Part shown: piece by piece, positions 1 through 64,000 of the stretch
Layout: every line of letters begins with the position of its first letter
How positions within the stretch are numbered: the stretch's first letter is position 1
NCBI GenBank assembly: GCA_947044365.1
Contig: OX345646.1
Span: 4,263,327-4,327,326, forward strand
DNA length: 64,000 nt
From: Petrosia ficiformis
Lineage: Eukaryota > Porifera > Demospongiae > Haplosclerida > Petrosiidae
Direction of reading: 5' to 3'
Notes under the pieces: generated by a model
Told to the model about the DNA's origin: nothing
What the model saw: the letters and a program-made list of their open reading frames with translations, nothing else
The model's database searches: none
Position numbers and translations under genes: made by a program

Positions 1-3000
1 TCGTACTCATCAGCTTCATATATCTCGTTATTGAACAGCTATAAAGAGGAAAATCAAGTTATAATCACACCATTAATCCTTCCTTCTTGACTTCCTATCT
101 CCCTCATTATTTTAGATGTTACAACAGTAGTGTATACCTCATGCTGATTTCCTGATAATATCATGATAATCATCATCATCATGTTTTATTGGTACAGTCG
201 ACCACTTCACCTACATATGTAGTACTCTGATTTCGCCTACTCTCAGTGCCTACTTAAGTTATGATACAATTAACACTCAATCCTAAATCCTGGTTTCCAT
301 ATAGTATTAAATGTTCTTTCTCAGTATTGAGAGGTTGCAAGACTCTTCCTGACCACTTGAGAACAAAATTGTGAAGACCTTCAAGACTCAGTCTTGTGTG
401 GTCTTGTGAATAGATCTATTCACAATACAGTTCAACATTGAACAATACTGCTCACAACCATTCAATACCAAACATGTACTTGATAGTCAATATCATTGGT
501 CAGGAAGAGTCTTGCAATACCTCTCAATACTGAGAAAGAACATTTAATGCTATATGGAAACCAGGCTTTAAACACGATCAAGACCAGACCATATGAAAAC
601 CACCTTGCACATTTACAAAGACCTTCAATTATGATATATACATTGAAGAATGTATATAGTCACAACCTCTGACCTTCATAACCCTCAATGAATGTGATAA
701 CTGGTTTATGATATATTCATTGAAGAATGTACATACCACCTGATATTGTTAGCATTATTATTGCATAAACATACAACCTAAATTTTATTTTCTTTATAAA
801 TTATTCAATACCTGTTACGTACAAGACCTCACAAAACAGACCAAGACTGTTCAAGACCATTTAATACTACAAGTATATGGAAACCAATCCTAACAATGAT
901 ACTGACTAGAAAAATGTTACGGTATAATGACGACATATCTCACTAGGTTTAGTAGCTTTAGTTTGCAAAGTGAGACGATACCACAAAATCACAACCCACC
1001 CACTATTTATTAGTGTTAACTATAAATACATGTATAACTAAAACACCTTTTAGTAAGGAATTGCAACCTTTTAGTTAACTAAACTACAACTACATGTATA
1101 TCACATGTATATTGCAAAAATATAACTAACTGAAACGCAAAATGACGGGCACTTTTAGTTATTTAAAACCATTTAGTAAGTTTAATATAAGAGTTAATGA
1201 ACTATAACTGTAACTAAAATTTGAAAATCTATTATACTATAATTATAACTAAAAGTGGCCATTATTACTAGCAGAGAGTATTAAAGCTTGCCTTGACGGT
1301 AATTTTGCCTAATTGACCATGTGCATGTGCAGGAGGATGTAAGGTTTCCTTTAAACCAAAAAATTGCAATTTAGTTACAAAATTACACTGGTGTACAAAC
1401 TCTTTCTAGTTGTATACCTAAAATGGTGATTATTGACATACACGTACATGTACTAAAACACTACAATATTCTACAGTACATTAAGTTATTATGCTTCCCA
1501 CAGACATATGCCAATGTTTATATTCTTTAATTAGAACATACAGTAGAAACCAAAAAAAAGACAGAACGTGAACTTTTTTTGGTTTCTACTGTATAAATAA
1601 TGGGTAGTTGAATTCCCATAGTTATTTAGACTAGTGCTGTTTTAATCATTATATCATAACTCCTGTCCTTCATAAGTTTAGACTTACACATATTGTAAAT
1701 TTGTAAATTATAAAATTATTTTCTTCTTTTTCTCTCTACAGCAAAACCTGTTGTTGACAATATTAGAACATGTAGACTATCAATTAATACAGCATACATG
1801 TACAACCTTTGACTACCTAGAATGTATGATGTAGTGAATGTAATGACTGCTACACGAAGAACTACCTTTTTATTGTTATTCATAATTACTCGTTTAGTGT
1901 CAGTACAACAGAATTATTACAATCTTGTCATTTTGTGGTCAGTCAAATAATCTAAATACCTTAACGGTCTCATAATTAATCAATGAATCAACAGCTTTAG
2001 AACCAGAAATATTATCTGCTTTATTCATCTCAACACGAAAACGTGTTCTACAAAAGAAATATTTCATAACTTTACATAATTATTATAATTATTATTAGGG
2101 TTGTACCTATACTAGTATAGGGATCTGAATAGGTGCCTATATTGAAGATATAGGCAGAGTATCAGTATAGGCAACTGCATTGCTTATAAATTGCCTATAT
2201 AGCTTACACAATTTTTCAGGCTTTGCAGATTACATGTACATGTACATTATTGTCCAACTGCACAAGTACAATCTGAAGATATGTGCAACCAAGGCTGAAT
2301 ATACCTGTAACTACATGTACTTTAGGCTGAATGTATAGCACATGAAAAATAGAACAATTAACACTGTACCATGTGTGAACAGTTATAAATACAACTATAT
2401 ATTTCACACAGACAATATCGGATTGGATCTGCATATAGACCAATTAGATTATGAAATATAGGCATATAGGCATATAGGCAAATTGCTGTATAGGTGGAAC
2501 ACTAATTATTATAATATTGATTGTAATGTTACATGTACATGTACATGTATGTGAGAGCCATTGAATATATGTACTTCATAAAATAAGTTTTGCAATTATT
2601 GCCTAAAGGTGACTTACGATTAGTGCAATATTGCAACTACTCATTGATACTGTCTATGATAGCAAGAATAGGCTCATTTTTTTTTAAAGATGACAATTTC
2701 AATCCTTATCTTCAGAGCATACAGCTCAAAATTAAGTATTATAGTATTTTTCAACTGCATATATTATAACTATTATTTAATTGCAGAAACACAATATTTG
2801 CATTGTAATAATATTGGCAGACAACAATCATGTGATATGATTATTGCAATGTACATGTATGCATTATATTGAACTATTGCTGATCATGTGACCTGTGGCT
2901 AATCAGAGTACAGATAATGCGTCACATGATCGAACATTAAATCACTTATTGCACTTTGGCATGCAAAAAGTTAGTTATTGCACTTTTTGCTCACCTCTAC

Positions 3001-3050
3001 TAACGAAGCTGCTCCAACGACAGTGGTAGTTCACCAGATCATTAATAAAT
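1..3050. other. AT-rich stretch with no recognisable gene
   Basis: I see no coding region I can support. The stretch holds a foldback repeat (289-565), a block of short ATAGGC-containing repeats (about 2098-2500), runs of TACATGTA and poly-AT sequence. Short open frames here have no family resemblance and no splice context. A segment near 2,650-2,880 recurs near 27,380-27,600 and 58,520-58,790, so it is a dispersed repeat. Confidence 0.6.
289..565. repeat. Foldback element with ~67-bp inverted arms
   Basis: Positions 289-355 are nearly the reverse complement of 497-565; both contain CCTGGTTTCCATATAG-like ends and a GAGGTTGCAAGACTC-like interior. The arms enclose about 140 bp. There is no coding capacity. 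It looks like a non-autonomous foldback or MITE, and a partial end recurs near 880. Confidence 0.7.
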
Positions 3051-3053
3051 CCC

Positions 3054-3226
3054 TTATAACACACTTGACAGTGCATTGTGTGCTCCAATGTAGCACTTGG
3101 GTGGTTAATAAAGGTCTCGTTTACATAATGTACTCGCCTTTGCCTTGTGCATTATGTAAACTCAACCTTTATTGACCCGCCCTCGTGCTACATTAAAACA
3201 CGTAATCACAGTAAAGTGTGTTATAA
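3054..3226. repeat. Near-palindromic MITE or foldback, 173 bp
   Basis: The left half runs TTATAACACACTT ... TTTACATAATG and the right half returns CATTATGTAAA ... AAGTGTGTTATAA, with a GC-rich core. Almost the whole segment can pair with itself. It lies just downstream (transcriptionally) of an ABC transporter exon on the - strand. The open frame through it is an artefact of the palindrome. Confidence 0.7.
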
Positions 3227-3274
3227 CTTCGTATTACATATTACTCAACCCTAATAGGTAACAATATAACAAAC

Positions 3275-3363
3275 CTCCATCTTGTGACTGTGAAAGTGAA
3301 GGCAGCATAGACAGCAATGCTTCCCAAAGTCAGGAAAGCAAATGATGATCCACATCTATATGC
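3275..3363 (-). CDS. ABCB7-like: ABCB7/Atm1-like mitochondrial ABC transporter, internal exon (transmembrane part)
   Basis: This 89-nt exon is flanked on the - strand by an AG acceptor (TTTAG just above 3363) and a GT donor (GTTTGT just below 3275). It runs from phase 0 to phase 2 and encodes AYRCGSSFAFLTLGSIAVYA followed by AFTFTVTRW. It matches the region of ABCB7/Atm1 after the Q-T-G-A ... D-R-G-T-R segment, where vertebrate ABCB7 has Y-K-C-G ... V-T-R-W-R. Family members are inner-membrane half transporters that export glutathione-linked sulfur or iron-sulfur precursors for cytosolic Fe-S protein assembly; that role is family knowledge. An exon is expected between this one and the one at 20,407, but I could not find it. 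A second copy lies at 58,798-58,886. The ATPase domain is not in the window. Confidence 0.8.
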
Positions 3364-3840
3364 CTAAACAATGAAACAATTCAATGAAGTAAATAGAAGA
3401 GGATTGAAGAATATTTTGAGATGGAAAACACATACGAATTTACAAGTTTTATAATAGTATTTATACCATGCAGCATACTATGTACATGTATGATCTGACC
3501 AATCACATTGCTTTATATCAGGTCAAATAATCACTTACACACACATATACACTGTACACAACTTTTCCCAATCAATAATGATATTCATGACCTCCACTAT
3601 GTCTATATACTGTGAGATCATTATACTGATAAGTCCTGTATTATGAAATATGTCATTATAATCCACTAATCAAATTAAATTTTATTATTTATCTGAATGA
3701 AGGGTTCTGATTTGTAGATATTTGATAATGATTGGTTAAAAAAGTAATAATAAATGCATTCTAACATTGTTTGTATAGTTTTAGATATTGTGTATAATCA
3801 CTATACTATTATTATTATTATTATATACATGTAGTACATC

Positions 3841-4080
3841 CTATTTAACATAGTACAGAGGGGAATACCCTCTCAGGTGTTCTGCAATATTTAACAGACA
3901 GTAACCAGAGGGTAATTTACTCTGCAATATTTCTAAACATTTGCAGCAGACCAGAGAGGGTATTTCCCTCTGAATATTTGCAGTAGACCAGAAAGGGTAT
4001 TCCCCTTTGAATATTTGCAGTAGACCAGAGAGGGAATACCCTCTCTGGATCACTGCAATATGTAGAGCTGCCAATACCCC
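3841..4080. repeat. Short tandem repeat, ~60-bp unit
   Basis: About three to four degenerate units contain AATATTTGCAGTAGACCAGA and GAGGGAATACCCTCT. The block is slightly GC-richer than its surroundings. The minus-strand open frame across it is repeat-derived and not a gene. Confidence 0.6.
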
Positions 4081-4150
4081 ATCTCAAAACTGTAACTAAC
4101 TTATAATGTTACTATAGTAACTATAATGTTATTATTGATAATTATTAGTA

Positions 4151-4180
4151 ACAGGAAGTTGTCATAACATGTTATAAAAG
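4151..4180 (+). promoter_or_regulatory. Promoter of microprotein gene A1: ETS-like site plus TATA box
   Basis: ACAGGAAGTT (4151-4160) matches an ETS-type GGAA(G/A) site and TATAAAAG (4173-4180) is a canonical TATA box. The same two elements, with start-to-start spacing of exactly 22 bp, precede the class A genes at 48,565-48,594 and 63,518-63,547. A conserved TTTCAGTG about 30 bp after the TATA box is a likely initiator. Confidence 0.65.
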
Positions 4181-4350
4181 GGATGAATTTATATCATTTG
4201 TTTCAGTGTGAGTAAAACAAGCTAGTGGACTGAAGATAGCTGGGTCTCGAATAACAGTTTAATTTGCAATTTCTGTAAATTAAAGTGTCCTAAAGAATTA
4301 TTTATCTTAACAGACAATTGAGACTACAAGTGTAATATTGTAAAAGAAAG

Positions 4351-4820
4351 ATGTTCTTCACAGGTATGATATATTAGTATTATCATCATTAAAATTTTCC
4401 TATTAATGTAATATTTTATTACTAATACATAATGTAAAGTCTGTTCACATTCACAATGACCTAGTAGTATTCCATATTGATTAAAAATAAAACAGATTGA
4501 TTACAAACTGAGTAGTGACTAGTGACATACATCATAGGATATATCAAACAGTCGATATTATGTTATACATGTTATAACATGACATTATAATACACATAAT
4601 TATATATATCTTGAAATACAGACTGGAGTATACATGTTATTATATATGTACAGATAATACACTGAAGATAGTGATCATAATAGGAGGTGTAGTTACATTG
4701 ACTACCATTATCATGATATATACTATTAGTAGAGAAGAAGAGGAGTACATATATACACATCCAATTCCTGCTGAAGATGAGGGTAAAAATGGATTGTTAG
4801 TACTACCAAAGGGATACTAA
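4351..4820 (+). CDS. Class A single-pass microprotein (copy A1), two coding exons
   Basis: I do not recognise this family. Exon 1 is 4351-4363 (ATGTTCTTCACAG, donor GTATGA); exon 2 is 4654-4820 (acceptor TATGTACAG). The join is phase 1 and gives 59 residues starting MFFTDNTLK. Residues about 8-29 form one hydrophobic helix, residues 31-35 are R-E-E-E-E, and the tail is H-P-I-P-A-E-D-E-G-K-N-G-L-L-V-L-P-K-G-Y. The start was chosen because all class A first exons share this ATG and 13-nt length; an open frame running upstream of 4654 lacks a conserved ATG and lies in the intron. The 5' leader (about 4205-4350) follows a TATA/ETS promoter and contains a possible acceptor at 4313. A small membrane protein is inferred; the function is unknown. 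Confidence 0.7.
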
Positions 4821-5950
4821 ATACAAACGGTCACATTTACAATGTACTGTTATAATACTTATATAATTTATAATACAAATATTATTTAACGGTTAATATG
4901 CAGTAATTATGAATAACAGATCATTTTAGCTTGGGTAATTAGCATATTCATTAACTGACATTCATTCTTGTACAATATTATTAATAACTATTGTTGAAAC
5001 GCTTATCACCTTTTGTAAATAATATTATATTCATTAGTCATGTACATGGGTGCAAGCTTTCATATATAACAATAATTATTATTACAAGACTTGATATTGT
5101 TTATGCAATAATTGAATGAATATAATCACATGAATACACCTGCAAAATCTAATCAATAAAAATCACTAAAATGATCCAATTACTCATATTACCAAATCTT
5201 CCCATGCCTCTGGCTAGTGTCTAATTCTGTGGTTATTGAATGATAGTTACGTACATTAGCTAAATATATCCAACACAAACACTTTTATGCCTTTTATGCC
5301 AAACCAGTGATTCGCAACAACCTACCAAACTCTCTGTGGGGTACATGTATGTATATTTAACATTGTGTATCAAATTATACATTGACCATACATACCCATA
5401 AGATAATTAAGTGATGTAACAACTGAATAGACAATCTACATGTGTTTAATGATCCAGAGGCTATTGCTCTATGGTAGGGCATATTAAACATTATAGAAAT
5501 AGTCACATAGCATGACAGCTAGTCAAACTACATCATCTTTGTATTCTTCATACATCATGTAAAGGCACTCTCAATAATTATTACAAGACTTTATGCAAAA
5601 ATTGAATGAATATATTTACATTATTACACTTCTAAACTCCAAAAATCTGTTAACATGTTTTAACGAAAATTGATAAATACATTTACAGCCAATTATTTCA
5701 TTAATTCACAATGATAAATAACCCAAAGTGAGGTACATGTATTTGTTAGTCTCAGATGGATTCTATGTATGGATGTTCTGCTTATGAATAATTAGTAAGC
5801 ATGAAGCATTAATGTGTCAAGTTAATTAATTTATAACTGGATGTTCAGACAAGAAAGTTGACAATGGTAAAATTTAATAATATCACACGAGGATTAGAGA
5901 ATAGGGAAATAATCCAACACAAACATTTATAGACCAACCTAAAGGATTCA
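4821..5950. other. Intergenic AT-rich sequence, nothing recognised
   Basis: There is no supportable open frame. Parts, such as the blocks with ACAAGACTTGATATTGTTTATGC, recur downstream of other microprotein genes (for example 46,560-46,640). The sequence therefore looks like duplicated 3' flank. Confidence 0.5.
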
Positions 5951-6228
5951 GGTAACTATAGTCTATTCAACAGCGGAAAGAGTGCATCATCGGATTGTAA
6001 AATCAGTGGTGTCTCACGTGAGCATGTACCTCGTGTATACTCGCATGTCTTGGCAGGAAAATTTGAGAAAATGTTGCTGTGCTTATCGACCTGCATCTGT
6101 ATTTACAACTGAAAACACCAAAAGAAAATGAATCAAGAGCATCTCCAAGAGTATTACTAGTAATGGACATGACTATTTTGATTGGCAAAGTAAGAAACAG
6201 AAGTGCACCAGCTCTTACCTAAGTTATG

Positions 6229-6480
6229 TAAGATGACTGCTGAAGCCACTGGCTTCTCAGAGCGCACTGTCAACCGTGTCCTGCTGGAGAAGAGAATGCT
6301 GGATGAAGTTCATTTACATCTTCAAATAAGAGATATAAGGAAAGCAGAGAACATGTAGATGTTATGTTGGTCACAAGTAAAAGGTCATATGAACGAGTAT
6401 AATAAGAAATTCACTTTGTCTGCTGTGATTGATCTCACTTATGAAGGTTTCAGGAGAGTAAGACCTGAGAACGAACATCA
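6229..6480 (+). pseudogene. Possible remnant of a transposase-like helix-turn-helix coding region
   Basis: One frame from 6229 reads K-M-T-A-E-A-T-G-F-S-E-R-T-V-N-R-V-L, which resembles a helix-turn-helix motif (A-x-x-T-G-x-S-x-x-T-V-x-R) of DNA transposases. It ends in a stop after about 43 codons, and a later frame (D-L-T-Y-E-G-F-R-R-V-R-P-E-N) continues to about 6480. Base composition is less AT-rich than the flanks. No catalytic domain is visible. The start of the segment duplicated at 35,235 coincides with its end. Identification rests on a short motif only. Confidence 0.3.
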
Positions 6481-6999
6481 GCCATGTTAGAGATAAAGTA
6501 GAAGACCCCTAATGGTATTGCTGATAATTTATAAAAATGCATAGGAGAGTTTATTATTCATTTTGGAAGAGAATCAGATGAGTCATCAGAGGAAGAAAGC
6601 GGCAATTCAGGATCAGATGGCAGCATCAGAGAATACAAATAATAATAATATATAATAATTGTATTGCATTGTTTTATTAGAATTGTACTACTTATAAGCC
6701 ACTTGGTTTCAAGTATCTTGTAAATTCCTTTGCGTACATTATGGTACAATTCATATAGTTTATGATATGTGATCAATCACATATCAATGGTTCAGCAAGT
6801 TACGACAAGTGGAATGCTCTTTGTTGCATGTTAATACCACCATGTATAAGGAAGTTATAATTAAGTTAATTAACATTCGCAACTCTTTAACATGAATCGA
6901 CTATAAACACACTTTGTATGTTTATCAAATTATGAGTAGATCTATTGATGCAGACAAATAAGTTCTTATTTCCCTAATAAGACATTTGTGTAATTAATC

Positions 7000-7217
7000 C
7001 TACAGTACATGTCAATAAAATATCACCATACAGTAATAGTAATTACCTTAGTTCTACTGTCAGTATAGTATAGTAACTACTGTCTCACTACTGTGGTGTT
7101 CAATTGACAAGTACACCAATTACTGTTAAAACTACTGTTGCACTACTGTAGTGTGATAATGAAACTACTGAGTAATTACTGTACTGTATGGTGACTTTTT
7201 ATTGACATATACTGTAG
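7000..7217. mobile_element. MITE with ~36-bp terminal inverted repeats
   Basis: The left end, CTACAGTACATGTCAATAAA, pairs with the right end, which finishes TTTATTGACATATACTGTAG. The interior is rich in ACTACTGT repeats. The paralogous segment near 35,745 lacks it, giving an empty site. A fragment of the same family lies at about 27,050-27,165. It has no coding capacity. Confidence 0.75.
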
Positions 7218-7293
7218 CTATCTAAGGCTTTGTTTATACACACACTGTACATGTATATTATAATAATATGTCCTAATACATGTAGTCATAAGT

Positions 7294-7422
7294 TATCCTG
7301 CCAGTGGCAGTATAAAAACAGTTGCACTATATAATATCTATACAGAAAGCTACTGCACTGGATGACATAGAAGTGTCAAATTTTCTACAAAGAGAACCTT
7401 ACCATTATACTGCTACTAATAA
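7294..7422 (+). promoter_or_regulatory. TATA promoter and noncoding leader exon of gene B1
   Basis: TATAAAAA lies at 7311-7318, preceded by TATCCTGCC near 7294. The leader, probably from about 7340, ends at 7422 before a perfect GTAAGT donor. Equivalent leaders occur at 35,844-35,952 and 43,165-43,349, and diverged ones at 30,247, 33,401, 34,887, 58,046, 60,745 and 62,009. The leader contains only a very short upstream frame (ATG-ACA-TAG), so it is read as 5' UTR. Confidence 0.55.
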
Positions 7423-7520
7423 GTAAGTACCTACATGTATTAGTTAATAAATAAACTTGTAATATGATTGTTACTAACAGTTATATAATAATAAATAATT
7501 AAAAAATAATACATGCAAAA

Positions 7521-7745
7521 ATGTGTTTAATGCTCTATTGTAACATTGTAGATATTGTGCAGGGTTTCAGAAATCTTGTACCTGAGATGTTGTTGCATGT
7601 TGAAACGACATCTCAGGTACAAGAAGCCACCTCAGAGCGCCTAAATTTAATAACTTTCCTGGGGGAGCATACTCCTAGAATGCTCAGGTGCAGTTTGATT
7701 CACATGATCAATTCTTTCCTTTCCTTAACAAAAAATCCGGCATGA
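7521..7745 (+). other. Intronic segment with a strong hairpin and an open frame in both paralogues
   Basis: A 74-codon frame stays open here and at 36,013-36,237. The two copies differ by about seven replacement and two silent changes, which gives no sign of purifying selection. It contains a 16-bp perfect inverted repeat (CTTGTACCTGAGATGT ... ACATCTCAGGTACAAG, 17-nt loop) and a second weaker stem (CCTG ... AGCAT with ATGCTCAGG). It lies in intron 1 of gene B1. I favour a structured noncoding or transposon-derived segment over a protein gene. Confidence 0.35.
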
Positions 7746-7970
7746 AACATTAACCAAACAGTTTATTAATCTATATAACATAGAACAGAAGGGAACATAA
7801 TAAGCCTACAGCATCAGTCACTAGTCCTCACTGATCTCTACTGTACAATTAGAACTCTGGACTGCAACTCTGTTATAAATGTTAATATTATTATTATATG
7901 ATATTAACATAACAAACCTCACTGTACTATTAATACTGTATAATTCTCTCATACAGACTACATTTTAAAG

Positions 7971-8228
7971 ATGCATTTTGCAGGTAATCAACATATTCAT
8001 ACATGTATGATGAATTTACGTTATTAATAATATATTATTATTATTATTATTATTATTTTATTTACATGTGTATTTCATTATGATTATACAGAGGTAATGT
8101 TTGGAATAGGAGTGGTTGCTATGGCAACAGCAATATATTATATTGCAGCTCATAAAGACTATCCCCATTCCATTGCAGCTGTGGATAATGGGGAGAATGG
8201 AAAATTAATAATTTCTCAGAGACAATAA
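7971..8228 (+). CDS. Class B single-pass microprotein (copy B1), two coding exons
   Basis: Exon 1 is 7971-7983 (ATGCATTTTGCAG) inside a spliced block that begins at 7957 after CATACAG; exon 2 is 8092-8228. The phase-1 join gives 49 residues, MHFAEVMFGIGVVAMATAIY at the start, with one hydrophobic helix at about 5-24. A short K-D-Y-P-H-S-I linker and the family tail A-A-V-D-N-G-E-N-G-K-L-I-I-S-Q-R-Q follow. The leader exon is at about 7340-7422 behind a TATA box. Neither the helix nor the linker resembles class A, but the tail does. Copies B2 (pseudogene) and B3 (intact) share all splice sites. The family is unrecognised; membrane location is inferred. Confidence 0.7.
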
Positions 8229-8689
8229 GAAAAAGAAGTTGTTCACCTTCATTATACATACATGAACAATCATTAAATATTTGTAGGGTTTAGTTTATTC
8301 ATTTCACTTTATTGTCGTCAACTGATATTCATTATTCTATTATAATTATTTACTATTATACATACATTATATCAAGTTTAGTTTATTCATTATATTTTAT
8401 TATGTTGTCAAGTATGATATGCAGTATTCTGTCTATTCCAGCACATGTCAACTGCAACAGGATTTGTTTATATAAATATTGTCGTGTTTACTTAATTTGT
8501 GTCAATAGCTATGCAATGATAATGTTTTGATCTGTGCATGTAGAATTAATTAATCAGGGTGTGCCTGAGTACATATGTGAATTCTTCAAAACATCATCCA
8601 ATACTCATCATATAAGGACACTCAGTAGATAGCTATATAAGCTGATAACAATAGGGCTACATGTAAGTGCTGACCTACATGTACATGTA

Positions 8690-8937
8690 GGTCATAGTGC
8701 TACTAAAAAGTGAGTTACTATTAATTATGATTACTAACAGGTATAATAATATAGTATGATCACTATATAAATAACAAATTACATGGATTTTATATAGTGA
8801 TCATACACAATGCAAAGATAATCATTATGACAGCCATCATTGCTACAGTAACAGGAATCATTATACTATACATTAAAAGTTATGAAGATGATGAAGACTA
8901 CTACTCATATCCTATTCAAGCTATTGATATTATGTAA
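8690..8937 (+). pseudogene. Class C microprotein remnant (C1), tail replaced by satellite
   Basis: A leader end with a GTGAGT donor lies at 8709/8710. A class C terminal exon begins at 8834 after ATTATGACAG and reads A-I-I-A-T-V-T-G-I-I-I-L-Y-I-K-S-Y-E-D-D-E-D-Y-Y. It reaches P-I-Q-A and then stops after I-D-I-M, exactly where the 69-bp satellite begins, so the G-E-N-G tail is missing. No ATG exon is visible between leader and terminal exon. In that interval, 8754-8771 and 8789-8806 form an 18-bp perfect inverted repeat. Probably non-functional. Confidence 0.65.
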
Positions 8938-9479
8938 TAATAAGTAACAGTGAATGTAGTCACGTTTCACTATTTGAATATAATTATTATAGTATTGAAC
9001 ATGTAATAATAAGTAACAGTGAATGTAGTCACGTTTCACTATTTGAATATAATTATTATAGTATTGAACATGTAATAATAAGTAACAGTGAATGTAGTCA
9101 CGTTTCACTATTTGAATATAATTATTATTGTATTGAACATGTAATAATAAGTAACAGTGAATGTAGTCACGTTTCACTATTTGAATATAATTATTATTGT
9201 ATTGAACATGTAATAATAAGTAACAGTGAATGTAGTCACGTTTCACTATTTGAATATAATTATTATTGTATTGAACATGTAATAATAAGTAACAGTGAAT
9301 GTAGTCACGTTTCACTATTTGAATATAATTATTATTGTATTGAACATGTAATAATAAGTAACAGTGAATGTAGTCACGTTTCACTATTTGAATATAATTA
9401 TTATTGTATTGAACATGTAATAATAAGTAACAGTGAATGTAGTCACGTTTCACTATTTGAATATGAGTTAGTATTGAAC
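8927..9479. repeat. 69-bp tandem repeat, about 8 units
   Basis: The unit contains AAGTAACAGTGAATGTAGTC and ACGTTTCACTATTTGAATAT. The period is 69 bp (for example 8941 to 9010), a multiple of three, so a long minus-strand frame stays open through it. That frame is an artefact. The array starts inside the class C terminal exon. Confidence 0.95.
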
Positions 9480-9529
9480 ATTTAATAATGTAACCTCATT
9501 ATTACAGTGCATGAATATAATTAATAATT

Positions 9530-9760
9530 ATATTCCAGCTTTTCATCCAGAACAATCTTTCCACAGTCACCAGAATTGCACGCCATCTTTGCACGTTTTT
9601 TCACGTGGCTTGTAGAGGTGTGGCAGTTTTGAGTACGCATGCGTATAACCACGTTTCCACAATCGCGATAGTAGTTTTTAGCTATTGCTATCATGATAGT
9701 CACTCTGATGACAATGATAATCGCACTATCGCTACTATCTAATTATACTAAACTAGTAAA
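9530..9760. other. CpG-containing island-like segment
   Basis: This block is less AT-rich and has several CG dinucleotides (ACGCATGCG, ATCGCGATAG). It contains inverted GATAGC ... GCTATC words. It could be the end of a DNA transposon or a promoter; a short minus-strand frame (M-A-C-N-S-G-D-C-G-K) has no support. No call is made. Confidence 0.3.
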
Positions 9761-9779
9761 GATGAAAATTGTAATACAC

Positions 9780-10422
9780 ATTAATTTTATAAATAGTTAA
9801 ATATATCCAATCCAATACTTATTATAGAGACCAACCCATGGGATACTAAGTAACCACATATGACTCACTACACCTGTAATGCTGATTGGGAATGGTTGAA
9901 ATCTTCATTAAGCCCACAAACTAATACATCCAACCCAATACTCATACATGTATATACAAAGCCAAAGGGTTAATAAGTACCCAGATGTCCCTACAAATAC
10001 ATTTTGTAACTCCCTATAATTACACACCTGTATTATATTATAATCATAATGCTGATTTCAAATGTTTACATATTATTGAAATCTTCATTAAGCCCACAAA
10101 CTAATACATCCAACCCAATACTCATACATGTATATACACCTATAATTACACACCTGTACTTCCTGTAGTACATGTATATTATATAATCATGATGCTGATT
10201 TCAAATGTTTACATATTATTGAAATCTTCATTAAGCCCACAAACTAGTACATCCAACCCAATACTCATACATGTATATACAAAGCCAAAGGGTTAATAAA
10301 TACCCAGATGTCCCTACAAATACATTTTGTAACTCACTATAATTACACACCTGTATTATATTATAATCATAATGCTGATTTCAAATGTTTACATATTGAA
10401 ATCTTCATTAAGCCCACAAACT
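9780..10422. repeat. Tandem dispersed repeat, about 180-bp units, interrupted by the BEL element
   Basis: Units contain ATACATCCAACCCAATACTC, AAAGCCAAAGGGTTAATAA and TTGAAATCTTCATTAAGCCC. They continue after the retrotransposon at 16,294-16,640. Related units occur at about 38,000-38,150, 38,505-38,650 and 50,120-50,300. They have no coding capacity. Confidence 0.8.
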
Positions 10423-10427
10423 AATAC

Positions 10428-10553
10428 TGTACATGTTTAATTATGTGGTTATTCATTTAGTTATAATTAATTAAGTTTTGCACGTGTGATAGTTTTGCTA
10501 AAAACCATTGTTGAACTGAATCTTGTTAAATCCAGGGGGAAACTGTTCCTTCA
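10428..10553 (+). repeat. 5' LTR of the BEL/Pao element
   Basis: It starts TGTACATG and ends TTCCTTCA, and is base-for-base identical to 16,168-16,293 by eye. At 126 bp it is short for the group. Confidence 0.93.
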
Positions 10554-10554
10554 T

Positions 10555-10572
10555 TGGTCCACCGAAACGGAT
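10555..10572 (+). other. Probable primer-binding site of the BEL/Pao element
   Basis: TGGTCCACCGAAACGG begins one base after the 5' LTR. The TGG start is what pairing with a tRNA 3'-CCA would require. The tRNA species was not identified. Confidence 0.55.
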
Positions 10573-10636
10573 ACTACTGATTGGATTTTATATTGCTTAA
10601 CTAAATTGATATTGACTTTGTTAGTGCTCGTTATAG

Positions 10637-13600
10637 ATGGCAGATCTGCCTACTCTCAGAAGACGAAGAGGAGTGACACGTGCCTCCGTTACTCGTCTGG
10701 TTACTGAAGTCAGAGAAGCCGAAGCCAAGAAAGATGAACCTGGAATATCTGACTTAGCCCAAAAGTTGTTGAAAAAGCTGGAATCACTTGATTCAGATTT
10801 TAAAACTCACCATTCAGCGATCATTGATTTAGTCGAAGAGGAAGACAACCTCGAACGTGAACAGGATGTTCTCGACCAACATGACGACGAAGTCCTTTAT
10901 TTGTCTACTCGACTAGAGCGGTTGATTGATACGTCTCCTCGGTTGAACACTCACTCGGTGACAAAAACAGCTGGTAGGAGACTGGACCACCTCCATAAAA
11001 GCTTCGAAATCGTTGCGGAAGCTGTTAGTAAACTATCTGAAGTTGATGATATTTGTTTGATCCGTTTGTATGATGAACAGTTGGTTAATTTCAAACATGA
11101 ACTTGATGATATATGTAAATCTATGTTCAGCATTGATGAAGTAGAAGATGACGAACTGTCCGGTAAGCAAGCTGAAATTAACAAAAGGCTTTTCGAATGT
11201 TCGTTAACTGTGAAACGATTTCTAGAACGACGTGTTCATTCTACGGTCCCATCAACTTCATCCTCTCGTGAAGGTGTGAAACTTCTCAAGTTGGATGTCC
11301 CTAGCTTTGATGGAAACATTTTAAATTGGAAGACCTTCTGGGATCAATTCCGTATATCTGTTCATGATCGTAGCAACTTGTCAGATGCTGAAAAGCTCGT
11401 TTACCTCCAACAGTCATTGAGAGATGGTCCAGCCAAGCGTTCAATAGAAGGGCTTTCTCGATCAGGAGAATGCTACCCAGAAGCCATTGAATGTCTGAAA
11501 TCCCGATACGACCGTCCACGACTCATTCACCAAACACATGTGCGTATGATCCTGGAAGCTCCATCTCTCAAGAGTGGTGATGGTAGAGAGCTACGCAGAT
11601 TGCATGATACGGTACAACAGCATATTCGAGCATTGAAGGCAATGGATTGTGAGCCTTCAGGCCCATTCATCACGTCTGTCGTCGAACTCAAATTAGACAC
11701 AACAACTATGTACGAATGGCAAAAACACAGTCAGGATACGACCAATGTACCACATTACCAGGATCTGTTGGAATTTATAAACCTCCGGGCACAAGCATCC
11801 GAAACATCTACATCAGACATCAAGAAACACACGAAGGGTGAGATTAAAGGGAAATTTCATTCCAGTAAGCCAGTAACATCGTTTGCTACTAATGCTGATA
11901 TCTCTGAGGCATCAGTATGCGTATTATGTAAGCCGGAAAGGCATCCATTGTTCACCTGTAGTAAATTCAAGGAACTCCCACATGACAGGAAGATGTCAAC
12001 CTTAAGGACACATAATCACTGTATTAATTGTCTTCGACCCGGCCACTACGTTCGACAATGCAAATCTGTTCATCGTTGTAGAAAGTGCCATAGTCAACAC
12101 CACACTCTGTTACACAATGAAACACCTAGTAAGGTCAATCTGAGGGAGGATTCAACCCCAGTGACAAATCATGCAACCATGGGCATCAAATCTCAATCAT
12201 TACTGATGACCTGTCGTGTGCTAATACACTCACCTAGTGGCTCATGTGTTGTCGCCCGAGCATTGCTTGATTCAGCATCATCAGCATCATTTGTTTCTGA
12301 TCGATTGGCTCAAAGTTTGTACCTTCCCCGATCTCGACACACTGCCAAGATAATGGGTGTTGGTGGGCTATCCCATAGTTCACCGATCAAATCAGTTACC
12401 AGTTTCCAGGTTTCTCCTACTCAGTCTCCAAATGAGAAATTTAAAGTGACAGCTGTAATTGTTCCAAAAGTCACCTGTGACTTACCTCGTTACCACGTTC
12501 CATGTGATTGTCGTTGGAGTCATTTGTCTGACATTGAGCTGGCAGACCCAGAGTTTGGAATTCCGGGTCAGATTGATGTATTGCTGGGTGTTGATGTGTT
12601 CGTCGAAGTTTTGTTACATGGCCGGCGGGTCGGCCCACCTCACACTCCTGTAGCAATTGAAACCAAGTTTGGTTGGATCATTGCTGGTGCCACAGACACT
12701 GAAGGCCTAACAGATGTTGTTTCTCATCACACTGTCACCGATCCAGACGATATGTTGAAGCAATTCTGGGAAATTAAAGAAATCCCTCGAACTGACTCCG
12801 CTTGCTGGTCTATGGAAGAACGCACTGTAGTAAATCAGTTTAAAACTCATCGTTTTCGTTCTTCTAGTGGGCGGTTTGTGGTTCCATTGCCAAGAAAGTT
12901 GAACATGCCCTCCATTGGGGAGTCACGATCTCAAGCAGTCCGAAGATTTTTGTATCTGGAGCGAGCATTATCAAAAAAAGGTTTGTCTGGTCAATTCAAT
13001 GATGTTATTAGCGAGTATTTTGAAATGGGTCATGCTGAACCTATTCCAGTCACTGACTTGAACAAACCTCCATCTCAAGTATTCTATCTACCCATGCACA
13101 TTGTACAGAAAGAATCTAGTTCAACTACCAAGATCAGAGCAGTCTTTGACGCTTCAGCAAAATCATCCACCGGTATATCACTAAACGATACTTTACTGGT
13201 TGGTCCAACTGTGCATTCACCACTTGTTGATGTCTTACTTCGTTTTCGTTTGTATCGTATTGCTCTGACCACAGATGTCAGTCGCATGTATCGTGCAGTT
13301 GAGCTAACTGAATCTGACCGTGATTTCCACCGATTCGTCTGGAGAAGTGATCCTAACAAACCTCTTCAAGACCACCGTATGACTCGGGTGACATTTGGAG
13401 TTTCAGCGTCCCCGTTTGCAGCAAACATGGCTGTTAGACAGAATGCAATTGATAATGCCTCTGAATTTCCCTTAGCAGTGAAAGCTGTGTTCAACTCATT
13501 CTATGTTGATGATGGTCTGATTGGTACTGATTCTAAAGAGGAAGCCATTGTGCTGCAGCAACAGTTACAAGGTCTGTTTGCTAAGGGTGGATTCCTTTTG

Positions 13601-15043
13601 AGAAAATGGAACTCAAATGCAGCATCAGTGATTCAAACACTGCCTCCTGAACTGCAAGACTCCCGGAGTATTTTGTCGATCACCGAATCTCAAGGCTATA
13701 CGAAGACCCTGGGTGTCGAATGGCATTCTAAACTCGATCATTTTCGGTTAACCATGAATGAACCACCTTCGTTTGATAACCTCACAAAGAGAGGATTAGT
13801 TTCCGATATCGCAAAGACATTTGATGTTTTGGGGTGGTTTTCACCTACAATGGTAAAGGCCAAGATTTTGTTACAAAGAGTGTGGGAAGTAGGAGTTGAT
13901 TGGGATCAGGACATACCCCAGTACATTGCCAAAGAATGGTTACGATGGAGGATGGAATTGAAGCTTCTGTCCAAAAAACACATCAGTCGTTACTATTTTC
14001 ATGAAGATGCTTCAATTAAGGAGCTGCAGCTACACGGGTTTTGTGATGCCTCTGAAAACGCATATGCAAGTGTGGTATACCTACGTATGACTGACTCTAA
14101 AGGCAATGTGCATGTATCCTTGGTGTTGGCGAAGACCAAAGTTGCTCCTATCAAGAGACTAACTATTCCACGCTTGGAATTGTGTGGAGCATATCTGCTG
14201 GCAAAGGTTCTCCATCATGTAAAGGGAGTCCTGGACATTACAACATCTAAAGTATTTGCATGGACTGATAGTACCATCGTGTTAGATTGGTTGAAAGGCA
14301 ATCCACGAAGATTCAAACAGTTCGTTGGTAACAGAATTTCACTCATAATGGAGTTGATCCCATCAGCAAGATGGAGTCATGTAAATGGAGTAGACAATCC
14401 TGCTGACTGTGCATCCAGAGGGATGTTCCCGTCAGAACTGATTGGATACAAGATGTGGTGGTCAGGCCCAGATTGGCTGAAAGTATCTTCTGATGACTGG
14501 ACAAGACGAAATAGTAGTTGTGCCTCAATGCCTGAAGAAGATTGCTCTGAAGAGTTGTGTCATCACACGCATGATCACACAGAACCACCTATCATTCCGC
14601 TAAATCGATACTCTGATTTTAACCACCTAAAACGGATCACAGCATGGATCATTCGTTTTATCAACCATTGTCAGAAGAAGAACATCATGACAAGTCAATT
14701 GTCAACTAAAGAGTTATGGGATGCCGAAGCATACTGGGTCAAATACTCTCAACATGAGTGTTTTGCATCTGAGTTAAAGGTAATTACAAACGAGAAGCAA
14801 CTTCCAGCCAGTAGTATACTCCGATCTCTCAACCCATTCATTGATGCAAGTGGCATACTTCGTTTAAGTGGTCGTCAAGACAACTGTGGATTGGCATACT
14901 CTCGTAGATATCCTGTGATTCTACACAGTAAACATTCAATCACTCAACTCATAATTCGTCAAGAACACATTCGGTTGTTACATGCTGGACCCACATTACT
15001 GATAGCATCATTGAATCGTAGATTCCATGTCATTGGTATGTGA
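10637..15043 (+). CDS. BEL/Pao gag-pol polyprotein, N-terminal part, ended by an in-frame TGA
   Basis: 1,468 codons. Order: charged N-terminal coiled-coil region (about 1-200); a gag-like domain of the DUF1759 type (about 215-370, starting L-D-V-P-S-F-D-G); C-x2-C-x4-H-x4-C knuckles at about 428-441 and 462-475, with a further C-x2-C motif at 481; a retropepsin-like domain with L-L-D-S-A-S-S near 545; reverse transcriptase with Y-V-D-D-G at 956-960; and an RNase H-like region with D-A-S near 1137 and T-D-S-T near 1211. It ends in the H-H half of the integrase zinc finger. The frame continues without shift after the TGA into the integrase core. Protease D-S-A instead of the usual D-S/T-G may be natural variation in this clade. 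It acts in element replication, not in host function. Confidence 0.92.
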   Translation: MADLPTLRRRRGVTRASVTRLVTEVREAEAKKDEPGISDLAQKLLKKLESLDSDFKTHHSAIIDLVEEEDNLEREQDVLDQHDDEVLYLSTRLERLIDTSPRLNTHSVTKTAGRRLDHLHKSFEIVAEAVSKLSEVDDICLIRLYDEQLVNFKHELDDICKSMFSIDEVEDDELSGKQAEINKRLFECSLTVKRFLERRVHSTVPSTSSSREGVKLLKLDVPSFDGNILNWKTFWDQFRISVHDRSNLSDAEKLVYLQQSLRDGPAKRSIEGLSRSGECYPEAIECLKSRYDRPRLIHQTHVRMILEAPSLKSGDGRELRRLHDTVQQHIRALKAMDCEPSGPFITSVVELKLDTTTMYEWQKHSQDTTNVPHYQDLLEFINLRAQASETSTSDIKKHTKGEIKGKFHSSKPVTSFATNADISEASVCVLCKPERHPLFTCSKFKELPHDRKMSTLRTHNHCINCLRPGHYVRQCKSVHRCRKCHSQHHTLLHNETPSKVNLREDSTPVTNHATMGIKSQSLLMTCRVLIHSPSGSCVVARALLDSASSASFVSDRLAQSLYLPRSRHTAKIMGVGGLSHSSPIKSVTSFQVSPTQSPNEKFKVTAVIVPKVTCDLPRYHVPCDCRWSHLSDIELADPEFGIPGQIDVLLGVDVFVEVLLHGRRVGPPHTPVAIETKFGWIIAGATDTEGLTDVVSHHTVTDPDDMLKQFWEIKEIPRTDSACWSMEERTVVNQFKTHRFRSSSGRFVVPLPRKLNMPSIGESRSQAVRRFLYLERALSKKGLSGQFNDVISEYFEMGHAEPIPVTDLNKPPSQVFYLPMHIVQKESSSTTKIRAVFDASAKSSTGISLNDTLLVGPTVHSPLVDVLLRFRLYRIALTTDVSRMYRAVELTESDRDFHRFVWRSDPNKPLQDHRMTRVTFGVSASPFAANMAVRQNAIDNASEFPLAVKAVFNSFYVDDGLIGTDSKEEAIVLQQQLQGLFAKGGFLLRKWNSNAASVIQTLPPELQDSRSILSITESQGYTKTLGVEWHSKLDHFRLTMNEPPSFDNLTKRGLVSDIAKTFDVLGWFSPTMVKAKILLQRVWEVGVDWDQDIPQYIAKEWLRWRMELKLLSKKHISRYYFHEDASIKELQLHGFCDASENAYASVVYLRMTDSKGNVHVSLVLAKTKVAPIKRLTIPRLELCGAYLLAKVLHHVKGVLDITTSKVFAWTDSTIVLDWLKGNPRRFKQFVGNRISLIMELIPSARWSHVNGVDNPADCASRGMFPSELIGYKMWWSGPDWLKVSSDDWTRRNSSCASMPEEDCSEELCHHTHDHTEPPIIPLNRYSDFNHLKRITAWIIRFINHCQKKNIMTSQLSTKELWDAEAYWVKYSQHECFASELKVITNEKQLPASSILRSLNPFIDASGILRLSGRQDNCGLAYSRRYPVILHSKHSITQLIIRQEHIRLLHAGPTLLIASLNRRFHVIGM

Positions 15044-16099
15044 AAGGGTGTTCGGTCAATTACTCGCAGTTGTATTGTCTGTCGTCGAGAAACAGCCAAA
15101 CCTCAATCACAGAAAATGGGAAAATTACCTATAGAAAGGGTCACACCTAATCATACTGGTACAGTGTTTGCTAATGTAGGCATTGATTATGCTGGTCCTG
15201 TGAAGATGAAATATGGATCTGTACGTAGACCTACTGTGGTGAAGGCATACATTTGTGTTTTCGTGTCTTTATCTGTCAAAGCAGTTCATCTGGAAGTGGT
15301 TTCCGATTTGACGACAGACGCATTTATAGCCTGTCTACGACGTTTTATATCTCGTCGAGGGAAACCGAATGTCATTTGGAGTGACCATGGTACCAATTTT
15401 GTTGGAGCAGCAAGGGAGCTTAAAGAGCTCTCAGGGTTTTTACAAGAGAAGAAAACTCAAGACGTTATTTCCCAGTTTTGCTCATCTCAGTCCATTGAAT
15501 GGAAGTTTATACCAGAAAGAGCTCCTCACTTTGGAGGTCTCTGGGAGGCTGCAGTGAAAAGTTTGAAGTTACATCTGAAACGTGTTGTTGGAGAAGTCAA
15601 GTTGACCTTTGAAGAGTTTATGACAGTACTCACACAGATCGAGGCCTGCCTCAATAGCCGACCTCTGACTCAAATTCCATCTGAGGATGATGGAATTGAA
15701 GCACTGACTCCAGGGCATTTTCTTATTGGTCAGCCCTTGGAGGCTATTCCAGATCCTGTAGGCTCATACCGACCACTACCAATCCTGCGTCGATGGCAAT
15801 TATGCCAAAGTTTGGTTCGTCATTTCTGGCAGAGATGGTCAGATGAATATCTTGTCTCATTGCGTCGATACAATAAATGGCAGTATCCTACGAGAAATGT
15901 ACAGGTTAATGACATAGTTGTGCTGCAAGAAAATGTTTTAGTTCCCTGTAAATGGCCACTTGGATGGGTTATTGAAGTTCACAAGGGAAAGGACAATCTG
16001 GTGCGTGTTGTGACTGTTAAAACCAAATCAGGAATTTACAAAAGACCTATCACGAAGATAGCTAGTTACTCTCTGGCAATGACTCAACTTAACATTTGA
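15044..16099 (+). CDS. BEL/Pao integrase part, same frame after the TGA
   Basis: The frame is in register with gag-pol (10,637 plus a multiple of three). It first supplies the C-I-V-C half of the integrase zinc finger. The first ATG is at 15,116, so a separately started protein would lack the finger. Counting from 15,116, the catalytic residues are D24 (I-D-Y-A-G-P), D90 (W-S-D-H-G-T-N-F) and E144 (G-G-L-W-E-A), with a D-to-E spacing of 53. The C-terminal part (about 210-320) resembles the DUF5641 region that ends BEL/Pao polyproteins. Whether the TGA is a mutation, a readthrough site or an assembly error cannot be told here. Confidence 0.88.
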   Translation, partial: KGVRSITRSCIVCRRETAKPQSQKMGKLPIERVTPNHTGTVFANVGIDYAGPVKMKYGSVRRPTVVKAYICVFVSLSVKAVHLEVVSDLTTDAFIACLRRFISRRGKPNVIWSDHGTNFVGAARELKELSGFLQEKKTQDVISQFCSSQSIEWKFIPERAPHFGGLWEAAVKSLKLHLKRVVGEVKLTFEEFMTVLTQIEACLNSRPLTQIPSEDDGIEALTPGHFLIGQPLEAIPDPVGSYRPLPILRRWQLCQSLVRHFWQRWSDEYLVSLRRYNKWQYPTRNVQVNDIVVLQENVLVPCKWPLGWVIEVHKGKDNLVRVVTVKTKSGIYKRPITKIASYSLAMTQLNI

Positions 16100-16167
16100 G
16101 CACAATTTATTTGTTGATATGTAATCTAAGTTGTTGTAAGACCGTCTGGTCTTGGCCGGCGGTATTA
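16100..16167 (+). other. BEL/Pao 3' untranslated end before the LTR
   Basis: 68 bp between the stop codon and the 3' LTR. It has no long polypurine tract; GGCCGGCGG at 16,155-16,163 lies just upstream of the LTR, with the inverted GACCGTCTGGTC before it. Confidence 0.5.
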
Positions 16168-16293
16168 TGTACATGTTTAATTATGTGGTTATTCATTTAG
16201 TTATAATTAATTAAGTTTTGCACGTGTGATAGTTTTGCTAAAAACCATTGTTGAACTGAATCTTGTTAAATCCAGGGGGAAACTGTTCCTTCA
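16168..16293 (+). repeat. 3' LTR of the BEL/Pao element
   Basis: Identical to the 5' LTR, and followed directly by the AATAC target duplication and the resumed 180-bp host repeat. Confidence 0.93.
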
Positions 16294-16640
16294 AATACAT
16301 CCAACCCAATACTCATACATGTATATACACCTATAATTACACACCTGTACTTCCTGTAGTACATGTATATTATATAATCATGATGCTGATTTCAAATGTT
16401 TACATATTATTGAAATCTTCATTAAGCCCACAAACCAAATACATCCAACCCAATACTCATACATGTATATACAAAGCCAAAGGGTTAATAAGTACCCAGA
16501 TGTCCCTACAAATACATTTTGTAACTCCCTATAATTACACACCTGTATTATATTATAATCATAATGCTGATTGGAAATGCTTACATATTATTGAAATCTT
16601 CATTAAGCCCACAGACTAAACCCAATACATATAGATACAA
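16294..16640. repeat. Continuation of the 180-bp dispersed tandem repeat
   Basis: The same unit words as at 9,780-10,422. A 118-codon open frame through it is repeat-derived. Confidence 0.75.
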
Positions 16641-16789
16641 AACCAAAGGGTTAATAAGTACCCTGGTATCTACATGTGTCACTCACTGCACACTATAATG
16701 AATAAGTATTATAATAACTTGTTCTCAATAGGAATTTGAGCACAATTCAAGAAAACAATCCAAACTTTAGCACAAACACATTAAATATA

Positions 16790-17308
16790 CAATGTACAAT
16801 GTACAATGTATGTTAGAAGATTATATACATGTATAAGTGATACACAAAGTCTGTGTACATGTATGTATCTATATGTGTATCTGTTTATATACAGTATGTG
16901 TATGTGTATGTGTGTGTGTATCTATATGTGTATCTGTTATATACATGTACATGTATGTGTGTGTGTGTATTTACATGTATATGACATGTACGTATCTGTT
17001 TATACATGTACTTGTATATGTGTATGTGTGTGTATGTGTGTGTGTATTTATATGACATGTATCTGTTTATACATGTATATGTGCATGTGTGTGTGCATTT
17101 ACATATATACATGACATGTATCTGTTTATACATTTACATGTATATGTGTATGTGTGTGTATGTGTGTGTGTATTTATATGACATGTATCTGTATGTGTGT
17201 GTGTGTATGCACATGTGTATCTACATGTACATGTATATGTGTATCTATTAAAATCCTTTTTAACATAATTATGTGTATGTCAGTATGTGTGTGTGTGTGT
17301 GTGTGTGT
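16790..17308. repeat. TG/TA-rich microsatellite, about 500 bp
   Basis: Irregular runs of TGTGTATG and TACATGTAT with a pure (TG)n end near 17,287-17,308. All open frames across it on both strands consist of Y, C, M, V and H repeats and are artefacts. Confidence 0.95.
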
Positions 17309-17600
17309 GGAACAGGATAGGTGAGGCTGAGGCCAATGTTTAAGTGCTCGAAGAGTGGATGTGGTTTTGTAGCTCAAAGTAGGGCAGGCCTGGTGAACCA
17401 CAGGCAGCAGAAACACAGTGCATATGCGTTAACACCAGTGGCATGTCAATTTTGTAGAAGAACGTTTAGACCTCAAGGTCTGAGGAAACACGAGAAGTTT
17501 TGTTCATCTCGTCCGAAAACATAAGTGAACATTTCTTTTTCTTTACCAGTGTGGCCTGTACCATTCATTTGAGTGAAGGCAGAAGAAGAAGAAGAAGTGT
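17309..17600 (+). mobile_element. 3' end of a non-LTR retrotransposon with C2H2 finger and (GAA)n tail
   Basis: The segment sits inside the TG microsatellite. It ends in a (GAA)n tail (17,581-17,597), after which TGTATGTGTGTGTATAT resumes. The upstream edge is abrupt, as expected from 5' truncation. The open frame 17,321-17,524 ends in two C2H2-type fingers: C-S-K-S-G-C ... H-R-Q-Q-K-H, and C-Q-F-C-R-R-T-F ... H-E-K-F-C. Similar fingers occur at the C-terminus of some non-LTR polyproteins; that match is from family knowledge. Confidence 0.55.
17321..17524 (+). CDS. C2H2 zinc-finger fragment, probable retrotransposon ORF end
   Basis: 67 codons. The first finger is C-x4-C-x12-H-x4-H; the second starts C-x2-C and ends H-x3-C. 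The ATG is probably not a real start, because the frame is open into the preceding repeat. There is no promoter or splice context. It is probably the end of a truncated LINE polyprotein. A small host zinc-finger gene is possible but less likely given the (GAA)n tail. Confidence 0.45.
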   Translation: MRLRPMFKCSKSGCGFVAQSRAGLVNHRQQKHSAYALTPVACQFCRRTFRPQGLRKHEKFCSSRPKT

Positions 17601-17783
17601 ATGTGTGTGTATATATGGTTTCCGTTTACAGCTAAATCAGGAAAACAAAACAGATCAGCCATAAAAGTTCATTGTTACAAATCAATACAAAATACATGTA
17701 CATTGTATACGTATCTCTCTTTTAAACTATTATATTTACTAAAATGCTTATAATTAGAAATCATACTGTTCACAAAGAACGGG

Positions 17784-18041
17784 AAGGATAATTATATGAA
17801 AATAATGCATGTAAAAAGATTGTTGGTCATTGCCAACTAAAGAATGTGAACATTTTCCTGATGTCAAAATGAACATGAATGACCTTTAGGTACACGAGAT
17901 TTGTGTCACGCATGCACAGTATCTATTCAGTGTTCATCTTACTAAAGGCCACCATGACCTCAGAAAAATGTTCATAACTTTAGTTTGGAATGTCCAACAA
18001 TCTTTTTACCTGCACCATTTTCATATAATAGTCCTTATCGT
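17784..18041. repeat. Foldback element, ~100-bp inverted arms
   Basis: The arm 17,784-17,888 (GGATAATTATATGAAAAT, AAAGATTGTTGG) pairs imperfectly with 17,943-18,041 (CCAACAATCTTTTTACC, ATTTTCATATAAT). Half-elements of the same family occur near 39,010-39,120, 49,210-49,360, 50,560-50,680, 56,455-56,560 and 61,530-61,600. Several lie next to minisatellites. Confidence 0.75.
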
Positions 18042-18289
18042 TTTTTTTGTTATGGCAAATTTCAATCTATTACTTCATTATTGAGTTACAGTATAATCAT
18101 GTATTAACCTTATGACATTAAATTATACACTATAGTACATATAAAGTAATTACATCATAATTTTGAGGATATCGTGAATGTGAACTAACTATACAAAAAT
18201 ATACTAGATTCCAATAATTCTATTATGATCACAAAACTGGATGGTATTATGATCAGGTGACTTGACCTAAAATTTATCTCAACAAGTGT

Positions 18290-18790
18290 ATACATGTGTA
18301 TATATAGAGAAAAACATCCCTATATTTGCTTTGTGATGACTATGTATTAAGTATTGCTGATGGCACTAGTGTCTCTACCTTTCTGTGTACTCGAAAGCTG
18401 GGGCCTGAAGTAAGTGTAAGCCCAATTGCAGACTAAATACACAGATCTCTGATGAACTGACTAAAGTACTCCTTCAAGGTTCTAAATGATGACTTCCTCA
18501 TGAGACTGAAACTCAGCAACTTATCATACTTACTTGTTAAAGATTCTTGCATAATATACTGTTTCTCTGCTATTTACAACAGTTATTAGCAGTTTTACAT
18601 CCTTTTTGAATCTTCCTGGCTGGTCTGTAGCTCAAACGCGCGTTCTTTACGTGCCACGCCCATTAATTGACCGAGCACCTGGGAATGACGCAGCTTCTAC
18701 GTATACAACGCATAGTTGCGCAAGTGACACAAGAAAAGCAATTATAGGGATGGCCCTACGGGCCCATAAAAATACCAAAGACATGTAATT
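18290..18790. repeat. Diverged members of a MITE family (GGGATG...GGGCC...)
   Basis: Around 18,300-18,340 are the words AGAGAAAAACATCCCTAT and TTGCTTTGTG. At 18,630-18,790 is a GC-richer block ending GGGATGGCCCTACGGGCC. The intact relative is 29,582-30,086; others are at 42,240-42,430 and 46,960-47,380. A 60-codon frame here is not considered a gene. Confidence 0.5.
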
Positions 18791-20177
18791 TGATAAGCTT
18801 AATGATGCAAATCATGGAAAATATGAATGAACTTTACTATAGTAATCTTCCTCCTCTGCAAACCAACCATCCTACTTCTATCCTCAAACATTTAGGGCTA
18901 TAAGATATATATCAATCTCGGTTACTTTGATTATAATATATACATGTACCTTGGGCCTGTTTCCCTTGGCATACAAATCCTGTAGATCTCAATGTATACA
19001 TATAACTTACACATGTGTAGTATTGTGTATATGGAATAACATCTCTTACATGTATATGGAACTCACAAGTATTCCTGACACAAGACTGACTTCAAATATT
19101 GTAGGGAAAACGTTAAACACAAGAGCACTCAAAACAAAATTGATTCCTCTATAAACACAAGTGAAATATAATTGTAAAACAGCTAATAAGCATCGATGGT
19201 CAGTGACAATGTTATAATGAATGAATTAGTAATGTAGTGATGATTGGATCGGTAATAAATTCAGTCATTATCGGCTACTATTTTTAGTATTGGTATCGGT
19301 TATTTCGGACAGATGCAAACTACCAATACTGTAATACATGTACATGTATTAATAATGTCATTTCTTGTGATTATAGCATCATTGATTGCTTTTATGATAC
19401 TCATAATTATTAAGAAAATGCTCATTTTCATTGAAAGAATCAGAAACCAGAAGGTAGATATAGTATAATATCGAATCAGCATTTGTTATCGTTGGCACAT
19501 ATCGAAAGTACATGTAGTCAATGGTTTATCTGGAATATCAGTAAAATCTCTTATCAGTGCATCACTAGACTGAATATATATCAGTGTTTATAATAAGCTC
19601 ATGTGACACACCATTGGCCTAAAGAGTGTTTTATTTGGCACTGCACAGTTCTCTCTTTGGGTCAGATGGTGCAGGGTAAAAGCACAAGGGCATGTAGAAT
19701 GTGTTGTTGTAACTACAAGTCTACAACTATAATTGTATACATTGTAGCCACAGTATTATACTATTAAATACCAAGGTTAGCATAGTCATCTACCACTGGG
19801 TACAACTACACACCTTGTAACCACATTACTACACTAATAAATATGTAGATCACAAATGTATTTCCTAGTTAAGTATAGAAAAATACCATGTACATTTCTA
19901 GCTGTTTACAGCATAGTAATGATAGCATGTTGAGACACAATCATGTCACAATATGCCCGTACCACATCACATCACAACATAATTACTTTACTATTTTCTT
20001 GACAGTAACGACACTTTATCAACATAAATACAACATACTCATCATGTTTAGGAGCAAGATAGTTATGTTATTATAAGATAATAATAGCTATACATAACCC
20101 TCTAGGATATTTGAGAAGAACTTTCAACTATACAGTATAAGTCACACTATAATGATAGGGAATGAAAATCCCTAATT

Positions 20178-20286
20178 TCCCTCCCTTCCTCTCCCTCTGT
20201 CTCTCTCTCTTTCTTCTCTCTCTATCTCTCTGTCTCTGTCTCTGTCTGTCTCTGTCTGTCTGTCTCTGTCTCTGTCTGTCTGGCTA

Positions 20287-20323
<37 letters not shown>

Positions 20324-20400
20324 ACTTTCCTTCTACCCCTCACTCTCTTACTCTCCCTATTTCTCTCCCTCCCACACTCACTTCTCTCTCCCTTTCATTT
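20178..20400. repeat. CT/GTCT microsatellite
   Basis: (CTCTGTCT)n- and (CTGT)n-type runs on the + strand. It lies in an intron just beyond the 3' (donor) edge of ABC exon 5. The copy at about 40,853-41,090 has a different run structure. The open frames are S/L/C repeats and are artefacts. Confidence 0.95.
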
Positions 20401-20406
20401 ACTAAC

Positions 20407-20593
20407 CTTGTTCCTCTATCTACAGCTCTAGACATGGCTCCTGTCTGTCGTGATAAATGATAGCTGAGGTCAAGAGAATGTAAATGAAGAAATGTTCTTC
20501 TAGCTATGGTACGAATTGATGATTGAGCTACTTTAGCAAATATAGCAGTTCGCAATTCATTGAATAACGATGAACCAATTCTAGCAGCTCCAT
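20407..20593 (-). CDS. ABCB7-like: ABCB7/Atm1-like transporter, exon with the conserved QTGA...DRGTR segment
   Basis: 187 nt on the - strand; acceptor ATTTCAG above 20,593 and donor GTTAGT below 20,407, entering in phase 1 and leaving in phase 2. It reads [14 protein letters not shown], then [19 protein letters not shown] and [17 protein letters not shown]. The last block is diagnostic for ABCB7/Atm1 half transporters. It joins the exon at 21,239 in frame (L-L-L-G-Y-G-A-A-R). A copy with intact splice sites is at 41,107-41,293. The role in mitochondrial export for cytosolic Fe-S assembly is known for the family. Confidence 0.88.
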
Positions 20594-20819
20594 CTGAAAT
20601 AGATGGAGTGATGAATGGATATGCATAAATGGAAGATGGATAGACATCAGAACAGATAGATATATGTACATGTACATGAATGGATCGATAGGGATAGATT
20701 AATGGATAGATCAATGAATGCATGGATGAATAGAAGAATCAATAAATGAATGGATTAATGGATGGATCAATGGAAGAAAATTGTATAAATGAATAAATGA
20801 ATGGATAAATGGTTGGATG

Positions 20820-21065
20820 ATTGAACTTATCCATCCATCCATCCATTCATCCACCCACCAATCCATCCATCTATCCCTCCATCCATTCATTCATCCATCC
20901 ATCCATTCATTCACCCATTCATTTATCCATCCACCCATCCATCCATCCATCCATCCATACATCCATCCACCCATCCATCAATCCATCCATTCATTTGTCC
21001 ATCCATCCATTCATCCCTCCATTCGTTTATCAATTCATTCATGCATTCATTGGATGGACATATGG
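20820..21065. repeat. (ATCC)n microsatellite in an ABC-gene intron
   Basis: Runs of ATCCATCCATTC. All long frames (H-P-S-I repeats) are artefacts. A complementary GGAT-rich block precedes it (20,615-20,815), so the two could pair. Confidence 0.95.
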
Positions 21066-21238
21066 ATACAAGATTGGATGCATGGATGAAATTGCACAGA
21101 TGAGTTAATAAATGCATGACTGAACAAATGAATGCATAATTGAATAGATATAATAGTGGCTAATGAGAAAGTAAATATGTACAGACAATGCTGTATGTAT
21201 AACTGAATGAGTGAGGTCCATGATTTAGTATAGCTAAC

Positions 21239-21359
21239 ATCCTAGTAGAAGTGTAGTTCCAACTGTTATTATAGTATTTTCAGCACTAGTAAGAGAAGGT
21301 AAGGCAGAGAAATGATCCACAGCATATTTGAAAAAGAATGGTACCTGAATATTCAACAA
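21239..21359 (-). CDS. ABCB7-like: ABCB7/Atm1-like transporter, first transmembrane exon
   Basis: 121 nt; acceptor TTTGCAG above 21,359, donor GTTAGC below 21,239, phase 0 to phase 1. It encodes L-L-N-I-Q-V-P-F-F-F-K-Y-A-V-D-H-F, then T-I-I-T-V-G-T-T-L-L-L-G. V-P-F-x-F-K-Y-A-V-D is a hallmark of ABCB7/Atm1 transmembrane helix 1. It joins the exons on both sides without frame error. No second copy was found in the window. Confidence 0.87.
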
Positions 21360-21419
21360 CTGCAAATAGAATGAGTTTAGTTAGTTACATGTACATGTAC
21401 AAATATATGTACATACATT

Positions 21420-21862
21420 GGTAGTTTAATGGACTAATGGATGGACTAATGGATGGACTAATGGATGGACTAATGGATGGGCTAATGGATGGACTAATGG
21501 ATGGATGAACGGATTGATGAATGGAAGTGCATATATGGATAGATGGATGAATGAATGAATGGATAAATAGATGAATTATAATGAACTAATGGATGGGCTA
21601 ACAGATGAACTAATGGATGGACTAATGGATGGAATAATGGATGGACTAATGAATGGACTAATGGATGGACTAATGGATGGACTAATGGATGGACTAATGG
21701 ATGGAATAATGGATGGACTAATGGATGGACTAATGGATGGATGAATGAACGGATTGATGGAAGTAAGTGCATATATGGATATGTGGATGGATGAATGAAT
21801 GGATAAATAGATGAATGAATGAACTAATGGATAGGCTAATGGATGAACTAATGTACATGTGT
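21420..21862. repeat. 12-bp minisatellite (CTAATGGATGGA)n in an ABC-gene intron
   Basis: About 25-30 units in two blocks, interrupted by GGATGAATGAATGGATAAAT. The minus-strand frame (H-P-L-V repeats) is an artefact. Confidence 0.93.
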
Positions 21863-21996
21863 AGATGCATGGGTGAATACACAGATGGAATGTACATTGT
21901 TTAAGTGATCACATTAGATGCATGTGTGGACTGATGATCAACTATGTGAACATACAAAAAAAAAACTTGCACTTAGTCATCCATCCCACAACTGAC

Positions 21997-22179
21997 CTTA
22001 GCTCCTACTAAGAAACCCACAGCAGCGACTACCCGTGCTTTAAGAGCTGGTTTGTCTTTTGGCCAAATATGCTTCACCATAACTCTCAATATTCTCACTC
22101 CAGATAACTCAACAGTATCATCAGTGACATATGCTGCAGAATGCTGGACTCTTGCATATACTGGAGAACCAAGTAACTT
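21997..22179 (-). CDS. ABCB7-like: ABCB7/Atm1-like transporter, exon before the first transmembrane helix
   Basis: 183 nt, 61 codons, phase 0 to 0; acceptor ATTGTAG above 22,179 and donor GTCAGT below 21,997. It ends V-M-V-K-H-I-W-P-K-D-K-P-A-L-K-A-R-V-V, then A-A-V-G-F-L-V-G-A-K. The W-P-K-D-x-P ... R-V motif followed by a helix ending G-A-K is typical of ABCB7 just before V-P-F-x-F-K-Y-A. The next exon follows in frame. Upstream residues (K-L-L-G-S-P-V-Y-A-R) belong to the matrix-side N-terminal region. Confidence 0.87.
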
Positions 22180-22199
22180 CTACAATAAGCGGAGAATAA

Positions 22200-22837
22200 A
22201 TTATTAAATGGATGAGATTAAAAAGAAAGGATTAAGTAGTGATGTGACGATAATTGAATCAGTAATTGGTCATTATTGGTCATTATTTTCAGTATCCGTA
22301 TTGATTACTTCTGGCAGGTGTAATCTATATTTTACAAAATGTACTAATAATGTCATTTCTTGTGATTATAACATCATTAATTGCTACTTTAATTCTCATA
22401 ATTATTGAGAAAATGCTCATTTTCATTGCAAGAATCAGAAACCAGAAGGTAGATATAATATCAGATCAGTATCAGTTATCGGTACATATCAAAAGTAATT
22501 ATCAGTTTATCTGTGCATCACTAGTACAAAGCTCTGTGGAAATAGCTTGCTCCAAAATCTTATAATTTAATTACAAATACCAAACATGATTTAGAAGGAC
22601 TTACAATGTACAAAGTACTAGTACAAGTATAATTATGTTTTGAAATGAAGTGTATATTCAAGTAAATTTGGAAGTACTTAAGTTGTAATTAAGTACTGTG
22701 TAATAAGCATAATAAATTAGCTGTTATGTACCCAAAATATTTTGAATTTTTAGTCTGTTATGATAACAAATACACACATGTAGTTCTGTTGGGACTTCCA
22801 AAGACCTAAACCTCATCTGGGAATGAAAGACTAATAA
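22200..22837. repeat. Diverged repeat segment before the 21-bp satellite
   Basis: 22,250-22,570 resembles 19,240-19,570, 39,950-40,260 and 51,750-52,090 (GAAAATGCTCATTTTC, AATCAGAAACCAGAAGGTAG). 22,680-22,837 matches 52,200-52,490. Small open frames differ between copies and are not supported as genes. Confidence 0.6.
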
Positions 22838-24475
22838 TAGACTTGAGATCTATAATTATGTACTAGAGATCTATAATTACATACTAGAGATCTATAATTA
22901 TGTACTAGAGATCTATAATTACATACTAGAGATCTATAATTACGTACTAGAGATCTATAATTACGTACTAGAGATCTATAATTACATACTAAAGATCTTT
23001 AATTATGTACATGTACTAAAGATCTATAATTACATACTAGAGATCTATAATTATGTACTAGAGATCTATAATTACATACTAGAGATCTATAATTATGTAC
23101 TAGAGATCTATAATTACATACTAGAGATCCATAATTATGTACTAGAGATCTATAATTACATACTAGAGATCTATAATTACATACTAGAGATCTATAATTA
23201 CGTACTAGAGATCTATAAAAACATACTAAAGATCTATAATTATGTACATGTACTAAAGATCATAATTACATACTAGAGATCTATAATTATGTACTAGAGA
23301 TCTATAATTACATACTAGAGATCTATAATTACGTACTAGAGATCTATAATTACGTACTAGAGATCTATAATTACATACTAAAGATCTTTAATTATGTACA
23401 TGTACTAAAGATCTATAATTACATACTAGAGATCTATAATTATGTACTAGAGATCTATAATTATGTACTAGAGATCTATAATTACATACTAGAGATCTAT
23501 AATTATGTACTAGAGATCTATAATTACATACAAGAGATCTATATTTACGTACTAGAGATCTATAATTACATACAAGAGATCTATAATTATGTACTAAAGA
23601 TCTATAATTACATACTAGAGATCTATAATTACGTACTAGGGATCTATAATTACATACTAAAGATCTATAATTATGTACATGTACTAAAGATCATAATTAC
23701 ATACTAGAGATCTATAATTATGTACTAGAGATCTATAATTACATACTAGAGATCTATAATAGAGATCTATAATTACGTACTAGAGATCTATAATTACATA
23801 CTAAAGATCTTTAATTATGTAGATGTACTAAAGATCTATAATTACATACTAGAGATCTATAATTATGTACTAGAGATCTATAATTATGTACTAGAGATCT
23901 ATAATTACATACTAGAGATCTATAATTATGTACTAGAGATCTATAATTACATACAAGAGATCTATATTTACGTACTAGAGATCTATAATTACATACAAGA
24001 GATCTATAATTATGTACTAAAGATCTACATGTATAATTACCTACTAGAGATCTATAATTATGTACTAGAGATCTATAATTACATACAAGAGATCTATATT
24101 TACGTACTAGAGATCTATAATTACATACAAGAGATCTATAATTATGTACTAAAGATCTATAATTACATACTAGAGATCTATAATTACGTACTAGAGATCT
24201 ATAATTACGTACTAGAGATCTATAATTACATACTAGAGATCTATAATTACATACTAGAGATCTATAATTACGTACTAGAGATCTATAATTACATACTAGA
24301 GATCTATAATTACGTACTAGAGATCTATAATTATGTACTAGAGATCTATAATTACGTACTAGAGATCTATAATTACATACTAAAGATCTATAATTACGTA
24401 CTAGAGATCTATAATTATGTACTAGAGATCTATAATTACATACTAGAGATCTATAATTACATACTAGAGATCTAT
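22838..24475. repeat. 21-bp tandem satellite (AGATCTATAATTAYRTACTAG)n, about 78 units
   Basis: The period is 21 bp with variants TTACATACTA, TTATGTACTA and TTACGTACTA, and longer units with GTACATGTACTAAAG. Blocks of several units recur, so there is higher-order structure. 21 is a multiple of three, so a repeat-derived frame stays open at the end. The array lies in an ABC-gene intron; a shorter array (about 50 units) is at 52,490-53,530. Confidence 0.96.
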
Positions 24476-25413
24476 TTGATCTGACTCTGTTGATATGAGA
24501 AGCATGGTTGCTATGACACTTGCTAGACAGCTGTAGGAATGTAAAAAGGTAGTATATAAAATATGCAATATGTATTAAATTTGGGTGTAATCAGGGTAGC
24601 ATCCTCTTATTACTCAAGTTTAGAATGAAATGAGTTTGTTTTATATCATTAATATGAATCAGCATTGTTTTGTAGGTCAGATGTTAGACAAGGAGGTAAT
24701 GTCTGGAGAAAGTGATGTTGATGAAGTTTAGCTCGGTACAAAATCATGCTCACCAATGAAATTCATTGGATTAAGTGACGTACATTTAACATCGAGATTA
24801 TTATGATTAAAATTACATGTTGCACGCCACACAAAACAATGCATTTCATTGGTCTGCACAATTTTGTGCGAAGACAAATTTAATCAACATCAGTTTCCCT
24901 AGTAGAGGATCCATCATTGTCTGATAGCAGTAAAAAGACATGAACATGAAGTAGAGTGGTGGTATGAGTGAAGTTTAGGCTCCATAATTAATACAGGCTA
25001 CAGTGACAACGACGTGATTCATCGACTATAGGCCTATAGGTATAAGTTATATCTGTCATGGAAAGTTAAGTTTCAAAAATGTTAACATAAGACTCAACAG
25101 AGCTAACTGGCCTATGGTTCAGTGCACTACACCATTGTCACTGTAGTATATATTAATTACGAAACTTAAACTTCACCTATACCCAGACATTGTGGATCAA
25201 GTGTACAGAACCTTGAATATTTTGAGAAGGCATGTCCTTTATCCTAGGCTCTCTTGTCATTATGGTTTTACTAATCTGTATCATTTACCACATCTACTTG
25301 AGGTGAAGTTCTTTACACTTCATCCAACATTTCTACCAGTATGACAATAAGAGATGATTTCAATTATTTTAGAAATGCCAGCCCAGGTATGTTTAAGCAT
25401 ATCTAGTATATAC
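24476..25413. other. Unique-looking sequence, nearly identical to 53,531-54,469
   Basis: No gene is called. A short frame after TTTTGTAG (24,666-24,730, ending S-D-V-D-E-V-stop) could be a last exon on the + strand. A 50-codon frame at 25,190-25,345 is open in both copies. Neither has family resemblance. The near-identity to the 54-kb copy shows a recent duplication. Confidence 0.5.
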
Positions 25414-25516
25414 CTGTAACGATTGGAATCTTAATGAGAGAAAGTTCTTGCCACCATTTCTTGGAGAGAATATTTTAGTGATGGTGGAGACTGCTTGATG
25501 AGAGGATGATGGACAT
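25414..25516 (-). CDS. ABCB7-like: Probable N-terminal (presequence) exon of the ABCB7-like gene
   Basis: 103 nt; acceptor AATTTTCAG above 25,516 and donor GTATAT below 25,414. It ends in phase 0, matching the phase-0 start of the exon at 22,179. The frame reads C-P-S-S-S-H-Q-A-V-S-T-I-T-K-I-F-S-P-R-N, then G-G-K-N-F-L-S-L-R-F-Q-S-L-Q. It is rich in S, R, K and F with no acidic residue, as expected of a mitochondrial targeting region. Sequence similarity cannot confirm it because presequences diverge. The start codon would lie in a further upstream exon that I did not find. An apparently unchanged copy is at 54,470-54,572. Confidence 0.5.
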
Positions 25517-25812
25517 CTGAAAATTAACAATGTAGACATTTGATATACCAATAATAATTATTATCTTAGTTATTTATTAATTAAATAACTAAGATATTTT
25601 AACCCCTTATTAACTACATTACTCACGAGGTCAACGTAATGGGGTTAGCTGAAATGGACTTCTCTTCTCACAGACTGTAACAAAACTTAATTATATTGTT
25701 AAGGCAGAAAAACAAGAGTAAAGTGTACTGTACAATGCTATACTGTACTCTACTAGCTATACTGTACTGTACAATGATATACTGTGCTATACTACTTTAC
25801 TGTACAATGTTT

Positions 25813-26672
25813 AGTTAAGGAGGATCAATGCAATCTTGCTGTGGATTTGTTTCATGACACCAATGTTTCCTTTACTTCAGAAAGCAGAACCATTCTAGGC
25901 TCTCCTATTGGCACAGACTTATATCACTGATTGGGTTACTAATAAAGTCCAGGCCTGGGCTGATGAATTGAATACTCTGACCGATATCTCTTAACCTCAA
26001 GCAGCTTATTCTGCCCTCACACATGGTGTGATAAATCACTAGACTTATCTCTCTCAGACATGCCCGGATGTTGGTCCTTTCTTTGAACCTCTCGAAAAAG
26101 TACTTCGTTATAGATTAATTCCATCTCAAGAAACACCAAACGACACTGAGAGAGTTTTTTGCTCTCCCATGTAGACATGGTGGTTTAGGTATTCCTAATC
26201 TCTTATTTTTGGTATCTACTCATAATTCACTGGCTCTTTTATACCTTTAGTTTTGTCTCAGAGTGATCCGATCCCTTCTCATGTTTTGGAGCAACAAACT
26301 AAAATTAAGTCTTCCATTCACTCACAGAATCGTTGAACTTCAAAGGATTTTCAATCCAACAGCACATTCCTGCCGGAACAGACCCTTAACTGCTTGTTAG
26401 AGGCATCATGAGCTTGAGAAACAACGACTCTATGAGGACAGTTTTACAGGTAGAGCATGGAAGTTTCACTCCTTTAGTATTTTTCACTGCCGGTGGTATG
26501 GGCCCCTCTGCCTCAGTTGTATACAAACGTCTAGCAGCTTTATTGGCCATTAAGAGAGATGAACATTATAGTAAGATCTTGTCTTGGATTCGTTGTAAGA
26601 TCAGTTTTGCCCTGAATCATTCAGCAATCGTGTCTCCGAGGATCTCGTTTATGATCTCAATTAGACTTTTAT
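25813..26672 (+). pseudogene. Decayed reverse-transcriptase polyprotein (C-terminal part) of a retroelement
   Basis: Frame fragments match the C-terminal half of a reverse-transcriptase polyprotein family common in cnidarian and sponge genomes: R-T-I-L-G-S-P-I-G-T near 25,895; Q-A-W-A-D-E-L-N-T-L-T near 25,955; S-L-R-plus P-L-E-K-V-L-R-Y-R-L-I-P near 26,095; then, after frameshifts, V-E-H-G-S-F-T-P-L-V, Y-K-R-L-A-A-L-L-A and L-S-W-I-R-C-K-I-S-F-A at 26,450-26,620. Several stops and shifts are present. A second decayed copy is at 55,815-56,447. Confidence 0.7.
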
Positions 26673-27940
26673 AACTTTGACCTTACTCTCATAGAAGGTA
26701 GGGTATCTAACTAATGAAATGTTTTCCTTTCTTTTGTGTACTTATTATTATTATTTCTTTTTATTATTATTATTAGTAGTAGTAGTAGTAGTAATACTTA
26801 CTATACTAAGCTATGCTGTACTGTACAATGCTATACTGTACTATACTATGCTATACTATGCTAAGCTGTACTGTACTGTAATATATTGTATTTTCCTGTA
26901 ATCTGTACTATATCATGACAATCAGAACTTTACAAATCAAAAATTAATTGTTGGATCTTATGAGACTGTATCTCAATCACTACATTCAACAGGTAGAGAC
27001 AGTTTATTAATATTCATTGATCTGTTCAGCTTTGTTGTATATAATGTTAATAAAAAGTCACCATACAATACAGTAATTATTCAGTAGTTTCATTTCTACA
27101 CTACAGTAGTTCAACAATAGTTTTGACAGTAATTGCTGTACTTGTCAATTGAACAGTACACAATCTTGTGGTACTGCCCCTATGGATTTCCTTAGACTGT
27201 CAAGTGTAACATCACGAATATCTTCATCTCCTATTAATATATGACCTGATTCAGGATCATAGAATCTGTACAGTAGATTTCCTATCAGGTATATTGATAA
27301 TGTCATATTATATGTATTGTATTAATAAGTAATATACACATACATACAGTATATGTTAGGGTTGGACGATACTGAAAATTAAATTTTGTGATTATTGCCT
27401 AAAGGAGACTTGCGATATTTTTTAAAAGATGACACTCCTTAACCTTATCTTGAGAGCATACGGTTCAAGTGTTATAGTATTTTTGAACTACATATATTAT
27501 AAATATTATTTAATTACAGTAAGACAATATTTTGTCATCAAAATCATGTGATACGATTATTGCAATGGAATATTAATTATTACAATGTATGTGATATATT
27601 GAATTATTGCCCAACCTTAGTTTGTATGTATTATATGTACCATATCTTTACTCTAAAGCGCATAAGCATGCAGTTTGCATATCTACATGTACAATGTACA
27701 TACGTGCATACATACATACTTGGTGAATTGCATACATAATACATACACTGTTAGTCTGTTACATACATGTACATACATATACAAAGATACATGCGTACAT
27801 ACAAACATATTTAACATAGTATAGATGGGAACATAACCCTACAACATTAGTGACCAGTCCTCACTGATCACTGTACAACTAGATAATATTATAATCTATA
27901 TAATTATACTGTATAATTCTCTCATACAGACTACATTTTA
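26673..27940. other. Noncoding repeats between the RT remnant and gene B2
   Basis: (TAT)n and (TAG)n runs at 26,745-26,795; repeated CTATACTGTACTRTACTATGC words at 26,810-26,890; a fragment of the 7,000-type MITE at 27,050-27,165; a dispersed segment at 27,355-27,605 like 2,600-2,880; and one 43-bp repeat-like unit near 27,840-27,885. No gene is supported. Confidence 0.6.
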
Positions 27941-27943
27941 AAG

Positions 27944-27976
27944 ATGCATTTTGCAGGTAAACAAGTGATGAAATTA

Positions 27977-28012
<36 letters not shown>

Positions 28013-28188
28013 ATGTGTATTTCATAATGATTATACAGAGATAAGTTTTGGAATAGGAACGATTGCTATGGCAACAGCATTATTCACAATATACTATGTA
28101 TATTGCAGCTCATAAAGACTATCCACATTCCATTACAGCTGTGGATAATGGAGAGGATGGAGAATTAATAATTCTTCAGAGACAATAA
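27944..28188 (+). pseudogene. Class B microprotein pseudogene (copy B2), 4-nt frameshift
   Basis: Exon 1 is 27,944-27,956 (ATGCATTTTGCAG) and exon 2 starts at 28,039 after ATTATACAG, with the same splice sites as B1 and B3. The frame reads E-I-S-F-G-I-G-T-I-A-M-A-T-A-L-F-T-I. Relative to B3 there is a 4-nt insertion near 28,090-28,105, and the frame ends at TAA 28,113-28,115, before the tail. The tail is still readable in the original frame (A-V-D-N-G-E-D-G-E-L-I-I-L-Q-R-Q, TAA at 28,186). No TATA leader was found nearby. A shortened protein is formally possible. Confidence 0.7.
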
Positions 28189-28455
28189 GATTCTTTGAGT
28201 GAACACCTTCATTATATATACATGTACATGTATATCATTAAAATTAATATTTATATCAAGTTTAGTTGTTTTCTTGTGTTGTCAAGTGTGATATTCAGTA
28301 TTCTTAATATTCCATTTTGAAAAGCTCTGAACGAAACGTTCTAATATTTGATAAACAATACAAAACAAAGAACATGTACATGTACATGTACATGTACATG
28401 TGTCTCTCTTTTACAAGCATTGTCAGGAAAACAACTAAGTAGCTTCAGGGCATCA

Positions 28456-28506
28456 TTGGAAATAAAGCCACTAGCATGGTCACCATGCTAGTGGCTTTAT
28501 TTCCAA
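28456..28506. ncRNA. Perfect 24-bp hairpin, possible small-RNA precursor or foldback
   Basis: 28,456-28,479 is the exact reverse complement of 28,483-28,506 with a 3-nt loop. TCAGGG and CCCTGA outside add six more pairs after a small internal loop. The stem contains AAAGCCACTAGCATGG and is less AT-rich than its surroundings. Size and shape fit a hairpin RNA, but a recent inverted duplication is equally possible. Confidence 0.35.
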
Positions 28507-29040
28507 TTCCCTGATAAAAACATACATAAATACATACATACATACTAACTTAACTACAGTATATACATACATATATCTGACTGATAAAGTACATGTAGTA
28601 CAGGAAGCTTATCTCAGCTAATATAAATTCCTAAATGCTCTAGATTAGTGTAACAAATCCTTACAAATACAAATCATGCTGTTCATACATAACTACTTAA
28701 ATTAGTACACGCTAAAAATATATATTTTGTGATCATATTTAGAAATTCACTGACATTGATATGTGCCAAATCGATGACAAATCGCTACATTTAGTGGATG
28801 CAATTAATAGTAGGCTAAAGATAATCTGATTGGTCGATATGGGATAAGTAAATTATCAGGGAGTATGATAATATTCTCTATTTAGGGATGCGACAGAAAA
28901 AAATGGTCGCTCATACATTTAAATGCAAGTGATGAGATGAAATCTCTGCTAACATTAAATTAATTGTATAACATCTGCAATTGCAAGATTTTCATTACTT
29001 GGATGACTTTCCTCTATTTCTACCATTTGAGGTGGAGTGA
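28507..29040. other. AT-rich sequence, nothing recognised
   Basis: 28,700-28,820 resembles 57,300-57,420 and 59,150-59,225 (AAATTCACTGACATT, TTTAGTGGATG), so it is duplicated flank. No gene is visible. Confidence 0.5.
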
Positions 29041-29334
29041 TTGCCAAAACTGATCCAAATTCAAACCACTTGTGAGGAATTTGAAATACAATGCAATACA
29101 GCAAGTGAAGGTAAGTACATGTATCTTACATGTAACTCTACTATGTATGTGTGTATGTGTGTGGGTGTGTATCTATTATGTGTATCTGTTAAAATTCTTT
29201 TTATATATGTGTATGCAGAACTGCTGGTGGCTAGATTTGACGCAGAAGATCTGGCAGATGAGAGATCGACATCAGTGGCTCAGTATAAGACAGCAAGAAA
29301 CAAGTGGCAAAGAAATCGAGACTTTTTACAGTAA
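29041..29334 (+). CDS. Candidate two-exon coding segment of unknown family
   Basis: A first piece ending at 29,110 (A-S-E-G, donor GTAAGT) joins in phase 1 to a second piece starting near 29,219 after TATGCAG. The second reads E-L-L-V-A-R-F-D-A-E-D-L-A-D-E-R-S-T-S-V, then A-Q-Y-K-T-A-R-N-K-W-Q-R-N-R-D-F-L-Q-stop. The charged helical composition and good splice sites look protein-like, and the local composition is less AT-rich. No in-frame ATG precedes the first piece (an in-frame TGA lies just before it), so it would be a terminal or decayed fragment. I recognise no family. Confidence 0.3.
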   Translation: MPKLIQIQTTCEEFEIQCNTASEGKYMYLTCNSTMYVCMCVGVYLLCVSVKILFIYVYAELLVARFDAEDLADERSTSVAQYKTARNKWQRNRDFLQ

Positions 29335-29581
29335 ACCTTTCATTGTTTGTTGTACAGTTTATGATACAATGAAAAAAAGTATCTCGTGAATAATTAATAA
29401 CAAACTGCATACTGTAACCTTAACCATGATCTATATATTCAGCCTGACACTTGCTCCAAATTAAAACACTTAAAGAATGTTATAAATAATACTATAATTT
29501 TATTTTCTATAATGGTTTTAGTGCTGACAATGCTAATGTATTAGTAATAGTAATATATTACATTGACTTAGGTAGTAATTA

Positions 29582-30086
29582 TGGGTGATGCTGATTTTTA
29601 TGGCCCGTAGGGCCATCCCTATGATTGTTTTCCCACGGGTTCGATGTATGTTTATATATATATATATATGTTTGTGTCACCTACGCGAGTATGCGTTGTA
29701 TACGTAGTTAAGGAAGTTACATCATTCCCGGGGGCTCGGTCAATTAATGGCGCATAAAAGAACGCGCGATCAAGCTCTACACACCACCAGAAAGAAAGCT
29801 GTGTAGCTTACGTGGAAACTGGAACTAATAGCTAGCTATTCTGCCTGACATATATTCCTAAAGTTGTACAAGGTCCTTTGAAAGATCAGCAGAGTAGATA
29901 ATCAAAATAATAACTATAATAAGCTGTTGTCTTTCATGCTTGATAGTCAGCCATGATTACTGAATGCTGGACACCACAAAGCAGTCATAGGGATACTTTT
30001 ATAAATTTGTAAAGCAATCATAGGGATTTTTTTTTTCTCTATATACACTTGTTAAGGTCTGTTACCTTAAAAATCAGCATCACCCA
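29582..30086. mobile_element. Complete MITE, 505 bp, with perfect 19-bp terminal inverted repeats
   Basis: It starts TGGGTGATGCTGATTTTTA and ends with its exact reverse complement. GTAATTA flanks both ends (7 bp; 8 bp if one terminal base is counted differently), a target duplication. Inside are ATGGCCCGTAGGGCCATCCC and CATAGGGATTTTTTTT. Diverged relatives are at 18,290-18,790, 42,240-42,430 and 46,960-47,380. It has no coding capacity, so it is a non-autonomous DNA transposon. Confidence 0.85.
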
Positions 30087-30246
30087 GTAATTAGTGATAA
30101 TTATATTAGACTGAACTTTACAGTAACAACATACCCAAATATATACATGTACATGTGCCACTGGTATTTTTTTGTGTCAGCACTAAAACCTTTTTTTTTC
30201 ATAATTTAATTGCTAAACAAATGAGTGGGTATAAATCACTCATTTG

Positions 30247-30378
30247 CATAAAAGAACAGTACACAACTAGCAGTAGTTATTTAAGCTATTACACTGAATT
30301 TCTTGATCACAATAGAGGAGTGCTAAGTGCTGAACTACCTGAAATATTGTGTACTTATCATTATAGTGCTACTAAAAA
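30247..30378 (+). promoter_or_regulatory. Orphan TATA-like promoter and leader exon of the microprotein family
   Basis: CATAAAAG (30,247-30,254), then the conserved leader (TTTCTTGATCACAATAGAGG, GTGCTAAGTGCTGAACTACC) ending at 30,378 before GTGAGT. No initiation exon follows. Downstream is only the class A tail remnant at 30,668. Similar orphan leaders are at 33,401-33,505, 34,887-35,013 and 60,745-60,845. Confidence 0.5.
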
Positions 30379-30550
30379 GTGAGTTACTATTAGTTAATGT
30401 AATATGATTGTATTAACAGGTATAATAATATATTTTAATTTATAACAGTTTATAGATATTGTGTATGATCACTATATAAAATGAATCTTATCTCAACAAT
30501 TTATAATATATTAACATAATTATATTAGTACAGTGTGGGAATTAATTAAT

Positions 30551-31098
30551 ATGCACTATTATAATCAGCATTTTAAATGTGTCAGTCTACCATACTGTTT
30601 GTATTATCATAATCAGCATGTTATTATTAATAATACATAATTATACAAATATTACATGTGATAGTACCCACTTCTTGTTGAGGATGAGGGTAAAAATGGA
30701 TTGTTACTACTACCAAAGATACACTGAATACTCTATACAGTTTTGTAACAATTTCAGTATTCCATTTGTTGCTAAATATAAGTGCCAAATACAAATAAAT
30801 TTCGCTGGTGGATTATTTACATATATGTATAATTACTACGTATATACCATAAGTTACATAATAATGAGTCTTAATGACCTTATTACCATATTATATATAA
30901 TTATGTATAATTATCTCTATGATATCTGCATAATATGGATATGTGTCTGTATGTGTGTTATGTACCCTTATATCATAACAATAGTACATACAATCTATAT
31001 ATACAGTATGGTAGACGGATACATTTAAAATGCTGATTATGATAATACAAACAGTATGGTAGACTGACACATTTAAAATGCTGATTATAATAGTGCAT
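30551..31098. repeat. Perfect 69-bp inverted repeat flanking a microprotein tail remnant
   Basis: 30,551-30,619 is the exact reverse complement of 31,030-31,098 by eye. A third partial copy follows at 31,100-31,140. The 410 bp between the arms hold the class A tail remnant at 30,668-30,727. The arrangement suggests a foldback transposon or an inverted duplication. Confidence 0.85.
30668..30727 (+). pseudogene. Class A microprotein tail remnant
   Basis: The frame from 30,668 reads P-L-L-V-E-D-E-G-K-N-G-L-L-L-L-P-K-I-H-stop, clearly the class A C-terminus. The helix-coding part is absent. A longer open frame across it in another register is an artefact. Confidence 0.75.
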
Positions 31099-31199
31099 AC
31101 AATCTATAGATACAGTATGGTAGACTGATACATTTAAAATAAGAATAGAAACTAATACTTGTCCATTGATACCTAAGATATCTCGATCTTTCACACTAA

Positions 31200-32115
31200 A
31201 CTGTATGTAAATGCAAATATATACATGTACACACTATATTTTTTTAACATGGTTTCATATCAATCATGTTAAATACAGAAAACAAACTTTATTTAATACT
31301 AACTATATAGTATTATTATCATTGGTGTAGTATTTGTAGTCATGACATTCATTTATAATACACTTAAATATTTATCCGCATTATTTATTAAATGTAAAGT
31401 ATAAAGTATATGTGCTTGCTATGAGGCATAATTTGTATTCCATAGACTGAAGCAAAACTATGTTCATAATTACACTTTTATAGAGCAGTTAATCCAGTAT
31501 GATATAAACAAATATTGATAGTATGTATACTGTCATATTCACTAACAGAATAGAACACAGAAGCAAAAACATATAATTACGTGTGAATGCAACAAGTAGG
31601 TGGTGTTTGGGTAATTAACATATTCATTAACCATACATTACTGATTACTGTAATAGTAGATTTTTAGGTAACTTGTTCTAATTATCTACGCACTCTATTA
31701 CTCTGAAATTTTGGAAAACATTATCTGAAAAACCTACGTACAATGTACTTGGCAATGGTCTGAGTTTTCTTCCGCTTTTGAGTTATAGTACATTTTGCAT
31801 ACTGGATTGCTTGTTTTGATACCTGTATTTAATATATAGCAAAGACTGTTGATGTGTAGAATAAGGCAAATTTCATATCTGTAGCTGTGATAAATTTGTC
31901 AACCAAGTTAAATCTACCTTAAAAAGGAATTGCAGTGAAATGGAGAGTGCTATCAACGCAAGATCAGTTCTGTGTTTAGAGGTCAGTAAGATTATCAAAA
32001 CTATTCCAAAAAATGAGTGGAGTTTTGTAGTGAAAAAACAAGATGAAAAGTTGTCACTCATGAATTTACATGACCTGATGAACAACAAATAGCATATGTA
32101 TAATAGCAACAACTA
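31200..32115. other. Duplicated 3'-flank of microprotein genes, no gene
   Basis: 31,610-32,060 resembles 59,990-60,490, and 31,620-31,760 also resembles 47,680-47,800 and 63,090-63,190 (TTAGCCATACATTTCTGATT, AGATTTTTAGGTAACTTG). The frame M-A-D-L-S-T-L-A-E-R-K-Q-H-G-I-T-V-K-Q in the 60.3-kb copy is broken here. The minus-strand 79-codon frame has no support. Confidence 0.5.
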
Positions 32116-32117
32116 GC

Positions 32118-32325
32118 TGATGTACATAACATAATTAAGTATAGCTATATATATAGTACATGTACATAAAAATACATGTATATAGTACATGTACATAACA
32201 TAATTAAGTATAGCTATATATATAGTACATGTACATAACATAATTAAGTATAGCTATATATATAGAACATGTACATAACATAATTAAGTACAGCTATATA
32301 ATACATGTACATAACATAATGAGCT
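32118..32325. repeat. ~42-bp tandem repeat, about 5 units
   Basis: Units contain CATAACATAATTAAGTATAG and CTATATATATAGTACATGTA. Confidence 0.85.
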
Positions 32326-32819
32326 TGCCACCTGTCTTCTGATAGACCACATGTTCCTTTCGTATACAATTCCGTACACTTACTCCATAAAAATGTTACA
32401 TACATGTACATACATACTCTCCAAGCCAAAAAGCAAGGTGTTACAATTATTTGCCTCGCTTCCTGCTTAGCAATAAAATAATTCAGTTTCTAATAGTTAC
32501 TTACACTACTTCTAAGTGTTCAATGCTTACTTAATTGAATTCTTACTAACCCTATTACAAGCATTTGGAGAGCTTCATAATAATTGGAAAACACACTCCA
32601 AACAATGTAGGGGTGAAATGTCACATATATGTGACATCAGTCTTCTAAGGGTTAACTTAATTAAGTTCCTTTTGACATATATAGTAATACAAAAAATGCA
32701 CAATAAAATTGTTAAATTTCATACTATATATCATATATATAATTATAATTTAATTAAACTATCTCAGAAGGCCATCAGCATAAACCAGTCAAACCTACTA
32801 TTGTCTTAATTTAATTAAT

Positions 32820-35013
32820 ACTCTGTTGTCTTAGTGCACAGATGTGGCAGGACATGTACTAAAATTTTAAATAGTTATGTTAACCTAATTATAGATAACT
32901 GGGTATTGTAGTGTGAGATGTAATTATAGATAACTAGTTTGAGATGTACTTCCTACTTCATTAACATCTTCATGCTCACTTATGGAAAGTAAATTAATTT
33001 ACTGATGAATGTAAGTTACTATACTATTTATTTTGCCAGCCCTAAGAATTGACTACTGGTAATGTAAATCACATTAACTATGGTCACTGTTATATTCCTG
33101 TGTTTATATCTTGTAACGTAGTAGAATGAACTATATTTATAGACGATGTGATTCATTAGTGAAAATGTTTATTATGTAATTCGTAAACAATGCCATAATA
33201 CAAAGTACATTAACATTTACATGTAATTATGGTGTTCTATTTACTTTGTACATTAAACTCATGACTGCTACATTAAATTAACACAATAAAAGCTAGTACC
33301 ATTCCACTTATGGCTATGTGTGGCCAATGACAGGTATGGCATTAATTAACATACACGTGTACATTGTTGGCCTAATTAATTATTGCATACCACTCATTTG
33401 CATAAAAGAACAGTGCACAACTACTAGTAGTTATTTAAGCTAATACACTGAATTTCTTGATCACAATAGAGGAGTGATAAGTGCTGAACTACCTGGAATA
33501 TTGTGTACTTATTGATAATCGATTAAAATTAGTGGAAGTACATGCAATTAGGCCAATTAAGTCAATTAATGCCGGAAACTCCTCCCATTTGATGATCAAA
33601 AAGGCTTCCTGTCACTTCCATATTATACATTATTTGCTGCTGCATGCTTGAAATTCATGTCTTTTGGAATAATTCAGATTACAAACTTACAATCAATAAT
33701 CAGAAGAATTTGCAATATCTATTAGTTAATCAATTAATTATTCCAGCCCTATTACTCACCTATTAATTTAATTAATATTCCGTTGTCTTAGTGCTCAATT
33801 GTGGCAGAACATGTACCAAAATTTCAAATACTTATGTTAACCTAATTATAGATAACTGGGTATTGTGGTTTGAGATGTAATTATAAATAACTGGTTTGAA
33901 AAGCAATTCATACTTTGTTAACATCTTTAATGTTCACTTACGGAAAGTAAATTATTTCCTAATGAATGTAAGTTACTATACTAATTTTACTACAGTTATA
34001 TAATTTATTTTGCCAGCCCTAAGAATTGACTACTGGTAATGTAAATCACATTAACTATGGTCACTTTTATATTCTTACATGTATGTCTATAACTTTGTTA
34101 TGTAGTAGAATGAACTATAGACGATGTGATTCATTACATGTAGTAAAGATGTTTTGATATTTCCTGGTTCTCTACATGTACTTTAACAATAATCTCAGGA
34201 TATTCTAAAAGATATTATTTTAAAATACTCAATATCAAAAGGAGACTTATCTGTATATATTACAGAACACTTGTAATTTAAATGTATGGTGGCCATTTTT
34301 TAGAGCTGTCCTGTGACATTTACAAATATTTTGATTGGACAGATGGAATCCTGTCTAGAAAATTAACTTGCAATGGGATGTGGTTAAGGACGAGAATGTT
34401 AAAATGTAGGGATTTAGTTTTAGTTATAGTCAATTTACTAAAACATGTTAGGCTTACTAAAGGGGTTTTAGTTTTAGTTAACTCTTTAAAAAAGTGTCCA
34501 TTATTGATCAATTTTTGATTATATTTATTACACTTGTAAATTAGTTATAATTTAGTTATACTGTAGTTTCTAATTAAGTGAAAGTCATAATGCCTTTCAT
34601 AATGTCTTTACTAAAATCAGGAATTACTGAACAAGAGGTGCTTTTTGGTTTAGCAATAACATTGAAATTTCAACAATGCCAGAATACAACGTACATTAAT
34701 ATGTACATAATTTTATAATTATGGTGATGTATTTACTGTGTACATTAAACTCATGACTGCGACATTTAATTAACACAATAAAATGTGGAGATTCATCCTA
34801 TATGGCCAATGAGGACCACCATATAACATGTATAGCAGTTGTTGGCCTAACTAATCAAATAACTCAGTGGGCATACCACTCATTTGTATAAAAGGACAGT
34901 GCACAACTATCAGTAGTTATGCTATCACACTAAATTTCTTATCACAATAGAGGAGTGCTAAGTGCTGAACTACCTGGAATATTGTATACTTATCATTATA
35001 GTGCTACTAAAAA
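32820..35013. repeat. Tandem duplication (about 32,820-33,510 and 33,780-35,013), each ending in an orphan leader exon
   Basis: TTGTCTTAGTG, TAATTATAGATAACTGGGTA, GCCAGCCCTAAGAATTGAC and ACATTAAACTCATGACTGC recur in the same order in both halves. Each half ends in TATAAAAG- or CATAAAAG-type leader sequence (33,401 and 34,887). The second contains an extra 34,150-34,600 segment. No coding exon follows either leader. The short open frames at 34,282-34,518 are unsupported. Confidence 0.7.
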
Positions 35014-35840
35014 GTGAGTTACTATTAGTTAATGCAATATGATTGCTACTAAGTACTAACAGGTATAATAATATATTTTATAACAGTTTATAGATATTAT
35101 GTATGATCACTATATAAATGTATGTAACATAATCTTAAATAATTTACAATTATATTAGTACAGTGTGGGAATTAAGCCTGCAATATCTGGTGAGAACATT
35201 CCACTGTACAACTAGTATGGATTGTAATGTGTAGAACCTGAGAAAGAACACCAGCCATGTTAGAGATAAAGTAGAAGACCCCTAATGGTATTGCTGATAA
35301 TTTATAAAAATACATAGGAGAGTTTATTATTCATTTTGGAGGAGAATCAGATGAGTCATCAGAGGAAGAAGCAGCAATTCAGGATCAGATGGCAGCATCA
35401 GAGAATAGAAATAATAATAATATATAATAATTGTAATGCATTGTATTATTAGAATTGTACTACTTATAAGCCACTTGGTTTCAAGTATCTTGTAAATTCC
35501 TTTGTGTAACTTATGGTACAATTCATATAGTTTATGATATATGATCATATCACATATCAATGGTTCAGCAAGTTACGACAAGTGGAATGCTCTTTGTTGC
35601 ATGTTAATACCACCATACCACCATGTATAAGGAAGTTATAATTAAGTTAATTAACATTCGCAACTCTTTAACATGAATCGGCTATTGTATGTTTATCAAA
35701 TTATGAGTAGATCTACATGTACAGTATATTGCAGTTTCAATAAGACATTTGTGTAACTCTCTAAGGCTTTGTTTATACACACACTGCATATTATAGTAAT
35801 ATGTCCTAATACATGTAGTCATAAGGTATCCTGCCAGTGG
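35014..35840. repeat. Start of the segment paralogous to 6,470-7,310
   Basis: 35,235-35,840 matches 6,470-7,310 but lacks the MITE present there. The open frame on the minus strand is shared with 6,558-6,776 but differs at its end by a frameshift, so I do not call a gene. Confidence 0.6.
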
Positions 35841-35843
35841 TGG

Positions 35844-35952
35844 TATAAAAACAGTGAACTATAATAACTATACAGAAAGCTACTGCACTGGATGACATAG
35901 AAGTGTCAAATTTTCTGCAAAAAGAACCTTATCATATTACTGCTACTAATAA
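35844..35952 (+). promoter_or_regulatory. TATA promoter and leader exon of the hybrid gene A2
   Basis: TATAAAAA at 35,844-35,851 with TATCCTGCC upstream. The leader ends at 35,952 before GTGGGT. It is nearly identical to the B1 leader at 7,311-7,422. Confidence 0.55.
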
Positions 35953-36294
35953 GTGGGTAACTATTAGTTAATAAATAAACTTGTAATATAATTGTTACTA
36001 ACAGTTGCAAAAATGTGTTTAATGCTCTATTGTAACATTGTAGATATTGTGCAGGGTTTCAGAAATCTTGTACCTGAGATGTTGTTGCATGTTGAAATAA
36101 CATCTCAGGTACAAGAAGCAACCTCAGAGGGCCTAAATTTAAAAACTTTCCTGGGGGAGCATACTTCTAGAATGCTCAGGAGCAGTGTGATTCACATGAT
36201 CAATTCGTTCCTTTCCTTAACAAAAAATCCGGCATGAAACATTAATCAAACAGTTTATTAATTTATATAACATAGAAACAGAAAGGAACGCAAT

Positions 36295-36770
36295 AAGCCT
36301 ACAGCATCAGTCAGTAGTCCTCACTGATCTCTACTGTACAATATAAGCCTACAACACTAGTCCTCACTAATCTCTACTGTACAATATAAGCCTACAACTT
36401 TAGTCCTCACTGATATCTACAGTACAATATAAGCCTACAACACTAGTCCCCACTAATCTCTACTGTACAATATAAGTCTACAACTTTAGTCCTCACTGAT
36501 CTCTACTGTACAATATAAGCCTACAACTTTAGTCCTCACTGATATCTACTGTACAATATAAGTCTACAACATTAGTCCTCACTAATCTCTACTGTACAAT
36601 ATAAGTCTACAACTTTAGTCCTCACTGATCTCTACTGTACAATATAAGCCTACAACTTTAGTCCTCACTGATATCTACAGTACTACAACTTTAGTCCTCA
36701 CTGATCTCTACTGTACAATATAAGCCTACAACATTAGTCCTCACTGACCTCTACTGTACAAGTAGTATGA
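36295..36770. repeat. 43-bp minisatellite in intron 1 of gene A2, about 11 units
   Basis: Units of AATATAAGCCTACAAC(A/T)TTAG with TCCTCACTGATCTCTACTGT. The same unit occurs once in B1 intron 1 (near 7,797-7,850) and about 48 times in B3 intron 1 (43,578-45,620). Confidence 0.92.
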
Positions 36771-36932
36771 ATTGCAATGTCAAGTCTATTGCTCCAAGAA
36801 CTCTGGACTGCTACTATCCCAACTCTGTTATAAATGATAATATTTAATATCATCATTACATGATATTAATGTAACAACATTCACTGTACTATTAATAATG
36901 TATAATTCTCTCATACAGACTACATTTTAAAG

Positions 36933-37357
36933 ATGAATTTGGAAGGTAAGCAACATATACATGTACAAGAGATGAATTTACTTTATTAATAATATATTAT
37001 TATTTTATTATTATTATTACAATTATGATTATACAGAGGTAATGTTTGGAATAGGAATGGTTGCTATGGCAACAGCAATATTCGCAACACATTATATTGT
37101 ACATGTACCAAACAGTTGACATTATGTTATATAATTATAATAATAATATGAAATACAGACTGGAGTATACATGTTATTATATATGTACAGATAATACACT
37201 GAAGATAGTGATCCTAATAGGAGGTGTAGTTACATTGACTACCATTATCATGATACATACTATTAGTAGAGAAGAAGAGGAGTACATATATACACACCCA
37301 ATTCCTGCTGAAGATGAGGGTAAAAATGGATCGTTAGTACTACCAAAGAGATACTAA
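36933..37357 (+). CDS. Hybrid microprotein gene (A2): one start exon, tandem class B and class A terminal exons
   Basis: The start exon is 36,933-36,945 (ATGAATTTGGAAG, M-N-L-E), in a block beginning at 36,919 after CATACAG. Two terminal exons follow, both in phase. A class B exon starts at 37,037 (E-V-M-F-G-I-G-M-V-A-M-A-T-A-I-F) but ends early with V-H-V-P-N-S-TGA at 37,117, without the family tail. A complete class A exon is at 37,191-37,357 (D-N-T-L-K-I-V-I-L-I-G-G ... E-G-K-N-G-S-L-V-L-P-K-R-Y). Splicing to the second skips the broken B exon and gives a full class A protein of 59 residues with a class B-type promoter. A recombination origin, or mutually exclusive exons, are both possible. 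Confidence 0.6.
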
Positions 37358-37359
37358 AT

Positions 37360-38154
37360 ACTAAATATCATAAATACTTTATATACTGTACATTTTCTTG
37401 TAATAACACTTGGTATTGTTCATGCATTAATTATCAAATCATTATTATACTGTATATGTTAACTTCAGTTTAGAATACAACTAACTTTACACAATCACTA
37501 TTATATTATGTTACTTTAATATTGAGGAATAAATTCACAAGCAATTATTACTAGCAAAAGTTAAATTAAATTAACAAAACTCACTTACATTTCTGTGACA
37601 ATGGATGAGAAAATGAGGGTAGAAGGCACAAAAACTGTTTGCAATGGAGCTCAATTTAATTGCATGGTGTAAGGCATGTTTGGAACTTTGATTAATTAAA
37701 TTCATCTTCTAAACCACAAACAGTTTACATAACCTAGACATAACCATAACCTCACATCTTACTACATGTAACATTAGTAACAGGAAGTTGTGATAAATTT
37801 TATACTAGTAAATAGTTAAATAGGCTAGTGCTTCATTTAAGCTCACGAAATAATTAGAACATATATGGTACTATACTACATACTATAATAGAAAAACCCT
37901 GCCCCTATGATAAGAGCCCTACCCCTACAATAGAAGTATACTAACTAAATATAGTACCATATATACTCTAATTATATTTCGTGAGCTTAAATGAAGCATC
38001 AACCGTTAAATACACCCAACCCAATACTTATAGAGACAACCCCCAATTACACACCTGTATATATTCATAATGCTGATTGGGAATGGTTGAAATCTTCATT
38101 AATGCCCACAAACTAAATACATCCAACCCAATACTTATAGAGACAACCCCCAAT
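37360..38154. other. 3' flank of A2 and dispersed repeats
   Basis: 37,360-37,690 matches 49,715-50,030 (3' flank of gene A3). 37,770-37,800 carries ACAGGAAGTTG without a following TATAAAAG. 37,830-38,000 has inverted GCTCACGAAATAATTAGA ... CTAATTATATTTCGTGAGC arms. No gene is seen. Confidence 0.55.
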
Positions 38155-38504
38155 GAATGCACTAAAGTGCAGAACCCTCGCTAAAAAGATGCAACAGGGC
38201 GTCATGGGCGTTCCAAATTTCTATAACCTCCGCCTATGTTCGGATTAACCAATTTAATTAACAATGTTACATAGGCGTGACTGAGTAACAATGGCAACGG
38301 ATGACTACTTTTCGACTTTGCACGATTGTATCTTTTCCATCGAAGAGTTTTCTTGCAAATCGCTTGAATCTCACAGTAGACCTAGTGTGCTCTTTCCTTC
38401 GCAGTGACCAAGAATCTTCAAAAGTAAGCCGTTGCAAACATTAGTGGGAACACACACACACACACAAACCGATTACTATAACCCTCCGCCTACGCGCTCG
38501 GGTT
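38155..38504. mobile_element. 350-bp non-autonomous element with (CA)n and CGATTACTATAACCCTCCGCC end
   Basis: It interrupts a repeat unit whose uninterrupted form (CAACCCCCAATTACACACC) is at about 38,035. AAT flanks both sides. Near the right end are (CA)n and then CGATTACTATAACCCTCCGC. The same terminal sequence ends the 943-bp insertion at 54,645-55,587. GC content is well above the flanks, and it has no coding capacity. Confidence 0.7.
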
Positions 38505-38999
38505 AATTACACACCTGTATATATTCATAATGCTGATTGGGAATGGTTGAAATCTTCATTAAGTCCACAAACTAAATACATCCAACCCAATACTTATAGA
38601 GACAAAGCCAAAGGGTTAATAAGTACCAAGATATCTACATGTGTCACTCACTGCACACTATAATGAATAAGTGTTATAATAACTTGTTCTCAATAGGAAT
38701 TTGAGTACAATTCAAGAAAACAATGCAAACTGCACTTTAGCACAAACACATAAAATATGTACGTTCTTTTTATAATAATAGTACAGAGGCTATTGTTAAG
38801 CAAAAATTTTTATTTGCCAAATGACTGATTTTGTATCCATGGTTAAAATTACTCACCATTATGTCATTTAACTATACAACAAATGACTTTGTGTCATATT
38901 ACATTAGCTGAATAGTTAAATAACATAATTACGATTACTACATGTACATGATTACGTACATTGTAACTCAATATTGAAGCAATGGATTAAAATTTAACA

Positions 39000-39170
39000 T
39001 ACACAAAAAAAGAACAGGAAGGATAATTATATGAAAAAATAGTGCAGGTAAAAAGATTGTTGTCATTGCAAACTAAAGATTGTGAACATTTTCCTGAATG
39101 TGAATGACCTTTAGGTACATGAGATTTGTACCACGCATGTACAGTGTCTATTCAGTGTTGATAATACTAC
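39000..39170. repeat. Half foldback element next to the 24-bp minisatellite
   Basis: Matches the left arm at 17,784-17,888. It is followed by TGTACAGTGTCTATTCAGTG as at 17,915-17,935 and 50,690-50,707. Confidence 0.7.
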
Positions 39171-39500
39171 AAGATTCTATTATGATCACAAAACTGGATT
39201 GTATTATGATCACAAAACTAGATTGTATTATGATCACAAAACTGGATTCTATTATGATCACAAAACTGGATTGTATTATGATCACAAAACTAGATTGTAT
39301 TATGATCACAAAACTAGATTGTATTATGATCCCTAAACTAGATTGTATTATGATCCCAAAACTGGATTCTATTATGATCCCTAAACTGGATTGTATTATG
39401 ATCACAAAACTAGATTGTATTATGATCACAAAACTGGATTGTATTATGATCACAAAACTGGATTCTATTATGATCACAAAACTGGATTGTATTATGATAA
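39171..39500. repeat. 24-bp minisatellite, about 14 units
   Basis: The unit GATTGTATTATGATCACAAA plus ACTG/ACTA. The period 24 is a multiple of three, so frames are open on both strands (D-C-I-M-I-T-K-L repeats); none is a gene. The paralogous place near 18,205-18,250 has little more than one unit and 50,720-51,345 has about 26. Confidence 0.95.
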
Positions 39501-39539
39501 ATATTTACTTCAATGAATTTAGAATATAAATCATGATGA

Positions 39540-41106
39540 ATGTGAATGACCTTACTAGTCCTCCCCAAACCAATCATCCTACTTCTACCCTCAAACATTT
39601 AGGGCCATATGATATATATCAATCTCGATTACTATGATTATAATATATACATGTATTTTGGGTCTGTTTCCCTTGGCATACAAATCTTGTAGATCTTAAT
39701 GTACATGTATACATATACATGTAACTTACACATGTGTATAGTATTGTGTATATGAAATAACATCCCTTATATGGAACTCACTAATATTCCTGACACAAGA
39801 CTGACTTCAAAAATTGTTGGGAAAACGTTAAACACAAGAGCGCTCAAAACAAAATTGATTCCTCTATGAACACAAGTGAAATATAAATATAAAACAGCTA
39901 ATAATTAAATTCTAGCATAAAATGAATGAATTAGCAATGTTTCAATAATTAGATCGGTAGTAATGTCAGTAATTATTGGCCATTATGTTTAGTATTGGTA
40001 TTGGTTATTTCTGACAATGTAACCAATACTGTAATACATGTAAATTTACTAATAATGTCATTTCTTGTAATTATACAGTGTAGCATCATTGATTGCTTTC
40101 ATGATACTCATAATTATTGAGAAAATGCTCATTTTCGAATCAGAAACCAGAAGGTACATTGTACAATGTAGATACTGTATAATATCAAATCGGTCTCTGT
40201 TATCAACACATATCGAAAGTAGTCATCAGAATATCAGTAAAATCTCTTATCAATGCATAACTACACTGAATAGCTCATATGACACACCATTGGCCTAAAG
40301 AGGATCTTATTTGGCACTGCACAGTTCTCTTTTTGAGTGAGATAGTACAGTGCCAGGACATGTAGAATGTGTTGTTATAAACAACTATAATTGTTTACAT
40401 TGTAATCACATTATTATATTATTAAATAACAAGGTTAGCATAAGCATCTACTACTGGGTACAACTACATGTACAATGTACATGTATATACCTTGTAACCA
40501 CATTACTACACTAATAAATATGTAGATCACACATGTATTTCCTATTTAAGTATAGTAAAATACCATGTATATTTCTAGCTGTTTACAGCATAGTAATGAT
40601 AGCATGTTGATATGTCCCAATTATGTCACAATATGCCCGTATCACATCACATCATAATTACTTTACTATATTCTTGACAGTAATGACACTTTTTAAACAT
40701 AAATACAACATACTCATCATGTTTAGGAGCAACACAGTTATGTCATATAAAGATAATATTAGCTATACATAACCCTCTAGGATATTTGAGAAGAGCTTTC
40801 AACTATACAGTATAAGTCACACTATAATAATAGGGAATGAAAATGCCTACTTTCCCTCCCTTCCTCGCTCTCTCACTCTGTCTCTCTCTATCTCTCACTC
40901 TCTCTGTCTCTGTCTCTCTCTCCGTCTCTGTCTCTGTCTCTCTCTCTCTATCTCTCTCACTCTCTCTCTATCTCTCTCACTCTCTCTCTCCCCCTCTCTC
41001 TGCCCCTCCTTCTTCGTCTCCCTGTACCTCTCATTCTACCTCTCACTCTCTTCCTCCCCTCCCTCTTCCGTCCACCCTCACTTCTCTCTCCCTTTCATTT
41101 ACTAAC
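39540..41106. repeat. Segmental duplicate of 18,840-20,406
   Basis: Collinear with the earlier segment, including the CT-rich microsatellite (here about 40,853-41,090). Noncoding apart from the adjoining ABC exon. Confidence 0.8.
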
Positions 41107-41293
41107 CTTGTTCCTCTATCCACAGCTCTAGACATGGCTCCTGTCTGTCTTGGTAAATGATAGCTCAGGTCAAGGGAATGTAAATGAAGAAATGTTCTTC
41201 TAGCTATGGTACGAATTGATGATTGAGCTACTTTAGCAAATATAGCAGTTCGCAATTCATTGAATAATGATGAACCAATTCTAGCAGCTCCAT
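41107..41293 (-). CDS. Second copy of the ABCB7-like QTGA...DRGTR exon
   Basis: Same length (187 nt), splice sites and phases as 20,407-20,593. At least one replacement differs (H-L-S-R-Q-T-G becomes H-L-P-R-Q-T-G); most other changes are silent. The neighbouring exons for L-L-N-I-Q-V-P and W-P-K-D are not found next to it, because the copy runs into an 88-bp tandem array at 41,491. It may be a partial duplicate, or part of a second gene whose other exons lie outside the copied block. Intact splice sites leave expression possible. Confidence 0.75.
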
Positions 41294-41490
41294 CTGAAAT
41301 AAATGGAATGATGAATGGATATGCATGAATAGAAGAATAGAAGAATAGAAGGATGGATAGATATGAGAACAGATAGATACATGTACATGTACATGAATGG
41401 ATTGATGAGTGAATGGAAGAATGGAGTCGATGGATGAATGAATAGATGAATGAATGCATGGATGAATAGAAGAATCAATAAATGAATGAA

Positions 41491-42235
41491 TTGGGCTGAG
41501 TCGTACTATAGCTATGTAAACCTACAGTATACATAATAGTCTAATACCACTATGCTGAGCTATAGTAACTAATACCACTAAGCTACATTGGGCCTGTAGC
41601 TATGTAAACCTACAGTATACATAATAGTCTAATACCACTATGCTGAGCTATAGTAACTAATACCACTAAGCTACATTGGGCCTGTAGCTATGTAAACCTA
41701 CAGTATACATAATAGTCTAATACCACTATGCTGAGCTATAGTAACTAATACCACTAAGCTACATTGGGCTGAGTTGCACTATAGCTATGTAAACTTACAG
41801 TATACATAATAGTCTAATACCACTATGCTGAGCTATAGTAACTAATACCACTAAGCTACATTGGGCCTGTAGCTATGTAAACCTACAGTATACATAATAG
41901 TCTAATACCACTATGCTGAGCTATAGTAACTAATACCACTAAGCTACATTGGGCCTGTAGCTATGTAAACCTACAGTATACATAATAGTCTAATACCACT
42001 ATGCTGAGCTATAGTAACTAATACCACTAAGCTACATTGGGCCTGTAGCTATGTAAACCTACAGTATACATAATAGTCTAATACCACTATGCTGAGCTAT
42101 AGTAACTAATACCACTAAGCTACATTGGGCCTGTAGCTATGTAAACCTACAGTATACATAATAGTCTAATACCACTATGCTGAGCTATAGTAACTAATAC
42201 CACTAAGCTACATTGGGCCTGTAGCTATGTAAATA
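41491..42235. repeat. 88-bp tandem repeat, about 8.5 units
   Basis: Unit words TTGGGCCTGTAGCTATGTAA, AATAGTCTAATACCACTATG and CTGAGCTATAGTAAC. The period is 88 bp (41,588 to 41,676). Two units carry the variant TTGGGCTGAGT(C/T)G. Confidence 0.95.
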
Positions 42236-42239
42236 TATT

Positions 42240-42732
42240 CCTAAGCTTCTAAAAGGTTCTTTAAAAGGCAAGGAGAGTAGGTAATAAAAATAATAACTAT
42301 AATAGGCTGATGTGTTTCAGGCATGATAAAGTCAGTCATGATTACTGAATGCTGGACACCACAAAGCAGTCATAGGAATGCTTAAATTTGTAAAGCAATC
42401 ATAGGGATGTTTTTTTTCCCTATATACACTTGTTTTTCTTTGTAAATTTCATAAAAATACTGAAGATTAGAAATATTACACTGAAATGAGTAATGTCTAG
42501 TTGGAGACACTGCTATACACACAATGATAGTTATCATTATTTTATTGTAAAATCCGGTATAATTATGTCAAACAAAATAAATAATACAATTTTTATTAAA
42601 CATGTACATGTATATGAATGTCTTATATATTTGAGTAAAGAAAATTCCTTATACAATGATATTACCATAGCAACCCATATACGTAAATTGATTAACAGGG
42701 AATGTTTACTAATATATAATACATAATATAAC

Positions 42733-42785
<53 letters not shown>

Positions 42786-43150
42786 TTATATTAATGTTAT
42801 GTAAAAGTCACTGAAAATGGCTCATTGCCAAGCCATTGTACAGTATATTACATAAAAAATTAGGGTCAAACTCTATATAAGACATTTGTTTATATTATAA
42901 GCAATGGTGGTTATAGTTTGTTGGAAAAACAGTGCACTACAGTAACTATAAGCATTAGTTATTTATAAATGAACTTGTAATATGATTGATTTTTGAGATA
43001 TAGAGGATTTCACCTTTCCTGACTGTTTACATAGCATGCACTCAGTATACATATTTGTTACATGTTTTCATTTAACCATACCATATAAGGTACATGTACA
43101 TGTATGATGTATTTGTATTTGTTGTGTCCTCTACATGTAGGTTTCATTTC
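42240..43150. other. MITE fragment and AT-rich flank of gene B3
   Basis: 42,300-42,430 belongs to the 29,582 MITE family (ACTGAATGCTGGACACCACA, AGCAATCATAGGGATG). (TA)n at about 42,738-42,780. 42,800-43,150 is the B3 upstream region with no gene. The short overlapping frames at 42,493-42,734 are unsupported. Confidence 0.55.
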
Positions 43151-43164
43151 CTGCCTGTGTTGAG

Positions 43165-43349
43165 TATATAAAATAGTGCACTGTAGCAACTATATAGAAA
43201 GCTTAACTGGATCATAACATAAAAGTGCTGAATTTTCTACTAAAAGAGAGACCTATATCTAATGATTATACTGCTACTAAAAGACCTATATCTAATGATT
43301 ATACTGCTACTAAAAGACCTATATCTAATGATTATACTGCTACTAAAAG
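43165..43349 (+). promoter_or_regulatory. TATA promoter and leader exon of gene B3, with a 33-bp triplication
   Basis: TATATAAAAT at 43,165-43,174 preceded by TTTCCTGCC. The leader runs to 43,349 before GTGAGT. Its last 99 bp are three 33-bp copies (starts 43,251, 43,284 and 43,317) of ACCTATATCTAATGATTATA plus CTGCTACTAAAAG. Only the last copy is followed by GT. Confidence 0.6.
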
Positions 43350-43577
43350 GTGAGTAACTATTAGTTAATAAATAAACTTGTAATATGATTGTTACTAACA
43401 ATTATAATAGTAATAATAAATTTTATTTAATACATGCACATTGTAACATTATTTGTATAGTTTTAGAATTCTAATCTTTCATTATACTTTACTTTAATAT
43501 ACATGTAAGGCAATCCAAATAGTTTATTATAAATCGAGTTAATACAATTATTTAACATACATGTAGTACAGATGAAA

Positions 43578-45620
43578 ATATAAGCCTACAACATTAGTCC
43601 TCACTGATCTCTACTGTACAATATAAGCCTACAACATTAGTCCTCACTGATCTCTACTGTACAATATAAGCCTACAACATTAGTCCTCACTGATCTCTAC
43701 TGTACAATACAAGCCTACAACATTAGTCCTTACTGATCTCTACTGTACAATATAAGCCTACAACATTAGTCCTCACTGATCTCTACTGTACAATATAAGC
43801 CTACAACATTAGTCCTCACTGATCTCTACTGTACAATATAAGCCTACAACATTAGTCCTCACTGATCTCTACTGTACAATATAAGCCTACAACATTAGTC
43901 CCCACTGATCTCTACTGTACAATATAAGCCTACAACATTAGTCCTCACTGATCTCAATATAAGCCTACAACATTAGTCCTCACTGATCTCTACTGTACAA
44001 TATAAGCCTACAACACTAGTCCTCACTGATCTCTACTGTACAATATAAGCCTACAACATTAGTCCTCACTGATCTCAATATAAGCCTACAACACTAGTCC
44101 TCACTGATCTCTACTGTACAATATAAGCCTACAACATTAGTCCTCACTGATCTCTACTGTACAATATAAGCCTACAACATTAGTCCCCACTGATCTCTAC
44201 TGTACAATATAAGCCTACAACATTAGTCCTCACTGATCTCTACTGTACAATATAAGTCTACAACATTAGTCCTCACTGATCTCTACTGTACAATATAAGC
44301 CTACAACATTAGTCCTCACTGATCTCAATATAAGCCTACAACATTAGTCCTCACTGATCTCTACTGTACAATATAAGCCTACAACACTAGTCCTCACTGA
44401 TCTCTACTGTACAATATAAGCCTACAACATTAGTCCTCACTGATCTCAATATAAGCCTACAACACTAGTCCTCACTGATCTCTACTGTACAATATAAGCC
44501 TACAACATTAGTCCTCACTGATCTCTACTGTACAATATAAGCCTACAACATTAGTCCCCACTGATCTCTACTGTACAATATAAGCCTACAACATTAGTCC
44601 TCACTGATCTCTACTGTACAATATAAGTCTACAACATTAGTCCTCACTGATCTCTACTGTACAATATAAGCCTACAACATTAGTCCTCACTGATCTCAAT
44701 ATAAGCCTACAACATTAGTCCTCACTGATCTCTACTGTACAATATAAGCCTACAACATTAGTCCTCACTGATCTCTACTGTACAATATAAGCCTACAACA
44801 TTAGTCCTCACTGATCTCTACTGTACAATATAAGCCTACAACATTAGTCCCCACTGATCTCTACTGTACAATATAAGCCTACAACATTAGTCCTCACTGA
44901 TCTCTACTGTACAATATAAGCCTACAACATTAGTCCTCACTGATCTCTACTGTACAATATAAGCCTACAACATTAGTCCTCACTGATCTCAATATAAGCC
45001 TACAACACTAGTCCTCACTGATCTCTACTGTACAATATAAGCCTACAACATTAGTCCTCACTGATCTCTACTGTACAATATAAGCCTACAACATTAGTCC
45101 CCACTGATCTCTACTGTACAATATAAGCCTACAACATTAGTCCTCACTGATCTCTACTGTACAATATAAGTCTACAACATTAGTCCTCACTGATCTCTAC
45201 TGTACAATATAAGCCTACAACATTAGTCCTCACTGATCTCAATATAAGCCTACAACATTAGTCCTCACTGATCTCTACTGTACAATATAAGCCTACAACA
45301 TTAGTCCTCACTGATCTCTACTGTACAATATAAGCCTACAACATTAGTCCTCACTGATCTCTACTGTACAATATAAGCCTACAACATTAGTCCCCACTGA
45401 TCTCTACTGTACAATATAAGCCTACAACATTAGTCCTCACTGATCTCTACTGTACAATATAAGCCTACAACATTAGTCCTCACTGATCTCAATATAAGCC
45501 TACAACATTAGTCCTCACTGATCTCTACTGTACAATATAAGCCTACAACATTAGTCCTCACTGATCTCTACTGTACAATATAAGCCTACAACACTAGTCC
45601 TCACTGATCTCTACTGTACA
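43578..45620. repeat. 43-bp minisatellite in intron 1 of gene B3, about 48 units with 371-bp higher-order repeats
   Basis: Full units are 43 bp (TATAAGCCTACAACATTAGT, CCTCACTGATCTCTACTGTA). Shorter 35-bp units lack TACTGTAC. The pattern of short units and ACACTAG variants recurs with a 371-bp period (44,071 to 44,442; 44,321 to 44,692), which equals seven 43-bp plus two 35-bp units. Confidence 0.95.
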
Positions 45621-45792
45621 AGTAGTATGAATTGTAATGTCAAATTTAGTGCTCCGAGAGCTCTGGACTGCTACTATTCCAACTCTGTTATAAATAGTAA
45701 TATTTAATATTATCATTATATGATATTAATGTAACAACATTCACTGTACTATTAATACTGTATAATTCTCTCATATAGACTACATTTTAAAG

Positions 45793-45860
45793 ATGCATTT
45801 TGCAGGTAAACAAAAAAAAACAAATGATGAATTTTATATTATTATTATTATTAATTATTA

Positions 45861-45895
<35 letters not shown>

Positions 45896-46067
45896 ATGTG
45901 TATTTCATTATGATTATACAGAGGTAATGTTTGGAATAGGAATGGTTGCTATGGCAACAGCAATATTCACAATACATTATATTGCAGCTCATAAAGACTA
46001 TCCACATTCCATTGCAGCTGTGGATAATGGGGAGAATGGAGAATTAATAATTCCTCAGAGACAATAA
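45793..46067 (+). CDS. Class B single-pass microprotein (copy B3), two coding exons
   Basis: The start exon is 45,793-45,805 (ATGCATTTTGCAG), in a block beginning 45,779 after CATATAG. The terminal exon is 45,922-46,067. 52 residues: M-H-F-A-E-V-M-F-G-I-G-M-V-A-M-A-T-A-I-F, then T-I-H-Y-I-A-A-H-K-D-Y-P-H-S-I, then A-A-V-D-N-G-E-N-G-E-L-I-I-P-Q-R-Q. The helix spans about 6-24. It is the best preserved class B copy, three codons longer than B1. Its leader is at 43,165-43,349, so intron 1 is about 2.4 kb and mostly minisatellite. Function unknown. Confidence 0.72.
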
Positions 46068-46959
46068 GAAAAAGAAGCTTTTGCGTGAACACCTTCATTA
46101 TACATACATCATTAAATATTTGTATCAAGTTTAGTTTATTCATTTCATTTTCTTATGTTGTCATGTTTGATATTCAGTATTCTATTATATTTACTATTCC
46201 ATTTTCAAAAGCTCTCACTGAAACATTATGATTTGTTGATATTTGAACAATTATTATTAACAATACAAAATGTGTTTTTCTTTTACATGCATTGTCAAGA
46301 AATGTCTACAAAAATCTTGTCGTGACTGTTTAAATAGCATGGAAATCCTTTTACTGTCACACACCACATGTTTTGACTTATCCATACCATGTAAGGTACA
46401 TGTATAATGTATTTGCATTGCATGTACATATTTACTTACATAGCATTACATGTATTTACATGTATTTATATAGCATGCAAATCAGTATTTAGTACTACCA
46501 AAGAGATACCGAATAATAACGGTTATACAAACACAATTATGTGAATCATCCTATAAAACAAGTTTTCATATAAAACAATAATTATTATCACAAGACTTGA
46601 TATTTGTTTATGCAAAAATTGAATGAACATAATCACATTAATACACCTGTTAACTACAACAATATCGTGTTACATTATATATATATCTATATATATATAA
46701 TATTTATATATATTAGAAAGCAGTAGCAGATCGCAATTTGACAGGAGGTTATAAACAACCAGTTGTTATTATCCTATCCTGCAAAGTTAGTCTCGTATTG
46801 AGTACAGAGGAATTCACTTGGGACAAAAAATAACAATGCTCTTACAAGATTCATCGAGCAATAAATTAAGACAAATCATTTTATTTCTAGCAGTAACTTC
46901 ATTACTACTAGCAGTAAAGATTTTGGCAGATGGAAATGAAAATGCTCCAACTGAACTCC
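46068..46959. other. 3' flank of B3, AT-rich
   Basis: 46,070-46,260 resembles 8,230-8,450 and 28,190-28,330. 46,490-46,640 resembles the 3' flank of class A genes. (TA)n at about 46,675-46,710. No gene is seen. Confidence 0.5.
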
Positions 46960-47380
46960 AACTGTGTATATAGAGAAAACAAAAACATCCCTATGATTGC
47001 TTTATAGAGAAAAAAAAACATCCCTATGATTGCTTTATAGAGAAAAAAAAACATCCCTATGATTGCTTTACAAATTTGAGTGAAGATATAAGTATTCCTA
47101 TAACTGCTTTGTGGTGTCCAGCATTCAGTAATCATGGCTGACTTTATCAAGCATGAAAGACGACAGCTTATTATTTTGATTATCTACTCTCCTGACCTTT
47201 CAAAGGAACTTTAGAAATATATTTCAGGCAGAATAGTTACAGTTTCTACCTAAGCTACTTAGCTACAGGCTTTCTTTCTGATGAGTGTAGAGCTCGAGCG
47301 CGCGTTCTTTTACGTACCACACCCATTAATTGACCGAGCCCCCGGGAATGACGCAACTTCCTTGACGAGAGTCAACTACT
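46960..47380. mobile_element. MITE of the 29,582 family, partial, with a triplicated inner segment
   Basis: Three copies of AAAACATCCCTATGATTGC within 46,980-47,060, then sequence shared with 42,300-42,400 in inverse orientation, then a GC-rich block with CATTAATTGACCGAGCCCCC as in 29,735-29,755 (inverse). The terminal inverted repeats are not both present. The open frames are artefacts. Confidence 0.6.
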
Positions 47381-48560
47381 GCACAGGGCCTTGTTTTTCA
47401 TATTTGATACAAACTCCAACACATTCGTATCTCCAAACAGAGTTTCATTTTTGTGCAGCAACTCATATGCAAGTCAAAATTAGGAGATTACTAATTTTAG
47501 AGATTCATAAAAGACAGTTAAATGGAATTATAATTAATTCACATACATGTACATGTAATACATGCTCATGCATCCTACTGTTGTTTTATTTTCAAATGTA
47601 GTTGTTATAGTAGTACACATAATACATATCATGAAAGAATGAAGCCCCCAAAGTATGCACTTGTTATTAAGGTGGCACTTGGGTAATTAGCCATACATTT
47701 CTGATTATTGTAATAGTGGATTTTTAGGTGAGTTTTTGCACACACTCTATATATACATGTATATATAACTCTGAAATTTGGAAAACCAATATCTGAAAAA
47801 CAACTCAACTATGAATTTGCAATGACCTTGCGACCTACTGGAAATTCCGAAGTGACTCAACTACATGTAGTAATACATTTAAAGACTAAACCCACAATAA
47901 CACTACATCTATACTGATTATATAAACAACCAATGTTTTCATTAAATGCAACTGCAATACTTATTACAGTATGCCCACAGGGATGATCTGTCCATCCCCT
48001 TGGGATGTATGAGTTCAGATTATTATCTGTTCCATTCATCCTCTCACAGACATAAATAACTAAGTGGGTATTGAGTATGTTGACATGATGAATTAACTTA
48101 TAATGAGGTTCTACCTTAACATATAGACTTTAGCTTGTAAACCAGTCATATACATGTACTATGGTAATGAATCACACATTTTTACAGAGAGATGATGTAA
48201 ATTAAATAGTGATGTGAATTTTTTGAGTTTAATGTACAGTTTACTAATACAATCTCTATTCACATAACAGTAAAACACACATATATATAAACATACATTA
48301 TATACATTATATACATACATACATGTATACAAACAAATATATAATAATATATATACATTATAATTACTGCATGTATGTCTATATATGTAAGTATAACAGA
48401 TCTACTAATTGGGAAAAGACACATGACTAATTACTCTGGAATGCATATGCTAATATTAATTGAATAAAACTAGATAACTTAATTAACTATGATACATGGT
48501 TACTATAGTAACTGATAATTTTACTATGGTAACTTATAATCTTACTATTAATGAATATTG
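47381..48560. other. AT-rich flank, nothing recognised
   Basis: 47,660-47,850 is the duplicated 3'-flank type described at 31,610. (ATAC)-rich microsatellite at 48,270-48,360. No supported gene. Confidence 0.5.
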
Positions 48561-48564
48561 AGTA

Positions 48565-48594
48565 ACAGGAAGTTGTCATAAAATGTTATAAAAG
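48565..48594 (+). promoter_or_regulatory. Promoter of gene A3: ETS-like site plus TATA box
   Basis: ACAGGAAGTT at 48,565-48,574 and TATAAAAG at 48,587-48,594. The spacing and flanks are the same as at 4,151-4,180. Confidence 0.65.
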
Positions 48595-48743
48595 GGAATG
48601 AATTTATATCATTTGTTTCAGTGAACAAGCTAAAGAATGCTGGGTCTGAAATAACATTGAAATTTCTGCAAATTAAAGTGTCTGAAATAATTATTTATCT
48701 TCACAGACAATTGAGACTACAAGTGCAATATTGTAAAAGAAAG

Positions 48744-49711
48744 ATGTTCTTCACAGGTATGATATATGTACTGTACATTATCATCATTAAAATTTGCATA
48801 TCCTATTAATATTTATTATTAATACAAAATGTAAATTCTATTCACATTCCCAATGACCTCATAATTATGATGTGATGCCTTTATATGTAATATAGTGTAT
48901 AGTTTAATACCATAAGGTTAATACATGATTATACTGTAACTCAATAACTTATATGTAATATAGCGTATAGTTTAATACCATAAGGTTAATACATGATTAT
49001 ACTGTAACTTAATAACTTATATGTAATATAGTGTATAGTTTAATACCATAAGGTTAATACATGATTATACTGTAACTCAATAACTTATATGTATATAGTG
49101 TATAGTTTAATATCATAAGGTTAATACATGATTATACTATAACTCAATAACTTATATGTACTATAGTGTATAGTTTGATATCCTAAGGTTAATACACGAT
49201 TATCAATAATGAAGTAATGGATTAAAAATTGGAATACACAAAAAAGAATGAGAAAGATAATTATATGAAAATGGTGCAGATAAAAAGACTGTTGGTCATT
49301 CCAAACTAAAGATTGTGAATATTGTTCTGAGGTCATGGTGAACACGAATGATCTTTAGTAGTATTAAATGTTGCTAAAACAGAATTTGATAAGCGTGAAT
49401 TGTAAAGACTTACAAACACAGTAGTGACTAGTGACATACATCATTAGAATATATCAAACAGTTGACATTATGTATACCATGACATTATAATACACATAAC
49501 ACTATATATCTTGAAATACAGACTGGAGTATACATGTTATTATATATGTACAGATAATACACTGAAGATAGTGATCATAATAGGAGCATTGACTACCATT
49601 ATCATGATATATACTATTAGTAGAGAAGAAGAGGAGTACATATATACACATCCAATTCCTGCTGAAGATGAGGGTAAAAATGGATTGTTAGTACTACCAA
49701 AGAGACACTGA
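48744..49711 (+). CDS. Class A single-pass microprotein (copy A3), two coding exons
   Basis: The start exon is 48,744-48,756 (ATGTTCTTCACAG, donor GTATGA); the terminal exon is 49,554-49,711 after TATGTACAG. 56 residues, M-F-F-T-D-N-T-L-K-I-V-I-I-I-G-A-L-T-T-I, then I-M-I-Y-T-I-S-R-E-E-E-E-Y-I-Y, then T-H-P-I-P-A-E-D-E-G-K-N-G-L-L-V-L-P-K-R-H. Compared with A1 there is a 9-nt in-frame deletion inside the helix. The intron carries a half foldback element and a 68-bp tandem repeat yet keeps both splice sites. Function unknown. Confidence 0.7.
48881..49195. repeat. 68-bp tandem repeat, about 4.6 units, in the A3 intron
   Basis: Units contain TTATATGTAATATAGTGTAT and ACCATAAGGTTAATACATGA. The period is 68 bp (48,881 to 48,949). 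A single unit occurs at the ends of the foldback family near 18,080-18,130 and 61,435-61,490. Confidence 0.9.
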
Positions 49712-50719
49712 ATACTAAATATCATAAATACTTTATATACTGTACATTTTCTTGTAATAACACTTGGTATTGTTCATGCATTAATTATCAAATCATTATT
49801 ATATTGTATATGTTAACTTCAGTTTAGAAATACAACTAACTTTACACAATCACTATTATGTTATGTTACTTCGATATTGAGGAATAAATTCACAAGCAAC
49901 TATTACCAACAAAAGTTAAATTAAATTAACAAAACTCACTTAAATTTCTGTGACAATGGATGAGAAAATGAGGGTAGAAGGCACAAAAACTGTTTGCAAT
50001 GGAGCTACAATTTAATTGCATGGTGTTAGATACATATGGAAATGTGATTTATCATAAACAGTTTACATACCAAAAAAAGGAAAATTAATAACAGGTAGTT
50101 GTGATAAATTTTATACTAGTAAATGGTTAAATACACCCAACCCAATACTTATAGAGACAACCCCAAGTACACACCTGTATATATTCATAATGCTGATTGA
50201 AATCTTTATTAAGCCCACAAACCAAATACACCCAACCCCATACTTATAGAGACACAGCCAAAGGGTTAATAAGTACCCAGATATCTATCTACATGTGTCA
50301 CTCAAGAAAACTGCAGTTTAGCACAAACACATTAAATATGTACGTTCTTTTTATTAAGCTAAACGTTTTATTTGCCAAATGACTGATTTTGTATCTATGG
50401 TTACAATTACTCACCATCATGTCATTTAACTATACAACAAATAACCTTGTATCATATTACATTAGCTGAATAGTTGAATAACATAATTACGATTACTACA
50501 TGATTACGTACATTGTAACTCAATATTGAAGCAATGGATTAAAATTTGACATACACAAAAAAGAACAGGAAGGATAATTATATGAAAATGGTGCAGGTAA
50601 AAAGATTGTTGGTCATTGCAAACTAAAGATTGTGAACATTTTCCTGAATGTGAATGACCCTTAGGTACATGAGATTTGTACCACGCATGTACAGTGTCTA
50701 TTCAGTGTTGATAATACTA
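49712..50719. repeat. Duplicated flank (like 37,360-39,170)
   Basis: Collinear with 37,360-38,050 and 38,750-39,170 but without the 350-bp element at 38,155. It includes the half foldback arm at 50,560-50,680. No gene. Confidence 0.7.
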
Positions 50720-51345
50720 CAAGATTCTATTATGATCACAAAAATGGATTGTATTATGATCACAAAACTGGATTGTATTATGATCACAAAACTGGATTGT
50801 ATTATGATCCCAAAACTGGATTGTATTATGATCCCAAAACTGGATTGTATTATGATCACAAAACTGGATTGTATTATGATCACAAAACTGGATTCTATTA
50901 TGATCACAAAACTGGATTGTATTATGATCCCAAAACTGGATTGTATTATGATCCCAAAACTGGATTCTATTATGATCACAAAACTAGATTGTATTATGAT
51001 CACAAAACTGGATTGTATTATGATCACAAAACTGGATTGTATTATGATCACAAAACTGGATTGTATTATGATCACAAAACTGGATTGTATTATGATCACA
51101 AAACTGGATTGTATTATGATCCCAAAACTGGATTGTATTATGATCACAAAACTAGATTGTATTATGATCACAAAACTAGATTGTATTATGATCACAAAAC
51201 TGGATTGTATTATGATCACAAAACTAGATTGTATTATGATCACAAAACTGGATTGTATTATGATCACAAAACTAGATTCTATTATGATCACAAAACTAGA
51301 TTGTATTATGATCACAAAAATGGATTGTATTATGATAAATATTTA
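50720..51345. repeat. 24-bp minisatellite, about 26 units
   Basis: Same unit and flanks as 39,171-39,500, with about twice as many units. Long frames on both strands (up to 237 codons) follow from the 24-bp period and are not genes. Confidence 0.95.
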
Positions 51346-52489
51346 CTTCAGTGAATTTAGAATATAAATCATGATGAATGTGAATGACCTTACTAGTCCT
51401 CCCCAAACCAATCATCCTACATTGTACTTCTATCCTCAAACATTTAGGGTTATACGATATATATCAATCTCAGTTACTATGATTATAATATATATCTTGG
51501 GCCTGTTTCCCTTGGCATACAAATCCTGTAGATCTCAATGTATAACTTACACATGTGTAGTATTGTGTATATGAAATGACATCCCTTATATGGAACTCAC
51601 TAATATTCCTGACACAAGACTGACTTCAAATATTGTAGGGAAAACGTTAAACACGAGAGCACTCAAAACAAAATTGATTCCTCTATGAACACAAATGAAA
51701 TAAAATTGTAAAACGGTAATAATTAAATTCTAGCATAAAATGAATGAATAGTAATGTAGCGATAATTGGATCAGTAACATTATCGGCCATTATTTTTAGT
51801 ATTGGTATCGGTTATTTCTGACAATGTAACCAATACTGTAATACATGTAAATGTGCCAATAATGTCATTTCTTGTGATTGATTGCTTTTATGATACTCAT
51901 AATTATTAAGACAATGCTCATTTTCATTGAAAGAATCAGAAGCCAGAAGGTACATTGTGTAGGTATAATATCAGATCAGTATCAGTTTTTGGTACATATT
52001 AAAAGTAATTATCAGTTTATCGGAATATCGGTAAAATCCCTTATTGGTGCATCACTAGTACAAAGCTCTGTGGAAATTGCTTGCTCCAAAATCTTACAAT
52101 TTAATTACAAGTACAAGCATTATTTAGAAGGACTTACAATGTAAGTACTGGTACAAGTATAATCATGTTTTGACAATAGGAAATTAAGTGTATATTCAAG
52201 TAAATTTGGAAGTACTTAAGTTTTATTAACATACTATAACTACAACTATAAGTGGTCGCTATAGCTAGTCATACTAAAACAACACTAATGTATAGTTAAG
52301 AAGTAGTCAGTGTCATATGTTAGAATTTTTATTTTACAAGTAATAAGCATAATAAATTAGCTGTTATGTAGAAACAATCCAAAATATTTTGAATTTTTAG
52401 TCTGTTATGATAACAAATACACACATGTAGTTCTGTTGGGCCTTCCAAAGACCTAAACCTCATCTGGGAATGAAAGACTAATAATAGAC
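51346..52489. repeat. Chimeric duplicate: 18.9-kb type joined to 22.3-kb type sequence
   Basis: 51,370-51,740 follows 39,530-39,910 and 18,870-19,200. From about 51,750 it follows 22,250-22,837. Compared with the 18-25 kb region, the interval carrying ABC exons at 20.4-22.2 kb is missing. 52,230-52,330 is extra sequence. Confidence 0.65.
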
Positions 52490-53530
52490 TTGAGATCTAT
52501 AATTATGTACTAGAGATCTATAATTACATACTAGAGATCTATAATTATGTACTAGAGATCTATAATTACGTACTACAGATCTATAATTACGTACTAGAGA
52601 TCTATAATTACATACTAAAGATCTTTAATTATGTACATGTACTAAAGATCTATAATTACATACTAGAGATCTATAATTATGTACTAGAGATCTATAATTA
52701 CATACTAGAGATCTATAATTATGTACTAGAGATCTATAATTACATACTAGAGATCTATAATTATGTACTAGAGATCTTTAATTACATACTAGAGATCTAT
52801 AATTACATACTAGAGATCTATAATTACATACTAGAGATCTATAATTACGTACTAGAGATCTATAATTACATACTAAAGATCTATAATTATGTACATGTAC
52901 TAAAGATCATAATTACATACTAGAGATCTATAATTATGTACTAGAGATCTATAATTACATACTAGAGATCTATAATTACGTACTAGAGATCTATAATTAC
53001 GTACTAGAGATCTATAATTACATACTAAAGATCTTTAATTATGTACATGTACTAAAGATCTATAATTACATACTAGAGATCTATAATTACGTACTAGAGA
53101 TCTATAATTACGTACTAGAGATCTATAATTACATACTAAAGATCTTTAATTATGTACATGTACTAAAGATCTATAATTACATACTAGAGATCTATAATTA
53201 TGTACTAGAGATCTATAATTACATACTAGAGATCTATAATTATGTACTAGAGATCTATAATTACATACAAGAGATCTATAATTACGTACTAGAGATCTAT
53301 AATTACATACTAGAGATCTATAATTATGTACTAGAGATCTATAATTACATACTAGAGATCTATAATTACGTACTAGAGATCTATAATTATGTACTAGAGA
53401 TCTATAATTACGTACTAGAGATCTATAATTACATACTAAAGATCTATAATTACGTACTAGAGATCTATAATTATGTACTAGAGATCTATAATTACATACT
53501 AGAGATCTATAATTACATACTAGAGATCTA
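52490..53530. repeat. 21-bp tandem satellite, about 50 units
   Basis: Same unit, variants and edges as 22,838-24,475, but about 600 bp shorter. Confidence 0.95.
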
Positions 53531-54469
53531 TTTGATCTGACTCTGTTGATATGAGAAGCATGGTTGCTATGACACTTGCTAGACAGCTGTAGGAATGTAA
53601 AAAGGTAGTATATAAAATATGCAATATGTATTAAATTTGGGTGTAATCAGGGTAGCATCCTCTTATTACTCAAGTTTAGAATGAAATGAGTTTGTTTTAT
53701 ATCATTAATATGAATCAGCATTGTTTTGTAGGTCAGATGTTAGACAAGGAGGTAATGTCTGGAGAAAGTGATGTTGATGAAGTTTAGCTCGGTACAAAAT
53801 CATGCTCACCAATGAAATTCATTGGATTAAGTGACGTACATTTAACATCGAGATTATTATGATTAAAATTACATGTTGCACGCCACACAAAACAATGCAT
53901 TTCATTGGTCTGCACAATTTTGTGCGAAGACAAATTTAATCAACATCAGTTTCCCTAGTAGAGGATCCATCATTGTCTGATAGCAGTAAAAAGACATGAA
54001 CATGAAGTAGAGTGGTGGTATGAGTGAAGTTTAGGCTCCATAATTAATACAGGCTACAGTGACAACGACGTGATTCATCGACTATAGGCCTATAGGTATA
54101 AGTTATATCTGTCATGGAAAGTTAAGTTTCAAAAATGTTAACATAAGACTCAACAGAGCTAACTGGCCTATGGTTCAGTACACTACACCATTGTCACTGT
54201 GGTATATATTAATTACGAAACTTAAACTTCACCTATACCCAGACATTGTGGATCAAGTGTACAGAACCTTGAATATTTTGAGAAGGCATGTCCTTTATCC
54301 TAGGCTCTCTTGTCATTATGGTTTTACTAATCTGTATCATTTACCACATCTACTTGAGGTGAAGTTCTTTACACTTCATCCAACATTTCTACCAGTATGA
54401 CAATAAGAGATGATTTCAATTATTTTAGAAATGCCAGCCCAGGTATGTTTAAGCATATCTAGTATATAC
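53531..54469. repeat. Near-identical duplicate of 24,476-25,413
   Basis: Only scattered single-base differences by eye, so this is a recent duplication. It has the same unsupported short frames. Confidence 0.85.
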
Positions 54470-54572
54470 CTGTAACGATTGGAATCTTAATGAGAGAAAG
54501 TTCTTGCCACCATTTCTTGGAGAGAATATTTTAGTGATGGTGGAGACTGCTTGATGAGAGGATGATGGACAT
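54470..54572 (-). CDS. Second copy of the probable ABCB7-like presequence exon
   Basis: Same 103 nt, acceptor and donor as 25,414-25,516, with no difference seen. The exons that should follow (W-P-K-D, V-P-F-F-F-K-Y-A) are absent from the 51-54 kb copy, so it is likely an orphan duplicate unless it splices to 41,293, which would need a matching phase (phase 0 out, phase 1 in; it does not match). Confidence 0.45.
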
Positions 54573-54639
54573 CTGAAAATTAACAATGTAGACATTTGAT
54601 ATACCAATAATAATTATTATCTTAGTTATTTATTAATTA

Positions 54640-54861
54640 AATAAAGAGCCGTCGGGACGGGACCCTCGCCTACGTGGCAAGGTAATACAAACTATAATTT
54701 CGAAATATATGCCAAAAGATTATAATTATCATTGCTCGTTTGTATGGTCATATAATAATGAGAATGTTTACTTCAGATTGTTTAGTTTGTGTATGAAACA
54801 TATTAAGTTATAAAACCGTACTGGCATGTTAGTTTTTATAATAATATTATAATAGATATAG

Positions 54862-54903
<42 letters not shown>

Positions 54904-55457
54904 ATATTTATATGTAAATTATATAAACTAACATGTCACTACTTATTACGATTATACTAGTCTCTTCCTTGTCTATACTATAAGTCTTACATTTTAGTCT
55001 CTGTATTATCTGAAAGAAGAAAGAAAGATCCTCAATTCGTCTTGTGAAATATTCCACAAAGACAGCATAGACAGGTCCTCAAAACTGCTGACTTTCAAGT
55101 AACGTGCACAGCACATGACTTTGAAAATTTGAAATAGGCGGAGTTTGAAAGTAATGGAGAATGCTTGGAGCCAGTACTCGATGTTGTAGCAACCACTACC
55201 CAAATTCTGTTTGCTTTTATGTAGTGCTTTGCTAGCGATAGTCATGATACAGGAGTAGTTATGTTTTGATGTGTTCAGATGCCTCCACGAGTCTTCTCAA
55301 GTCTGGAAACAGTAACCGTGAGTTATAAACATTGTGATAACTTTATAACCGAAAGGTTTAAGAAGAATTCCTACGTTATTTTTTTTCCTTGTATAATTTG
55401 AAGTCTACCAGTACCCCTTTTGAAATGTCAATGTTTTTATTTTTCCAGAAAAATTGC

Positions 55458-55529
<72 letters not shown>

Positions 55530-55592
55530 ACAGACACACAGACAAAACGATTACCGTACCCTTCCGCCTACGCTACGCGGCGAGGGTAATAA
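54640..55592. mobile_element. 943-bp non-autonomous insertion with 5-bp target duplication
   Basis: The element is 54,645-55,587, flanked by AATAA on both sides; the empty site is in the near-identical duplicate at about 25,580. The left end is AGAGCCGTCGGGACGGGACC and the right end ...GCGGCGAGGGT; ACCCTCGCC occurs inverted at both ends. Inside are (TA)n at 54,860-54,890 and (CA)n at 55,463-55,523, then CGATTACCGTACCCTTCCGC as in the 38,155 element. No coding capacity is recognised; the 79-codon minus-strand frame has no family signal. Confidence 0.8.
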
Positions 55593-55814
55593 CTAAGATA
55601 TTTTAACCCCTTATTAACTACATTACTCACGAGGTCAACATAATGGGGTTAGCTGAAATGGACTTCTCTTCTCACAGACTGTAACAAAACTTAATTATAT
55701 TGTTAAGGCAGAAAAACAAGAGTAAAGTGTACTGTACAATGCTATACTGTACTCTACTAGCTATACTGTACTGTACAATGATATACTGTGCTATACTACT
55801 TTACTGTACAATGT

Positions 55815-56447
55815 TTAGTTAAGGAGGATCAATGCAATCTTGCTGTGGATTTGTTTCATGACACCAATGTTTCCTTTACTTCAGAAAGCAGAACCATTCT
55901 AGGCTCTCCTATTGGCACAGACTTATATCACTGATTGGGTTACTAATAAAGTCCAGGCTTGGGCTGATGAATTGAATACTCTGACCGATATCTCTTAACC
56001 TCAAGCAGCTTATTCTGCCCTCACACATGGTGTGATAAATCACTAGACTTATCTCTCTCAGACATGCCCGGATGTTGGTCCTTTCTTTGAACCTCTCGAA
56101 AAAGTACTTCGTTATAGATTAATTCCATCTCAAGAAACACCAAACGACACTGAGAGAGTTTTTTGCTCTCCCATGTAGACATGGTGGTTTAGGTATTCCT
56201 AATCTCTTATTTTTGGTATCTACTCATAATTCACTGGCTCTTTTATACCTTTAGTTTTGTCTCAGAGTGATCCGATCCCTTCTCATGTTTTGGAGCAACA
56301 AACTAAAATTAAGTCTTCCATTCACTCACAGAATCGTTGAACTTCAAAGGATTTGACGTAAGGATTTTCAATCCAACAGCACATTCCTGCCGGAACAGAC
56401 CCTTAACTGCTTGTTAGAGGCATCATGAGCTTGAGAAACGACGACTC
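55815..56447 (+). pseudogene. Second decayed reverse-transcriptase remnant
   Basis: Nearly identical to 25,813-26,440, with the same stops plus a 9-base insertion near 56,353. It breaks off at 56,447, where foldback-type sequence begins, so the last part (V-E-H-G-S-F-T-P-L) is missing. Confidence 0.7.
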
Positions 56448-56749
56448 TATGGCATACACAAAAAAGATAATTATATGAAAATGGGGCAGATAAAAAGACT
56501 GTTGCTCATGTCTTCTAAACTAAAGATTGTGAACATGAGGTCATGGTGAACATGAATGATCTTTAGTAGTATTAAATGTTGAAAAAAAGCTTGAACTGTA
56601 AAGACTCACAGACAAAGTGAGTGACATGCGTGCATTGTAGAATATACCAAACAGTTGAAATTATGTTATATAACATTATAATTATAATAATAAACTTATA
56701 TATATATTGAAATACAGACTGGAGTATACATGTTATTATATATGTACAG

Positions 56750-56916
56750 ATAATACACTGAAGATAGTGATCATAATAGGAGGTGTAGTTACATTGACTA
56801 CCATTATCATGATATATACTATTAGTAGGGAAGAAGAGGAGTACATATATACACATCCAATTCCTGCTGAAGATGAGGGTAAAAATGGATTTTTAGTACT
56901 ACCAAAGAGACACTGA
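56750..56916 (+). pseudogene. Class A terminal exon without a visible start exon (copy A4)
   Basis: 167 nt after TATGTACAG: D-N-T-L-K-I-V-I-I-I-G-G-V-V-T-L-T-T, helix, R-E-E-E-E-Y-I-Y, then P-I-P-A-E-D-E-G-K-N-G-F-L-V-L-P-K-R-H-stop. The exon is intact and the acceptor conserved. About 290 bp upstream the sequence changes to the duplicated RT remnant, and no ATGTTCTTCACAG-type exon or TATA/ETS promoter is present. It could splice to a distant start exon, but a truncated copy is more likely. Confidence 0.55.
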
Positions 56917-58040
56917 ACACTAACTGTTATACATACACAATTACATACTGTTATTAAACTTATTTTAATACAAAATACATAATACTTTGTTATTGTTTGT
57001 GTAGAAATCATCAATTGATTGAATAATGGTCAGAGTTAATTCATACATTTCTGATTACTGATCTATAGTAGATATTTAGGTATAATTATTCTTGTGTTGA
57101 GTGGGCACAATTGCAATAATAATTATTATTGAGACATTAAACTATATTATATTATAACCACTAGTATTGGATTATTAATACACCTTATGTGAAGGCTTCT
57201 TACTATCATTTTCATATTAATCATGTAAAGATATTCAATTGCCGATTCCCACTATACTAGTTAACTATACATGTATTGTAGTTTATTGTAATTCACACTA
57301 AACACGCTAAAAAATATATTTTATGATCATTTTATTAAAAATATTATACGCACCTCAAAAATTTAAAAATCGCTAAATTTAGTGAATGCAATTAATAGTA
57401 GACTTAAAAGTAATCACTTAATCAGCCCATGTGTATTTAGGCCTCCAAACATTTTAATACATGACCAATATGTCAATTTTAATTAAAGAATTTTAATTTA
57501 TGTATACAATCAGTGTCTGTTATGTTAATGTGTGTTTTAGTTTTGTAATAATATAATTATTGGGACAACTTCCTGCTACTAATTACATTACATATACTGA
57601 TATAGGACATATGATATTCATAAGACTTTGACATATACATGTGAATAAACCCATATACATGTACTTGACATAAAGTTTGATAAATTTTAAAGACATAATC
57701 TAATTAAGAAACTTGACGTAATTAACAGGTTGACAAATATTTACTGTTGTTGGCTTCCTATGTCTTATTTACCAGAGCCAGTCATGCATACCAAATACTG
57801 TTTAAATTGTTTCTTATACATTAATTAAGAACTATCAATTATATATATAGAAGGAAGTTGCACGATACAAACCATAAGGAAATCGACACTTTTTTTTTCC
57901 ATTAGAGCCAAATGGTGTGTACGGGCAACTTCAAACCTGTGAGTGTGGCTTTTTCCATTAAATACAGAATGATATACTCCCCATACGTCCTCAAAGTTAA
58001 TGATATTCAGAGTCATTAAGTTCTAAAACAAGCTCAGTGG
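56917..58040. other. AT-rich flank, no supported gene
   Basis: 57,030-57,080 is the duplicated 3'-flank type. 57,300-57,440 recurs at 28,700 and 59,150. A 63-codon minus-strand frame at 57,825-58,016 spans an inverted CCATTAGAGCC / TTTTTCCATTA region and is judged transposon-derived. ACAACTTCCTGCT at 57,560 resembles the ETS-like site in reverse, but no TATA box is near it. Confidence 0.45.
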
Positions 58041-58045
58041 GCATA

Positions 58046-58522
58046 CCACTCAGTGCACAACTAGCAGCAGTCGCTATTACACTGAATTTCTTGATCACAA
58101 TAGAGGAGTGCTAAGTGCTGAACTATCTGGAATATTGTGTACTTATCATTATAGTGCTACTAAAAAGTGAGTTACTATTAGTTAATGTAATATGATTACT
58201 ACTAAGTACTAACAGGTATAATAATATATTTTATAACAGTTTATAGATATTGTGTATGATCACTATATAAAATGTATGTAACAAAATCTTTAATAATTAT
58301 ATTAGTACAGTGTGGAAATTAAGCCTGCAATATCTCGTTAGAAAATTGCACTGTACAACTAGTATGGATTGTAATGTAAAATCTACAATAGTACTCCAAG
58401 AACACTGGAGTGCGACTTTCCCAACTCTGTTGTAAATGTTTCATTTAATATTATTATCATTATAAATTCACTGTACTATTAATATTGTATAATTCTCTCA
58501 TACAGACAACATTTTAAAGATA
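58046..58522 (+). pseudogene. Microprotein gene remnant with lost start codon
   Basis: The leader (TTTCTTGATCACAATAGAGG) ends at 58,166 before GTGAGT. The next exon is recognisable after CATACAG (58,506 onward, ACAACATTTTAAAG), but its ATG is ATA (58,520-58,522). Beyond that the sequence switches to the 2,650-type dispersed repeat, so no coding part remains. Confidence 0.7.
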
Positions 58523-58797
58523 CATGATACTGTCTATGATAGCTGACAGCAAAAATAGGATCATTTCTTTAAAAGATGACAATTCTGATACTTATCTCAA
58601 GAGCATACAGCTCAAATTTAAGTATTTTTCAACTGCATATATTATATAATTGCGGTATGACAATGTTTTTCCAATCCAATACTAGTGGCAGACAACAATC
58701 ATGTGATATGATTATTGCAATACAATAATATTGCGATGTAAGTGTATGCGATAGATATATTGAATTATTGCCCAACCCTAATACACGTAGGACAAAC

Positions 58798-58886
58798 CTC
58801 CATCTTGTGACTGTGAAAGTGAAGGCAGCATAGACAGCAATGCTTCCCAAAGTCAGGAAAGCAAATGATGATCCACATCTGTATGC
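58798..58886 (-). CDS. Second copy of the ABCB7-like CGSSFAF...TRW exon
   Basis: Same 89 nt, acceptor, donor and phases as 3,275-3,363; the only difference seen is one silent change (TAT to TAC in A-Y-R). About 250 bp of the following flank is also shared. The lack of any amino-acid change in a partial duplicate suggests it is recent or constrained. It lies upstream of all the other copied exons in transcription order, so it does not fit one simple tandem duplicate. Confidence 0.75.
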
Positions 58887-59264
58887 CTAACCAATGAAAC
58901 AATTTAGTGAAGTAAATAGAAGAGGATTTAAGAATATTTTGAGAAGGAAAACACATACGAATTTACAAGCTTTATAATAGTATTTATACCATGCAGTATA
59001 CTATGTATGAATTGACCAATCACATTGCTTTATATCAGGTCAAATCTAAGTATATACTTAACATGTATTAACCTTCCAGCTTGATACATCAATTACATGT
59101 AAAGCCTCTTCTAATTTTAGGAATTTAAGCGACTAACGTAATAATTACGTACATGTTAATAAAATATATTTCGTAATCATTTCACTATGCAATATAGAAA
59201 TTCACTGACATTTTAGTGGATGAACTTTATACCAACAAAGAGCTATTAGATTATAATACTTTTA

Positions 59265-59506
59265 AGGTATCCTGTAGGTACATGTATACAAACAGTGCAC
59301 TACAATAACCTACAATAACCTACAATAACATCTCAAATCCATATAATGCATGTGTATCCTAGCATAAAAAGCCAGCGTAGACTGCAGTTACTATACAGAC
59401 ATCTACTACACTGGATATCTTGATCCTAACAGAGAAGCACTGAATTTTCTACAAACAGAACTACCTATACATATCATTTTATCTCATGCAGGCTACACTT
59501 ATAAAG
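59265..59506 (+). promoter_or_regulatory. Leader region of gene C2, intron 1 apparently lost
   Basis: TATACAAA (59,285-59,292) after TATCCTGTAGG stands where other copies have TATAAAA. The leader (CTTGATCCTAACAGAGAAGC) runs directly towards CTCATGCAGGCTACACTTATAAAG. The GTGAGT donor and the usual 0.5-kb intron are missing. Confidence 0.45.
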
Positions 59507-59769
59507 ATGACTTTTCCAGGTAAACAACAAAAACAGTGTTGAACTTACATACAAATGTTACTCATTACAGTACATGTACATGTTACTTGCGCATGTTATT
59601 TTGCATAAAGATAATCATTATGACAGGCATTGTTGCCTCAGTAACAGGAATCATTATACAATATATTAAAATATTTAAAGATGATGAAGACTACTACTCA
59701 TATCCTATTCAAGCTGTAGATCAGGGAGAAAATGGGATATTAGTACATGTATATCTTGAAAGACACTGA
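59507..59769 (+). CDS. Class C single-pass microprotein (copy C2), two coding exons
   Basis: The start exon is 59,507-59,519 (ATGACTTTTCCAG, donor GTAAAC); the terminal exon is 59,627-59,769 after ATTATGACAG. 51 residues: M-T-F-P-G-I-V-A-S-V-T-G-I-I-I-Q-Y-I-K-I, then F-K-D-D-E-D-Y-Y-S-Y-P-I-Q-A, then V-D-Q-G-E-N-G-I-L-V-H-V-Y-L-E-R-H. The acceptor was chosen because it is the only nearby AG in the required phase and is conserved in C1 and C3. The tail has a two-residue insertion before E-R-H. The helix is short (about 5-20). Function unknown. Confidence 0.65.
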
Positions 59770-61430
59770 ATATATAAACACTCTATTAGAAAATGGAATT
59801 CTTCTTTGTTATAATCCAATTATAATAATTCATGTACACATGTACATCTTACATTAAACAATTTTTTTTTTTTTTTTTGTTTTCAAATGTAATTTGATGC
59901 TCTTGTTATAATAAGTACACATATAATATATAATAATCTTGAAGCCCTCAAAGTATGCAACAAGTACATGTATGTTGTTATTAAGGTGCATGCATTTGGG
60001 TAATTAGCAATTCATTAAATATCATACATTTCTGATTAGTATATTTTTAGGTAACTTGTTCTAATTATCCACGTACTCTATTACTCTGATATTTTGAAAA
60101 TTAGTATCTGAAAAACCTACAATGCAAGCGCTTGGCTGTGGTCTGATTTTTCTTTTATAATTGCTTGTTTGTACATTTTTACATACTAGAATTATTCTTG
60201 TTTCAGAGATCATAGAAGCTACATTTAAAAAGAGAGACTGTTGATGTGTAGAATAAAATGTGTTATGAGAGTAACAAAAGTTTCATATCTTTAGCTATGG
60301 CAGATTTGTCAACTCTAGCTGAAAGAAAACAGCATGGCATTACTGTGAAACAGAGAGTGCTATCAACACAAGATCAGTTCTGTGTTTAGAGGTCAGTAAG
60401 ATTATCAAAACTATTCAAAAATGTCTCCTATAAGTGGAGTTTTGTAATGAAAAAACAAGATGAAAAGTTGTTACTCATGAAATTGCAATGACTTGGAAAC
60501 TCCATATGAAGGCAGTGACTCCACTATGAATACATTTAAAGTCTAAATGCCCACTGAGTTATTTTAAGCAATTAAAATATGCAAACATTTGTTTATGAGG
60601 CTTTATTGAATTTTGTACACCATACTGAAGCCATAATGTAAGCCCAAAATGTTTGGAGGTAACATTAACCATAATTATGTAGCATTTGTTTAATTGGTAA
60701 ACCACACAAAACTACTTAGTAGACATACATAACCCACTCATTTGTATAAAAGGACAGTGCACAACTATCAGTAGTTATTTAAGCTATTACACTGAATTTT
60801 TTGATCACAATAGAGGAGTGATAAGTGCTGAACTATCTGGAATAGTTTATACTGTTGTAATGGCTGTACGCAATTGATGTTTATGCTAGCTTCCTGTAAA
60901 GGTGGAGGAAAGGCATTCATGACTGCTGCAGCTGTGGGCATTAGATAGAACCGTAGATATTGATTGATATCGAAAGGACTGACAGCGCTGGATAATGATG
61001 TACGGATATAGATTTTTACCGATAATCTGATAGCCGATAATTACTTGCATTATATCTGCCGATACCAATTCGATAATTTCACACTTCCAACATTAATTAT
61101 TGTAATAAAGTAAAATAATATTACATATGTATTGTGATATTAAATTATTATCACTTATTTTGAATAGATGTATTTACGACCTACAACTGTACTAGTTCAA
61201 AATTAGCAACATGGCAAGTGCAATGGGGTTTAATAAGAGAATTTAACAAGTGTATGGAATTGATGTTGTTCATGCACAATTAATATCGACTGGCTATTGG
61301 TACGAATTTGCAGATAACTATACGCTAAAGTAATCATATTTATCAGCTGATCAGATGGCTGATCCGATTGTTGGTGCATCACTAAAGTCTGTTCACATTC
61401 ACGATTTCCTCAACATTATGATGTGATGAC
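59770..61430. other. 3' flank, duplicated segments and an orphan leader
   Basis: Poly-T at 59,860-59,878. 59,990-60,540 resembles 31,610-32,110; within it a 30-codon frame from 60,298 (M-A-D-L-S-T-L-A-E-R-K-Q-H-G-I-T-V-K-Q) follows TTTAG but is not preserved in the other copy. TATAAAAG at 60,745-60,752 starts an orphan leader that ends near 60,845. 60,900-61,385 is unrecognised. Confidence 0.5.
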
Positions 61431-61616
61431 TTTATATGTAATATAGTGTATAGTTTAATGTCATAAGGTTAATACATGATTATACTGTAACTCACTAATG
61501 AAGCAATGGATTGAAATTTGACATATACAAAAACGAACAGGAAGGATAATTATATGAAAATAGTACAGACTGTTGGTCATTCAAACTAAAGTTATGTATG
61601 TACATGTATGTATGTA

Positions 61617-61648
<32 letters not shown>

Positions 61649-61660
61649 AACTATGTACAT
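61431..61660. repeat. Half foldback element and TG microsatellite
   Basis: 61,435-61,490 is one unit of the 68-bp repeat; 61,530-61,600 is the foldback arm; (TATG)n/(TG)n at 61,600-61,650. Confidence 0.7.
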
Positions 61661-62008
61661 GTATGCAGTATATTGACCTAACCCTGATATTATGCACACT
61701 CAGCACAAAACAAAATATTATTTAATAAAGTGAACTAAATTGAATTTGTTAATTCCTTCTAAAGGTTGTAATACCATAATCCACATTTCAATGTCATTTC
61801 AATGAGTTGTGACATTAATTATTATGCACTATGATTTAATTATTGTCTGTTTAATTACCTTAAAGTCAAGATATTCTTACCATTAATATAATTATTACTA
61901 CCTAGTATGACATTAAAAATTAGTATAGGCTTAGTATAGGCTTCTTCAATCATATGGTATTTGTTTATAATCATAATTTAATTGCTAAACAACTCAGTGT
62001 GTCAATTG

Positions 62009-62123
62009 GATAAAAGAGCAGTGCACAACTATCAGTAGTTAAATTTCTTGCTCACAATAGAGGAGTGCTAAGTGCTGAACTGCCTGGAATATTGTGTACT
62101 TATCATTATAGTGCTACTAAAAA
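62009..62123 (+). promoter_or_regulatory. TATA-like promoter and leader exon of gene C3
   Basis: GATAAAAGAGCAGTGCACAAC stands where other copies have TATAAAAG. The conserved leader follows and ends at 62,123 before GTGAGT. Confidence 0.5.
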
Positions 62124-62189
62124 GTGAGTTACTATTAGTTAATGTAATATGATTGCTACTAAGTACTAACAGGTATAATAATATATTTT

Positions 62190-62297
62190 AATTTATAACA
62201 GTTAATAGATATTGTGTATGATCACTATATAAAATGTATGTAATTTGTTACATTTTATATAGTGATCATACACAATGTCTATAAACTGTTATAAATT
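62190..62297. repeat. 49-bp inverted repeat in intron 1 of gene C3
   Basis: 62,190-62,238 pairs with 62,249-62,297 with two mismatches around a 10-nt loop. The left arm is the normal intron 1 sequence of the family (for example 58,230-58,280) and the right arm is its inverted copy. A shorter 18-bp version is at 8,754-8,806. Confidence 0.9.
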
Positions 62298-62587
62298 TAT
62301 TAGATATAATGTATTATTATAACTGCAACTGGTAAATCTTATCTAAATAATTTATACTAGATCAACAATTATATTAGTACAGTGTGGGAATTAAGCCTAC
62401 AATATCTGGTAAGAACATTCCACTGTACAGATAGTATGGATTGTAAGGTCAAATCTACGATAGTACTCCAAGAACACTGGAGTGCTACTTTTCCAACTCT
62501 GTTATATTTAATATTATTATCATTATAATTAAAATTCACTGTACTATTAATACTGTATAATTCTCTCATACAGACTACATTTTAAAG

Positions 62588-62902
62588 ATGCATTTTGCAG
62601 GTAATGAACATATTATACAAGAGATGAATTTATATTATTATTATTATTATTATTTCTATTATTATTAATACTATTATTATAATTACATGTATATCCCTCA
62701 TTACAGTACATGTTACTTGTATATATCATTATGTACAGATATTATAAAGAAAATAATTATGATAGGCATCATTGCCTCGGTAACAGGAATCATTATACTA
62801 TATATTAAAATATACGAAGATGATGAAGACTACTACTCATATCCTATTCAAGCTGTGGATCAGGGAGAAAATGGAATTTTAGTATTCCCTCAAAGACACT
62901 GA
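62588..62902 (+). CDS. Class C single-pass microprotein (copy C3), two coding exons
   Basis: The start exon is 62,588-62,600 (ATGCATTTTGCAG), in a block from 62,574 after CATACAG; the terminal exon is 62,766-62,902 after ATTATGATAG. 49 residues: M-H-F-A-G-I-I-A-S-V-T-G-I-I-I-L-Y-I-K-I, then Y-E-D-D-E-D-Y-Y-S-Y-P-I-Q-A, then V-D-Q-G-E-N-G-I-L-V-F-P-Q-R-H. The start exon is identical to class B start exons, so start exons are exchangeable between classes. One hydrophobic helix spans about 5-20, followed by a strongly acidic linker. Function unknown. Confidence 0.7.
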
Positions 62903-63517
62903 ATATATAAACACTCTATCAGAGATTCTTAAAAGACAATTAAATGGATTATAATTGAATACATAATACATGTACATGTACATGTCCTACAGTTGTTTTG
63001 TTTTCAAATGTAATATGATACTTTTATTATAATAGTACACACAATACATATCATGGACCAAAGTATGAAACAAGTATTTATTAAGATGGTGCTCGGGTAA
63101 TTAGCATATATTAATTAGCCATACATTTCTGATTACTGTAGTAGTAGATTTTTAGGTAACTTGTTCTAATTATGTACACACTCTATAAGTCTCAGTTACA
63201 GCTAGTATTATAATTATATTTTCATTTGTAACAATATAGTCATTTTAATATATCAAGCTCCACGCCCTCTAATAATTATTTTTAAAGATGGCTGGAAGCA
63301 ATATTTTAATTAATTTATGTATGTAAATTTGAGTATTATGTGTACATTAATTAATGCACATCTCCTCAGAAGGGTATACATGTACATAGGAAGAGTATAT
63401 GTACAATAATTAATGATTATATGGTTGGGCAATAGTTTATGCTGGAGCTAATCTAATTAATTATGATAACATAAAACATATTTTACATACTGTATAACTG
63501 TATATAGTTACTATGTA
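62903..63517. other. 3' flank of C3, duplicated 3'-flank type
   Basis: 63,090-63,190 is the TTAGCCATACATTTCTGATT segment seen after other copies. The rest is AT-rich with no gene seen. Confidence 0.5.
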
Positions 63518-63547
63518 ACAGGAAGTTGCCATAAAATGTTATAAAAG
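63518..63547 (+). promoter_or_regulatory. Promoter of gene A5: ETS-like site plus TATA box
   Basis: ACAGGAAGTT at 63,518-63,527 and TATAAAAG at 63,540-63,547, the same 22-bp start-to-start spacing as A1 and A3. Confidence 0.65.
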
Positions 63548-63706
63548 GCATGAATTTATATCTGGATTCATTTGTTTCAGTGTGTAAAACAAGCTAGTAG
63601 ACTGGAAGATAGCTGGGTCTCAAATAACATTGTGATTTCTGCAAACTAAATAATTATTTATCTTCACAGACAATTGAGACTACAAGTGCAATACTGCAAA
63701 AAAAAC

Positions 63707-64000
63707 ATGTACTTCACAGGTATGATATATTAAGATTATCATCATTAAATTTTGCATTTCCTATTAATATAATATTTATTACTAATACATAGTGTAGTAG
63801 TATTCAATGCTGATTTAAAAAAAACAAAAACAGATTGATTACAAACAGAGTAGTGACTAATGACATACATCATAGAATATACCGACATTATGTTATATAA
63901 ATAACACTTGAAATACAGACTGGAGTATACATGTTATCATATATGTACAGATAATACACTGAAGATAGTGATCATATTAGGAGGTGTAGTTACATTGACT
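63707..64000 (+). CDS. Class A single-pass microprotein (copy A5), cut by the window end
   Basis: The start exon is 63,707-63,719 (ATGTACTTCACAG, M-Y-F-T, donor GTATGA). The terminal exon begins at 63,951 after TATGTACAG and reads D-N-T-L-K-I-V-I-I-L-G-G-V-V-T-L-T before the sequence ends. The promoter, leader and possible acceptor (CTTCACAG before 63,670) match A1 and A3. The tail lies outside the window. Confidence 0.65.

Follow-up and report, generated by a model that had tools for sequence, protein, structure and literature searches.

Does the 64,000-nucleotide stretch of Petrosia ficiformis chromosome 11 analysed here (positions 4,263,327-4,327,326, hereafter the window) carry an array of working genes, and what might their products do? 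The original prediction, made from the letters of the window alone, described an array of small membrane or secreted proteins that match no named family. We found this unnamed family of genes for small membrane proteins to be real, and to be larger than first reported. This Mediterranean sponge carries dozens of copies of a tiny gene, whose product seems to be a small membrane protein bearing a conserved tail, and the family looks new.

Gene structure in the window

The genes of subfamilies A, B and C share one architecture, in which a 13-nt coding start exon is joined in phase 1 to a single terminal exon. The start exon (ATGNNNTTYRCAG directly followed by the donor GTR) occurs seven times in the window, always on the + strand (expected number 0.04, from 100 shuffles). 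Over 204 kb (less 326 bases) it was counted 16 times on the + strand and never on the − strand, and in the 204 kb the DxGxNG codon motif of the tail likewise occurs 23 times on the + strand and never on the − strand.

Five intact A-C genes lie wholly inside the window, through the joins 4363/4654, 7983/8092, 45805/45922, 48756/49554 and 62600/62739, each with a GT donor and a TACAG acceptor. Their products are 49-59 amino acids long, each with one hydrophobic segment. A sixth gene, A5 (join 63719/63951), runs past the window end, which cuts its terminal exon, the stop ending at 64117. The first two joins had been named beforehand; a third, 62600/62766, is in frame, but we replaced it with 62600/62739 because the other intact C copies have the acceptor situated 27 nt upstream. 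We also counted 11 terminal exons, whole or truncated, rather than ten exons or remnants (starting at 4654, 8092, 8815, 28109, 37191, 45922, 49554, 56750, 59605, 62739 and 63951), plus a B-type fragment from 37037 and an A-type fragment at about 30668. Similarly, two leaders rather than one stand without an intact gene, at 58501-58522 (start codon now ATA) and 36914-36935. The window yielded no RNA family at gathering scores. The features are as follows:

4351..4363, +, A1 start exon, 13 nt coding (MFFT)
4654..4820, +, A1 terminal exon including stop; product 59 aa
7312..7422, +, B1 predicted TATA box and 5'UTR exon 1, with putative transcription start; donor GTAAGT at 7423
7957..7983, +, B1 predicted exon 2, 27 nt; coding portion 7971-7983
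8092..8228, +, B1 terminal exon including stop; product 49 aa
8815..8937, +, C-type terminal exon, cut short by a 69-nt tandem array (8932-9489)
27944..27956, +, B-copy start exon; the terminal exon of this copy (28109) is truncated, tail only, to 28188
37191..37357, +, A-type terminal exon, preceded by a B-type leader (36914-36945) and by a disrupted B exon that starts at 37037; without intact model
45793..45805, +, B3 start exon
45922..46067, +, B3 terminal exon; product 52 aa
48744..48756, +, A3 start exon; the long intron contains a 68-nt tandem array (48881-49203)
49554..49711, +, A3 terminal exon; product 56 aa
56750..56916, +, A-type terminal exon; start exon not found within 900 bases
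59605..59769, +, C-type terminal exon; start exon variant upstream, no in-frame acceptor at the usual position
62010..62123, +, C3 predicted TATA box and 5'UTR exon 1, with putative transcription start; donor GTGAGT at 62124
62574..62600, +, C3 predicted exon 2, 27 nt; coding portion 62588-62600
62739..62902, +, C3 terminal exon; product 58 aa
63707..63719, +, A5 start exon
63951..64000, +, A5 terminal exon, interrupted by the end of the window; stop ends at 64117

In subfamilies B and C, we infer a TATA-driven 5'UTR exon upstream of the coding start, which was missing from the original account. In the two mRNAs deduced in this way (with assumed 5' ends), no ATG ORF is longer than that of the microprotein, and at most one 2-codon ORF precedes it. 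We rejected exon 1 as coding, given that it has no ATG in C3 and in B1 no more than a 2-codon ORF (exon 1 starts assumed).

Copies beyond the window, selection and duplication

A second cluster lies about 0.9 Mb from the window array, on the opposite strand, and hence was beyond the view of the original prediction. Chromosome 7 carries a lone copy (49% identity) with start exon, acceptor and frame all intact, whose close public relatives are the proteins P0018 and P0021. By our own count, start exon, acceptor and frame are all kept in 23 of the 33 loci checked.

The coding character of the exons, as first proposed, is upheld by the dN/dS ratios of the two large subfamilies: 0.43 for A (95% interval 0.20-0.92; 14 copies) and 0.34 for C (0.19-0.62; 15 copies). 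Because these intervals lie below 1, the coding exon of A and C is taken to evolve under purifying selection. The ratio is 0.44 (0.28-0.64) for all 33 copies, and 1.26 (0.44-6.11) for subfamily B, which has three copies only and is therefore uninformative. As ten of the 33 loci have no intact model and six of the 33 copies depart from the tail motif, decay or drift is under way.

The copy ends vary between pairs: within the compared stretch around the stop, the 5' limit falls between −154 and −1999 and the 3' limit between +3 and +1500. This absence of fixed ends disfavours a transposon, and comparison of the copies shows that they spread by segmental duplication. The claim that the family diversified by duplication thus holds for the duplication, and only in part for the diversification, because purifying selection acts on the copies of A and C.

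The conserved tail and the branch D proteins

Hydropathy of seven single-pass models showed one hydrophobic segment of about 20 residues per protein. It is followed by a tail with the motif AxDxGxNGxL, which is invariant in 12 of 12 aligned sequences and present in 27 of the 33 copies. In six of the seven models the N flank of the segment carries more positive charge than the C flank (B3 has no charge difference); the N flank is itself positive in five and has zero charge in the two B models. In a protein this short, the charge rule is a weak guide to topology. No cysteine or sequon occurs in the seven models. The AF2 model of the single-pass protein P0021 has a helix at residues 2-36 and a tail block with no secondary structure (pLDDT 51-55). 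A beta-hairpin tail was rejected, as it is absent from this model and amounts in the branch D model to two 2-residue strands with a pLDDT near 50.

Branch D comprises 13 strong loci on chromosomes 1, 2 and 11, where the AxDxGxNGxL tail is preceded by up to three hydrophobic segments. The public 102-residue protein P0069 matches three separate D exons (locus L058) joined together, and no single genomic place matches all of it; its ORF starts at the first hydrophobic exon of D, and it has no phage match. The comparison of P0069 with the L058 exons suggests a spliced D transcript. The D protein is modelled, at low confidence, with three helices. Consequently, the description of a family of single-pass proteins of about 50 residues stands for A-C, whereas D carries the same tail on a longer protein. 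A signal-peptide-like exon noticed by eye at locus L057 was set aside as probably a repeat, since one of the minus-strand ORFs of the array contains a stretch much like it.

Relation to known families

In line with the claim that the family has no name, none of eight proteins scanned against Pfam-A, and none of six scanned against NCBIfam, scored above the curated cut-off (best NCBIfam match TIGR02922 for P0019, E 0.0049, 16.9 bits vs 64.95), and the PDB contained no family member. Three sequence searches gave 62, 71 and 6 matches, all of them unnamed ORFs from ENA, hosts not stated, or the window itself; a lineage-restricted family is consistent with these searches.

The tail stretch resembles the cadherin A-x-D-x-D-x-G-x-N-G-x-L turn, and 13-21 of its residues align with CELSR1 and protocadherin-19 chains (E 0.079 to 6). 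A cadherin EC domain has about 110 residues with calcium motifs, whereas the sponge proteins have no EC domain and their tail of about 25-33 residues has no secondary structure in the model; so short an alignment, at E 0.079 or worse, does not place them among the cadherins. The likeness to the COA3-type cytochrome oxidase assembly factors (PF09813) consists of one short helix with flanking residues in one of four proteins (E 0.059, 13.5 bits vs a cut-off of 27), the other three giving no match. Our family resembles a general kind, the tandem arrays of small single-pass membrane proteins restricted to one lineage, in being small, orphan, tandem, segmentally duplicated and under purifying selection. 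It differs in its sequence, unrelated to the named families tested, in its 13-nt coding start exon, and in sharing its tail with a protein that has up to three hydrophobic segments.

Proposed role and alternative explanations

We think it somewhat more probable than not that the A-C genes encode signal-anchor microproteins whose disordered acidic tail is exposed to the lumen or the exterior. The B and C copies would be transcribed from the TATA promoter through the 5'UTR exon; the hydrophobic segment would act as an uncleaved signal anchor, leaving the N-terminus in the cytosol, so that the tail of about 25-33 residues would face the lumen or the outside. The tail motif would be the working part, putatively a motif for docking to a partner protein of the membrane or the surface; multiple copies would increase the dosage or bring variation into the tail, and in branch D that tail stands behind up to three hydrophobic segments. 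Against this reading count the N-flank charges of the B models, the B ratio, the loci with no intact model and the copies departing from the tail motif, as well as the result that none of the 73 matched proteins is a spliced A-C product. The sole pattern match, P0043, was rejected as a spliced C product, its first residues reading by eye as intron like that before C3.

The hydrophobic segment could also be a cleaved signal peptide that releases the acidic tail of 25-33 residues as a secreted peptide. The region ahead of the segment is indeed short, and small residues stand just past it in B and C7 (IAA/HKD, IIA/RQE; by eye). We nevertheless regard this as unlikely, given that the stretch of about 19-23 hydrophobic residues is long for a cleaved signal peptide, that A and C have no small-residue cleavage site (by eye), that there is no cysteine and no dibasic processing site ahead of the tail (by eye), and that the D tail follows three predicted helices (low confidence). 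Size and single helix would equally suit a housekeeping organelle microprotein, i.e. an accessory subunit of the mitochondrial inner membrane or the ER expanded in this sponge, of which the lone chromosome 7 copy, with its close public relatives, would be the conserved ancestor. This seems to us rather improbable: no Pfam family reached its cut-off, the best assembly-factor match being the Coa3_cc one given above, and tandem expansion is unusual for organelle accessory subunits.

Even less likely is that most copies are dead remnants carried by local segmental duplication or a mobile element. The ten incomplete loci, the repeats and Pao-type retrotransposon of the array and the B ratio not below 1 would fit such decay; the A and C intervals below 1, the absence of fixed ends and the spliced D product suggested by P0069 speak against it. 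A phase-1 exon with a transmembrane segment and a tail is typical of receptor genes, and Ig- and FN3-like translations were seen by eye near a D locus, so that the terminal exons might belong to larger receptor genes, to which the 13-nt exon would offer another start. We give this the least weight, as the start exon accompanies the terminal exon in 23 of the 33 loci, the upstream coding ORF does not exceed two codons in the two deduced mRNAs, and the first hydrophobic exon of D is where the ORF of P0069 starts. The large-receptor-gene reading of the D terminal exons, prompted by the spacing of about 23 kb between three of them, was likewise rejected, the L058 exons and P0069 fitting a compact gene.

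A bolder and very doubtful reading sees the array as a surface-tag locus. The tail AxDxGxNGxLhxP would be displayed outside the cell by tens of microproteins together with the longer D proteins, and copy number and tail variants would differ between individuals, with a role in recognising either self or the microbial partners of this symbiont-rich sponge.

Gene finders tend to overlook multi-exon genes this short, with a coding start exon of 13 nt. A tail exon common to one-helix proteins and a protein with up to three hydrophobic segments illustrates concretely, in an early-branching animal, how the gain of exons may enlarge small membrane proteins. The Petrosia ficiformis genome project reports libraries of poly(A) RNA-seq and 18,339 genes annotated with BRAKER3 (PMC12648040), and on that basis the family can be checked at once. 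Finally, partial copies also occur on chromosome 17.

Organisation and genomic spread of the gene family

The genes of the single-pass microproteins (subfamilies A, B and C) join a 13-nt start exon to one terminal exon. With 0.04 occurrences expected, the start exon pattern turns up seven times in the window; on chromosome 11 (C11) at 4,243,001-4,447,000 (all but 326 bases), it is found 16 times on the + strand and never on the - strand. Twenty-seven terminal exons, taken from homology matches whose numbers are lower bounds, were inspected in this interval; a strict start exon lies at most 600 bases away in 14 of the 27, one of which (window position 28109) has a truncated terminal exon.

The search covered the Petrosia ficiformis assembly (191,215,263 bases, 29 contigs), for which the excerpted text of PMC12648040 gives odPetFici3.1 chromosomes 1, 2, 7, 11, 14 and 17 as 63.28, 16.0, 7.59, 6.12, 6.02 and 5.11 Mb. 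Within this assembly, the window spans 4,263,327-4,327,326 of chromosome 11. When the long A3 intron and variant forms of the start exon were admitted, a check of 33 loci yielded, by our own count, 23 intact models: 16 in the first C11 cluster, five in the second, one on chromosome 7 and one at C11:4.918 Mb (locus L028, its variant start exon accepted by eye). Left out of the 33 were four of the 27 terminal exons, truncated or rearranged (4272141, 4291422, 4350601 and 4353410), and short or partial matches, including those of chromosome 17; the loci of the divergent branch D were handled separately. Further family members lie at C11 5.346-5.369 Mb (- strand), at C11 4.918 Mb and on chromosomes 14 and 17. 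The gene on chromosome 7 shares 49% identity with the exon of the C3 gene, encodes 53 residues and keeps the same 13-nt start exon, ATGCCCTTCACAG/GTAAAC (slash, splice site).

At C11:4353410-4353793 the tail exon forms in-frame repeats with a unit of about 30 amino acids, and a similar repeat is found in the public ORFs P0040, P0045 and P0056. Partial tail matches occur at C17:2440537-2442774.

Splice joins and a probable upstream exon

The terminal-exon acceptor is TGTACAG/AT or a close form in the A and C copies, and TTATACAG/AG in the B copies. The original prediction had joined C3 at 62600/62766; this acceptor needs revision: the AG at 62766 is in frame, but the acceptor that the copies share lies 27 nt upstream, at 62739. 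With 62739, the C product retains the F-[TA]-[DE] junction, which A, B and the gene on chromosome 7 also show.

A block comprising a TATA-like element (for example at 7312 and 62010) and a donor (GTAAGT, GTGAGT) recurs upstream of several B and C copies, and an acceptor, TCTCATACAG, 14 nt upstream of the ATG would define a 27-nt exon 2. We infer an upstream exon before the B and C copies, with assumed transcription starts. In both mRNAs assembled on this model (B1 and C3; 5' ends assumed), no ATG ORF is longer than that of the microprotein, and the sole upstream ATG opens a two-codon ORF in B1. Copies of the TATA block, among them those at 30248, 33402, 34888 and 60746, outnumber the intact genes in the window. 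The putative 5'UTR intron of C3 holds a near-palindromic inverted repeat (62170-62325), and similar inverted matches are present at several other copies.

Duplication and selection

Between pairs of copies, compared from -2000 to +1500 relative to the stop codon, homology ends anywhere from -154 to -1999 on the 5' side and from +3 to +1500 on the 3' side. The pairs 4326061/4408119 (98% identity over about 1.85 kb), 4327282/4409338 (98% over 3 kb) and 4331026/4413092 (99% over 3.5 kb) are recent segmental duplications, and the earlier proposal that the family spread by duplication is upheld. The A copies 4267985 and 4372913 have a common 3' flank, unlike that of most others.

The dN/dS ratios (Nei-Gojobori, bootstrap over codons) are 0.43 for A (0.20-0.92, 14 copies), 0.34 for C (0.19-0.62, 15 copies), 1.26 for B (0.44-6.11, three copies) and 0.44 for all 33 copies (0.28-0.64), these intervals being optimistic because the copies are related and thus non-independent.

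At window 36837-37357 lies a chimeric locus, in which an A-type terminal exon stands immediately behind a B-type leader and a broken B exon. The window also contains paired matching minisatellites of 21 nt (22841-24475/52488-53531), 24 nt (39173-39498/50723-51336) and 43 nt (36315-36761/43577-45621), which are probably traces of duplication within the window over tens of kb.

Protein features and comparison with known families

All seven single-pass models have one hydrophobic region, and none contains a cysteine or a glycosylation sequon. In six of the seven, the N flank (free amino end counted) carries more positive charge than the C flank; the N flank is itself positive in five, and zero in both B models. 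AF2 gives the single-pass form a helix at 2-36 and an unstructured tail (mean pLDDT 70). Of the 33 copies, 27 carry the tail motif AxDxGxNGxL, and the six others differ at a single position, except 4416997, which has several changes.

In line with the original prediction, no named family matched: searches of Pfam, NCBIfam and PDB returned nothing above cut-off. The sub-threshold Pfam names (such as YiaAB, LT-IIB, Coa3_cc, TrbK and PigN) vary between proteins and look like chance matches. The four PDB profile matches, with E 0.079-6, all fall on cadherins or protocadherins and extend over 13-21 residues; this is a likeness at the motif level. Homologue searches gave 62 matches among 131 candidates, 71 among 869 and six among 15, with no named protein or Pfam domain among these matches, and an incomplete survey of titles and abstract openings found no description of the family.

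Architecture, constraint, copy history and tail conservation can be regarded as established at the level of sequence. Regarding function, we propose that the hydrophobic segment would act as a signal anchor leaving the tail outside, where it may serve as a docking motif, and that the multiple copies may provide dose or variation. A secreted peptide would likewise place the same tail outside, and we consider it less likely.

Branch D and transcript evidence

Branch D carries the same tail behind up to three hydrophobic segments. It comprises 13 strong loci on chromosomes 1, 2 and 11 (E 2e-16 or better); over 33 residues, the D tail and the best A copy share 61% identity (E 8e-6). Hydropathy alone gives two peaks above 1.6, against three low-confidence AF2 helices (mean pLDDT 61, pTM 0.28), which makes the third segment of D uncertain.

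The public protein P0069 (102 amino acids; ENA, two contigs, the longest of 627 nt) consists of three pieces mapping to three separate exons of the D locus L058 with 86-97% identity, and GT-AG sites read by eye at the piece limits agree with its in-phase joins. P0069 does not come from this exact copy: two additional codons stand at the first join of L058, and its second join would give V instead of D. A full-length match to P0069 occurs nowhere in the assembly; the longest matches free of stops span residues 1-53 (68% identity) and 57-102 (67%), and both continue into intron across one join each. Read most simply, these alignments would make P0069 the product of a spliced D-gene transcript; a retrocopy that lies outside the assembly is a conceivable alternative source.

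A pattern scan of all 73 matched proteins for a spliced A-C junction gave one match, P0043, which on inspection by eye reads as intron, so that none supports A-C splicing; spliced members may be hidden because the protein database is clustered at 90% identity.

In L057 (446-851), the D hydrophobic exon stands three times head-to-tail in one open frame, as an exon-duplication series. In L059, close to a chromosome 2 locus of branch D, FN3- and Ig-like translations were seen by eye at 1852-2175 (-) and 5941-6317 (+).

Repeats and mobile elements in the window

Window 10637-16096, + strand, Pao-type retrotransposon

Its first ORF (1468 amino acids) contains Peptidase_A17, DUF1759 and a weak RVT_1; the second (351 amino acids), which follows in frame beyond a single stop, contains DUF5641 and a weak integrase. 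Repeats lie close to this element at 9918, 10241 and 16433. A 69-nt tandem array (8932-9489) breaks a C-type tail exon. Upstream of two copies, a repeated stretch with an internal inverted repeat (7503-7742 and 35992-36234) looks, by eye, like a small MITE-type element.
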